A stretch of 64,000 nucleotides of DNA. Origin: Morchella semilibera. Its lineage: Eukaryota > Ascomycota > Pezizomycetes > Pezizales > Morchellaceae. The notes below the pieces were generated by a model, which searched no databases, was not told the DNA's origin, and saw nothing but the letters and a program-made list of their open reading frames with translations. The stretch covers positions 1,424,111 to 1,488,110 of the forward strand of contig WBVU01000010.1 of assembly GCA_009192285.1 (NCBI GenBank), read 5' to 3'. The translations under genes were made by a program, and so were the position numbers. Below, one piece after another: positions 1 through 64,000 of the stretch (the stretch's first letter is position 1; each line of letters begins with the position of its first letter).

Positions 1-3000
1 GTCCTGGTGTTCTATTCTTTTCGGAGCGTTCGATGATACTATGTACAGTATTAGTATTAGTTTATTTTATTCTCTCCTTTGTCACCATTGTTTGGTTCTG
101 GGAAGCCCAGCATTCGGTTTATTTTGTGATAATGTTTCTGCGTTTCCAAATGGTGGGCAACACTATTGTCAATGTTTTGTATCTACACAGTACGGCACAG
201 AAAGGCATAGTGGTCGCATGTTGCGGGTTGCGCAGGGTACCTTAAAAATATCAGACTACATGTAGTAGCATAGAATTCTTGAGTAATTTAGTACCATAGT
301 TGTCACTCTAAAGTTTAGGTTGCATGTATAGTGGCGGACACTCAAAACCGACCCTTAGTTAAGTTGTTCTAGAAGCTATGGGGAAGTGGTTTTTTAATTA
401 TGTCGAAATCCCTTCTGTAGGGCTGTTGGGGGTAGGTAACAGAACTATTTTACAGAAGGACTTTCTTCCTGGACAAGTGTTGTGGTGTTGAAAGTCAGTG
501 GTTGAAGGATAGTTTGATGGTCGGTTCTGTGTGTCCGCCACTGTACCTGTTGTGAGGCCCCTTTACTTTCCCAGAAACCAATACTTTACATATAATCAAC
601 TAGCCGCCAGGTGCCGCAACAAGTTCAAATTACGACCTATCAGCCGTTCCATCCCTAGCCATATCGCGGCAGGTATCAGTTACTGATCCGCTTCCATCTT
701 CCTTTTCTTTGATCTTTAGATAGGTTTTCGCTAACATGTATATCTAGAAAATGCGCTTTCTATGCTTTCTATCAAGTCCTGAACTCGAGTCCTACAACCC
801 AACGCTTATAGTTATAGGCTTGTTGTGGAACCTTCTGTTTGTCGTCGTAGGTAGGTATTATGGGCCAGCTCTATTCCACCAGCATCACCTAGAGTCTGAC
901 AGCTTTTAGTATGCACTCTCGTCTTGATACTCGGCTCCGTTACAGTCTACTATCTTGAAGATCATGAACCATTGGGTATGGAAGTGCTGTAGGACCCCCC
1001 CCCGGGGGGTTAGAGGGAGGACCAGAGGTATATCACGGCTTTACTAAGGTTTTTGGTATAAACGCACATGCTGCTAAGGACTTTGACTAAAAGAGTTACG
1101 CATGTTGGTATGTTGATGTCTGGGGTTTCCCTTGTGCCACTGTTTGATGCCAACGATGTTTGAGAAGATAGTTCAAGGCAGTATACTGCGGTATAGCATA
1201 CTAGAGAGTTATTCTGTAATACCTATTTAGTATCGGGCGAACCTGCATTGAGAAGCGTGCCATGACATGAGGGTTCACGTGGTACATAGGGGTAGTATGC
1301 ACGGGGGTGTCTCGGAGGCATGCCATAGCTTATATAGGTAGTGAGTGCTAGGGTTTTAAAAAGCCATGCGCGCATAACAACCTCCATCAAGTCAATAATA
1401 AAGATGGTTGAGGACGCTTGTTTAGCATAGACGACCCCCGGGCCACCTCACTCGGACAGTCAATCATGATTGGTTGAATAGAGGAACTGAAGTCACTTGA
1501 AACGTTGATCTTTCCTTTTCTACGTTAACTGTCCGAGTGAGGGGGATGTCCGAATGGCCCTGGAGGTCGTCTATATCAACGACTTATCGTGTTGTAATAT
1601 TGGCTGCCTCCGGGCGTAGCCAGCCAAAGTGTCTAGGACTACGTGTATTTGTCCGGTAACCACATATGTCACTGTTTTATATAAGTACATGTATATAAGA
1701 TATCTACATGTAATCTTGTACATACTGTAGTCAGTTATGTCAAGTCTCGTACTGTCCAGTCCTCTCTCCAGTCGATTTGTAAAATATAGATCTAGCAGGG
1801 GCATAAGTGATAATCTAGGTAGATGGTAGGTTGGTTATTGGGTGTGGGTCTCCATTTCTGGACGCCTATAATTATGTGGGTGTTTCACCGTGCCATTAGG
1901 TAACCTTAGACTCAGGGGTAGGAGGCCAAGATACCGAGTGATACGCTATGACCTGATTTTTATTGTAATAGCTGGTGCCTACATGTACATAGTTAAAATC
2001 CCTATGTATCTAAGATATACAGGAAACAAATAAATTTCGGTGCGAAGTGCAATATGCAGGTACCTGTCTGCGCCCGCATAGTAGCTCCGCGGAAGAAATC
2101 CTGAGACATAGGGCTGAATATCTATCCTAATTGACCTTGGGTACTCTTTGAGTACATGCGTGCACTTAGAACAGTTAACAGTATAGCCCTGCGAACAATA
2201 GTGTAATCGGGGGGCTTTGGGGGGTTGGTTGTCAAAGAGGGGCCGTATTCTGGCCAATGCGGAATCATCGTGGGAATGATAGTGTAGATTGCCGCTCATC
2301 AATGAGCTCACCATTCCATCCCCTAATCCAGCCACTGTGGGCAAAAAAAAAAAAAAAAAAAGCCTTCCCCTTCTATTCTTCCATGGGCGCAGCTCTCGAT
2401 TAGATCTGCCTACTTAGGCACAGCTGCATGGCCTTGACGGACATGGATTATATATGCGTGACAGTGGCTGGATGGTGGGTTTATCCGCTTATTCATAATA
2501 GTAGGAGATAGTTGATATGGATGAACATGTGTTCCTTCTGCCTTCTGCTCACCCGGAGTATCAGAGGATAAGAATCTTCTGGATACCAAGTTTACGCGCC
2601 GACACTTAGAACCACACCGGCCGACCGGTCACCTTAACAGGTAAACGGGTTTGGATTACGGGACCCCTGGCCCTGGTAAATCCAGTTGTTCTGTTGCCCC
2701 TATAGAAATATTATGGGCAGGGCTTCACCAGGCTCCTTCAAGATAGAAATAGTTTGAGTATCTTGTAATTGTTGAAACTCCAGTGGATCGAAGATCGGCT
2801 TGCACTATTAACGAGAGATTTGATGAGCTGGTGGAGAGAGTTGTGTAACTAGTAGAATTTGTCAATCTACTTGCCAGTTAGCAATAGGTTCTTCGTGGTA
2901 AATTAGGCCTGGGAGTTCTACTCGGTTCTCCCTATTTCCTGCCTCAGTCTTTTTAGGATTGTTACGATCTGTTGCCTAGAAGCCATGTAATTAGCACAAT

Positions 3001-4176
3001 TATGCAAACAATGTAAGATTCGACAAAGCCCCCAGATGTGCCTTCAAGGGGAGATTGTCCTTTTTGTTTGGAAAAAGACTGGTAAGTTGATGTCACCTGA
3101 TGAGTCAATCAATAATTACATGTAGCTACTACATACATGTAAGTAGGTACTGGGGGGCCTTTCTGGCGTAGTACCTTCTCAATTAAGCGATTTTCCAGAA
3201 AGCCTTGGTGAAGTTTCTTCACCGGAGATTTCTCGTGTGTAACTGCTGCCTTGCATGTTTTGACCAGGTTCCTGGGGCTGGGACGTCGATGTGAATCTCT
3301 AACGTCAGTTCATCCGTCGGCTGCTTCCGAAACCTAGCCCCCCCCCCCCTTGTTTTGATATATGTAGATGCTACATGTACTTTTTTAGATGGTAGATGCG
3401 CTTATCTCTAGTCCAGGGAAATTGCTCATAAGTGCTCGAGGACTTATTGAGAAAGGTATATTTAAAGCGTTGTATTTTTAAATATGTAGTTGCAGTCTCG
3501 ATTCCGTTGCGTGCGAAGTATACCAGATATATATGCCTCATTAATTTTGTAGACTTGTTTTGTTTACATTGTATGTTGCACGATACCGATGCTCAACTAA
3601 GTGGCGAGTGAATAATGACCGTAGATATTGCGAGGGCATGGAAGGGTTAACTACGCAAAAATTTACAGTACCGTCTAAGCGAATATATGGGGTGGACTGA
3701 GGCAGTACCTACATGCAGTAACGCATCTTAATCGGAACCACCAGCACCAGCAACTTTTATGATCCCTGCACATTCCAGATCTTACAGAAAGATTGTTCAT
3801 CAGTTGATCACTCGGTGGCAAATATCTGACAAGTGGAAATTATATATGCAGGAACAAAGCATAAACTACATGTATCATTGGATTGGGTAATAAATGGACT
3901 GGGCATCAGAATACGAGTCAAAGACACTTTTTAATTTTTATATATAACAAAAGAACTAGACGATATTCCAGCAACAAAAGAAAATGGCGACAGCCCGGTA
4001 ATACTAGTAACACATGACCCCAAAATGCTACACCATAACCCACCACATAACCATTATCACCACCTAGATCTAGCATAAGCCTACTGCCCAAAACACCTTA
4101 TTTTAAGCCAGAAAAACAATCCCCCGAAAGCTCTCAAACCCGTAGCCACGACCCTATTTCTTGACACAGATATCCA
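1..4176. other. Gene-poor spacer, left end
   Basis: No open frame here looks like a protein: the longest (121 codons, minus strand, about 1979-2344) has no recognisable motif or intron pattern. The stretch holds eight copies of the TACATGTA octamer, a 14-bp inverted repeat at 1447-1541 and an A homopolymer at about 2343-2360. Base composition is mixed and close to AT-neutral. I see no RNA gene. Confidence 0.6.
1447..1541. repeat. Inverted repeat with 14-bp perfect arms
   Basis: The arm CTCACTCGGACAGT at 1447-1460 is matched by its exact reverse complement at 1528-1541, leaving a 67-nt loop. Both arms are followed outward by C- or G-rich sequence and then GGCC-containing sequence. It may be the end of a small inverted-repeat element or a fold-back. 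No target-site duplication is obvious. Confidence 0.7.
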
Positions 4177-4455
4177 TCATATATAGATCATATCGATCCG
4201 CCAACCCCCCCCCCAAATGTGTGGATTATTCTCAACCAAGGATATATTTCTATCACAAGGTATATGAGGAAGTGGTTGTTGTATGGAGGGAAAGTACTCC
4301 ATGAGCGTATCGCTATCTTCATGTGTAATGATATCGCAAAGTGGGTCTGGTTCGGTGAGGCGAGCGGGTGGTTTGGCTTGCTTATTGTCGGGGAGTTGTC
4401 CTAAGATGCTGTCGGTGGTAATAAAGGTATATCGCACAATATCCTTCGCAGACAT
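4177..4455 (-). CDS. Possible small ORF or downstream exon, unrecognised
   Basis: A 92-codon frame with an ATG start lies just downstream of the small zinc-ribbon ORF on the same strand. Its composition (acidic, Pro-rich, containing HEDSDTLMEYF) looks more coding-like than the surrounding noise. It could be a second exon of that neighbour or simply chance. It ends soon after a G-run that encodes a GGGW stretch. No family is recognised and I consider it doubtful. Confidence 0.2.
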   Translation of the reverse strand: MSAKDIVRYTFITTDSILGQLPDNKQAKPPARLTEPDPLCDIITHEDSDTLMEYFPSIQQPLPHIPCDRNISLVENNPHIWGGGWRIDMIYI

Positions 4456-4460
4456 AGTAA

Positions 4461-4640
4461 TTAGGTCTTGCGAATTTCGACGATTTCGAGGGATGCCGCG
4501 ATAGTATTCTTGTGTTGGTGGTTTTGGCGGCTTTCCTTGCCAGCATGACGGCGCAATACTTTACCGCACATGATGCACATACCGTGGATGGCAGGGTTGT
4601 GAGGACCAAAACCACACTCCTCGCAGTATTTTTCGCCCAT
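4461..4640 (-). CDS. Small CxxC...CxxC zinc-ribbon-like protein
   Basis: This 59-residue ORF starts at an ATG (4638-4640). The open frame extends further upstream, but this ATG directly precedes a compact motif. Two CxxC knuckles, CEEC near residues 6-9 and CIMC near 22-25, lie about a dozen residues apart with His and Gly between them, the usual spacing of a four-cysteine zinc ribbon. The rest is basic and polar (KVLRRHAGKESRQNHQHK). I do not recognise a named family. Small treble-clef or zinc-ribbon proteins of this size are common in fungi and often go unannotated. A downstream frame at 4177-4455 might be an additional exon. Metal binding is inferred from the motif only. Confidence 0.5.
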   Translation of the reverse strand: MGEKYCEECGFGPHNPAIHGMCIMCGKVLRRHAGKESRQNHQHKNTIAASLEIVEIRKT

Positions 4641-6827
4641 GCTTGCGGTTTGAAAGTTGTAAATGTGTGAGAAGAGTAGATTATTGTGGGGGAGGGCTGG
4701 ATAGATCAATAAACTCTGTAAAAACTTAGAGTTGTAAAGCGGGAGGAAGGAGGAAGGCGGGAGGAAGGAGGAGGTAGTATAGAAGCTTAATCTCACGATT
4801 GTAGGAATGGGGACGCTGATATGCTGCTGGATGAAGAGTGATTGAAAGCCGGGAGTATGTCTTTATATAAAAAAAAACACATATATATGGCGTGATAAAG
4901 ATATGGCCAAGGACCCGATTTTCCTAGAGCAACTCTATACACTGCCTAGTACGTTACAATACCAAACACCAGGAACCAAACGTCCTTCTTGGCCTATCAT
5001 TGATTCATCAAATCTCCGACCAGGCTCTTACAAGTATAGTTCGCAGGGCAAGTCTTGGGCGATTGTTAGGCAGCGAACCTGACCCCTTGAGGTCTAAGAG
5101 TGAATGACTGGTAGACCCATGGAGGCACTACAAAAGAAAAAAACACAATAAGTGAGCAAACTTTTTTCGTCATTGCCGCGGTTCGAGAATGAGTTTCCAA
5201 AACTAATGTGTGCCTTTAAGTTCGCGAATTTTGGTTAGTAGCCAGTAAAAAGTGCCGCAACAGTAGAATCCACACAAAGGCTTGTTGCAGGCTTGTGCTA
5301 ACAGCCCTATGTATATGTGCGAAGTGTGATATATATTGATCGCCATGCTGTACATGCACAGAACAGGGCAGTCGATGTTGCTAGCGGATGGCTGTGGATG
5401 CAGCGTACAAACGGGATGATATTATAATCTGGTTTAAACCAAATGTCACGCTCTGATTTAGTTAGCTTATGGGCTAGGGTCGTTGTTTCGCGGACTCATT
5501 TCTTGAGATCTCTCTCCGTTTGACGGATTCTAGAGAACCGTATTAGCTAGTCGCCTCGCATGAAAGAATAAGGCCCAGGATGCGAATCCGCGGTCAGTAA
5601 GTCATGTCGTTGAGCCCGCATGTCAGCGGGAGAAGGAGCTGTCTAAGTCACAGTAACTGGGTGTAACACATCTACCACAATCGTCACACCAGCCTCTCCC
5701 ACCTCCAAGTACACTACCAGTGTCGATTTAATTACAGTAGCTAGCCAATCGTCAAGTGGAGAAGGAGAGGCCAGTCCAGGACTCTAGGTAGCAAGGGGGG
5801 ATGAGATTTCAGCCGCAGGTAACGGGGGGTGACTGAGTGTGTATCAACCTCGAGACGCTCTAGATATAAAGTGGAGCGCACTTGGCTGTGGGGAGAGTAC
5901 TCGCCTAGAGAAGGAAAAACGTAGATTAACTGAGAGACTAGGACTCTAGAACAGTGGCTGAGCCATGTAGATTCAGTGAAATACTTGAATCCCTATTTTT
6001 CTTTCGTTGAGTTTCTGACCTACAGACCCAGAGCCACATACCGGTGAATGACCATGTAATTAAGCTGGGATTTTCGGAGGCGGTCCCATAGAAGACGTCA
6101 TAACCGACAGACTGTGGACCTGAGTGAAGGTCCATCATGGCTAGGTGTCGTTTTGTGATTTTCCGAGGCATTTCCTCGCAGATTTTCAACAAGGCATAAA
6201 GTGAAGCTGCTCTTGGGGTCTTGCTCAAAGACGCTAGATGTCGGGGTGTTTGTGGTTGCACATGATACCTGGATGGTTGTTGAGCCTCCAGCCGTCGATA
6301 AGCGCATATGCGCATCCACAAGAGCTCCCGTCGACGGGCATCGGTATGGGAAGAAACAACAGAAAATACCAGCGGTTTAGTATTAGATATATATACTAAG
6401 GGGATAGAGATATCTATAGATGCTACTTGCCACCATATATTTTCGTGTAGTGAGTGAGTGACCTGCTGAAAGCACGCGTTTAATATTGCTTCAGCTGGCC
6501 AGACAACGTTGGCCTGGTAATTTGCCGCCAAATGCACATCTATCTCGCGCCTAAGCTTTAGAAACTAGAAATTAGGTGTCCTTGGGTTGAATTTGTGGCC
6601 GTGGCGTTAAATGCTTTTGGCGTCTAAAATACCTATAGTCTAGGCGCCTGCGATTTAGTGGCAAATTAATCAAGCTGCATGCAGTATAATAGGTAATTGC
6701 GCTCTGCCCGAGCGGACATGATATCTAATGCTGTGGGAAATTCTTACCGTCCCTTTGAGTATTGCCCAAATGCCAGGGTGTTCGGATGGAGCGTACGAGG
6801 CAACCAGGGAAAATAAAATTAAACCCC

Positions 6828-6863
6828 GAGGCATTTGTTGAAACCATGATATCCCGTAGTTGC
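6828..6863 (+). repeat. Direct repeat copy 1 (diverged)
   Basis: A 36-nt stretch around GCATTTGTTGAAACCA recurs in direct orientation at about 7234-7269, flanking the 38-bp fold-back. Most differences between the copies are C/T or A/G transitions, the pattern left by repeat-induced point mutation or 5-methylcytosine deamination in ascomycetes. The sample is too small to prove that. Confidence 0.6.
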
Positions 6864-6983
6864 CTTGCCCAATTATATTAAGTCGTGTCTATACTGTGCG
6901 TACTCTCATATTTCAGTCCGGCGTCATGTGCATCATGGTATCTCACTCGAAGGGATCCTTGTTAGAAGAGGTTGCCCAAGTAC

Positions 6984-7134
6984 CGTATTAATTCGAATAG
7001 AAGGCCCGTCACACAAGACGTTGAAATTCCCATATTTGGTTTGTCTTGAATACGCCCCCTAATCTCCCCTCACTCTGGCTTGAAAAGGCAACTTCGACGT
7101 CTTGTGTGACGGGCCTTCTATTCGAATTAATACG
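6984..7134. repeat. Fold-back element with 38-bp perfect inverted arms
   Basis: Positions 6984-7021 and 7097-7134 are perfect reverse complements over 38 nt, beginning CGTATTAATTCGAATAG and ending ACACAAGACGT. They enclose a 75-nt loop, and pairing continues with mismatches for a few more bases inward. Nothing in the loop encodes a protein. A small non-autonomous inverted-repeat transposon or a recent inverted duplication are both possible. No clean target-site duplication flanks it. Confidence 0.85.
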
Positions 7135-7233
7135 CTATATTCCGTTTCTAGCCCTAGATAATGCGGGTATTAACAAAAGTTCAACGAGATATATTATATA
7201 TTTTGTTTGGGCGAGGTTACAGTTATTTTATGT

Positions 7234-7269
7234 GGAGGTATTTGTTGAAACCACGGTATTTTGTACTTG
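7234..7269 (+). repeat. Direct repeat copy 2 (diverged)
   Basis: Partner of the copy at about 6828-6863, sharing ATTTGTTGAAACCA. Three consecutive C's of copy 1 (ATCCCGTAG) read as T's here (ATTTTGTAC). Confidence 0.6.
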
Positions 7270-8553
7270 CAGGAACAAGAACTAAAATCCATGCAACGCC
7301 TATACACCGGTGGTAAAATAATTCACCACCGTTGGAAAAATTACTTTCCATCAGTAATTTACCGCACCATATTCAGAAGGTTCGAATTCTCGGTTTTAAT
7401 ACTACAAAAACCTCACAAACAGTATAAAAGCTGAATTTCAGTCTTATGCCAATGCATGCAGTGCAGTACTTGTAGGTATATCGATTCGGATATGAACCCA
7501 CCACAGTGCTATTGGCTAAAGAAAGGCGGCCTATGTGCATATATTTGAAAAAAAAAAACATATACATACTAGTCGCATCCGTCTCAATAGTATCCATATG
7601 ATACCAGTATGTATCAAGATAAAATTCTTAACTGTTAGGTCATAAATAAAAAAATCTCAATATTGAAGCTATGTAAACTTTACATAGATTATTATATAGG
7701 CCCTATAATATTCTAAATCCTGGGTCGGGCACGGCTCTGTGTAGTCGGGCTGAACCGTTGCACTGTTTTTTTTGTGCGCATTGTGAAATTGAATCACAAT
7801 CTCGAGCTATTTGCTCTGAAGACTGGTGACATAGTCTTTGACCTGGCTGGATAACCGTAATCCTAAATTTTACTATGCATGGTGTCTGTACGTACGTACG
7901 TGTAGCCAAACTTAATCGGTAAACATCCAGCAAATTTTTTTAAACCATTTAATTTAGAGGCACGAGGGTTAGTATTAAGAGATCACCACACGTAGTCTTG
8001 CAGCTTAATATGCCTAAATATGAGAAACTGAGTCATTGGGAAAGAGACTCTTTGAAGAACACCAGGTTCAAACTAGTTCATACCGAAACAAGAGAAACAA
8101 CCCCCACCGTGAGGATTTTATCATAGGCGATAAGGCGTGGGTCCATATTTCATGTGCCCAGGTACTTGTCACACCTAAGTACATGTAACTATACCGTAGG
8201 TACATGTGCGTAGGTACATGAGTTACAGGGGGATTCGTAGTCATATGTTACATGTAGTGTTGAGTGTCACACCTGCGCCATCTTAATTACTTGCATAATG
8301 TGTTTCTTCGGCGTAGATAGATACTGTAAACATGCTATATAAAAAAAATTTACACGAATGATTCACAATGTGTTTTCATGATCATCAAAAATTTCAGAGT
8401 AATGACTCGCAGAAAACTTCGAGTGATTCCTCGTGAGCGATCAACGGTTGCGGCTCAGTGTCCCACCATCAGCGCGTATCCGAGCCCAATCTCCCAAAGG
8501 AAAACGTCCCCTCAACCCACTATCAGAACAGACCTTCACAGGAACCCCCCACG

Positions 8554-9356
8554 ATGTCCACGCCCGAATTACCTGAAATATCTACCCCCGGACAACCTTT
8601 AGCACCGACAGCATCATATACCCCAGGCACCGGTGTCCACATATTCAACGACCAGATTTGCGCGTCAGTTGTTGGACAACCTTCGCTCTCTGCGCATGCT
8701 CCCACAGCGAAGGGTGAGTCGAAGCAGGTACTCTCGGTCCTTCGGCCGAGTCAATCTGGAAGTTGTGGAAAGAAGGAGGATGTAGCTTTGACGAATCTGC
8801 TACCACAGGTGGGGAACAATGTACTAGCGAGAGTCACCAGAATCAACCCAAGGCAGGCGACAGTGGCTATCTTTGTGGTGGGGGATACGGTTTGCAATGA
8901 TGAGTTCCAGGGAATCATCAGGTTTGGAACTCTAGATAGGTAATGGATAGGGTCCGTAACTAATTGTTTCGGGGGTGGATAGACAGCAAGATGTCAGGGC
9001 GACGGAAAAGGACAAGGTCAAGATATTTTCGAGCTTTAGGCCTGGGGATATCGTGAGGGCTCAAGTTGTACGTTTTCCCTCCTAATGAAATTCCTCTAAA
9101 ACACATACTAAACATATATCTCAGATATCTCTTGGGGATCAGTCAAATTACTACCTCTCAACAGCCAGCAACAGCCTAGGGGTCGTAGTCGCTCATTCTG
9201 GTAGAGACCCACCAGCTCCTTAATTCTTTGTAGTTGTGTTAATTTACTCACTGTGTTATAGACTCGGGCGACCCGTTACATCCCCTTAATTGGCGCCAGA
9301 TGGCTTCATCGCGTACGGGTGCCGTAGAGGAGCGAAAAGTGGCTAAGCCAATATAA
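8554..9356 (+). CDS. CSL4: Exosome complex component CSL4
   Basis: RNA-binding cap subunit of the nuclear and cytoplasmic 3'-5' RNA exosome (yeast Csl4/Ski4, human EXOSC1). Exons read 8554-8921, 8983-9067, 9125-9200 and 9262-9356, giving 207 aa; all three introns (57-61 nt) keep frame and the first has an ACTAAT branch site. The N-terminal domain contains [20 protein letters not shown]. The S1 fold follows: [72 protein letters not shown]. The C-terminal block has [21 protein letters not shown]. Length matches fission yeast and human proteins. The open frame extends upstream only through non-ATG codons, so the ATG at 8554 is the start. The exact 3' site of intron 3 is the least certain junction. 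Confidence 0.93.
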
Positions 9357-10772
9357 ACAAGCAATAAAAAGTATTGAATATTTTAGGTTTTTGAGTTGTA
9401 AAACAGTATATATTGTGGGAAACGGACAAAGAATCCATAGAAAGGTATCTGGTTGGGGATATGATACTCCATATATATAGGATAATCGTAATATCTCCCG
9501 CTACGGGTACGATCGATGCTTAGGGCTTCGACCGGGGTGGTGGGTGAATAACACCGCGTTATATATATACTAGGAGAGACGCCGTAGCTTTAGCTTTATT
9601 TTGATGGAGGTAGTCGGGAATCCCCACGAGCATGGGTAATCTCAGACCGATAATGTGGTTTCTAGATCCAAAATGTAACTTCTGGGCTTAAGAGAACGGA
9701 AGATACAAACCCAGAGGCATGAAGCCCAATAGCAAATAATGGAGGAAGCTATCTAATAGTAGGGGTAACACCGGGAGGTTCGGTAATGATCAATCTTGAA
9801 GAGTCTTCATGATCGATCGTCAACGACTGCCAGTAGGCTCCCTGTAATTCTGAAGCCTTGAGATAATACCAACCCTCAAGCTTCATATTATGTCTAAATT
9901 CCAGACGAATGGCTTAAAACAAACCATCTCGAGTACCGTGATATAATAACAAACCAACCTTTTTGATTAATTAAAAATTGATTCACCACTTATCACTCTG
10001 TTATGAATAAGCTTGTTTCATTAGGATCTTTCCCTCAATAATGTAGTTAGTGCACTCCCCGGAGGGAGGAAAACTATAATCGCCTGAAGCTACCAAGTTG
10101 ATCATTGGCCTTTGAGATTGGCTGGCACGCGAGCTCCGTGGTAGGTAGGAAAACATGCTGCTGTACCCAAGCAAGCAATCGACCCCACACTGCTTCAGCT
10201 AATGCACACGTGTGGCGGTATCGTCCGGTGCGATCCAGATCCTCAAGTTTATTGTCCACGCACATTACAGATTAAGCATCCCCTACATGTAGCACCATTC
10301 CCGAAAATGAAAATAAACTGATACCTTACCTTCTAAACGTGCCTAAGAAGATAGGAAATATGTAAATTGTAGCCCATTGAATACCTTGTATAATATGTAT
10401 ATGTGAACGTCCCTCCCAGATGAAAACAGAAACAGAGATAAAGGGGATAAGATAAAACAAGCCAGCAAAAACATTCCTACAATAAAGTTGAAAAGGACTC
10501 GCAGAAAAATAAAAAATAAAAAGTAAAAAGTAAAAATAAACATACCGCCATATTTGTCGCCGTGAAATAAAAAAGCGAACAAGCGCCAAGAATTTATATA
10601 AAAAAATGAAAGAAAGCAGATAAAGACAACCCTAGGCATAAAACAACCTTCTTTTGTTCGTAAGTCCCATTTTTTTTTTTCATGAACACAATGCCAAAAT
10701 CTTTTGCGCAAGACTCCCCACTCAACACCGCCATGTACAATAAACCGAAAATAAGTAAAATGCAAAACTGAA
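9357..10772. other. Spacer between CSL4 and the phosphatase gene
   Basis: The two flanking genes converge here. The stretch should hold both 3' UTRs. Open frames on the minus strand just beyond the phosphatase stop (10326-10798) are AT-rich, Phe/Tyr-heavy readings without motifs. One TACATGTA copy lies at 10284. Nothing else stands out. Confidence 0.55.
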
Positions 10773-13524
10773 CTATGCCTTCCTCTTTCCCGAATCAATC
10801 GGATTCTGTCTTACTGACCACTCCAGGACTGTCTCGTAACATAGTACAAACTGTCTCAAACTTTGTACCATAGACAGTCTTTGGTCTCTAAAATCTGCAA
10901 CTGCCTTGGAAATCAAGTCCTCGTCATCTTTCAATAACCAATCTCCATTTTTCTCCTCGGAGTCGCTGAGTCCTAGTCTCCCCATCCTCCCATGACCTTC
11001 TCCGTCAGAGCAGGAATCCCCCCCATCACGTAGCAGTCGTTTTTGTTTCAAACGTTGGCTCTGTAGCATGCTTATAACTGAATCTATCGCGCAAAAGGCA
11101 CCTGTCCGCCCGCAACCAGCGCTGCAATGTACAAGGACAGGTCTACGTGTCGGTGAAGAGGAAGAGTCTGTGGACCCACTAGACCTGACCACGGCATCGG
11201 TATGTTCGATTAGCCCCAGAATATGAGCCGGGTGTGCTGGGGCTCCGAAATCTGGCCAAGAAGAATACTGAAGCTGAGTAATCTCACGCATTGGAGAGAA
11301 TGGATGTGACATGTGCTCAAGAGTGAACTTTCTGACGATGACGAAAGGAATATTCGAATCCAGAGATGGTGGTCCATTTGCATGGCTCTCAGTTGAGCGT
11401 CTTTTCGGGCTAGTCTTCAAATATGAAGGGTCAAGCGAAACACGAACTTCCGACAGCGATGCTAGCTTCAAAGGCCCATATTCTTTAGATCCCCAATATC
11501 TGTGACTCTTGACTTGCCCCCCCTCTTCTTCGGCAGTCAACATAACAATGACTCGAACATCTTGCTCCCAAACCATGCTCCAAAAGTCCTATATTCTATT
11601 AGAACAGCACCCAAAAAGTATATTGACTAGCCTTTGAACTCACCCTAAAAGTGGTGGGTAAGGGGGCTTGAGATGCAATGTATCTCTTCGAGCTATTCTT
11701 TGCTGATATATGACTTGCGTTGACATAATCACATTCCTGATCTGGGTAATCCTGTAACTTTACTCGGGCATGGTCATATGGCCAAATATTGTTATATCGA
11801 TTCTTGTTTCCTTTTTCCACACCGGCAAGAACATGTGGCTTCACAGCCGTTGACAAAGGAGAATCGTATACCACCGAAACGTTAAGAGCATCCTGCATTC
11901 GCCGTTGCTCTGCCTTTTCCAAACCCAAAAACTTATCCGCTATGATTTTCGAAGCATTCTCATCCAAGGCAATGTTTCTCAACCACGTCGGTAAAGAGTT
12001 GATAGTTTCTTTCCCCATATTCTGTGGCAGCGTTATTTGTATTTCGCCAACACCGCCAATCAGATCCATATTTTGGCGAATGTTTGAAAAAAATGGGTTC
12101 GCAACGGTTTGTTGGGATGTCGGCATAGGACAATATAGTGGAACACCCCCCCGAGCACCAGGAAACCTTCCGCTCAATGATAGACTCTTCGGGGAAGTTG
12201 CACCAATAAGTTGTGATTTATCAATTTTTTCGGGATGCTGTACGGAAAATTCGTTGAATCCACCTAAAAGGTGTTAACTATTTGCAATTCCTATTTCAGG
12301 ATTATCCACAAACCTTTTAAAATAAAGGCTTGCCCCTTCCAGCCTTCCCTGACAAACTTATTCAGCGTGTGTAAAGGCGCAGATGCCGCGGCATCCCTAT
12401 CATTCTGCGATTCACTGTCATATACAACGATATATTTCATGTCCTTCCATCTTGCAAATCTTTCTTTATCCTCTTCTTTTGCAAAAGTCTCGGATAGCTT
12501 GGTGACATTGAAGGATTGTCGTTTCAACAATGTAGTAGGGATGCAGAGGTTCACGGCCTTTGTAATTCGTGATTCTGCAAAAGCCTTGTACGCCCGGACG
12601 TCCAACAATAGCAAACTTGAAGTTTTCTTCTCTAGTAGGTCTGAAAGTGCTGAGGATGTTACAAATGGAGGCTGCCCCTCATTTGTAGGGTTTGGTAGGG
12701 CTGCTGACCATCCGTTTCGTTGCAGGACAGCGTCGGGGAGTGTCGGTGATAAGCTGGGAGGTTGGGGGCTTGAAGGTGCCGATAATCGGGAGAGACTGCT
12801 ATCACTTGGTCGTGTAAAAGCACTCAAACCCCCCCCAAACGATACCGGAGATACCACATGGATTCCATTGAAGATACTTGGTCTCGTTGATGAGTTGGCA
12901 TTATGGCCCAGCCCATTCAAAATGCTGAACGGGTCGTTATCGATCCTGCTGACATCGGGAGTAGGGGGAACATTAAGAGGATGGACATAAGATCCAGGTG
13001 CTAGAGGTGAGAAACTACTCCTGTCGTCGAAGTGGCCACTAGAGGCATAATCAGCGTCGTTGACATGTGGCATACTGTTTGTCCGATTGAGCTGAAGATT
13101 CATGGCTATCGCCTCTGACTGTCTTTGGAATAACGCGGATACATTGTCAAGCTGGACTGGACGAGGTGATCGCGCTGCTGTTGACCTAACAGATGAGCCA
13201 GAAGAAGACCAATTATTCTTTGCATTAGGTTGGTTGTCGGTGGAATCTATCACCAGTCCGAAATATCCACCACCTCCACCCGAACTTGGAGTGTTATGGT
13301 TCTGTGTCTGTGACTTGGTAAGTTTTGGTCTAGTACGTAAAGGGATGCCGGGGGGGGGGGGGGTGTACTGATGCTGGAACCGGTGCTGCCGCTGGATGCG
13401 ATGTTGGTTGTACAGGAGTGGGCACAGGGTGTTGCGGACGAATATGAGATTGGGCGCTATTGGTATTATTGATGGAGAACTCGAGCGACGAACGTGGTGA
13501 CGGCCGAGAAGTGGTGACAGACAT
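10773..13524 (-). CDS. Rhodanese-domain protein tyrosine phosphatase (Pyp1/Pyp2-like)
   Basis: Predicted classical PTP that by family homology would dephosphorylate a stress MAP kinase (fission yeast Pyp1/Pyp2 act on Sty1). Exons on the minus strand are 13524-12314, 12263-11644 and 11588-10773; introns of 50 and 55 nt keep frame. The N-terminal third is disordered Ser/Pro/Asn-rich. A rhodanese module follows (LLLLDVRAYKAFAESRI, then ILKGGFNEFS across intron 1) whose usual catalytic Cys position reads VVYDSES, so it is probably a non-catalytic docking domain. The PTP domain has KNRYNNIWPYDHARV, the WPD loop SWPDFGAPAHP, the P-loop HCSAGCGRTG and the Q-loop VQSLRQFVLCYE. The ATG at 13524 is out of frame with the rest by one base because of a 14-G run at 13350-13363. 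A 13-G run would give a continuous 881-codon frame. The in-frame extension to 13547 starts at TTG, not ATG. Confidence 0.9.
13350..13363. repeat. 14-G homopolymer inside the phosphatase coding sequence
   Basis: This run reads as a Pro stretch on the minus strand. Its length sets whether the only plausible ATG (13522-13524) is in frame with the conserved domains. It is a likely assembly or sequencing length error, or a slippage-prone site. Confidence 0.85.
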
Positions 13525-16500
13525 TTGCGGAGTGCTTGGTTGCCCAATATCCGTTTCGATCTTTTTTTGATCCAGCTGGGTAAATTTTACTTTTAATCTA
13601 TGGGAAGGATTGAATGTAATTCTAGCGAGATACTTGCGAAGGATATTTGCAAGAGAGAGGGGGGGGGGGGTGCCTTCCTTTTAGGGGGGAGAGGAAGATA
13701 TGACGACAGATGGCGGCGAAGGCGGGCAGGGCAGGGCAGGATGACGGCGGAAGGCAGGACGTGCGTTAGGTAGTGTCAGAGAACCCTTAAGTTGTGCCTA
13801 ATGCGCGCTCATGATCACGGGATATCACAGGGAATTTGAAATAGAAGGGGAAGAAAGAAGTTGGGAGTGGCGTTTGGGATCCGGTTTTTCTGACCGGCTT
13901 CCAGAAAATTGATTATGTGGCGCAACAATCTCAGGAACAATTGTTTCCCTTGCTTTCCAAATTTCCCTTTCCCGTCCCTTTCGATCTCGTTCGTATGATA
14001 TCCTTCGAGATTCCTTTTTACCGCTCTCACGCCGATAGATTGCCAGATAGTCCTCCCAACGTCACCAGTGCACAAGTTTTCTATTAATTTTTCTTGTGGA
14101 AAGAATCAATTGCGTGACGTCGTCGTCGTCGCCCAATTCCCCCCTGTTCTGCTTATCGTTATTCTCCTTTTCCTTCTCCTTACTTCCCTTTTCTTTCTCT
14201 GTAGGTGAGATATACACCAGTTGGGTTGGGAATGGCAGCAGAGGGACAATGGCGACGGCGGTGGAGGTCAAGGATAGGTAAATGGGGCCTTGAATGATAC
14301 CTAAATCTAGGTACAGGCGGCGGATAAGGGCCCACGTAGTGGATAAGAGAGGTGGGGGGGGAGGGGGGGGGAGGGGTGAAGGGAGGCGGCCGAGAAAAGG
14401 GTCCTATTTCAACTATTTCAACAATGGGCGGGCAGGAAGGGGATTTTGAGGGTTCTATTAAAGGTTGATCAACCACCTCTACTGGCAACCTCAGTGGAGA
14501 GGGGATCAAGTACAGGGCAGGTCAAGTAGGGCCTAGATCGTTTCCCTTTTTAATTTTGTTCCTTTATCCCTGGCCCTGCCCTGTACGAGTACATGTATCT
14601 TGGTGGAGTTTTCTTCTTTTTCATTATATTTTATTCTTGTGGTGGTGTGGAGCGGGGAATTACCGCCGTGGAGGAGGGAGTGGATGGATGCAGGGAGCCA
14701 AGCAAGTAGCCAAGCAGGGCAGCATGGGAGTGCAGGATTCTTCTAAACCACCCAGCAAATTGCCACTCCCTTAAAACTACTAGGTATGAAGGGACAACGA
14801 CAGGTACCACCTACAGCCCTAGGTACATGTACTCACACTCGCATGTCAAGACAAAAAAAAAAAACAGGCCCAGGATGCGCAGTGTATTCTACATGGTACG
14901 CTAAGTCAGGCAGGTAGCGAGCAGACATTGCCTTACTCTCTAAGCACGTGCATACTCTACATCCTCAGCAGACGCCTCTGCTTAATTTAAATTGCTTGCT
15001 TTAATTGTATGCTATTATGCTGTGCCTGTATGTTGTGCTCTACCAACATGCTAGCATCTCTACCTACAATCATTAACATCTACCCAAGAGAAAGTCTCTT
15101 CTCTAGAAGGTTGGAGCAAGGAACAAGCCTTATCTCAACCCTATTTACCTCGATTCCTATCCAATTTCCGACTTTTTACCTACTTAACCTCTCTACTTTG
15201 CAGTTTTTACCTCGAGCTCACTAAGGCCTATATATGATCCTACCTATGATATACCTCTACATTCGATTTATCATCTATGGCTCTGCTGTTGTTCTTGGCA
15301 AACACGCCCGCAAGCCATGCTTGAAAAAAAAAAAAAAATGTCCGCTGTGCCCAGTCGCGTGGCTGTTGCCGGTCGGTGAGAGCTAAAACAGTCCACCGAT
15401 GACGCTATTCGGGTCTCAGTCGCTCAAAGTTATCGTAAAAGTAAGACCTGTGAACCCCCTGAACCCCAGGTTCATCGTCATCGTGTTACGGAACACACAC
15501 AAGTCAATCTTAAACGCAAATAGTTACATTACCTGGAATCAGGAAACGGTCGATCGGAACATCTATCTAACCGTAGATACTCTTTGGGGAGAAACAGCTC
15601 CCCATGGTTGGAATTCTCTAGTAATTCCTCTTTTTAGAATCAAAATAGAAACATGACTCCCTGGCAGACGTGTCTCGAAATAAGGCGACAAGGAAGAGGA
15701 CAACTCCTTCCCCTTTTTAGGCCTGGGCCACTTCTTACAAGGTTTCCAAGAAGCCTCCCAAAGTCCAGGCCAACGGGATCGTCACTGCGACCACGCATTT
15801 TACGACAAAAAGCAAAAAAAATGTTCTGCTTGGCTTGGAATAACCGAAGATCCAAGCCGGAAAGGGTTCCAAAAAACCATCTGCCAAGACACATGCCATG
15901 CCAGTTCAACAACCACCTTCAACAATTTTATGGGGATCATTGATATTACTGTGGATGGCATTGTTAACTTCTCGACGTTCCTATGATCATTGTTTTTGGA
16001 AATCCTGCATGCTCTTTGCTTACATATACTTCAAGGAGTAAAAAAGCAAACATGTTTTATTACTTTGACATCATCCGCCACCGTCATTGTCAAGGACAAC
16101 GCCTGTCAAATACAGCTATGTAGTAAGCTAAATGGCACCAACATTCTGATGGTGGTTTGGCTCTCGTAATCTAATTGTTGAATTCGAGATGTGCGAGGAT
16201 TAAGAGTAATTCTAGGCATATAGCTAGCGCCATACGACTGCAATGGCGGAACCTGAAACTGACTGCTGCAATGGCAGACGATTCCGACTGGACATAGACC
16301 TTCAGATCTCCCCGCCTTGCCCGCACCTGGCTTCCGGTTGCGAGAACCAAATTAAATCATGAATGCGGCTCCTATCAGGTGAACAATCAGACACATTCCG
16401 TTGCATTTTCCCGCACCATGGGAAAGTATGACCAGAGCGTTTCGCATGAGTCATGGAGAGCAAAAAAAAACTACACCGCCCTAAACCAAGTGCTAGCCAA

Positions 16501-19430
16501 GGACGGGTTTTCATCGACGATCAACAAGATGTTTAAAACCTAAGTATCAATTTGAACTAAGGGTAATTGTTTGGATCGAAATTCCCTATAAGTATCAGGG
16601 GCAAAGCCCTAGCACGACCAGCTGCCGGAAAAAAATTATACTCTATGATTTCAAGTTAACTAGACTAGTGAGCACTTTACTTTAGGTGCATATATTAAAT
16701 ACCAGCCAATTAGAAGAGCGCATTTGATGGTTTGATCATGGGTTATCACTCGGTGCATTTTGACCCTAGAGGAAAATGATTGCTTAGTGCTCCATATGTT
16801 AAAAAGAATATCAGTGACACCGGAATATCTTTTAGAACTTAATGTCTAAACATTAACGGTCTTTCGATATTATATGTGCCTTGAAATCAGTATATGGAAG
16901 CGGGGATTTCATTCTTCGCCTTGCTAAAGGGCCCGCACTCCAACGTGCAGCGCATTATTTTCCCGTGTTTCTACTGGCTCAGTCGTTGAATGCTGCTTTA
17001 TCCTCATGTGCAGTAAGCCGAAGAAAGCTTGTTCTTTCTATAAAAAGAAGATGCCCGGTTATTAACTCATTCAAAGTAGACATAAACTCATTACCCTTCC
17101 GAACCCAACTTGGTCCGCATACCATTTAAATCAGGTGCACCATGCAAGATTTGCTTATATTGCTTATATGCAGACCCAGTTGTGTTCGGGAACGTTATGG
17201 AGTAACAAGTATGTATGTTTCCTGCAGTTCCAGGCGATACAGACACCCCAAAACCAGGGTATCGTGGGTATCATGGGTATCATTGAATTCATTCTTATTA
17301 TTAAATCAACTCAGTGTCAAAAGTCTGATAATCACAATAGATAACCCCACTAATTTATAGAAAGTCTTATAGATGACACACGGACCCTAGGGTGTGGATT
17401 TTGTTCCCAAACATTCGTTTTGCGCTTAGATCGACCATATACATACAAGGCTAAAGCTACAAGTTGTATCACAATAATCCTCGCAGGTGTTACAATATTT
17501 GCATAACTATATCGCAACTAAGGCTTGGGGTTACACTTTAGTGAGCAGCTCAGAGGATCCAAATGCGTCAGACGGTGAAATGGGCCTACAGAGAGAGCCT
17601 TTGAGGCCGCATCCAGAGGCCCCCCCCCGTGATACTGCCCGTATCATAGAACCACAGTTACATACATAAGTGTTTGGTGGGTGCACAAATATAAATATAT
17701 GCAGGCACCGAGATATATTACAGGGCAAGACCATGGTCTAATAAATCCAAGGGTAGGCATCCTGGAATTGAACGCGAGGGGTCTTGCGCGTGACAGTTCG
17801 AAGATCAGGGTCTGAACACACTCGCTACATGTGGGTGAGGGACGGAGGATTCCAATACATACAGTAGAGTTACACTCTTACATGTTGCGGGGAAGTGAAG
17901 CTCGGGGGACAAAAAGGAACAGAAGAAAGGAAGAACTGAACATACCGAGCGGCGTCCGCGACTGCCGCATGGTGACGCGATATGAAACTGATAAGAAAAG
18001 AAGGTTTTATTTTTCTGAGGGTAGAGTAGGTACAGTACATGTATGTAAGTACATGTAGCTAGCAAACTAGCGGGCCCCAAAGTAGTTGCAAGCCTGTCGG
18101 AATGTTCATCCGGATATATCTGGTGGGGATTTATTTTTATTTCAATTTTTAACTCTGATAGGTAGCACTCTTTTTTTTCTTCTTTTCCCTCCCTGGTCAT
18201 TCAAATCGGTTGCATGTTACTTGGGCTGAACATGAGGACGACGGAGGGGGCTGGAGGGCTATGTACATGTAGGTACTTTCTTTCTTTCGTTCCCGCCCCG
18301 CCTTTCTCACTCTCGCCCTCTCTACTGCGGACCGTGCCGGGTAGAACTAGACAGCTGTATCCCGCGTGCGGGGGGTTACGGGTACCAACCGGTGTCTGAT
18401 ATTGGTGGTCTGGACAACTGGCATTACATGACGACGACGACAGCAACTAATACGCCGACGCAAAAGAAATTAAAAGAATCACCCTCCCAGTTAGCCCGCC
18501 TCTCGATCAATGCTTTATCATACCGAAAAAAAAAAAAAAAACAGCTTCTTTCTCCACCTATCGTTTCTTTTGATTTACATTATAATCACTAAAGGCTAGA
18601 AACGACAACCCCTCCGACAAATGCTTCATCCATGATCAATTAAAAGGGTAAATGCCAGTGCAGTTCCCAGATACTTATCGCTGATCATGCTTGACGAAAT
18701 CGCAATTATCAAAGGCCGCCAGAAAACCATGGAAGAAGAAGAAAAAAAGGTCAATATACGAATGCGCACGCACAATTACATGTGCCTACTACTATTAAGG
18801 GCAAATAAGGCCGTCAGATAAGTAAATACCTACATCTAAGTGTATGGTTTGCATCGAGGCTACGCTGCCTACATACTTTCTCTACTATACACGTGGAGAT
18901 TGTTTGCATAAGGGTACATGTAGCTAGAGTACAGCTAGAGACAGACACATACAGCTTGTCCCACCAGTATGAACCAGTCGGCCAACACCTAACGACGTTG
19001 CACTGCCTAAGAAACAAAAAACAAAAAGTCTTCAAACGAAACGTGTATCCAGAGGATTAAACGGCCACCGTTCTTTTCCCCCCCCCCCAAACAACAAGTA
19101 CAATCGACAACGGTAAAAGATTCGCAATCAGCACTTTATTCAGCTTCGATCCTTCCTGTCGCCATCGGCGCTCCCTCTAGCTGTATGTACGCACAATAGA
19201 GGGACGCCTTAATGCGCACCTAAGATGCGATAACTGATAGTTCTATCCAGCGCTGGCTTCGCGGGCTATAAGATTAAGACTAGAATAAGATAGGAGGGAC
19301 CCCTTTGTTGATTCCAAAGACATTCCTTATTACTAGCTGTGGATTCAGGGCCGAGGACAAAGAAAATAATACTTTATATATAATAACACCCCTCAGGTAT
19401 ACTCTAAAGTCCAAAAAAAAGAAAAGAAAA
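13525..19430. other. Long gene-poor spacer
   Basis: The first kilobase is the phosphatase promoter/5' UTR zone, with G-rich tracts at 13656-13670 and 14351-14373 that could form quadruplexes. Beyond that I see no frame with recognisable motifs or intron structure. It holds A/T homopolymers, six TACATGTA octamers (14590, 14824, 18036, 18050, 18264, 18915) and scattered C/T-rich runs. No tRNA or rRNA was recognised by eye. Confidence 0.5.
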
Positions 19431-19640
19431 ATGTCTTCCTCCGCCTCCTCCTCCTCTCTCCAGCTGATACTTCTGAACATCCTCGTCCTCTCTTACATTT
19501 CTACCTTCTGCGCCGACTCGGTATTGGCCAGGATCGTCAATGCGTGGATCCTCCTCTCCAGCATTTTGGCCTTCCTGGTATCGTATCCGTCGTATTTTTC
19601 GCCCAGCACTTGCTTTAGAGGTCTTACCACCGGGTTATGA
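19431..19640 (+). CDS. Possible small membrane protein, unrecognised
   Basis: A 69-codon ATG frame preceded by an A-rich leader. It starts with a Ser-rich stretch, then two hydrophobic blocks (LQLILLNILVLSYISTF and IVNAWILLSSILAFLV) that could be a signal anchor and one transmembrane helix, with a polar Ser/Tyr/Thr tail. No family is recognised. The leucine content and CT-rich DNA could equally produce such a frame by chance, so this is a weak call. Confidence 0.25.
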   Translation: MSSSASSSSLQLILLNILVLSYISTFCADSVLARIVNAWILLSSILAFLVSYPSYFSPSTCFRGLTTGL

Positions 19641-20935
19641 AGTGTCTTCTCAGTAGGTGGATATACTTGATCTGATATCGGAGCTTGCGACTAACAGGGC
19701 GAGAAGGCAGCGCCTTGGATTGTAAATAATGATAGACAAAGAAGATATACCTACGGCGCCTCTTTGATCGGGGCTTTTCTTTGCTTGACGCTAAGGATGG
19801 GGTCGTCCTGATGATACAGAGCGGGGTTTGGCCGTGAGCCAAGTCAAAAAAAACCCGAGTGACTGTCTATGAGCCTGGCTGGCTGGCTGGCTGGCTGGAG
19901 TGACCCGGGGTTTCCGGTTTGGGATTACAGTTGTAGATGTACATTGTACTTAGCTATAGATAAGGGCGCTACGGGTGTCCTTTTCCTTTTCCTTCCTTTT
20001 TTTTGACGAAATCTTGCATGCTGTACTTTAGAGTATAATAATATGACGAGTATGGTATTATGCTATCTTCGATGTGATCGTAAGGGGATAGTAGAGCGAT
20101 GATTTATTATCGATGTGCTTCTTCAATATTTTTTTCCCTCCTCCAATTGGTGGCTAAGATAATCAGTTAAGACTTTGGTTGGTAGAATCGGCTAATGATT
20201 ATACATAGATGTAGATAAGGGCATTATACTTTGCCCCCTCTTTCTTTAGCATAAGATCCTAGGCGTAATAAATCATAGTAAGGTGAGATATATTGCAGTA
20301 TGTGGTCTACGGAGGAGTGGAATGGTAATCGAAGTAGAAACATCATGACATGTGTAAATACCTTGCCATAGTCAGATCACACACATGCTGCACTGCATTG
20401 CAGATCTTTGACCGTTGAACTGTGAGTGGCAAATTCAAAAGCCAAAAGGTAGCAAATCGATCGAAAAATAAATGCCTGTAGATATTGCTAGCTGGATAAT
20501 TAAAGGCCGCCGGTTTGGAATTGTAGATAATTTGTTGGTATGTAATAGTTTCCTTGGTCTGCTGCTGCACGAATCAAAAAAAAATCCTGCTTATGCCGTG
20601 CATTAATTTAAATATTCTAATCGTGGAGAAAATAGCAGGTTAAGTACATGTATGTACACATAACCTACCCTACAGGTGCCGGCGGATATCCCATCCAGAT
20701 TATGATGTACCTGTGTTGATCAGAGAAAGGTACCTACGTTGGCTGCGCTTAGCCAACCATCTACATAGTATAGATTTTGTAGCATCCCGATGCTCGAGTC
20801 AACGCTCGTGGGAAGTTGATCGGACTTAAAGGCTATAGCAAATTAAGGAAGGTACGCACGTACGTAAGTCGATTAAAATCGAGGATCTACACGGCGGCGT
20901 ATGCACGTAAATAATTGGTATATATACTCATGCAT

Positions 20936-20998
20936 TTAATTAAGTCCTGAGAATTCTTGGTAGCAACGGGCTCACAAAATTTCTCAGGACTTGATTAA
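20936..20998. repeat. Inverted repeat, 18-bp arms with one mismatch
   Basis: TTAATTAAGTCCTGAGAA at 20936-20953 pairs with TTCTCAGGACTTGATTAA at 20981-20998; the single mismatch is a transition. The loop is 27 nt. It could be a hairpin or the termini of a very small inverted-repeat insertion. No gene abuts it. Confidence 0.75.
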
Positions 20999-21338
20999 CG
21001 CGCAAGTATATAATTACATCAAGTATATATGGTACGTTTTAAGGAACATGCGTGGAAACGCACACACACATGTTCTGTTTCGGTTTTCCTAGTATGATAA
21101 TAGTAATCAATAACTTGTATAGAAATATTTATCTCTGAGGAAATATTATAATTAATCACCACGTAAGGAGGCGCCGTGGGGCCGCTAGCTGGCTGATAAG
21201 GCGCGCGGTCAAGAACCACAGGTTAGTATCAAATATTTTGGTCAGGGGTCTTACGATCTATGTGTTACACTCCCTTCTAAATAGAGTACTAGAAATCAGG
21301 AGAGAAGTCTAGAAGTTAACTAGAAAGATCGGTGATCG

Positions 21339-21341
<3 letters not shown>

Positions 21342-21379
<38 letters not shown>

Positions 21380-21426
21380 TCTTTTACCTTTCTTTATATT
21401 TTATTTTATTTTATTTTATTTATTAT
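21342..21426. repeat. 32-T run followed by TTTTA repeats
   Basis: A perfect run of 32 T (21342-21373) is followed by pyrimidine-rich sequence and several TTTTA units to about 21426. Read on the minus strand this is an A-rich tail, as left by target-primed insertion of a LINE- or SINE-like element, but I see no element body that I can identify next to it. Confidence 0.7.
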
Positions 21427-23135
21427 ACAGAACCCATCAGGTCAAGCTTACAAGTATCATTTTATCCTAGCCCCCGTAATTAGAAGAATTTTCGGGAGTA
21501 AATCTCCTACCCGCCTGCCCGTGAGGGATAGGTAATCGAATCCGGCCGCAACTGCGATCAGTCGCACTCGGTTTAGGCCTCAACCTAGAGGAGAGTAAGA
21601 GTACGAGAACAAGCGAGAGAATCAGTTACTCGGTTAAAACTCCCCAAACTAAACTGGACCCTGAGCCTAGAGTGCATATGTGCCTTGGGTAAATTCGATC
21701 CGGCGGTCTGGAATCTCTAGGATGAGTGAGTGCTGGGCTTGTTTCGGTTCATCTGACATCCCCAAGATTTCAAGGTTCCCGGCTCGGCATTTGGGAATGT
21801 ATTATGCCCACTGCCGGTGCTTTACAAAGATCAGAATACTAACAGCTCTTTCGTATGTGGGCTGTACCTACTATATAGCTACAATACCGGTACTGTATAG
21901 CTATTCGTATTGCATAGAAATGCACAAAACCGTTTAGTAGGGTGAAGAGACAGCGAATCGATATGTAGTGAGAACGTTGTTGGCCCTTAGTCATACAACG
22001 GTGGAAGAAAAATAGAGTTTGAGGAAACACTTTGGCTCCCGTCGTCGATAACTAGCTCCTTCTATTGTGACTACACGCTGGTCCATCAGTGCACCGCCAG
22101 TATCAAGTGTAATAGACCTTTGGAACTGTGGAATCAATTCTGGGGACACTTAATCTCAGTCTCCAAACCGGCCCGTGTCTTTGACACACTACGGTTTCAG
22201 GGTCAACAAGATCGAGATATCTCAATAGGACCGGATGTTTATTCCAGCGGTATCCTGAGGATTTGTGCTCTGGGGGCTTTTCAGAAAAGCAAAATATTAA
22301 CGCCAGCTCGCATTACATCGTCCGTGACGTCAATGTAGGACCGGAAAGGGCTTTCAAGTTGGAACATGGGCCCTTAACGTACCTCGGTATGATCTTTATT
22401 ACAGAAACAACCCTGCTAAAGGAATAAAATGGTCAATTTAAGAATGGTTAGTTCCCCCTATTTTCAGTTGGATAAAAGGATCTCTGCTCTAACTACGAGG
22501 GATATATATCATAGGGGTTAATGCAGTGGTGGTCGTTTATCCCTGCCGGAGACGCCGTGTCCAGGCAGAAGGCGGGAATCGACCAAGTCTCATATGGCGA
22601 ATTTTTATTTTATCTGCATCTAGTTTACCGCTGCATCCATCTGAATCATGAGTAAGCTGGGAAGCCCTTGCTAAGTGGATCATGGGGTGTTTAAGACGTG
22701 GGGGAAGGGTGAAAGAAGGAGTGGAAATTCGGAACTTATTGAGCTGACCATGCATATGGTAGGAGTTGATATCGGATAAAACATCGATTTGTTTGGCCAA
22801 TAGTCGGGTCGAGTGACATTTTATGAAAGAAAAAAAAACGGTTACCGACCATGTGTAATTGACGGCGGGAGGAGAAGGGGGTTCAGTTATATGCAAGCAG
22901 CCGGCTCATCGGATGAACGCAAGGCAACCAACAAGATGGGAGCATCAAGCAAACCCGGGATATAGGGATAAGTATCGGTACCTGTGCCTGGTGGGCCCTT
23001 ACGTCTATCTTGGGGTACTCTACATATGCAGTATCAAGGTTAAGATCGCATCTAGATATGCTAGTGTGATTAGTAGCACCATTGGTCAAGATATGAAATA
23101 TCCTCAAGTTGGCCAGTAATATTGGACGTGGAACG

Positions 23136-23159
23136 TATATATATATATATATATATATA
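23136..23159. repeat. TA dinucleotide microsatellite
   Basis: About twelve uninterrupted TA units. No gene is adjacent. Confidence 0.9.
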
Positions 23160-24315
23160 AATTCGTTGCAGCTAGGGAAAGCCCTTCTCCTTATACGGCA
23201 GTGAAAAAATTCGGCATATTGAATTCACATATAGGTGTGTGCACTGTGGATACGGTAGGTATATCACTGGTAATAATTCATACTTCCACCACCATTAATT
23301 AACTACATATACCGCCACACTCGCGAGGCAGCCAAACGTTGAATGGCTAGATTCCGGTCAGCAGATCGGCGAATATTCCGCGAGTGTTGAAAAACGTGGT
23401 TTGAGCCGCACTATTCTTTTCTTTTTTGACTTACTACATACCTACATATTCCTCTAGCTACATGGTGCAGCGGGTGAGAGATGTAGGGCATCAGACCACC
23501 TTCCTACATAGTATTCTGGGTGCAACAACAGTATGGACCATCTCTCACTCCAAGAAGCCCCTGGGACTTGCATGTTTGGGCGCTCCGAGGACATTGCCAC
23601 TGCTTCCCAGGTTGGGGGACTCAGAGTTATGTGTGTGTGCGAGTAAGAAGGTGGTGGGAGTACCATACTGGGTGGTGGTGTCTGGGGGACAATACCCTCT
23701 TTTACTGGCATAGAGTGGTCAAATATTTAGGCGATGTCACGTTCGGGAACCCTAGCTCTCGTCACTTTGTTTTGCTTTCGCTCTCCCCCGCAAGTTAAGT
23801 GTGGCTGCCCTTCAGTTAATTGTGGTCATAATTGCCGTTACTCTACTAAACTTTTCGGAATTGCTTCCAGTTTGAGTCTGCGAGGATTATATCCGTTCTG
23901 CTGTGTTTCTGGACAAGTGCCTGGTCTCCAAAGAAAAAGGCCACACCCTGGCCGCTGCCGATTGGCCAATCTCCCCAATGAGCACCGGCTTCTTCATCTT
24001 GAGTATACATAACATATATCGCACCGGCTTTCTGGGCCTGCCATGGTCCGTACCCGGGTTGGGATTTTTTTTTTCTGTGTGTGCTTATATATATATAAAG
24101 ACCATATGGCACCACTTTTTTTCTTCCTGGGTTATCCGTCTGTGATTGTTGCTGCTGCCTTTTCGCCAGCTTGATCCTTTGATCTTGGGCCTGCGCCGCT
24201 TTTCGTCCCCCCCCCCCCCGCGCCTAAAGCTGGCCTGCAAAAGCTACGGCCACCTAATTGATATTGTTCAATCCCCCCACTCACGTTATTTACCGTAATC
24301 ATAATATCAGCTACG

Positions 24316-26446
24316 ATGTCTGCTACTTCCGTTGATGTTGTAATTGTAGGGGCCGGTGTGTGGTATTTTTTTTTTTTCTCTGTTACTGTTCTTTCTGATA
24401 TTTTTTTATTTTGCACTCCCCCCTTGGCCTCATCGGCCTCATATTCATTTGACAACTTGCACTCCTATAATCCAAGGAGAATAGAAATGCTTTTTTCTAC
24501 TTTATTTTCTTATTGCATATGCAAGAAAGGACCGTACTGAACAAAGATGCGGGCTCCCGTGGCCCAACCCCGGGCATGAAATAGGACCCTTTGGAATCAT
24601 TGCCGCAAAAACATATCTCGAACTCAACCCCACGGCTCTACTGACGATCCTCGAGACTGACACTTCTTTGGGAGGTGCATGGAGCAAGACTCGAATCTAC
24701 TCAGGGATGTACTCACAGTCTCCCCTGGGGATGATCGAGTTCAGTGATGCGCCAATGAAACCAACAAAAGACCAGTTCCATGGATATGTCCCAGCACACC
24801 ATGTCTACGAATACCTAGAAGAGTACACAAGGACACACGTCTACAACGGTCGTGACATCAAGAGTCGAATACGCCTCGATAGTCGTGTCACAAGCATCAA
24901 GAAGATACGAAATACAAACTCTACAAGAAACTCTTGGGTCGTGTGTACCGACAAGGGCGATGTTATTACGAGCGAAAAACTTATGCTTGCAACCGGTATC
25001 ACCTCGAAGCCAAATATTCCGGTATTTGACAATGAGGGCTTCACACCACCAATGCTACACACTAAGGATCTGGCACGACTGGCGCCGTCGTTCGTGGAGT
25101 CGGAGGGTGTCAGGAATGTGGTGGTACTAGGAGGTTCAAAGTCTGCGTTCGATGCGGTTCATATGTTTCTGTCGGCAGGGAAGAATTTGCAATGGGTGAT
25201 TAGAGATAAAGGCTCTGGGCCCGCAGGGATGAGTGCGCCGGATAGTGCACCAGTGTATTATGATAATGCGCACCAAATATTGGCAACCAGGCTGATGTCG
25301 AAGCTCAGCCCATGCATTTTTGAACCGAGGGATTCATGGATGAAGTTTTTTCATCAGACAAAGGTGGGAAGATGGATTACAGACAGGGTATGGAGTAGCA
25401 TGCAGTCGAGGTGGATAAGGGCGGCGAGGTACGAGCGAAGTGATAACATGAGTAGACTGAGGCCTCAACTCCCGTAGGTTTTTCTTTTATCTTGCAGGCC
25501 AACTATCAATGCCAAATACTAAATATTTAATATCGCATAGGATATTCTGGAGTTCCGACAATGTCGGCGTCTCCAACACACCCGGTTTCTGGGATACCAT
25601 CTCCCATGCCAAAGTACACCGAACCTCGATATCAAAACTCGTCGACTCCTCCATTCTCCTCCAAAACGGCGAATCCCTTCCCTGTGACCTCTTAGTAATG
25701 TCAACAGGGTGGGATATAACCTTCCCCTTCTTCACCCCTGAGGACTCGGCCGCCCTCGGCCTCCCCGTCCCCATCTCCTTCCAGTCCATGGTCGATGCCA
25801 AAAAATGGGAGCATCTTGAGGCTGCCGCCGACGAGAATATCATATCAATGTTCCCGCGCCTGCGCACGCCACCAGATTACTACCGGCAACCGCCAAGCAC
25901 GACGCAGTTCTACCTGTACCGCGGGATGGTCTCGCCACATGAAGTAGCGTCAGGCGATAACTCAATCGTCTTCCTGGGACAGGTGGGCGCCGCGCAGTCG
26001 TTCCAGATCGCGGAGACGCAGAGTATATGGGCTGCTGCGTATCTCATGGGGGATATGCAACTACCAGATGTGCACGAGGTTGAGAACGATATTGCACTGA
26101 CGAATGTATGGAGGCGGAGAAGGTATCTCTCAGTTGGAGAGAGGAAACCAACTTTTATGCATGATGAGCTTGCGGTTTGGACCCCCTCCCCCTCAAAAAA
26201 TAAAAAAATAAAAAAATAAGGTTGGTGTCGAGTGATAGCTAATGATTCTGGTTTAATTTTTTCTTTTAGTATGTAAGCATGCTGCTTCGAGACCTCGGTG
26301 TAAACCACCTCAGGAAGGGTGGATGGAGGGAGATGGTACAACCATACTGCAACAAGGATTACCGGGGGATGCTCGACGAGTACAGGAGGGTTCGGTCAAA
26401 ACAGGAGGACTATAATAGTAATATCAAACTAAATATGGATGTGTAG
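24316..26446 (+). CDS. Flavin-dependent monooxygenase (FMO/CzcO-like)
   Basis: Predicted FAD/NADPH-dependent oxidoreductase. Exons 24316-24355, 24585-25473, 25541-26174 and 26270-26446 keep frame and give 579 aa. Exon 1 and 2 join to form the FAD dinucleotide motif VVIVGAGPFG near residue 12. A second Rossmann motif, VVVLGGSKSAFD, lies near residue 195 and should bind NADPH. SLGGAWS, LMLATGITSKPNIP and LLVMSTGWDITFPFF are typical of the class, as are a C-terminal VFLGQVG and MLLRDLGV. Intron 1 is long (229 nt) with T-runs. Related fungal enzymes oxidise N- or S-containing metabolites or act in secondary metabolism. No biosynthetic neighbours are present, so the substrate is unknown. The gene sits alone between two empty stretches. 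Confidence 0.88.
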
Positions 26447-28629
26447 GTTTTGTGTGGGATATGTGGGGGATATAATAACACCTTTATGATATCATGCCTA
26501 GCCTAAAAATGGCACGAAAAACAGAAAAACAAAATTATCTTTACTTCCCTCAGGTCTAGCTGCTCTCGTGATGTCCACTTGTGTGCGTATGTTTGTGTTC
26601 TAGGGTTCGTTATAGTTCGGGCACCACTGAAGACCAGACTCTGGTTAGCTAGTAAACTTGACTATCTAGTCTTTCCTCCCCAAAACACAAAGATTGAGAC
26701 CTCCTTCCAAAAACTCTGGGCACCCAAATCTGTACACCACTCGGCCGCCGTCCTACCAAACACAGCCCAACCATCACCTACTGCTTCATCTACCTACCAC
26801 TAGAGCCGCCAGTCACCCAACGCACAGACCCGTAGCTATTTCGCATTAAGGAGCTGGTCACAAATACCTCAGGCTTCCACGAATTAGCGCCAAATCCAAT
26901 CCCGAAACGCTACTACCAGGCACGACAGGATTCTAAACACGTAGATCATACCAGACAGAAGCATGATTACACCACACAATATGCTGTGCTATATACCATG
27001 CACATTAGGTATAATAGGGCACAATATCGCTGTGTTAAGCTTCCCCATGTTTGAAGCAGGGTGGTGGTGGTGGTTTAAGGTTTTGGTGTCTATCTTGTTC
27101 AATGTAGCTTATGCGGGTCCCTGGATGATTTCCCACTTAACCACCACGATATATGTTTGACGGGAGCCGTTCCCCGAGAGAGAGAAAAACACATAATACA
27201 TGCAGTAGACCGGCTTCTCTATGGGCGAGCGGGTGCATCCATTCAGCCACCCCTTACATACATGTATCCAGCAAGTCGAGTCCTGGGGGAGGGGGGCGTA
27301 TGTGTGGTTGCACTACATGTAGGTTGGAACCTAAATAAAATAGCTGGTCAGATGCCCGGGGGCGTGTCTCCCTGATGAGGGATTTGGAGATGGGCTTTTA
27401 ACTAACATTGTGGAGGATATATACATGTAAGTATGTAGCCAATGGTCCCTAACGCCGGCCATCGGCCGTGACATCCTCTGGATCTTCATCTAGCCGGCCA
27501 CGTTATGATAATCCCACGATGTGACGTCCCATAGCTCTGGTATATGGTGATGATGGGTTGATTCTGCCCATGACGGGGCTGGGTGGTGATCAGTTTATTG
27601 TTATCGATATCGACGAGGGGTCGATATGGTCCCGCTAACAACCCTAACCCAATGTCCTCTTCTATAGTACTGGCCAGTTGAACAAGTTCCCTACAGAAGG
27701 TGGCACATAACAAGTATGTATATACGAAGACTGAAATCCATGAGGTTACATGTATATACAAATAGGTTGCGCACATGCACCACATGAATACAAGTACCTA
27801 CTTATGAGGAACACTTGGACACATGTATATATGTTCTGCCCCACTGGTTAAATCTCCCGGTACACACTAAATAGCTACTTTCATTAGCGTGCAGATCTTC
27901 TGGTATCGGGGAGTCGCTGTTGGAAAAGCTATCAATATGCAAGCCCTCCTATACTCTCCCCCAAAACAAACCGACCGACCCCATCTGCGTTCTTAAGTAG
28001 GGACAGGGCTACATGGAGTGCACCTACACTCCCAAGCCAGCCATGGCCGAACTGGGCTCGTTCTGAAGTACTGGTATGGATCCTGGGTAGGTCAGGTCAG
28101 CCCATTGGCGGGATAAAACTGAACGGGAAATCCGGTTCGTTAATTAGAACACGTTATATGTATTGTATATGTACCCACTGGCCCAAGGGCGAAGCAACTC
28201 GCCTACTAACAATTAGCGTGCCTATACATACAAGTACATACATCTATCTCCACACGATGAAGATATATAGACTGGCTACCAACATCTTAAAGACCAAGGC
28301 CCAGTACCCAGAATAACCCCCCCAATCCTGCATATCCGTCATGTTCCGTTAATTTCAACCAGAATCACCAAAACTCACTCGATTCCCGCCCCACGCAACC
28401 ACCCCACCCAATGCCCCACACATTGCAATCTACGGGCGTACATACTTCGGCATCGCACTTATGCACCGAATCTCAGATATCCCCCGCCTCGCGAGCGACG
28501 CAGTGCTAGACTTAGCTCAGAAGTATCTACATTCATTCTCGCTGCCCAGCCATGCCATGCGTTGGCTAAACACACCGTCAACTAATCAGCTCCGAGGAGA
28601 CCCCACTCGTTGATGAATGCCCCCCCCCC

Positions 28630-28692
<63 letters not shown>

Positions 28693-29614
28693 CTCCCCAA
28701 CATCGTAACCAGATCGGCAGCTACCCCCGGTCCCAGATTATAACCCTAACCCACGACCACGTGGGCCAAACATGGCATGTCCTGTTTTTTTTCTCTCTTT
28801 CTTTACTTTCACTGGATGCGGGGGGTTTGTAGTTGGCCTGTAACTTCGCGTGGGAGATGGGGAACAGTAGCGTAAGGCCTGGTCTACCTACACGGCGATA
28901 GAGTGGGCGGAGGGGAGCGGGGAAGAGGGTGAGTGATGATGTGTGAAGCTGGGGGCGGGCGGGCAGGTTTGTGGAATTGTGACCGATTGTGATCATTGCC
29001 GGCGGCGGTGGTGGGGAGTCGCATTCACTTTTGAAGGGGGAGTAATAGGACGGGTATGATAGGTGTGTCATGTCATGTCATGTCATGTAGAGATGTAATA
29101 GCCATTGATTTTTTTTTGTCCGCAAAATGAAATATCTGCAGTTTCCCCACCAAAAAAAAAAAAAAAAAACTCCATAAGAAAGGGGTAATAAAAGATAATT
29201 AATTGAAAAAAAAAAGATGTTGAAAGCGCTGATCTCTTGCCCCTCCCCCAACCCCAATATACCACTGAAAAACAAAGTGTGAATAAAAATAAGTAGAAAA
29301 GACGAATAAAAATCATTTCCCCCTTTGACCTTGATGTTTAAACGTTAGGAATGCCGGTTGCGAAAGAAAAAGATAATAAATAATAAAAAAAATTATTACA
29401 GAATATGGACAAGTTTCTCTCTTCCCCTACGGGCGCAGTCGTAGAATCTCTTCACGAGCCAAAAAAAAAAAAGGAAGAAGAAAGGAAAAGAAAAGGAAAA
29501 AAAGAAAAACATAAAATCTGCCCTGGCCCCTCCCCTTCAAACACCGCGCTATTTCCAGTTCTCCCTCTTTAAACCGATGAACTGATGGTCGCGAGTTCGC
29601 GTTGGTGCCGACCA
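26447..29614. other. Spacer with C homopolymer
   Basis: No supported gene. It holds four TACATGTA octamers (27259, 27314, 27422, 27747), one short AACCCTAAC telomere-like hexamer pair, and the extreme C-run at 28620-28689. The final 500 bases, downstream of the Pro/Thr-rich ORF, are A/T-homopolymer rich. Confidence 0.5.
28620..28689. repeat. Extreme poly-C tract
   Basis: Ten C's, two G's, then 58 uninterrupted C's (28632-28689) followed by CCTCCC-type sequence. The G-rich complement can form a quadruplex and the C strand an i-motif. Such a tract is also a prime site of assembly-length error. Confidence 0.9.
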
Positions 29615-30322
29615 TCATATGTGCGGACTCTTCGCCCGGAGCCTTTTCAGCCGGCCTGCCGGCCCCGTGTAGCTCTTGTACACCTCCTTCCTGAACTCGC
29701 CTGGATTCTTGACCGCCATGGCAGGCGAGCGCTTGCGACCACCACCAGCAGGCGCAGGGGAAGCTACGGCTGGCTGCTGTTGCTTCTTCTTTTGCCTCTG
29801 CCTCTGCCTTTTCTCCTTCCCCTTACTACCACCACTGTCCGCGGGCTCCTCGCCATAAAATGACTCAGGCGTAAGTGGCTCAGCGGCGAAGCCAGCCAGA
29901 CTGGAGCTTGTTGTCGCACTTCCTGGCGATAGCTCACGGCCTAGCGGCGGCGGGGGGGACAGTGACATTCCACGCTCGAAGGACGCGGGTGCTTCTTCCG
30001 AGTCTTGTTCTTGCTGCGCTGAGCACACGGGGAGATTGACGGCGGCGCCGAGGAGGACAGATGCATATTTCGCTATGAGCGCGCGGATGCGCTTGATGTC
30101 TGCGTCGACCTCTGCGGGCGTAGCGCCGGCGGGGAGTGCGCTGAAGGGGCCGCTCTGAAACCAGTGGTCGATTTCGGTGGTGGTTGGGGGGGTTAGAGTT
30201 TTGGGGGGCGGCTTGGTGCGACGGCGGCGTTTAGAGGGTTGGGGAGTGGTTGTTGTGCTGTTGGTTGTTGTGCTGGGTGTTGTAGTTGTGGTGGTGGTTG
30301 TGGTGGTGGTAGGTTTTGTCAT
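29615..30322 (-). CDS. Hypothetical Thr/Pro-rich basic protein
   Basis: An intronless 235-codon frame with an ATG at 30320-30322. It begins with a Thr homopolymer-like stretch, then a basic block (PSKRRRRTKPPPK) that could act as a nuclear localisation signal. A more ordinary segment follows (TEIDHWFQSGPFSALP...VDADIKRIRALIAKYASVLL) with helix-like spacing. Next come a Ser/Pro-rich acidic middle (LTPESFYGEEPADSGG) and a highly basic, Gln-rich end finishing GRLKRLRAKSPHI. I recognise no family. The ordered central helix and the consistent composition over 235 codons argue that it is real. Nuclear location is inferred from the basic blocks. The upstream region (30323-31450) is a patchwork of simple repeats, including GTGCA, GA and CTT units. 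Confidence 0.55.
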   Translation of the reverse strand: MTKPTTTTTTTTTTTPSTTTNSTTTTPQPSKRRRRTKPPPKTLTPPTTTEIDHWFQSGPFSALPAGATPAEVDADIKRIRALIAKYASVLLGAAVNLPVCSAQQEQDSEEAPASFERGMSLSPPPPLGRELSPGSATTSSSLAGFAAEPLTPESFYGEEPADSGGSKGKEKRQRQRQKKKQQQPAVASPAPAGGGRKRSPAMAVKNPGEFRKEVYKSYTGPAGRLKRLRAKSPHI

Positions 30323-31053
30323 AGCTTAATTTTTTTTTTTTTAATTTTTTGGTTGTAGCTGTGGTTGTGGTGATGCTGGCTGGTGGTTGTGAGTTGGGTT
30401 GTGGTGTGCAGTGCAGTGCAGTGCAGTACAGCGCAGTGCAGAGTGCACTGGATAAGCACGAAAAGAAATGTTAGCTGCCGGTGGTAAATTCGGTTTAGTT
30501 TGGCCTTGGGTGCTTAGAGGAAGTGATTGACCTTCTCTTATGAATAAGCGATGGCGTGGGTGAATGTGGGGGAGGGAGGATTGAGTGAGCGAAGAGGGTG
30601 TGGGGAGAGAGGGAGGTGGGAATGGGAGTGGGGAGGGTGGGAGGGTGGAGGGGGTTTAGAACATACCAATGGGGGCGAGGGGGGGGGGGATTTCGAGAGG
30701 GTCTATGATCAGTGATTGTTGTTTGCCTCGCGAGTCTCAGAATGGATTGTGGATTGGGGAAGGAAGGAAGGGGTTTGTGTAGGTATGGAAGTGTAGTAAT
30801 AGTGGCAGTAGTGGTAGTAGTAGTAATAGTAAGACTCGACTTGAGGCGAAGCAAGTGACTCGAGACTCGAGACTCGATGATTCAAGAGTTGGAACCAAGA
30901 AAGAGGGAGAGAGAGAGAGAGAGAGAGAGAGCTATTTGGTACTAACAAGAAGTAGTAGTAGAAGAAGAAGGTCCGTGATGCACGGAAGGTTCCCCTGTGT
31001 TGGGAGAGAGAGAAAGAAAGAGAGAAAATAGTTAACGGGTGTAACAACAAGTA

Positions 31054-31087
<34 letters not shown>

Positions 31088-34000
31088 TTGTCCTTCTTCC
31101 TCTTTGGTATCAGTGGCAGTGACAGTGGCAGCAGTAGTAGAAAAATAGTAGTAATAGTAGCAATAGCTAACCCAGTTGTCTCTGTTCTGTCTGCTGTGGC
31201 TTGGTTGTCTTGAGAGCGAGAGCGAGAGAGAAAGAGAGAGAAGATCGGGACCAAGTCATAGACCCCCCCAAAAAGATTTACTAAAACAACCACCCAAGAA
31301 GAACGTCCCTTTTTTTTTTATTTGCACGCTCTCTTCCTTTTTTCTAAAAAAAAAATAACGAGGGGCCCCAAAAGCGACTGGCGGGGTTTGCCGTTTTTTT
31401 TTTTTTTTTTTTTTTCTCTCTTTTCCCCTTCTCTAATAAGCTACCCACAACGCACCCACTACGTCCCGATTCTTACTGGCAACCGGTCGGGGCACTAGGA
31501 AGAAACTCGGGAAAAAAATAGAGAGAAAGATGGGTCAAGTTGTTGTGTTGCGCCCTGTACACGTAATCGAGTGATTACCGATGACTCGGGGTAGGTCTGC
31601 GGTTGATTGCTGGTGATGAAGGGTCGCCGCGGCTCCCCAAAGGTTTTTTTTTTTTCTTTCCCTTTCTCCCCACAGCAGTTTATATTGTTTTTTTCTTTTA
31701 GAATTTTGTAATTTTTGGTAAAGATGGAGAGGGTTTGGACCGTTTTAAAAAATAAAAAACAAAAAGGGAGGGGAGGGGAGGGCGATAGTAGAGAAGGGGG
31801 GGGGGCAGCCTTTATAACAACTAATTTCTTATCTGCTGTTTTTTTCCGGGGCGACCGATCCGAGCCGCATTTGCTTACGGGGTTTGAAGTGCATTGAATG
31901 GATACATTGGGTGATGACTTAACCCTAACATCTTTTGGCCTCAACACTTCACAATCATTTATCACTTCCACATCACATGTATATGCTGAGGCATTCCAAC
32001 ACAGATCATTCCCCTCCATAAAGCATAGAGTCTCCTGATCTTCGACACCACCACCCACCAATAATATCGTGATGTTTTGTAGTTCCCGGCACAGCCGGCC
32101 ATGTGCAATGGAAGCCGAAGCCGGGATTCTAGCTCAACAAGCGACAATTATTTGAGGATCCTCCTTCGAATTCCTACCATCTATTTTATGGCCTTTTTTT
32201 TCTCTCTTTCTCTGGTAACTGCCCAACCACCACATACCAATTACTTCTCAAATGTGACAAAGCACGTACTCGCTCAAAGAGAGAGAACCCACTTGATGCC
32301 ACACCCTCGCAGATCTTAACAAAGTACAGTCTACTGTACGCACATGGGGGAGGGGAGGGGGCGGTAATCCCTACTACCCAGCTTTCCCTTGATCATGAAA
32401 TGTGCCTCAACTCAAAAGGCAGCGAGTAAGGGTCATCGCAACGCACTTCTACCACGACTGCTGAAAGACACTCAGGCTTGCTTCATTCCCCATACCCATC
32501 GCTAATACTGTCTCTCTTCGAATTCACCCACTACCCAAGGCGCCCAACACAGGGTTAGGGCTAACTTCTTTAGGTCTCGCCACTGACTCGGCCGAAAGCA
32601 CCACATCGCTTCTTACAAGCATAAAAAGAATTGCAATGGGAAACTAGGGTAACTGTACTGCGTTGTTTCTGGGGAGTAAATAGATACTTTGTCTTTGTGC
32701 TAGGTCGGGATCATAGGTTATCACTCGCTTCGACGATCACATGCTAGAAATGCCCGTTTGGGGTTGGGGGCAAAAGGGCAAAAAGATAAAAATAAAAATC
32801 TTTTTTTCTGTGGAATTCTTTCGTTCGTTACGATCTGAATTCTGGATGGAGCACCGCGAGTGAAGTGAATCAACCATAACACACCACAGGAACAGTCAAC
32901 CCTGGATGGGGTTCCCGGGAGGAGGGGGGGGGGTAGTAACGGCACCTTATTTGGGTGCCCATAGGAGAGGGGTAGGCTGGGGGAGGGGGTATATTATGCG
33001 GTGCGCCGCTTGATAACTTGTGGGGAGAACTTGGGGGGTGTGGAAATCGCTTATCTCCCCAGATCTAATAATGTATGGTTGTTGGTTCCACGGTGTAATG
33101 CTTGTTTCAGGGATGCCTTCCCCCCCTCTCTTGGGGGGATGGTCGAACAAACTTAAGGTCCTCAAGCGTAGTGTAGGACTTGTATATTTGGCACTAGCTT
33201 GGACCACTTGGCCATAAGTCCTTGGTATTGGTGTGGAAGGCGATTTGTGGTCTTGACAGGAAATTGTAATCTGGCATTTCAGTTGTGGACAACGTATATA
33301 TCATGCAATAGTGTCCTCAGCACGTCGTCGCTGGCTTGTACATGTGGCTCCAAACAGTTTTATGACATCTCGTACTTTATCGTGGGAGTGGAATTGTTTT
33401 TTTGACTGTCACTATAAGTAGAACACGCTCCTCCCCTCGACTTTCTTCGGCTTACGCTGTATGTAGTTCATCGGTCTCTGCTATTGGACGTCGCATGCAC
33501 TACAACTATGGGATCCGGAGTTCTGGGGGAACTTCTACTAATTTAAACAACTGTTGGTAACTATAGCCTAACTACCATCGAGCGACTCTGATAATACATC
33601 GCTGACCAGTACCGAATTTGAATCCCTACTGTAGCCTATCTATCGGGGGACCTAGCTTGAGGGGCTTGGTCGTGAATACTTTAAGCTACCGATATATAGT
33701 AGATATGGGTGATTTTGGCCGCAACCCAGAGTTCCCCTTCGGCCCGGCTTGGCCCGGCCTGTGTGTGTGGGCTTTGGTGGACTCCGTTTCCTCTCCAGGG
33801 CTCACTCCTGATAAAAGACAGCGTACAAGCTAAAGATAGTAAGCTATCTTAAAAGATGGGAAGGAGCAGCAACAACTTCTCGATACGGTCTGGCTAAGCT
33901 TTGCTACACTTTTCTATCTTTAAAGAAGGTTGGGGCTTAGCACATATGGTGCTACTATCAATATTAGGCAAGGAAGGCCCAAAACCGGGTTCCAATGTTT

Positions 34001-35240
34001 AAATGGCAATTCATTCAACTGTTACATGATTAGTCGTGTTAATGGGGGGATATATGGGGGTTAAAAAGTTAAAATATTCCTGATCATTGCAGAGGCTGGG
34101 TGAGAGCCCCAAAACTGGCTAGCCTAGGTAAGTGAACTTGAAAGTCTTCTGGCCTCTGCCAGAAAAGTTAACCGGATCAATTTGCTGACCGGATCAGCTA
34201 AACCAGTTAAATTTCACTTACTCTGGCCGGGAAATAAAAAACACGATCCTGGGGATAGTATGTTCTGCCCTACTGGCGAAAGCCTCCTATCCGCGGACCT
34301 CCGCCCCGCTCGGGTGATCTAGTCGGTGCCCCACGAGTTATCTTCGATGAAGGAACAGACCTCTCCCCTAGCGGTTGTTCGAGTGGCTAGAGGATTCATC
34401 TAATCCTATGAAGGGGTAACATTAATGTAGGTTCGTAAATAGGCCAACTTGACTTGTATGGATATTTTGGGTAGGCAACCTATCGGCGAAATTAACTGAA
34501 TGGTGCACCCATTCATGGACTGAAAATATATATTGACTACATGGCAGTTGTAGGTGAAGAGTGGCATCCGGCTGCATGTGAATATGATCACGAGAAAAGG
34601 GATCGTATCACGCGACGATGTGCATGTAATAAATATCTAATATCTTGTACAATTTATTGTGCATCCGTTACCAAAGCTATTCTCCTTATGACTAATAGTG
34701 AGTTGGCCAAATTTTTATACTTATCCCCAACTCATCTTCATACAATCTATCCATATATACCGCTCCCTTCTAGAACTCCTAGTCTTGCGATGTCTATAGG
34801 CCTGAGATATTGCCCATATGCATCTACACGACCAATAGCTTACCACCCAAACTTGCGCCGATCGATAAGGATTTTAACCCCGCACCCGTTATCATTCTAT
34901 ATACTATCAATCTATCGAACAGGTGGCACGGAATACGCTATAATACCGAAGCTCGGTGGTCAATGAACCTTAAGGGTTCTAGGTGGTATAATACCTGGTG
35001 GCTATCCGCCCCACCGTTTTCAGTTACCTAAAACAAAGTCCGATGGCCCAAAGAGAAGGAAAAAGACACCAAGTGGTTAACTGTAGAGTTCTTCGGAGAG
35101 AGTGCTAAACAGTTCTCTGCTTAGTTGCGGGCTTGAAATTAGTGAGAGTTCTGGGATAGGTTGGGGAGTAGGCGCACGAGGAGTATATCGGTTTGGTTTT
35201 GAAAAGGTCTATACTGACACAGTTCTCGATAACGTCTGAT
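30323..35240. other. Simple-repeat-rich region and spacer
   Basis: 30.3-31.4 kb is built of microsatellites: GTGCA units (30406-30450), GGT/GTT-rich tracts, GA units (30906-30931), CTT units (about 31054-31090), then a T-run near 31394-31415. This may be the 5' region of the minus-strand ORF at 29615-30322. 31.5-35.2 kb has several short frames but none with motifs. A hairpin-rich stretch at 34126-34215 contains TCTGGC/GCCAGA and repeated ACCGGATCA words. No gene is supported. Confidence 0.5.
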
Positions 35241-35242
35241 AA

Positions 35243-35500
35243 AGGGCCGTTTGGGAGCTGGCCTCGTAGAAAAAAACGTTTCATACTCCTGGGAAACGGA
35301 GAAATTTCGAAACGGAGTCTTAAGCAAAAAAGTAGATCCAAGTTTCTTATTGGAGATCTCCGTTTTCACGGAGTTAATGTTGTTTTCTGGCCCGCAAAAT
35401 GGGTCGCCAAACACAACACATTTTCCCAGAATGGAGTTTCCACCAGAACGGAGTTTTAAGCCTCCATAACTCCGTTTTGGATGGCTCCCAAACGGGCCCT
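35243..35500. mobile_element. MITE-like element, GGGCC-GTTTGGGAGC termini
   Basis: AGGGCCGTTTGGGAGC at 35243-35258 is answered by GCTCCCAAACGGGCCCT at 35484-35500, a terminal inverted repeat with one indel. The interior repeats AACGGAG/CTCCGTT words in both orientations (for example near 35294, 35310, 35360, 35448 and 35470), typical of subterminal transposase-binding repeats. The sequence ATAACGT occurs just outside both ends and may be a decayed 7-8-bp target duplication. No coding capacity for a transposase exists in the ~260 bp. The terminal sequence resembles hAT-type elements; that assignment is tentative. Confidence 0.7.
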
Positions 35501-35512
35501 AAATAACGTAGA

Positions 35513-36286
35513 GTCCGAAATGACACAGGCCATTCCATGATCCAAAATGACACAGAGCCTCTCCTATTCTATTCGTAATACCTCCTGACCAGTATACTGG
35601 CTCGGTCTGCTCTATATTATAATTGTATAGTTTGTAGGAATCGTCGATAAGTCATCTTGTTATGTCTAGGCTCCATATATCGGGCGCCTCCCCGAGCTTT
35701 CTTAACAGGAGGTGTCTCGCTGTTATTGGGAGCCTCTTGAATCCAATAAATACCTAGTATAACCCGTCTCCCAGGAGCTCTGGCTAATACAGAACGAGCA
35801 TGAGACGGTTTAAAAGTGCTCAGGATTACGGGCTCTTTTGATTTTGACCAACATGCCCGTAGATAGAATGGCTAGCCGAAACTTGAGTGCTTGAGATGGA
35901 CTACCCGATATTTATCAGCCCGACATATCTTTCCTGGATATACGGCTCAATCAAAAACGCGTCCTTAAGTTCTTACCTTGAGTTGAGTAAATATTGGCCT
36001 TCGTAAAGCACTTCTGCCTGTCTGTACTAGAGAGGTCAGAACGTACGAGGGGAAGTAATTAAGTGAAAGTGATTAGATGAGAGTCAAAACGTGCAAATCG
36101 AAATCTTTAGGTCGTGAAGGACAGGAAAACTAGCTAGATCGTAAAGGACAAGAAAGAGTAAACTAGGCCGTGATGATTGGAAAGCACAACTGGCTCATGA
36201 ACCAAGTCGTGAAAGACAGAGCCCGTGGTGAACAGTAACGTGGTGAACTGTGTCATTTCCAATCTTGAAACAGTGTCATTTCGAAC
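35513..36286. mobile_element. Element with ~45-bp imperfect inverted termini
   Basis: The left end (35513-35559) carries two spaced AAATGACACAG words. The right end (36243-36286) carries the same two words in reverse complement with similar spacing (CTGTGTCATTTCC and CAGTGTCATTTCG). Together they form long imperfect inverted termini around ~770 bp. The interior includes degenerate direct repeats near 36113-36225 built on TCGTGAAGGACAG-like units. No transposase frame is seen. It starts 13 bp from the preceding MITE-like element, so one may have inserted beside or into the other. Confidence 0.6.
36113..36225 (+). repeat. Degenerate tandem repeat
   Basis: Four diverged units beginning GTCGTGAAGGACAG, GATCGTAAAGGACAAG, GCCGTGATGATTGG and GTCGTGAAAGACAG, spaced about 25-40 nt. 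They lie inside the larger inverted-terminus element. Confidence 0.55.
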
Positions 36287-39200
36287 TATGCGTTATTTGG
36301 TTATATCAGACGTTACAGATCAGACTGTGTTACTCGAGTTAGGCCATCTCCGCTTATTCTACCTATTCTATTCCATTCCATCCGGTCCTATCCGACCTGG
36401 TTTTGTCCGGCTTGGTTTGATTTGATTTAATTTAATTTCATTATTGATTTACCAAAATGGAAATAAAAGGAGCACGGCTCGAATAAATGTCGTTTTCGCT
36501 GGTAGCTTTCAAATAGGGACGGCTAGTACCTACATGTATACGCCTGGTTAACCCTAGTAAAAGACATAATACGCTGAAGTCGGTCCACCACGCATTAGCC
36601 CAGACTGTAAAGGGCTGGGGCTACGTGAGGGCTAGAAGCCCTACCCGAATGGGGTACATATATTTAATTAAGCAGGGACCCTTTGCACACATTATCTCCT
36701 TCACCTTGGGTAAGATTTGTCTCTGAGATAACTGACAACATACTAATCGGTCCAAAGTCCGTAGACTACATAACATGTCAGTAAACTATATATCCAGCAG
36801 CATCATGACCACCATATCAGATATAGTTAACTGATATTACCAGCTAGTCGTCAAGAGTTGCAGCTCTAGATGCCTAGAAAGTATATGATAAAGTAAGAAG
36901 TTTCATGTTATATTGAAGGGTTACTACACGGCATACACATACCCATGATAGTTTGAGTATTGGGTTATTGTGCCTTATATCAACGGGTGAGTTTCCAGGG
37001 ACAGGTTTAAACCTATCTTTGGTATAAAGTAAGCTACTAGATAGGATACGCCCTATAGCTCTAGGTAGCATGTTAGAGAAAGCCACCAAGGTGAAGCTAT
37101 ATAGCCTCTAGCCTCTAGCTAGCTCGACCTCTTGAAAACTGCGTTTGATACACGATGGCTTGTCTCGAAAATATCAAGCCAGTTACCAGCTGCAGGTCAA
37201 TGATGGAGCTACGGCTCATACCCCACGAAGATGATGTTCCCACTCCCCAGAGCGAGCGTAGGCGGACTAGCTAACTGGGGTGATTGATCCACGCATTAGA
37301 ACCCTTTGACTGGGGAAAAAGAACCAGAACTTCCACTCGGGCCTAACCCAACGTTTGTCCCCCCCCGGTTTTCGAAGGAGCCATCTCTTTCTTGTAGAGT
37401 AGCTAGAGATCCTGTATATAAATGGGAATCAATTGAGCCTTTGGCTATAGTTACCAGCCATAGAGCTCTTTTTTTCTTTTAAAAAAAATCAAGCAGCTCG
37501 TACTGCCTGTCTTCCATAGTTAATAACGCTCCTATATGGTGCGTCCTAGACAGGTACAGATCTTCGTTAGTTTGGAACATCTTTTAAGTCCCGGCCGCAT
37601 TCGAGCGCAGCTTTCTTCTCCTGTCTTTGGCGTTAGCTAGGCTGACTACGTGTTGTTGGTAACTGATAGGTTATTACATGGGGGGCATGAAGGCCAAAAC
37701 CCAAGATTCAAATGCGTAGGTAACCTCTGGGGGGTAGCTTGTCGAAAGCTCAGGCTACCTGCTGATAGCTTCTAGGCAGCCTGTCCATAGCTCAGGTAGC
37801 TTGTCGATAGCTTGTCGATAGCTCAGATAGCCTATTGAATTGCTTACAGTAGCTGCAAGGCAAGGATGAACAATGTTTCGGTGATGATCACAGGGCACAC
37901 CACTCTCAAACATTAACGACTGGCGATGCGGTGTGTAACCCCCACTAGCCCCTAAACCCAACCCCAACAAACCCCTACCCACGGCCACGACCCAAACCCG
38001 GACCCAGAACCAGTCCAAGATCATCATATACATGAGGGTACAATCCACCCCACACTAGCAGCATGCTGCTCGTAGGGGATGGGTACGAGACTACCCCACA
38101 CCATACTTACAGGTATGTACACCCGCGTGAAAAAAAATGTGAGGGCGCCCACAACTTAGGTTAAAGCAATACAAGCGAAGAGAATGAAAAATAAAGAGAG
38201 CTTCCCCAAAAAGCTTGGGAGAAGTGGGGGGGTTAGATTGGGACAAGGTATTGATGGTATGCCAAAGTGGATGGCGACAGTAGCAAGGAATATAGAGGGC
38301 CATACAAAGCGGTGAATACATTTTAGAGGCCGTAGTGTCTACTCATTTCTTCGTTACTTTTTTCACGTGGGTGTGTAATGTACTTACATGTACTTAGCTG
38401 GCTGGCCGCCTTCTCAGGGTCAAGCCCTGGACAGAGAGAGATCGCTGGCTCCAGTACAAACTACTGAATAGACAAATTGCCTATCTCCGAAACACCACTC
38501 CCACAACCATCATCATCACCATCATACGCCAAGCATCTACAGAAACAACCCTTGCTTGGCCTGGCCTGCCTTACCCACAACGGGCCCGGATGTAAACGGG
38601 ACCGATACTGTCACATTGCACCAGCCACCACGACCAGTCATCCCGCCTTGCGGAACACAACAACCCCTTCGGAGGTTGCGGGTTTTTGTCGGTTATCGTG
38701 CCGTGCTGTCGGATCAGTATGGATGGCAAGTGCCCATTACTACATGTAGTGGTGGTGGCGCCCTGACAAGAACCAAGGTTGCCTCCCAGTGGGCTAGGCT
38801 CACGTTTACCAAACTATAAAACATCAGGCACGGCCTAGAGCTACTTGCACGGGAAAGCCCGACTATAGGCAAAAAAGGAATACTGGAGGTAGATGTACCC
38901 CAGATGTATGATAGAACGCCTGGTTAATAAGGATGACTGTATACTACGTCAGACCTCAGTGAGAACACAGAGATATCCTGAGGAATCAATATAGACGGGG
39001 GTCTCAGAGCACCTAATTTCACCAAGCAAGCGAAAGCAGCCCACCCAAAACCTCTAGGCCAAAGCCAATTGATGCCCTTGCCAGGCCCCGATAGTAAGCT
39101 TGTAGCAAAGGCAAACCACAACTGTGACCCGAGAGAAAGCCCCCGAGATGCATTACTAGCCCCGAGGAACCTACTTTGTGCCGAGTATTACGGGAAATAA

Positions 39201-39607
39201 GGACGAGTGATAGCTGGTGATTCTGCCTCTAATGGGGATATTGGTCTACTTACCAGGGACAGCTATGATTTCTGGTAGTACCATTGAGTGGGGGTCCTGC
39301 TGGGGTAAGAAACAAGAAGGGCCAGTGTGTTAGCCCCGACTGTGCTCATGGAATAGGAATTGACTCCGGATTGTTAGCCCTAGTACTACTACATGGCTAA
39401 CGACGGTCAATGATCATGATTCCAATCTTATATCAGACAATTTGAATAGCTCTTTTTGGCCAAGTTCTAACTTCTGGAAACACCACCACAACATAGACAC
39501 GACTGATTCATGCCCAATGATATCAATTACTAGCATTACTATCTGTTTCGCCATAGTCATGGCCACAAAGCACAAAACTATCTACTCCCCACCACCACCC
39601 TACTTCT
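36287..39607. other. Spacer between the element cluster and EMC10
   Basis: No supported gene. The tandem repeat at 37736-37831 and three TACATGTA copies (36531, 38385, 38741) are the visible structure. The last ~300 bases before 39608 should contain the EMC10 3' UTR. Confidence 0.5.
37736..37831 (+). repeat. Tandem repeat of a ~20-nt CTTGTCGATAGCTCAGGTAG-like unit
   Basis: At least four imperfect units around TGTCGATAGCTCAGGTAGC, including one 11-nt duplication of CTTGTCGATAG. No coding frame runs through it. Confidence 0.7.
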
Positions 39608-40370
39608 CTACTCCGCGCCGCCGCTCGTCATAATCAACAGTGTCGCTCCCAGCAACACCCACCAGTACCTAGGTGTTCACAATTCACATTAGTAACCCTT
39701 AACAACGCCAACCATAGCCAAGAGGAGGAAAAACTCACTTCTGCAAAAACGTCTTCTCTACCTCCGGTACCGGAATCTTCCCGTCCGCCGTTAATACAAC
39801 CGGTTTGTTCAGGGCTGGTTGCGGGCCCTGCGCCTGCGTCACGATGCGCACTGTGGGAGTTGAGGACTACATATACCAATTAGCCAGCTATTCACTCACA
39901 CAACCAGTCTCCTAGGAGGGGAACATACACTTCCATCCCCGCCCTTATACTGCACATGCCACGCCCTCCCCTCCCCATCAACCCTGACCGTCACCTCCGC
40001 ACCCTCCGGATTCCTCAACGTTTTCTACCCCCATCCCCATAACTAATTAGCACATCTACTCCCACCCACCCCAACCTCCAATCCGGATACTCACCCTTTT
40101 CACCACACCCCCAAACCACTTCTCCCCCTCCAGCACCCCAACCCGTACCTCCCCATCCCCATCCTCCCCATCCTCATGCCGCACAGCAGCAGCAAAAAAC
40201 TCGCCCTCACCCGTGGCGGGATCATACGCAACGGTGCCCAGGGGCGTGGGCGCCGCCGCGCCGAGTGGCCACTGCTGCAGTGTCACGGTGTGGGTGCGGG
40301 TCGCGGCCGCGGTGGCAGAGAGCAGCGATAGCGCCGCTGGTAGCAGCAGCAGAAGGTTGAGTGTGCGCAT
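39608..40370 (-). CDS. EMC10: ER membrane protein complex subunit 10
   Basis: Predicted subunit of the EMC, the ER insertase for tail-anchored and multipass proteins. Exons on the minus strand are 40370-40095, 40024-39929, 39866-39739 and 39668-39608, giving 186 aa with all phases kept. The ATG precedes a signal peptide (MRTLNLLLLLPAALSLLSA, residues 1-19). The lumenal part has HTVTLQQWPLG, GTVAYDPATGEG, VRVGVLEGEKWFGG and VDGEGRAWHVQYKG. Near the end comes QPALNKPVVLTADGKIPVPE followed by EKTFLQKYWWVLLGATLLIM, a conserved junction into the single C-terminal transmembrane helix, then a short Gly/Ser tail. Both ends and the length match fungal EMC10 proteins as I know them. Intron sizes are 60-71 nt. 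Confidence 0.9.
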
Positions 40371-41522
40371 CTTTGTCTTGTCTTGTCGTGTGTTTGTTTG
40401 TAAACAGTGTGTCCGGTGGGTGGGGGTGATGGTGGGTGTTTCTCGTCAATCGTGAATATTATTAGTAGTGAGGTGTGATATGGATGCAAGTGAAGAAGGG
40501 TCTTGGGCGCTTATCGCGGCTGTGGGGAAGATACGTGGCTGTTTGAGGCCTCGTTCTTTTTTTTTTCGGCAGGCTGCTGAAAATATTGAAAGGGCAAATG
40601 TCTACTAGTCTACTATGCTAAAGCCCCGAGTAGCATTAAAAAAGCCCGCATTTCCATAGCACTCTACATAGATCTATCGCGTATGGTAAAAGCCCTTTCT
40701 GGAGAGCTCTAAATTCCGTTCCTCGCAGAGTAGGAACGGGGCCAAAACAGCTCCCAAAATGCTATCCAAGGTCACAATATAGAAACCTCACATATTCACA
40801 TCAAAGAGGGAAAAAAAAGTTCTGTAATAGTCCCTTCTATAATGGAAGCACTTGTGCTGCCACCTGTTTGCTATTCATTCTGTTTCGTCTCTATCAAAGG
40901 TATCTTCTCCTTCTTCGATCTTCCCACTTCTTATGCACCTCCTGAAAGAAGCAAGTTGGTGTAACATGACTGCTTCTTGTCCACCGCCCGCGCACAAATC
41001 CAATCCAGCGACAAAACTAAAAGTAGCAGAGTAACAAGTCCCGTAAAAAAAGACACCTGCCATCATCATGCAAAAGAAACACAACAAAACACCGTCCCTG
41101 GCTCGCCCGCCATGCCAAACCGAAAGAAACCATCGAGAAAAGGTGTAAAATACTCAACTCCCTTTGCACTAAGCAGTATATCCCCGATACCCCGCCGAAA
41201 GAGAAAAGGGTCAGGAAGAGGAAAAAACCAGGATAAAACACAAAAAACTCCACTTGCAGATCCACAGATATAATAGAAAATACTAATGACACAAACATAA
41301 CAAGAAACTAATTAAACAGCCTAACCGCAGAACAAGAAGGATAACCATCTCAAACGCGAAGAAAGGAATAAAAAAAAAAAAAAAAAAAAAAAGAACACCG
41401 CTGGCGGAAACTCGGCAGGACTGTTCGACATGCTATTAAGCCGAACATGTCCCCGCACGAACAAAAAACTACGTCGCTAGATATTACGTAGGTTCCGAGC
41501 AATACCAACGAGAGCTCGAGCT
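40371..41522. other. Spacer between EMC10 and the next minus-strand gene
   Basis: Holds the EMC10 promoter/5' UTR on one side and the 3' UTR of the 187-aa gene on the other. A 24-A run lies near 41370-41392. The short frames here lack motifs. Confidence 0.55.
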
Positions 41523-42252
41523 TTAAATCAGCTCAAACTCCTCGTCGGAGTCCTCATAATCAACAACCTCATACTCATTCTTAATCAGAGTTGTCAACTC
41601 CTTGTGTTCGAATTTCTTAACAGCCTCTGTTACTGCATGGCTAAGGGTGTCGGTTCCGGCACGTGGTCCTGACTGATCATAGGAGTATGCGACACCATCA
41701 ATAGAGTCGTTATCCGACGATGAATCTTCCCAGCGGTCTAGCGCCGCCGAAGGGGTCAGAGGGCCACTTCGGGCAGTACAAATCTCATCATCAAAGTACA
41801 ACTTGCGGAGGGCCCTCTTCTTGGCAAGGTCCCTCCCAGTATAGGAACGACAGCTGTTGCAGTGGCAGAGCTTCACAAAGCTAGGGTCACGAGCCATCTT
41901 GAATCTACGGGGGAAATGAGTCAGAATTTTTCAACTCCTGAACACACAAAGAACGGATATTGTTTCGGTCGGGTGTTTATGGGGGTTCTACTTACTTGTT
42001 CTTATCATTCCAGCACAGAGCACCCATTTTCTTACCCGAAAACGGTTCCTGTGGCCGGCCGAGGAGGTTTACATTAACATTTCGGTACTTGACACGACGC
42101 TGGATCGGATGTTTATCAGCATAATGGCTCATTTGTTGACCCCCGGGGGGTTAAATGACTAGGATGTGACTCACCTCTTTGCTGCGGTGCTGTTCAACGG
42201 CTGCGCTCCTGAGGTCACCAGTGGACTGAACGGTGGAGTTGTTGAGAGACAT
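41523..42252 (-). CDS. Conserved-looking acidic protein, unrecognised
   Basis: Three exons on the minus strand (42252-42175, 42099-41996, 41904-41523) give 187 aa in frame, with canonical GTGAGT and GTAAGT donors, so the gene is well supported although I cannot name a family. The N-terminal part (STGDLRSAAVEQHRSKE, then VNVNLLGRPQEPFSGKKMGA) is polar and basic. A cysteine cluster follows: ALCW, then LCHCNSCRSYTG, with CxC and CxxC spacing that might bind metal. The centre holds a Ser/Asp-rich stretch (RWEDSSSDNDSIDG). The end has an amphipathic helix-like segment (VTEAVKKFEHKELTTLIKNEY) and a strongly acidic terminus (DYEDSDEEFELI). Location and function are unknown. The 5' UTR region upstream is CT-rich. 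Confidence 0.8.
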
Positions 42253-44607
42253 AGTGTTTAATTTAGAGGATGAACTTGGAATTGAGGGAGAGGGTATTGC
42301 GGCTGGTTGAATAACGGGGGGGAAGGAGGAAGGCGACTGGCGACAACGATGACAACGAGCGAATTAAGTTGTGAAAGAGAGGAGGAGGGAGGAGGAGGTA
42401 ACTGGGTGATGGCGAGTACGAGTATAAGCAGTGAGAGTGAGTAGCTGTGGACAGCAGGGGGAGTAGTCGAGGATAGAGGGGAGAAGAGAGGAAGAGGAGT
42501 TGGGGGAGGGTTTCGGGAAGGGCCAGATATATAGGGACCAGTTGTTGCGGGAAGGGTTGTACCTAACACGATAGCTCTTTATAGCTCAGGTAGGATGTGG
42601 TGGTGGTGGGAGCAGTTGCAGCTGGTACATTCAAAGGGTAGCTTGACCTGGAGCTAGCGTTTCCGGAGAATCAGTCAGAGTCCTTCCTTTCAGTCACAGG
42701 AGCCTTACCTGGGGGGGGGGGGGGGGTGGTGTTATCATCATCATCACCACCACCACCACCGAACCAAGCTGTATCATACATTTAATGCTTACTTCATACA
42801 TCGCTCACTCTTACACCTTACACTCTTACAATCAATCATACTTTGTTTCCCCCCAAATCACCTGTAACTGTAAATAGTAATTCGCATTCATCTCTGTCTC
42901 TCTCTCCCCCACACCCCACCACCACCACAGCCATCCACGGTACAGCCATCTTTTTGTAAACATTCTGTTTTATTTATTTGGACATCGTACAATTACATTG
43001 CTCTGTGGTACTTAGGTAGTAGTAGTAGTACATACATGTACCTAGTAGACCCTCAGTTCCATTGCGTTTGGGGGAGGGGGGGCCGGGTAGTTCGTTACTC
43101 CCTTGCGCGCTCCCTTTGTCTCTCGCTCGCTCGCTCGCTCGCTCGTTCATTCGTTCGTTTGCAACAGCCTCAGCGAGCCAGTTAGCAAAGCAAATGACGC
43201 CTAGAGACAGCACTTGGCTGGCTGAGTTGCTCCCATCTATTACCGTGGATACCCAGCCTTGCCTACCACAGCTACAATAACAACAACCCAGTGCTCACTG
43301 CTAGAGTAGAGAGTAACTATGTACATATTAGATACATGTCACTAACATTAATCCCACCATACAAACACTCTACTCACCCCCCCTCTTCCCAGTATACTAG
43401 AGTAGCAGAGTCCCCATGCACTTCTCACAGCAAAGTAAAAGTAAAGTAGTTGTGCACGTCCCCCTACCTTCTCCCCCTTCCACCTAACCGAGGAGGAGCC
43501 GAGAGAGAGAGTGAGTGAGAGAGAGCTATCTCGTCTCGTTCAATCCAATCTCCCACCACCACCACCCTCCCCACCCCCCCTAAACCAACAAACGGAAAAA
43601 ATAGGTTTAGTTTAAGGGGGGGGCGGGGATGGGGATGGAGCGAGCGGCCGAAGAAACCGTGGTTATCAATCCACGCCTTTCTTTTCTACATGTATATCCC
43701 TGAGTGAGTGTTTTTCGTTATCACAGTCTGAGGTTACGCTACATATTACAGAAACCTCAACCCCAACCTTAGGTTAGGTTAGAAGGGAATGGAAGGAAGC
43801 GGTATCGCCCGTGCCTCTTGAGGGCTGATAAACACCCGTCGTCTCCGGGCTAGAGGAGATAGGTAGTCCGAATCCATATGTGGTTGTTCTATATGGAGGT
43901 ATAAGTATACCAGGGGGTGTAGGATCGAGGGGGGCGCGTAGATAACTCTTTCTACTACATGTACTACTGCTGCTACTACTATGTACTCTAAAGTAGATTA
44001 GATAGATAGATGAATGTACATGTATGTATGTACTCAGGTACAACAATAGTATCTCTATCAAAACTTACCTCCGTACTTACTCCGGCTGGATAGTAGATAC
44101 GAGACTTGGAATGCACATCCCCCTCCCCCCCCCCAAAAAAAAAAAAACCTGGGACTCGCTCTTCAGATGCTTATCGGCCGGTGGCTGTCGAACGTTTCAC
44201 GCCCGGTGATAGTGGTGGAAACAAACAATCCGTGCCTGCCTACATGTAGGTATCTACACTATGTGCATGTATGTACCCCTAATCTACATCTACATGGAGC
44301 AGGTGACGTAGAACCCAAAGAAACTAAATTAACCGAGCCTCACTGTGGCTCATCCAGGGTTTGTGCCTGTCGGGTACACGCGCATCATCCACAATGTGGA
44401 CCATCAAATTGCAAAGCAGCCAGTCATAGAGTGAGCCTGCGCCTTGTTTTATGAAATAACCATCCAGTCACAGCTCTCATTATTGACTCCCCCCCCCCCA
44501 TAGTTTACTGTTCCCCCCCCAGTGCATGAACAATCACCACCACCACTGGAATACATACCATGACTCTCTCTCTGTCTTAGTAGTCATCGCCGTCACCGGC
44601 GTCACCG
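42253..44607. other. Spacer, simple-sequence rich
   Basis: No supported gene. It contains the 5' region of the acidic-protein gene, a 16-17-G run near 42710-42726, GCTC tandem units at 43121-43146, and five TACATGTA octamers (43033, 43687, 43956, 44017, 44241). Poly-C runs lie near 44120 and 44490-44520. Confidence 0.55.
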
Positions 44608-45789
44608 TTAAACTTGGCCCTCGGCTTCAGAGGGCAGGATGCCAGGAAACCATCCAAAGCCATTCAGGTCCACGTGAAGCGCTCCCCCTGCCCGTGTCGT
44701 CACAGTTACTCCCTCGCTGCGCAGAGCCTGTGCATGACGTGCTGCGGCGGTAGGGTCATCCCTTTTCCGAACGAACCTGTTGTCAATCACTCAAAAACAA
44801 AGAAACAGTAACAGTAACAGCGATAGCAACAGCAATGATGATCATACAAAACGGATAAAAACAGAGCAGAGACAGACAGATAGACAGAGGTCCGGGAAAA
44901 ACATGTAGCCCTTGGACGAAGGAGACAGTGGGAAAATCTCTCCCATGCATTAGCGCCAGTTGCAGTCCTTAGAATACTACCAATGTACCATAAAGTTCGC
45001 AGGCTTATGCATGAGAGAGATTCTTATACGTCCAGGACATAGCAGCTCTAATGAGGCTGTATTGTAATTGTAGCGTAGTATAGATAGACACAGACAGAGA
45101 AACTGTACAGAGAGAGAGTTTTACCTGATAGGAATTATCCCATTCGACGATATGACCCTCTGCCACGGAACATTGCCGCTGTGGAAGACGACGGTATTAC
45201 CCTGAGCGTTGTCGTCGTCGCCGTTGGGGAGGTGCTTGAGAGCCTGTCCGACCTGCCTGTGACCGGTTGATAGGTTAGCCACTTTCTATGTAGGTACATA
45301 CTCTCTACTCTAACCGGCGGTGTGTGCGTGTGGAAGCTCTCGAGATGCTTCCTTTCCTTCCTTCCTTCCTTCCTTCCTTCCGGGTTTCCAGAATTAGGGA
45401 GGGGTTGGTATCTTTTGTTACCTTGGGCATTGGGCTGTTGGTGTGGAGCTACAGTCAGCTATCTTTCTCTGCCTATTGTAGGTACCTACATGAAACCAGG
45501 GGGTCTGCCAAACAATGATACATGATAGATACATACATGATACCCATCCCCTTTGCTGTAACTACTGTAGAAACACAACAGAGGGAAATAGAAGGACTTT
45601 CTTACGCTTTCCTATCAGGTACGCAATGTGACCATAGGAGGTGACTTTACCGTGCGGGATTTCCTATTCAGCCATCTCAGCTCAGCTGAAAGCTGATTCA
45701 TACTGGAAATCGATCTAAAAGGAACGACATACCTGGACGGCCATATAAACACCCACAATGAAGGCCTCTGCCTCGTCTGTTCGTGGCAT
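44608..45789 (-). CDS. Alkyltransferase-like protein (ATL1-type, Trp at active site)
   Basis: Homologue of fission yeast Atl1, which binds O6-alkylguanine without repairing it and channels it to nucleotide excision repair. Exons on the minus strand are 45789-45733, 45663-45606, 45336-45315, 45256-45125 and 44776-44608 (145 aa). The 22-nt third exon was placed because it restores frame and precedes a 58-nt intron with a GCTAAC branch site. Motifs are FIVGVYMAVQEIPHGKVTSY, GHIAYLIGK, RQVGQALKHLP, then VPWQRVISSNGIIPI, and a helix-turn-like end with LRSEGVTV and NGFGWFPGILP. The alkyl-acceptor Cys of true O6-methylguanine transferases (PCHR) is Trp here (PWQR), as in ATL proteins. It is divergent from BUD13, 554 bp away. 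Confidence 0.88.
45351..45381. repeat. CTTC tetranucleotide repeat in the ATL1-like intron
   Basis: Seven or so CTTC units lie within the longest intron (about 45337-45605) of the ATL1-like gene, just upstream of its 22-nt exon. Confidence 0.85.
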
Positions 45790-46343
45790 TACTGTGGGAT
45801 GTGGGTTCTGTATGCGGGTTTTGGGGTGGGTGGATTGGTGGGCTGGTAGGTTTTGAATATAAATATGTAGGTACTTGGAGATTACTGTAGATGCTGACTG
45901 ACCTACATCATGTAGTGTACTTCTTTAAATTTATATTTATACTTAATTGTCTATGGATGTCTATATTGTGAGCAAGTGAATGGAATTGTTTCTGAGAGCT
46001 CTCTCTCTCTCTCCACTCTCCACACTCTCTCCATACTCTCACTCTCACACTCTCACTCTCATTCTCTCACTCTCATTCTCTCTCTGCTGCTATGGGAGGT
46101 CTTGGCGGTAACCTCACCCTTCAATCACGTGCCAGCACTCGTAGTACGACCACAACGTAGAGTACAGAGTACAACTGTTCGACTTCTATCGTGAGAATTG
46201 ACGGCTTCTTTCGCCTTCATTCTCTCACTCTCACTCTCTCTCTCCACCCCCCTTTCTCTCTCTCCCTCTCTCTTTAACAACCAAAATCTAATCTAGTCCT
46301 CCCCCCCCCCCCCTTTCACACCCCCCCCCCCAAACGCCAGATA
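45790..46343. promoter_or_regulatory. Divergent promoter region, ATL1-like / BUD13
   Basis: A 554-bp divergent intergenic region. The BUD13-proximal part (about 45995-46320) is an almost pure pyrimidine tract of CTCT and CACTCT units ending in C-runs directly before the start codon, as is common in strong fungal housekeeping promoters. No TATA box is clear. Confidence 0.5.
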
Positions 46344-47402
46344 ATGTCGCTCTCAACATATCTCGCCCAGAAATACCTCACCAAGGACGAGCCTGACAAG
46401 AAAAAATCTAAAAAACGCAAAAGAAAGGCCCAGCAAGAGGGCGGTGTGATAATCGCCGACGACGATGCCCTTGGCTGGGACCAGCCCAAGGACGACGACG
46501 ACGATGATGGCCCTGTGACCAGTACGTCCAAACCCAGCCCAACCCAAACCCAACCCCCAAGAAACCTGGTTTTCATTTTCAAGCAACTGAAGCAATACTG
46601 ACCTCATTCACCACCCTCCCCCCTTACAGTTGGCGAAACAACCAAAGCATTCCGCCGCACCACAAAATCCAACTGGACTTCCGTCTCCTCCGATGCAGCC
46701 GAGACCGCTGCCGCCGATGCCATCATCTCCCAGCCCGCCCCACAATCCACCGACACCTCCGCCGACCCTACGGTTGTGGGCGCCGACGACGCCTCGCTCC
46801 AGAAGATGTCCAGCGGCGCGCATGCGGGCCTCCAGACCGCCGCGCAGGTAACCGCGCAGCTCGAGAGACAGCGCCAATCTGAGCTCGCGCGCTTCGCCGC
46901 TCAGGACCCCCGCGAGACCGGCAAGGGCCAGGAAACCATCTACCGTGACGCCTCGGGGCGCATCATCAACATTGCAATGGCGCGGCAGGAGGCGCGCAAG
47001 AAGCTCGAGGAGGAGGCCGCCAAGCAGCGGGCGGTGACCGAGCAGAACAAGGGCGAGCTGCAGGCGGTGCAGAAGGAGGAGCGACGGAAAGAGCTCGAGG
47101 ACGCAAAGTATATGACGTTGGCGCGATACGCGGACGACAAGGAGCTGAACGAGGAGCTGCGGGAGAAGGAGCTGTGGAATGATCCGGCGGCGGCCTTCCT
47201 GACGAGTAGGAAGAAGGGAGTGAGTAAGACGGGGAAGCCACTGTATAAGGGAGCAGCCCCACCGAACCGGTATCATATACTACCGGGACATAGGTGGGAT
47301 GGTGTGGATAGGGGGAATGGGTTTGAGAAGAAGTGGTTCCAGGCGCAGAATGCGAGGAAGAATAGGGCGCAGTTGGAGCATGACTGGCAGACTGATATGT
47401 AG
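46344..47402 (+). CDS. BUD13: Pre-mRNA-splicing factor BUD13/CWC26
   Basis: Subunit of the RES (pre-mRNA retention and splicing) complex of the activated spliceosome. Two exons, 46344-46521 and 46630-47402 (316 aa); the 108-nt intron starts GTACGT and ends TTACAG. The N terminus has the family start MSLSTYLAQKYL followed by a Lys-rich block and an acidic patch (PKDDDDDDGP). An Ala-rich charged middle contains KGQETIYRDASGRIIN and a long helical region. The diagnostic C terminus reads APPNRYHILPGHRWDGVDRG, then NGFEKKWF, the segment that contacts the Snu17 partner and pre-mRNA in yeast. Length fits filamentous fungal orthologues. Confidence 0.95.
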
Positions 47403-47799
47403 TATTAGTCGTGCCTCTCTCCTCCCCCTCTCCTTCTCTTCTTCTCTCCCTTTTTTATACCTTCTTAGTTTAATGATTTGTAAATATATGCATTGTAGCT
47501 AGCTAATGATCAAAAGTCCACCTTTTTTCATATTTATGCAACTTCTCTACTTCATCGGTCCACAATAATTACTTTTTACGCCGAGAGCTCCTGTTACTAA
47601 GCGCGCTTCTCTAAATACTTTATTTATGTATCTACTTCTTAACTGCACTAGTATTTGTCCCCCCTGCACAACACTCAAAAGCCCTCGTCCGTCTACCAAT
47701 CGATATCAATACCGATATCAATACCGATACCCGCGCACCACCACCACCACCACCACCACCACCACCACCACCACCAACCACCACCACCACCCCACAGTA
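47403..47799. other. Intergenic region BUD13 to RPA1-like gene
   Basis: The first half should be the BUD13 3' UTR, T-rich. The second half carries GATATCAATACC repeats and then a CAC trinucleotide tract (about 47737-47790) just before the next start codon. Confidence 0.55.
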
Positions 47800-49499
47800 A
47801 TGGAAAAGCTCACGCCCGTTGCCGACGTCCTCGCCCCCAGCTTCCTCCCCGGCCACACCCCGCCGCAAAAGATCTCGCCAAAGCCATATGTCTATCTCAA
47901 GCTCGTGCGGCTGCGGCCCGTGGCGGGCGTGGACGTTAGCTTCCGCATGAGGCTGTCGGACGGCGTGGGGTATGTGCATGGTGAGTAACGTAGCGTCGGA
48001 GATTTCAATTTGTTGCTTGCAATTGGAGGGGGGTCTTGTTCTTTGGGGGAGGAGGAGGGGTAAACATGCAGCCAGCCTACTATCACTATCACTATCACTA
48101 TCAGGTCAGACCAGAAGAATATGTAGAATAGCTACACAGCATCTGCCCACCTCAAGCCATAAAGTAGATAACACACATTACACAAGACCTTTATGCACAC
48201 ACAAACACATACACAAAAAAAAAGACGCTGTTACGCTTGCTAACCAAGCCATGTATATATGCGTGCATGCAGCCTACTTCGGCAGCACCGCGTTCGACCG
48301 CTTCGTCCACGACGGGTCCATCAGGGTCGGACAGGTCCTCGAGATCCGCACATACAAGATTGGCATGCACGGCGGCGACCGCGGACACCCCTTTGTTGGC
48401 CTGGTGTGGATATATCCTGTCCCGCTTGTGGTTGCTGTTGCTGGTTTGGATGTTGGTGGTGGTGGTGGGGCTGTCAATGATCGGGCAGATACGGTCAATG
48501 ATAATGCTGCTGCCGACGGTGTTGACGGCCAGGATAGGGCCACCACCACCACCAACAACGACTTACAAGCTGTAGACCCGCCCCCAGAGCCAGAAGCCCC
48601 TGTGCACGGGGGCAGAAAGATATCTCCGTCTGTAGCCATAGCTATAGGGGATATCGGTGGGAACGGGCCCGGGGCTACCGTCAACTCACCACCACCACAG
48701 CCACAACCACAAATACCACAACTATCACAACTACCACAACTACCACAACTACCACAACCTGCCCTCCAAAGAGCACCGCCCCCCGTGCTGCCTGTTCAAA
48801 ATATATGGCTCCTGAACCGCTCCAGCCCAAAGCTGACAGACGAAATGCTCAAGATGAACCGCACAATGCTCAACAACCTCTCCAACAAGAACATGCGCAA
48901 CGCCAGTATGCCTCCCCCCCTCACTCCCCTCCCCCCCTCTAGCTAGTGCAACTATACATGTAGGTACATGTAGTTTTTATATATATATATTATTATTTTG
49001 GGATAGTGAAAAACCACTCACACCCCTACAGACTTCCTTGCCGTAGTCCTGGACCGCCGCCGCCGTCCGGACAGTCACACAATCGTAAGCCCCCCATCCC
49101 CTCTTCCCACACCAACACCCCATCCTAACCGTGCCACAACAGCCCAAGCAAGACTGGTACCTCTGGGACGAGTCGTCCTCCACGCGCAAAACGATCCTCA
49201 GCGTGTGGGGCGACCTGTGCGCCGAGTTCCAGCCCCTCCCGGGCACCGTCGTGGCCCTCTGGAACGTCCAGATCAACACACGCTACGAAGACAACCCTGC
49301 CTCGGCGCGGTTGCTGCGCCTGCCACGGAGCGGCCTGGGCCATCTGAACGCGTACAGGAATAAGCACCCGAAGGGCATGCTGGACCCGCGGGACGTGCAG
49401 GGGTACCGCGAGCTGAGGGAGGCGTGGGGGAGGCGGGGGCTGGAGGTGAGGGGGAGGGGGGAGGGGGAGGGGGAGGGGGAGGGGGAGGCGGTGCTGTGA
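47800..49499 (+). CDS. Short RPA1-like two-OB-fold protein
   Basis: Exons 47800-47980, 48273-48905, 49032-49084 and 49143-49499 join in frame to give 407 aa. Residues 1-110 resemble the N-terminal OB domain of the replication protein A large subunit: YVYLKLVRLRPV, FRMRLSDGVGYVHGAYFGS, then GSIRVGQVLEIRTYKI and FVGLVWIYPV. A long low-complexity linker (about 110-235; Gly/Ala/Asn, then Pro/Gln with QLPQLPQ units) follows. The C-terminal part (about 237-375) looks like a second OB fold: NFLAVVLDRRRR, WYLWDESSSTRKTILSVWG, FQPLPGTVVALWNVQIN. The C-terminal zinc-finger OB of true RPA1 is absent and the tail is Gly/Glu repeats. It could be an RPA1 paralogue or another ssDNA/telomere OB protein. The similarity is by eye. 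Confidence 0.72.
49446..49493 (+). repeat. GGGGGA hexamer repeat encoding Gly-Glu tail
   Basis: Tandem GGGGGA units at the 3' end of the RPA1-like coding region encode RGEGEGEGEGE. The G-rich strand is the coding strand, so the mRNA could also form a quadruplex. Confidence 0.85.
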
Positions 49500-50367
49500 C
49501 GGACGTCTGTAGCGTAAGGCATCTCTTTAATTTCATTCGTTTGTAATTCATTGGGTGGTGTTTATTATGTGGTCGGCGGGCAGCCGGCGTATGTTTTGCG
49601 GTTTTAATCATTTAGCTACATGTAGCTACATGTAGTTCTTGTTATAGTAAAAAAGAAAAAATGGACATCCTGAGCATTATATATATCTACTCATCTTCCC
49701 GGCTAACATGTCTAGCTGCTTCATACATTGCGGGGGGGGGAACGGTGTTTTGGTCGTGTCACCAGATATCACTCGTATACTTTTTTCCCCCTCTTCGTAA
49801 TCGTAACCTGTCCGCAACTGGATGACATAGAGAAAATGGCCTTGTATATGGATATGGGATTAAGGACTAGGTGGATACGCAGAGCGTTTGAGGAAGCCTT
49901 GATTGGCCTAGCCTAGGTGTATATACGTTAACCGGAAAGGATGGCCACAATAAAAAAGTAGATATGTAAGAGCTCTACTCAAAGTGGACATACCCTGAGA
50001 GATTCCAAATACATAGAGGAGGTTGACCGTTCGATAGCGTCGTTGGAGTGGTCGAGTGATATTTTGTGACCAAAAAACTCTACTTTTAATTAAGGCGCTA
50101 TTGTAGTTTACTTCTCCTGATATTCGAGGAATAAGTAGTCTTTCAAAATTAAAGCATGTATAAAAATGCCTGATTCCATACATATATTGGAAGTGGGGCA
50201 ATTAAACCTTAGTAACTCCTGCTTTTCCATTTTTAACTAAAAATACAAAAAACGTTTCAAATCGCCGATTCACGGTTAATTTAGACAGGAATATGCGGTC
50301 CAGATGTCATGTTTTCTCGAACCCATAATCTGACCTTAATGTAACCGTAGGGAAGGGGAAATTAGTC
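49500..50367. other. Convergent spacer RPA1-like / derlin
   Basis: Two genes end towards each other here. Two back-to-back TACATGTA octamers (49617, 49627) lie about 120 bases after the RPA1-like stop. Short frames at 49728-50201 have no motifs. Confidence 0.55.
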
Positions 50368-51520
50368 CTAGCTTCCAAGCCTGTGTCCCTGCCCGCGATG
50401 TGTCCATTGACTATTGGACGGCGCAAAGATCCCCCTACCAGAGGCAGCTGTGCCCGGTGCAGTTGGTACTGGTCTGGCAGAGGGGCCTGTTGGGGCCCTC
50501 GGCCTTGGTCCTGAAGCATTATCGCCTGGAGCGTCAAAAAGCGCATGTATCCAGTTGGGAGTCCTGATAAAGTTTCGTCCTCCACCGACTCTGGGGTAGA
50601 TATCCGTAAGGAAGAGGTAAAGATGGGCTGCAACAATACCAGTTGCTTCGACAAGTGCTGCACCAGTGCCCGCCTGGACGAAAGTCATGGCGAGCATGAC
50701 AAGAGGGAGGAACTTGACAGGGAAGGTTGCAATGAAGAAGCTGACTTTTTTGCTACTGTCCTCAAGAGCTGTCCAATAATATGCGAGAGCTAGGATAAGA
50801 GCTTGGCAGAACACCATGCCGCCGACGAAGACGGAGTTGAGAGCCTTTCCCAAGCATTAGGCACTAGAACCCTAGTAGAGGAAGTTGAAATGCGAGTCTA
50901 CTTACCACTATCACTGACCCACAAAATATCAGGAACACTAGGAAGTCGCCCGGTCGTGTGAATTTAGTTCTTTCGCAGCTGTATGAAACTTCAGTATACA
51001 TTCCCGGGGTTTGTGTGGTTCAGCAGGAATACCCACTCGCTAGCATATCTGAAAACTGAAAATCCCCCCAGGTCCCAAAGTCAGATTACGAAACCCAATA
51101 GTCTTCCGAACTTCTGTATTCAAACATGATAGTAGCTACTCACGGAAAAATGTATCCATAATTATTCCCTAAGCCTGAGTCAGTACATACGTTTATAGCT
51201 AAACTCCTAGATCGAGAACCTCCATACCAGTTTCGGGCTCGTCAAGAAGAACGAAGTTAACGGCCGCCATAGCTCAGGCCTCGATAGTTTCCATACCAAT
51301 GGCGCATGGTATATAAGAAATCTAGGGTGTATCAGACCCAGTGCCTGAGAGGCAAACGAGAGGAGGAAAGCTGTCCCGGCGAGGGTTCTAGGATCAAATT
51401 AACGTGAGCTTTGATCCACTTGCGCCGACGCGACATAGACGCAGGGAAAATGACAAGATTGCAAACTTACCTGCTGACCGGTGGAGCTTGTTGAATAAAT
51501 GCTGATATGTTATCTGACAT
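50368..51520 (-). CDS. DER1: Derlin (DER1-like ER-associated degradation protein)
   Basis: Multi-pass ER membrane protein of the rhomboid-pseudoprotease class that helps retrotranslocate misfolded proteins. Exons on the minus strand read 51520-51471, 51387-51228, 51168-51144, 51055-51037, 50978-50906 and 50844-50368, in frame for 267 aa. Exons 3 and 4 are only 25 and 19 nt, the least certain part. Landmarks: MSDNISAFIQQAPPVSR, RPELWRPLTSFF, GIIMDTFF, FTRPGDFLVFLIFCGSVIV, VGGMVFCQALILALAYYW, PVKFLPLVMLAM, the segment GIVAAHLYLFLTDIYPRVGG and RNFIRTPNWI. The cytosolic tail is Pro/Ala/Gly-rich. No catalytic rhomboid Ser motif is present, as expected of derlins. Confidence 0.9.
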
Positions 51521-54500
51521 GGTTGCTCTCTTTCTATTCTCCTGGGAATGGATGGTTAGAGGTAGTCGGCTCACATACATGTAGCCTTCACGATCTTGGA
51601 GTTCAAGGTGTCATTAAGGTGGTCAGATCGCGTGTGGATTACTCAGCTGCTACAGTTCTTCAGTCACATGATAAGGAGGAGCGTGGGCATGTAAGCAATT
51701 GCATAAAGCAAACAAAATATGCAAATTCCTTTACATAAATGAGTGCGTACTCTTTGGGCTGACTCTATTTCAAGTTGTTATAGATTGCAATGAGAATCAT
51801 ACTCTAGAAGCCTACATTGTAGCTACTCTAGCTAGCTAGAATCCTTTGCTCTATTTACAGATTCTGATACCATTCCCCCAATAAAGCGTAATGATCAGCA
51901 CTTGCCTTTGCAAAATACCATCGTATTTCTTTTGACCGTTGTCCACTCTGCAATATAGGAGATGCATGTGGGGGTGGCCGTGGTAAACGGTCTTTTCTAA
52001 GGCAGAAATATGCCAAGCCTGATCTTGAGCCCTTCCGGGAGCATCTTGCGGGGCATACGGGAGTGCGATTAATTAATTTAGAGGCAAAGTTAACATCGTA
52101 GAACCCAGAAAAATTAATTATAAGAATCAGCCTATTTCCGTGACCAATGAAAATATGTTACACGAGCTTCCAAGGGGCATGAGGAATTATCTCAGAATGC
52201 CTACCTCATTTAGAAATTCAAGATCTCCGAGAGGAGCTAGGGGGAAGCTAGAAGGGGATGGACGGCGATGTTCCTAGCTAGATACTCATATGTAGTTAAT
52301 AATCATGATATTGTGAGCTGACATGTCAGTGGGAAAGTAGAGGCATGATCCGGCTTCTAGAAAGTGATGGTATTGTCGGCCAATCATTGTCAAGCTAGAC
52401 CGTGTACTGCCCCTTAAGCACAGATTAGCTTGTCCCCTGAGAAAACAATGAATTTCACGGATAACAACTCCGCCTTTTGTAATTTATGTTGAAATGTATT
52501 CGAGTAACTATGCGATCCCCTCTGCTTCGCAGTCTTGCCCGCCTAAAGGCGCCCAAATATGTACCTACTGATCTATCATGGTCTAGGACAGTCACTGGGA
52601 ACTAGGAGGCTTTGTGTCCGTTGGTAGAATAATTATAACTTATCGCGGTCTCAACATCTCAAACATGGATATATCGATTGGTAGAGTGTGTGCATGTAAT
52701 CAGGTCTCTCTATACCGTTAGAAGAACACCGAGGCATAGAAGATTCGAGGGTTTTTCGAGAACTATCAGGCAGATGTTTCTCAACTTTACCAATAGTTAA
52801 ACCTGATAGGGCAACTACGCCAAGCACATCGGAGGCTGAAAATCCCACAGATATTCCTGTGCAGCGAGTGCACAGTGCACGGTGCGTGACAAGCTCTCAA
52901 CGGCAAGCGCTCTGGCTGGGTCTTACTCGGGGGGTTGAGGTAGGAAAAGGAAAGAAAGAAGCGAAATGAAAAAACGTCCGTTTAGGACAAAGACATATGT
53001 TGCTGGTCATCCTATGCGCTAGAGGTAGAGGTAGTGATAAGTTACAACCGCGCGGTTGCTCGAGTCCATGAATTTTGTTATGGTGATAATTCTGCATACG
53101 CGAGGGGAAGAAAGATTTCCGTTGTTTGCCCTTGGATCACTAGATAGACTGTTTACATATCTCACTCAATCGGATGTCGACTCGGACACGGGCACGGGCA
53201 CATTCCCCGCTTGCGACATCTTTGGTCCGGTAATTACTCTAAATTATCTGTGGCAGCGAGGCGAATGTTGTCGATCTGATCGAGGGACCACATCTTCGTT
53301 AATTGGTTTCTAGGCAAACACATGTAAAGTAGGCATTTGATTCAGCGTGTGATTGATCGATAGGGGTGAGGTCTGGCACATTGAGATTTGAGAAATCCAT
53401 GCCTACCATATATTCTTACATAGCGACAGTTGAGTACCATGGACTGGGCTGTGGGCGACGACCTCTTCCACACACCCACCCAACGTTTTTTTTTTTTTTT
53501 CCTCCTTCCTTTCGAGAATGTGCGACATCTGGGTTCCACAGGGGTGGAAGCATTGGAGAAGGGAGATTTTTTTTTGACATGCATCTCGGTCTGCTTTGCT
53601 TTTCCAGAGAGAGAGAGAGGGGGGGGGAGAGAGAGAACCTAGAAAGTAATGCCATGGGTTGCTGATATTTTTTTCGTTTTTTTCCTCTTTCATTTCTTTT
53701 TTTCACTGTTTTCCCCTGCTTGTCGTAGAAGGAGTAAGAGAGATTCCGCACGGACACTCCGCCAGTGTCTGCAAGATGAGTTTTTTTGATACACATTTGC
53801 TGAACATCGGACTTTGGCTTTTCAAACCTCGCTCTTGAACACGACTACAGGAAAGTACCTACCATCTTGAGCTGCATACATGGCACTTGGGACTGGTACT
53901 GGATCAGACAGTAGAAGGCGATCGCAGGCTTGGTGTCCTCAGGCGGTAGGCGATATGGCTTTCGAGTCTCGTCGTAAAATACCTGGTGATTAGGGATTTA
54001 TGTGGTAGGAACGGCGGGACGAACAAGGATTGAAAAGAAGCAGAAAGCTGCATGGACTCACTCTTAGAGCAACTAATCGAGTGAGGAAGGGAATAAGAAG
54101 AGAACTTCACCAGATCTGCGTCAAAAGTTCCCATTTGTAAACTAGCCAGCCCAACCCAACCCACTTTTTTTTTGGGGGGGGGGGGCTTCATCAGCATCCC
54201 TTCCCCCATCCATCATCGATCAATCCATCCCATACCTACTACTTGTACCGTATGTACTTACATGTACCATTCCCAATTGCCTCCCCTATCCCATGATAAT
54301 CATCATCCAACCGTTCATCCAGCGCCGCCGCCGTTTGACCCGTTTATTTTGTAGTAGGTAGTAGTAAATAAGACTCCACATGGCGCCAACTACACGCATT
54401 CGTTGCAATTACCTTATTGCTCAAGTTTTGCGCCTTAACATTCTTTGGGCAATAGAAAATAATAATGGCAATCCAAATGATAATGAGATACCATGTGAGG

Positions 54501-56032
54501 CCAAAAACATTTACCTATCGTCTATCATCTATCAACGGGGTTATTAAATATGAGTACTTCCTTCTCTCGTTACTGATAATGTGTGCCTCTCCTTCCCTCC
54601 TTTCTCTTTCTCCTTTCTCACTATCATCTTTCTCCCGCTCTCTTTAAATTTCACTGCCTTGCGCTCTCGTCATCGGTCTGTGGAAGCTGTCAGCAACGTC
54701 TGCAGAAAGGGAAACAGAAGACGGGGAAGGAAAAAAACAAGAAGAAGTGAACAAGAAGAAGGGCAGCGTCGGCCTGCCTTTAAAAGAGAAGGACGAGGTT
54801 CACACTTTCTGGTGCATTATCTTCTTCATAATATTATTCCCTGTGACACGGGCATCGAATCCTCTTCGTCGCACCTTCGTTCCTTCCACAATCCCTGGAG
54901 CCTTTTTTTTTTTTTTTTTGCTTTCTGTCTAGGAAGATATTTTATCCTTTCATAGGCTGTCCCCCCCCCGCATATCGTTACTCTAAATACCTGACGGCGC
55001 GAAAGACTTACATTTCTAGCTCAGTTTCTCCACCACCTCGGCGCCAACACTTGTGTCGAACGGCCCCCCCTACCTTGCCACCCCTTACCACCCCCCCCCC
55101 CCCCCCCCAAAACTTTCATCTCCCCGAGGAATATCACAGCCTGTCAGGTAATCAGTATCCAGAATACCACCAGACAGCTTTTCACCGCCGCTGCTCTTCT
55201 CGCCCTTTATATATTTTCTTTTGTTTATCGGTCTCCTCCGTTATTCAATTGTTCTGCCCCGGCTGACGACGACGATACTCTCTCATAACTCCTGCCTTGC
55301 TGCGGCTACATAGCTACTAGTGCTTGCTACCATTGATTTCCGTACCCGAGTAGCTCGCCCATATTTTATATCTCAGATCCCGCCATTACTTTTAGTGCCC
55401 CTGCATACATATACCCAAGGCTTTCTTCCTTGAACGACGACAACGACAGAAGGGAGGAAAAGAAAAGAAAAACCTCTAACTGCTGTTCTTGAGGAGCTCT
55501 CTCTTGTTCCCCCCATCTGAGATCGCCCCATCCAGCTTCCAGGGATTAGCAAGAGACAAAGAACACTTGCTGGATTTAGTTATTTTATTTTCAAAAGAAA
55601 GAAAAAAAGAAGAGGAGGGGAAAAAATTGCTTTGGTGAAAGAAGGAAAGAAAGGAAGGGGGAAAAAAAAAGTGGGTTTGTAATAGGAACGAAAGGCTCTC
55701 CTACTGTCGTTTACGGATCTTCGCAACACGCACGTCGCCGCCTTCTCTCCGCTTCTCCCCCTTTGATCCATCTGTCGTTACCCGCGAAGACAACGGGATA
55801 CCGAAGAATTGCTTGTGGAGCCTCAGTCATATCTGCAAGAAGGTTTTGAAATCGCAATTGGTCTATTTAGGCCACTCCCGTCACCCTGTCGACCGCAACA
55901 GCGCTGTCTAGGCCCTCCATAACAAGGTCTGGCCTATCTACAATAGCGCGCCCCGGGTTACAAACTGTACTTGAGATCAGATCACCAAGTAGTACCCAGA
56001 GGCCTGGGTCTAGCTTCTCAGGCTCAGATCTG
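51521..56032. other. Long spacer between derlin and the SFL1-type gene
   Basis: No supported gene in 4.5 kb. The stretch holds two TACATGTA octamers (51576, 54259), a T/GA-rich patch near 53485-53700 and a poly-C run near 55080-55108. The last ~1 kb is pyrimidine-rich and probably contains the long promoter/5' UTR typical of fungal regulators. Confidence 0.5.
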
Positions 56033-58104
56033 ATGGAGCAACAGCTCCCGAGCGAGCCGAACCCGAGAACTCCCTTCTCCGGCGAGGCAGGACAACAGAT
56101 CCCACCATTGAATACAGCTGATTCAAAGAACGAGAACACAAGCAGTCCAGAGATGGATGGTATGACGCTTTCAGGCACAATGGACACCCCGATGGGAAAT
56201 ACACCTAATTCAGGGCCAGGAATGGCGCTCGGGGGTGCTGCAGGGATACAACAACCAAAGGTCCAGACGGCATTTATTCACAAACTTTACAAGTACTGAA
56301 TCTTTTGGTCTAATGTTATTTGAGTTAACCCAAAGTACTGTTGGCTGACTTGTGGGGAATAGTATGCTTGAAGACGCAAATATTCAACACTTGATCTCCT
56401 GGTCGCCTTCAAATGATAGTTTTGTGGTACAACCAACAGGAGAATTTTCGAAAGTTTTAAGGTGCGAGTTAAAGCAACTACAACCTGATATATAAAACTA
56501 ACCAGAAAACTTTATAGTCAATATTTCAAGCATACCAACATATCATCATTTGTCCGCCAACTCAACATGTATGGTTTTCATAAAGGTAACTCTTGCATGT
56601 GCTACTGGCGGGAGACCATTGCTGACTCTTTCTGAAGTAAATGACGTGTTCCATACCGGTTCTCCAGACTCAACATTATGGGAGTTTAAGCATGGGAACG
56701 GAAGTTTTAAACGTGGGGATCTAGTTGGCCTAAGGGACATAAAACGACGGGCTTCGAGACACGCTTTAATACACCGGGATTCGTTCCCTGGGTCCAAGAG
56801 CGCTGGCCCATCAGTACCTGGAACTCCCAACGAACAAATGGGAGACTCTATAGAAAACCGAGTTAGTGTGTTTGAGCACACGTTACAAGATTTCGCATTC
56901 AGACTCAGCCGGACAGAAGAGAACAACACCATTCTGTTAAATCGTTGTCAAACTGCGATTGAGGGGCTTACGAGATGCCATCAGGTGAGCCTCCAGATTC
57001 AAGGCTTTCCCTATCTAACTCGAGCCTTTTAATCCCCTACTCTCCCCTCCCCCTCCCTGACCCGTGTAACCTAGTTTACCTTTCTTTCTTTACTCCTGTT
57101 TATTGCATCCTCCCCCCCTTCTAGCCTATTCAGATGCGCGGCTCGCTCATACGTATATAGTGGACAATTGACCTGTCGCAATTCATGACGAACCTATTTC
57201 CTGCTGATGCGCCAATTCTACGTGAAAGTAAGAAGCAATTCCTATTAGGCAAGCTATTGAACTAACATAATTTCAAGTTAACTCCATGCAAAAGGAAATT
57301 GAACGCCATACCCAGCTTTTAGAGGAACCGCAAGATTTGATGCTTCGTGAAAGGCAGCCCATGTTCACATCATCATTAGGTATGGACAACTCTGCACCTT
57401 TATCGCCGAGGCAAAGACCTATAGACGATGATTCCCGACGATCTTCTATAACCGGGCCACTACGACCGGGCGGCTACTTCCGGACCCCGGCACCGCCGCA
57501 CATGCCGAACCCGCCCAGACGGTTTGCTTCCGGGGCTCTTGCAGGATCATCCTCTCCGAATTCGCTCCGACCTCAACAACCCCCTCAGCAGCCCCCTCAG
57601 CAGCATCCCCTCGCCTCTTTCCAATCACCGCCCAATCATCTGTCCCGGCGCCATACCTCGGCGGACATCCGACTTCAGGGCTGGCAAGCAAATTCGCCTT
57701 TCAGCGGCCTCCCCCAGAGCGGCGGTCCAGGACAATGGCCACCCTCACCAAACAGACACCCTCACTCTCAGCATGACAACACTAGAGAAATACTGGCAAA
57801 TTATGACATCCAACAGCATAGGGCGCCTATCTTCTCCTCGCAAACCACGCCACCACTCAGTGAGACCACATCCACTAATGGCGTTCAAGAGAACTCATGG
57901 AACTTCAGTGGCCCGCCAAAGTTCAATCCACGAGAGGCGGCCCACACGGCACCCCCAACAAGGCGCTCAAGCCTTGCATCTAGCAGTGTACATGCTTTAC
58001 TGAACCCCACAGATAATTCTTCCGGCGACAATGATAGAGATCGGAGGGAGGGGATGTCTGACGGCGAGCCGGAAGATAGAAATAAGCGGAAAAGAACGCA
58101 ATAA
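56033..58104 (+). CDS. SFL1: HSF-domain transcription factor, SFL1 type
   Basis: Predicted nuclear regulator with a heat-shock-factor winged helix; SFL1 orthologues control flocculation, filamentation and stress genes. Exons 56033-56292, 56363-56461, 56518-56585, 56638-56984, 57161-57227 and 57278-58104 (555 aa). The DNA-binding domain spans about residues 77-192: VQTAFIHKLYNMLED, IQHLISWSPSNDSFVVQP, SSFVRQLNMYGFHKVNDVFH, SPDSTLWEFKHGNGSFKRGD, then LRDIKRRASRHALIHRDSF. The last two blocks distinguish the SFL1 class from canonical HSF1. A predicted coiled coil (about 210-255, ENRVSVFEHTLQDF) follows, probably for oligomerisation. The C-terminal half is Pro/Ser/Gln-rich with a basic end (EPEDRNKRKRTQ). 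The 3' splice site of intron 4 was chosen to avoid an in-frame stop. Confidence 0.9.
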
Positions 58105-58604
58105 GGAGAAGGGATGAGGGGGAAGGGGTGGATAAATAGGTGGCACTGATTTTGATTGGTGGAGAATTTTTTTTTGAAACATGTTATGGCGTTTTAAGAG
58201 CTTCACTTCTTGTATTATTTTGATTATTTTGAATATTCCTAATATCCACGACGCCTGTTGCTGGGTGAGAGGCACGGGAAGGGAGATGTAAGTGTAACGG
58301 AAAACGTATATCCATGAGATGGAAGGGCAGTTTGCCCACTTCTTCTCTTCGACTGGAAGATACCTATTGATTTATTGTTTCATTTCGTTTATCTTTCTTC
58401 TCTTTCTTTATTTGGCGTTTAGGGAAGAACAAGTTTACGATGTTCACAACCTGTGTACGTTAATACCATCGAAGGAATGATGATCGTAAGATACTGTGGG
58501 TAGCTAACGCAATCTATCGAGTTGTGTGTGTGAGACAAAATTTTATTACTATAGTACAATGGAAGGTATCATGAGATATCTAGTCCAGAATTTGTTGGTT
58601 GTTT
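58105..58604. other. Convergent spacer SFL1-type / DUF3245-like
   Basis: Holds the two 3' UTRs. No other feature is seen. Confidence 0.6.
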
Positions 58605-59386
58605 TTAACTGGTGAGTTGTTTCCTTTTCTTCTTTTTCTTCCTTGCCTTTTCAGCTTTGTGCACATCGAGATATGTCCCAAATCGAACAGGACCTTTGGG
58701 AGAAGTCTTTGTCGTCTCTTCCTTGTTGCCGGGGCTGTGAGATTTGGTGCCCTCTTCACCATCTACCGTTCTATTCTTGGTCTCTTCCTCCTTGGTGGTT
58801 GCCTTGGATTCCTCCTTTATCTTTCCCTTCTTTTTCCCAGTCTTCTGTCGCTTTGGTTTTCCTAGAGACGACCGACCTTCCTCATCATCATCTTCATCGT
58901 CGTATTTTGTGTTCGAGCGATCATTACCGCTTCGTGGGCGAGGTTTAGAAGCTTCTTGATAACTGGAAGATGGCTTTGTCTTTCCCATAATTTTCCGCTT
59001 TATGTGCTCATTGGTTGATATTGCTTGTCGCCGGGCCTTGGGGTCGGCGCTATCAAGGAAGTCTTTAGGGATTGGTGCACCAAGCCCTAGTCTATAAGGA
59101 ATTAACTATGATGTTAGCTAAATATTCTCACTGGCCATATTTAAGACACTAAAATTAAAGAGTTTTGAGGTGTTGGAATGTGGACAACAGCTGGAATCTA
59201 CCTAGGAGGCATAGGCTTAAATAATTCTGCGTCTTCCTTGGCTAGCTGCTCCTCAGTTTTCTGCTCCGCAATTTCTTGTGGAGTTGGGGCGGGAAGCCAT
59301 GTCGAGATCAGGCGGCGGGATTGGGCTACTGAAACATTTATTGTAGCTTGAATCGCGTCCCCGGAAGGATCTATAGATGTTGACAT
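58605..59386 (-). CDS. DUF3245-like basic nuclear protein
   Basis: Two exons on the minus strand, 59386-59202 and 59091-58605, give 223 aa. The start is the ATG at 59386; the open frame extends upstream only to a TTG. The N-terminal half carries the conserved core: AQSRRLISTWLPAPTPQEIA, TEEQLAKEDAELFKPMPPRL, then GLGAPIPKDFLDS and TNEHIKRKIMG. This resembles the fungal family that Pfam calls DUF3245, from memory. The C-terminal half is disordered and strongly charged: an acidic DDEDDDEEG patch, Lys-rich blocks (KPKRQKTGKKKGKIKEE), and a final segment GPVRFGTYLDVHKAEKARKK. A nucleolar or ribosome-biogenesis role is plausible from composition but unproven. It shares a 255-bp divergent promoter with LSC2. 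Confidence 0.75.
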
Positions 59387-59641
59387 CGGTGAATTATTTG
59401 ACCACGGCAACCTTCTGCAGATGCATGTTCTCTACTTTATGTATGTGACCAAGACCAGCAAAAGCTTGGGTGGCCGGGTAACGAGGTAGCGTGACCGGCC
59501 CCCTCCAACATTACTCCCTGACTCTCCCGACTCCCGAGGCGCTGGAGATAGATAAAAAAACCCATCTTCGCATCAGACCACAACTGCAGCTTGTAGTAAT
59601 CACCTACGTTACATTCCTCCCGATCTCCGCTCCTCTCCATC
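59387..59641. promoter_or_regulatory. Bidirectional promoter, DUF3245-like / LSC2
   Basis: Only 255 bp separate two divergent start codons, so both promoters and 5' UTRs must fit here. A CTCCCGA-type direct duplication lies near 59515-59535. No TATA box is clear. Confidence 0.5.
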
Positions 59642-61505
59642 ATGTTCAGGCTTGCCAGAAGTAGGCCCGTTTTGGCAGCTTTCAACGCTGTTAAGGTATG
59701 TTTCACGTTTCGTTTATTTCCCTATTATAGCCGGGAATCCTCAATTTTTTGTTTGTTTGATATTGAAATTCATCATGCTAATTTTAGTAGAATTCTCCAA
59801 TCAAGGGCAATCTTTTACAGTCCCAGAAGCGAAACCTATCAATCCACGAATATCTCTCGGCCAACCTTTTGAAATCCGTGAGTGAGCTCCACAAATGGCC
59901 ATATAATATATGATATTATATATTACTATATAATAAATATATATGTATATATTGGGCTACCATCGTGCTGATGGGCAGTGTTTAATTGCGTTGTTCGTTT
60001 TTTGCGAGAAATAGTATGGTATTGGAGTGCCTAAAGGTGCATATGCGAAAAATGCCGAAGAGGCAGAGGCAGTTGCAAGGGAGATCGGTTCGTGAGCAAC
60101 TTTCTCGGGTGCGAAAACAGACTGGGATTACTGATGTTAAAATACAGGAGGCGATGATATGGTTATCAAAGCACAGGTTCTCGCTGGCGGACGTGGAAAA
60201 GGAACTTTCAGTAACGGGCTCAAGGGCGGTGTGCGTGTGATATACTCGTATGTTATCCAATATTTTGATTTCCATACTTTAAGATTTATGTATTAATTAT
60301 TTTTAGACCAACAGAGGCCAAGATGTTCGCTGAGCAGATGATCGGTCAAAACCTCATCACTAAGCAGACTGGTGCCGCTGGAAAGCTTTGCACGGGTGTC
60401 TACATTTGTGAGCGTAAATTCGCTCGTCGCGAGTTCTACCTTGCAATCCTGATGGACCGTGCTACTCAGGGGCCAATCATTGTTTCCTCCTCTCAGGGAG
60501 GTATGGACATTGAGGGTGTTGCTAAGGAGAACCCCGAGGCTATCATTACCACCCCTGTTGACATCCATAAGGGTGTTACCGATGCCGTGGCTACTAAAAT
60601 TGCTACTGATCTGGGATTCTCCGAGCAGTGCATTGAGGAGGCGGCCGATACCATCAAGAAGCTTTACAAGGTCTTTGTTGAAAAGGATGCTACCCAGATT
60701 GAGATTAACCCATTGAGTGAGACCAGTGATCACAAGGTCATGGCTATGGACGCAAAGTTGGGTTTTGATGACAACGCCGAGTTTAGGCAAGAGGAGATCT
60801 TTTCTTGGAGGGATAAGTCCCAGGAGGACCCTGATGAAGTCAAGGCTGCTGAGTATGTAATTTCCTTAAGCACAAGTTCTGCTATTCTAATTTACTGACC
60901 TGAACAATAGTCACGGCTTGAACTTCATCAAGCTTGATGGTGATATTGGATGTTTGGTCAATGGTGCTGGTCTTGCTATGGCCACCATGGATATCATAAA
61001 GTTGAACGGTGGCCAGCCCGCCAACTTCTTGGATTGCGGTGGTGGAGCTACCGCTCAGGCTATTGAGCAGGCTTTCAAGCTCATCACTAGCGACCCTAAG
61101 GTCACTGCTATCTTTGTCAATATCTTTGGTGGTATTGTACGATGTGACGCTATTGCCCAGGGCTTGATCGCCACTGTATCAAACATGAACCTTAGGATCC
61201 CAATTGTTGCTCGTCTCCAGGGCACTAACATGCAGGAGGCTCAAAGATTGGTAATATTTCAGTCACCTCCGGAGAATCTGATTAGGACCTGTGGCTGATT
61301 CGGGGGTATTCTAGATTAACGATTCTGGGTTGAAGATTTTCTCATTTGAGGACCTGCAGGATGCTGCTGAGAAGGCAGTGCAGTTCTCAAAGGTCGTTAA
61401 GATGGGTAAGCCCCAATTTATATAACCAAGACCAGCTGTATAGTGTTCTAACCAAGCCCAGCGCGTGATATCGATGTTGGTGTTGAATTCACTCTTGGGA
61501 TCTAG
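59642..61505 (+). CDS. LSC2: Succinyl-CoA ligase beta subunit, mitochondrial
   Basis: TCA-cycle enzyme subunit joining succinate and CoA with nucleotide triphosphate. Eight exons: 59642-59695, 59791-59877, 60015-60087, 60148-60247, 60307-60852, 60911-61250, 61315-61405 and 61462-61505 (444 aa). Residues 1-35 are basic and Ser/Leu-rich ([18 protein letters not shown]), a mitochondrial targeting peptide. Then come [14 protein letters not shown], the ATP-grasp segment [40 protein letters not shown], and the CoA-ligase domain with [17 protein letters not shown] and [13 protein letters not shown]. The end, VEFTLGI, is complete. Length fits the family. Intron 1 ends at the second of two adjacent AG's, needed to avoid a TAG. 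The alpha subunit is not in the window. Confidence 0.96.
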
Positions 61506-62421
61506 TTATAAATATGGTATGTATTTAGTGCTATGTGCTGGATGCTCTGATTAGAGAAACTTTGATTGTTATTGATTCTAGTTGTTGGCATTCTTTGTAC
61601 AGCTTACTGGGTTTTCCTTTTCTATCTGTCTTTCGTATTTTTTATTCCCAATTTTCCTCTCTAACAAACAGTCCACGCTACGATAGCCCCATTAATAGCC
61701 CATATACGTGCCATAGCCTACATACGTGCCCTCAGGTTTGCTTCATAGTGAAGCAGAAGCGCGAATAGATTCCTACATCTAGTAAAGGCACATGAATTTC
61801 AGTGCGGCCTTGGTATAGCCCTGTAAATAATAACGCCAAGACCTGAGAAGTATTTGGCTGAGCGAGCGTGATAAGATAGGATACAATAAGTCCTCATACC
61901 CGAAACCATTGGCAGTAGAAAAAATTGCTCATACCAAACAGCACCTCTTTCGTTTTGCAGATCTTACTTTCCGCGGAAACATTCCCATCGCGAGTTGTTT
62001 CCGGACCCATAAGACTTGATGGGGTATAACACCCAACACCAAAAAAAAAAAAAAAAGGGATCCGGATTCCGTCGATGTGCTAGATGGTATCAGGAAATCA
62101 CTCCAAAGGTACAACAATCAGGCCGCTCGGATAGCGCAGCTACATGTAGTTTTATGAATTTTGCTAAAGCCTATCCCATTAAGCCTACATGCACCTACTT
62201 ACAAATCCACTAAGATGGACCCCGCTGGGTTTTGATCCTCTGTTTTTCTTTTTCGTCCCTCCAACGGTCACAACCGCGGGCCCCCATACCATCTTAGGAA
62301 AAGCTTTTCTGCACTTCACCCCACCAAAGAGCCTCACGCTCTCATGTATGATACCTATGAACCCACAAAGTTAGATGAGGGGAAACCGCCTGCACCAAGA
62401 GAGACAAGAAGTATATTTGAA
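61506..62421. other. Spacer LSC2 to HGH1
   Basis: The first part is the LSC2 3' UTR, T-rich. Farther on are an A-run near 62040-62056 and one TACATGTA copy at 62141. No gene. Confidence 0.55.
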
Positions 62422-63823
62422 ATGCCAACAGAACTTGTGAGGTTATCCTCGTCATGTTTTTGACTCCCCAAATGATTGCTAATCGAATCTACGGAATTTA
62501 GGAAGAGCTTGTAGGATTTTTGGGATCTCCGCGACCGGAAATCAGACAAATAGGTATGGACGGGATGCCGCTTCATTCTTACAAAACAAAAGACTTATAA
62601 AACTACTCTTTGAAGCACTCGAGAACTTGGTTGGATACAGCAAAGGCCCGCAATCTGCAATTTTCAAGCCGGAGGGCCTCGCGCCAATAAAAAATCTTAA
62701 ACTTCTTGTCGGCGATGTCTCAGTAAGAGCTGTACCAAAAACAATAGCAATAGTGGATTAGTACTAATGATAGCCGCCCACTAGGCACGAGCAGCGCATG
62801 CTTTAAAAATTCTCATAAATATCTCCGATGACGCAGCTGTCCTCAAGGACATCGCAAGCGATGATCTCTTCCTCGAGCTATTGCTATCAAAGATCACAAA
62901 CCCAGAAACAGTGCATGCCGACCTAATCGCTATGCTCCTAGCCAACATGGCAAAGAGCGACTCGATCCAACGAATTTTGGACTTGAAACGCGCTGCCCCT
63001 GGAAAGGGAGTTAGTGATAGTCCTAATGCCCTCGATCAGCTCATGGACTGCTTTGTAAAGGGCGCCGAGAAGAAGCTTAATAAGGATGCCGACTTCGACT
63101 ATCTGGCCTACTTCTTCGCAGATTTGAGCAGACTGCCACAGGGCAGAAAATACTTTATCGCGAGACAGGCATATGATGATGTCATTCCGATATCAAAATT
63201 GGTTGTGTTCACGGAGCACCATAGTAATGTTAGAAGGAAGGGTGTTGCATCCACCATCAAGTAATAAATATTTAACCTTTGCCGTTTCCCCGTACAAATG
63301 CTAACGTAATTTGTTAATAGAAACTCATGCTTCGATATACCTTCGCATCCAGCGTTTTTGAGTGAGGATGAGGTGAATCTTTTGCCGTATATTCTACTGC
63401 CATTATGTGGACCAGAGGAATTCCCAGAAGATGTAGGCCATCTCTTAATTCTCATTACATTATTCAGGACAAAATACTGACTAAAGCTTCATTTGATAGG
63501 AAATGCTAGAAATGCCATCTGATCTTCAGATGCTTCCTCCAGACAAGAAGCGTGACACTGATATGTCAATCCTTGTTACACACCTTGAAACACTTTTGCT
63601 TCTCACCACCACCAGGCCAGCACGAGAGTACATGAGAAAGGTCAACGTGTATACTGTGATCAAGGAGTGTCATCTGGCAGTTGATGACGATGATGTTCAG
63701 GATGCATGTGACAGACTTGTTCAAGTCTTGATGAGAGATGAGGCTAATGGTGATGAGGGAGGGTTCGTAGAGACGGCCGAAGAGGAGGATGAAGACGACG
63801 ATAAGATAGTTGAGATATTGTGA
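62422..63823 (+). CDS. HGH1: HGH1, eEF2-specific folding chaperone
   Basis: Armadillo-repeat protein that with the TRiC chaperonin helps eEF2 fold (yeast Hgh1, human HGH1/FAM203). Exons 62422-62436, 62502-62553, 62616-62722, 62785-63260, 63321-63432 and 63500-63823 (361 aa). The first exon is only five codons (MPTEL), joined to EELVGFLGSPRPEIRQIALE, the usual family start. The DUF383 region includes LENLVGYS, ARAAHALKILINISDDAAV and FDYLAYFFADLSRLPQGRKY. The DUF384 region includes NSCFDIPSHPAFL, LLPYILLPLCGPEE and REYMRKVNVYTVIKECH. An acidic tail (TAEEEDEDDDKIVEIL) ends the protein. The next 100 bases carry an AATAAA-like signal near 63921. Confidence 0.95.
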
Positions 63824-64000
63824 GGGAGCCATTTTTTCATTTCTTTTCCCTGTACAAATGGTATAATTTAGATTAGAGCTCGAGGGCCGAGCTAGAGGTT
63901 TCCGGTTACACCCAGTTTTGAATAAAGAAAAGTTCGGTATCAGGTCGGTCCTTTTATCCAATTCGCCTTCAAATATCGTCGTATAGGGACAGGCACAAAC
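63824..64000. other. HGH1 3' UTR and window end
   Basis: T-rich stretch with AATAAA at 63921-63926, about 100 bases after the HGH1 stop. No new gene begins before the window ends. Confidence 0.5.

Follow-up and report, generated by a model that had tools for sequence, protein, structure and literature searches.

A 16-base dyad built on the palindromic octamer TACATGTA is dispersed in non-coding DNA of Morchella semilibera

Introduction

In cyanobacteria, the iterated palindrome HIP1 (GCGATCGC) was described at about 1,000-2,000 copies per Mb; HIPs accompany DNA methyltransferases, and a site-making model exists for them (PMC4390886). In oomycetes, the octamer TACATGTA is known from Phytophthora as motif-1/M93, which is located upstream of 12,070 genes in three species and occurs 4,150 times in the promoters of P. 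infestans (PMC3520976, PMC3597505). The same octamer or its core is read by Irx, an Iroquois TALE homeodomain protein (PMC3520976), and the site of the BEN-domain proteins NAC1/NAC2 is ACATGT (PMC10206803). Read as TA-CA-TG-TA, the letters correspond to a Tc1 footprint that was called rare in C. elegans (PMC3520976), while the commonest somatic Tc1 scar is the +4 form, with 78% (PMC13148408).

The octamer that is iterated in Morchella semilibera is identical to motif-1/M93 and also very abundant. As far as the cited excerpts describe it, motif-1/M93 is a promoter motif of oomycetes, whereas the present word occurs in a fungus, in keeping with a Fungal_trans match, is abundant by genome-wide count, shows no promoter focus and carries added TA arms. 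A literature search found neither a fungal report of a TACATGTA motif nor TACCTAGG-type words.

Results

Abundance of the octamer

The window, i.e. the whole stretch of 64,000 nucleotides under analysis, belongs to contig WBVU01000010.1 of M. semilibera, the genome of which comprises 56.8 Mb. It contains exactly 37 copies of TACATGTA (Table 1), while 100 dinucleotide-preserving shuffles gave a mean of 0.95 and a maximum of 4. Once two homopolymer runs were set aside, it was the top over-represented octamer of the window (37 versus 0.93, z 37). The preliminary description was thus accurate in its count and in every position listed, and the pairs 10-19 nt apart that it had pointed out are present as well (Table 1). 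Scanning the window for Rfam families and tRNAs gave no matches.

Table 1. Copies of the octamer in the window.
Feature	Position	Strand	Evidence
TACATGTA site	257..264	.	exact match
TACATGTA site, pair with 1705	1686..1693	.	exact match
TACATGTA site	1705..1712	.	exact match
TACATGTA site	1980..1987	.	exact match
TACATGTA site, pair with 3134	3117..3124	.	exact match
TACATGTA site	3134..3141	.	exact match
TACATGTA site	3372..3379	.	exact match
TACATGTA site	3867..3874	.	exact match
TACATGTA site	8180..8187	.	exact match
TACATGTA site	8249..8256	.	exact match
TACATGTA site	10284..10291	.	exact match
TACATGTA site	14590..14597	.	exact match
TACATGTA site	14824..14831	.	exact match
TACATGTA site, pair with 18050	18036..18043	.	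exact match
TACATGTA site	18050..18057	.	exact match
TACATGTA site	18264..18271	.	exact match
TACATGTA site	18915..18922	.	exact match
TACATGTA site	20645..20652	.	exact match
TACATGTA site	27259..27266	.	exact match
TACATGTA site	27314..27321	.	exact match
TACATGTA site	27422..27429	.	exact match
TACATGTA site	27747..27754	.	exact match
TACATGTA site	36531..36538	.	exact match
TACATGTA site	38385..38392	.	exact match
TACATGTA site	38741..38748	.	exact match
TACATGTA site	43033..43040	.	exact match
TACATGTA site	43687..43694	.	exact match
TACATGTA site	43956..43963	.	exact match
TACATGTA site	44017..44024	.	exact match
TACATGTA site	44241..44248	.	exact match
TACATGTA site, probable intron, pair with 48965	48955..48962	.	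exact match and coding calls
TACATGTA site, probable intron	48965..48972	.	exact match and coding calls
TACATGTA site, pair with 49627	49617..49624	.	exact match
TACATGTA site	49627..49634	.	exact match
TACATGTA site	51576..51583	.	exact match
TACATGTA site	54259..54266	.	exact match
TACATGTA site	62141..62148	.	exact match

The genome-wide check that had been proposed gave a high count and not one near expectation: 22,206 copies against 3,723 of the backwards word ATGTACAT, used as control, with near-identical contig pairs included in both numbers. A sample of 24 stretches (294 kb, window included) was analysed further. Two stretches (L019, L022) were removed as duplicates of L018 and L021, and L001-L008 were excluded from the counts because they had been fetched for carrying TACATGTA. 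The sample contains 151 copies where 4.3-6.3 are expected. The density amounts to 391 per Mb in the genome, or about one site per 2.6 kb, and to 710 per Mb in sampled non-coding DNA, and is strongly uneven among stretches (chi-square 99, 23 d.f.). In three site-poor stretches (L009, L012, L016), a Pfam search with ten ORFs produced a single sub-threshold match. Neighbouring copies lie 50 nt apart or less in 26 cases, while 500 random placements in non-coding DNA gave a mean of 7.6 and a maximum of 15.

Location relative to genes

Coding segments were called with a purpose-built small HMM trained on the long ORFs of the sample, which misses short exons; none of the 37 copies in the window and none of the 151 in the sample fell into these segments. 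The octamer had been described as confined to non-coding DNA, which these calls bear out. Since merely 0.42-0.59 copies are expected by chance in the coding part of the sample, the zero indicates that enrichment is absent there, and not that the word is excluded. The copies at 48955 and 48965 are located in a 231-base gap between coding segments of the same strand. The gap fits the intron to which the two copies had been assigned, but the RPA1-like identity proposed for the gene found no support, as the ORFs 47569-47985, 47951-48943 and 49089-49496 had no Pfam match at E 0.01.

For motif-1/M93, the role proposed is that of an ordinary promoter element bound by one transcription factor, and this reading was considered here as well. 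In Phytophthora the octamer is abundant upstream of genes and, in the excerpts cited, enriched in certain sets of stage-induced promoters (PMC3520976, PMC3597505). By the HMM calls, however, the copies of M. semilibera are without promoter focus: divergent spacers are not richer (5 copies in 20.1 kb) than convergent (10 in 17.3 kb) or tandem ones (54 in 77.9 kb), and the 0-300 bases upstream of called genes are depleted (4 in 18.5 kb). With merged gene calls, 17 copies were counted in 33.0 kb of divergent, 10 in 16.6 kb of convergent and 40 in 58.4 kb of tandem spacers. Owing to this lack of upstream concentration, the promoter element was rejected as the main reading and is considered quite improbable.

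Architecture of the element

The element is longer than the octamer and corresponds to a 16-base dyad, TANV-TACATGTA-BNTA, with 3,317 copies in the genome versus 251 for the control. Each arm reads TGTABNTA. TA was found at +3/+4 on 128 of the 302 arms of the sample sites, compared with about 9% farther out and 13% at +3/+4 after any TA in non-coding DNA. At +1, A is scarce (29 of 298 arms). Beyond +4, i.e. outside the 16 bases, the flanks carry no compositional information. The arms behave independently, with the flanking TA on both sides of 27 sites, on one side of 74 and on neither side of 50. The half-sites strictly abut, TACA-N0-TGTA being present in 151 copies versus 7, 6 and 7 at spacers of 1, 2 and 3.

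The claim that many copies are extended to longer palindromes did not hold. In the window, CTACATGTAG occurs eight times and GTACATGTAC once, and in the sample the outermost pair is complementary at 42 of 151 sites (28%), where the composition of this pair predicts 28.3%, and extra palindromy at 10 bases is thus absent.

Among one-letter variants, the flanking TA is more frequent next to intact arms (55 of 187) than next to broken ones (36 of 187; p 0.03); one of the seven variants, TACGTGTA, runs in the opposite direction (2/13 versus 5/13). The variants are themselves in excess, mostly as transitions (123 versus 45.7 expected), with 98 transversions versus 81.1.

Repeats and microsatellites

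Copies could have arisen as a side effect of microsatellites with a TA step or of repeat families. At steps of four bases TA indeed occurs in excess (1.76-fold at lag 4), as does TAC with the sites masked (2.87-fold at the same lag), and among 94 typed copies of a dispersed inverted-repeat family, 21 contain the octamer. That family, however, supplies tens of copies and not thousands, and other TACNNGTA words reach 2-25 in the same two-strand count that gives 302 for TACATGTA. Of about 164 sites, just 3 are situated in DNA for which the fetched sequence contains another, homologous stretch; all three belong to one locus (L010) with the inverted-repeat family, the commonest word of which is TACATGCA. 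The flanks, for which sharing had been raised as a check, are therefore not shared, and descent of all copies from one repeat family is excluded. As TACA-N0-TGTA stands alone among the spacings despite the milder TA excess, the microsatellite seed suggested earlier is unlikely as main source. As such a source, a microsatellite or repeat by-product is largely refuted and is given very little credence. RIP was also considered and rejected as a source, the CpA/TpA indices of the sampled non-coding DNA being unremarkable (TpA/ApT 0.85-1.01).

Tc1/mariner-type elements

A TA-flanked Tc1/mariner-type element with ends CA...TG would leave TA-CA-TG-TA upon excision, each copy being a six-base scar. 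The letters are those of the Tc1 footprint as excerpted, the sites are non-coding and widespread, and the genome contains 69 DDE_3 matches as well as elements of the form TA-CAG...CTG-TA. On the other hand, recognisable elements are few compared with 22,206 sites, and the words expected from the usual +4 scar do not predominate: TACATA/TATGTA are enriched just 2.9-fold (429 versus 148), far from the excess of TACATGTA (151 versus 4), and TACAGCTGTA occurs once. The flanks of the two abundant families differ from those of the TACATGTA sites, which led to rejection of their footprints as the source. In the CAGTCG family TA at +3/+4 is at background (10 of 75 ends), and in the CAGCGG family C occupies +1 in 93% of 72 ends, compared with 79 of 298 arms of the sites. 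Another Tc1-like family remains a candidate source, since low A at +1 is shared by the CAGTCG family (0.11) and in a single element, L036, both flanks show TA at +3/+4. L036 is near single-copy; a query for its relatives gave 832 matches versus 441 for the control, mostly chance matches. Of the mobile-element footprint raised in the preliminary description, the letters thus fit and the flanks of both abundant resident families do not; overall this origin appears unlikely.

In the CAGCGG family, 11 of 72 ends lie at TACATG|TA, a context that accounts for 0.6% of TAs overall and for 12.5% of TGTAs. For a comparison of repeat-copy insertions at TA versus TACATGTA, 113 within-sample repeat alignments contained 0 sites. 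In one MITE-like family, 294 ends were counted, a number from which too few insertions are to be expected for such a comparison.

A second dispersed motif

A second motif, TCAY-N5-ATCACTCG, was found in 6,041 copies in the genome versus 7 for the control, and its one-letter variants are nearly absent.

Discussion

As proposed for HIP1, biased repair, conversion or mutation might keep making exact TACATGTA sites, functionless one by one, which then decay neutrally. The likeness to HIP1, drawn already from the window, stands in that a palindromic octamer lies far above expectation genome-wide and its top over-represented neighbours overlap it. It fails in density, which is below the range given for HIPs in the cited excerpts, and in the lack of enrichment in coding DNA. 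The transition-rich halo of variants resembles the substitutions in copies of the dispersed repeat, where eight unselected columns of the 94 typed copies show 73 transitions and 8 transversions (40 to 8 without a C/T-polymorphic column). One-letter variants exceed expectation by about 94 and perfect sites by about 145, a ratio of about 0.65 that comes close to a balance of continuous site formation and neutral decay. Copies are common at distances of more than 4 kb from called genes, with 17 found in 9.4 kb and 15 in 14.6 kb. Nevertheless, the halo could also reflect the tolerance of a protein for transitions, a 16-base dyad with half-site-linked TA exceeds what site-making needs, and the process is without a known enzyme or mark in this case. 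A site-making origin is regarded as somewhat doubtful.

The reading preferred here, with a probability of roughly 0.4 and thus tentatively, is that TACATGTA is the dyad site of a putative DNA-binding protein, spread in non-coding DNA with each copy weakly constrained. The strict zero spacing, the TA at +3/+4, the independence of the arms and the link of TA to an intact half argue for it. So do the genome-wide excesses of octamer and 16-mer over their controls together with uninformative outer flanks, and the presence of a second long dispersed motif that neither microsatellites nor footprints explain. Among the options named beforehand, a protein-binding site is thus the best remaining one, binding itself being deduced from the pattern of sites. 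The candidate protein would be sequence-specific and probably dimeric. It may act across spacers and introns, and not at promoters, in an architectural, chromatin or boundary-type role, and weak selection could uphold the excess while individual copies are steadily gained and lost.

Several observations weigh against a protein site. A density of one copy per 2.6 kb is very high for a site under selection, promoter focus is absent, the prevalence of transitions among the variants is what neutral decay would produce, stretches differ strongly in density, and the arm test is weak, with TACGTGTA opposed to it.

The recognition residue of Irx is Ala50. A search for TALE proteins gave one Homeobox_KN match, with the helix WFINARRR, and one WF.NA(R/..) match genome-wide; genes with an intron inside the helix would escape this search. 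The Irx and NAC1/NAC2 sites, as excerpted, are like the present one in being TACATGTA or its core, but the fungal TALE protein has Ile at this position and not Ala, and an Irx-like reader was rejected, this being the sole TALE homeobox found.

More broadly, and with considerable doubt, at least two dense long words (the 16-base TACATGTA dyad and the bipartite TCAY-N5-ATCACTCG) may mark non-coding DNA as a eukaryote counterpart of the iterated bacterial motifs, being read by dedicated genome-organising proteins, with a Tc1-like family aiming at the first. Side by side in one genome, the two words allow a tightly kept sequence to be compared with a loosely kept one. As the identical octamer recurs in the distant oomycetes, convergence and a shared cause can be tested directly. 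If a process writes the sites, they would raise in a eukaryote the question known from HIP1, namely how a genome comes to be filled with one exact word. If a protein reads them, their spacing would provide a scale for testing chromosome organisation outside promoters in a fungus.

Abundance of the octamer

The palindromic octamer TACATGTA, with the halves TACA and TGTA, occurs 37 times in the window, while 100 dinucleotide shuffles averaged 0.95 and never exceeded 4. The genome holding the window (56.76 Mb, 23 contigs) contains 22,206 copies versus 3,723 of the backwards control ATGTACAT, in which the same letters are reversed; near-duplicate contigs somewhat inflate both counts. Contigs C9/C10, C12/C13 and C21/C22 form near-identical pairs differing by small indels; they may represent two nuclei or a duplication in the assembly. 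The fetched stretches L018/L019 and L021/L022 were identical across 9,957 and 9,977 bases, respectively.

With duplicates dropped, the sample totalled 294 kb: the window plus 23 stretches, each of 10 kb. It holds 151 sites, where 4.3 (order-1) or 6.3 (order-2) are expected. Coding segments were called with a home-made HMM (81.5 kb coding, 212.5 kb non-coding). The confinement to non-coding DNA claimed in the preliminary description was recovered, as all 151 sites lie in called non-coding and none in called coding DNA; the zero count is simply background, since chance alone predicts 0.42–0.59 copies in the coding part. Domain matches mark the genome as fungal: Fungal_trans (E 2.7e-30) and a sub-threshold Zn_clus.

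Anatomy of the element

Counting outward from the octamer, A is scarce at +1 (29/298 arms), T occupies +3 in 60% and A occupies +4 in 55% of arms; past +4, flank composition of the sample sites carries no information. TA at +3/+4 was found on 128/302 arms, against 13% following non-coding TAs in general and about 9% at more distal positions. Both arms carry it at 27 sites, one at 74 and none at 50; the two arms are independent in this respect. The extended form TANNTACATGTANNTA is present 3,317 times genome-wide (251 for its backwards control). The complementary outermost pair occurs at 42 of the 151 sites, equal to chance expectation. Spacers of 0, 1, 2 and 3 bases between TACA and TGTA gave 151, 7, 6 and 7 cases in the sample, a zero spacer being required; a spacer of 4 shows a peak of 37, mostly TACATACATGTA and its mirror. 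TACATGTA is the core of a real, genome-wide, 16-base dyad within non-coding DNA.

One-letter variants

In non-coding DNA (order-2), transition variants of the octamer number 123 against 45.7 expected, and transversion variants 98 against 81.1; the centre transversion TACTTGTA/TACAAGTA is raised too (26 versus 8–11). Such an excess, mostly of transitions, suggests that many sites have decayed; it is the chief argument for turnover, or else for a site-making process like that proposed for HIP1, for which PMC4390886 gives a repair model. Such a process ranks second and is rather improbable. Flanking TA accompanies 55/187 intact and 36/187 broken arms (p 0.03, a weak test); if each half is recognised as a unit, TA would be expected to stay with the intact one, and the result counts weakly against pure decay.

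Repeats and transposons

Three of about 164 fetched sites, all in stretch L010, are in DNA that has a homologue at another place in the sequence fetched. This stretch hosts an inverted-repeat family whose most frequent word is TACATGCA, TACATGTA appearing in 21 of 94 typed copies. Tc1-like transposases are present in the genome (69 DDE_3 matches), with elements shaped TA-CAG...CTG-TA; the usual somatic Tc1 scar is +4 according to PMC13148408. With ≤2 mismatches allowed, 195 ends of the CAGTCG family were counted, versus 57 for its backwards control. The 75 typed ends resemble octamer arms in the scarcity of A at +1 (0.11) but have TA at +3/+4 in only 10. The Tc1-like CAGCGG family (L038 element, ends TA-CAGCGGTAGGTAA...) has 85 ends genome-wide and none in the control. 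It inserts at GTAC, and its outward flank over 72 ends (C 93% at +1, then A 61%, T 49%, G 35%) reads like CATG. Eleven of these 72 lie exactly at TACATG|TA. This is far over the 0.6% of all TAs, but no more than roughly double the rate for TGTAs, 12.5% (p 0.012), so the family tends to insert at TACATGTA.

Sites as scars of the CAGCGG family were ruled out, because C stands at +1 in only 79/298 arms. Footprints of some other transposon family rank third and are improbable.

Other repeated features located in the window
Feature	Position	Remarks
TCAY-N5-ATCACTCG	1935, 8420, 16736, 26229, 31568, 32711, 39204, 49759, 50053	Second iterated motif, bipartite and asymmetric
MITE-like family (GTCAAAAGTAATTTTACCAACGGTGG)	7272-7371	Degenerate copy; family has 294 ends genome-wide
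Inverted-repeat element	6986-7132	147 bases; arms of its long inverted repeats reach 56; related to part of stretch L025

The motif TCAY-N5-ATCACTCG may be more striking than TACATGTA. It occurs 6,041 times genome-wide (7 for the backwards control) and 36 times in the sample, never in called coding DNA; spacer letters and flanks are variable, and one-letter variants are nearly absent at most positions. Telobox-like AACCCTAACCCT words, internal to contigs, were also seen (CCTAACCC, 32 in the sample).

Distribution and candidate reader

Sites are clustered (26 gaps ≤50 versus a mean of 7.6 expected), and stretches differ in density, with anything between 0 and 20 per 10 kb (chi-square 99, 23 d.f.). 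Stretches L009, L012 and L016, with 26.5 kb called non-coding between them, hold 0, 0 and 1 site, where the mean rate would give about 19. In the first 300 bases upstream of called genes sites are scarce, 18.5 kb holding 4 (P 0.003); their frequency is ordinary at other distances and high beyond 4 kb. One gene definition gave 5 sites in 20.1 kb of divergent, 10 in 17.3 kb of convergent and 54 in 77.9 kb of tandem spacers; a second gave 17 in 33.0, 10 in 16.6 and 40 in 58.4 kb. Poverty of divergent spacers is apparent with the former, hardly with the latter. A promoter focus finds no support in position relative to called genes.

In open-licence full texts, searches for the octamer and longer forms led to Phytophthora and BEN-domain papers; among the papers listed for iterated palindromes with fungi and for palindromic octamers in fungal genomes, none reported TACATGTA. 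It is described as an abundant promoter motif of Phytophthora (PMC3520976, PMC3597505), with Irx proposed as its reader (PMC3520976). The Morchella genome has one Homeobox_KN match, and the pattern of its helix, WFINARRR, one match genome-wide. The recognition residue of Irx is Ala50. An Irx-type reader was rejected on the helix of this sole match, leaving no candidate. Of the readings considered, the most likely, at roughly 0.4, is that TACATGTA is a putative protein-recognition site undergoing turnover.
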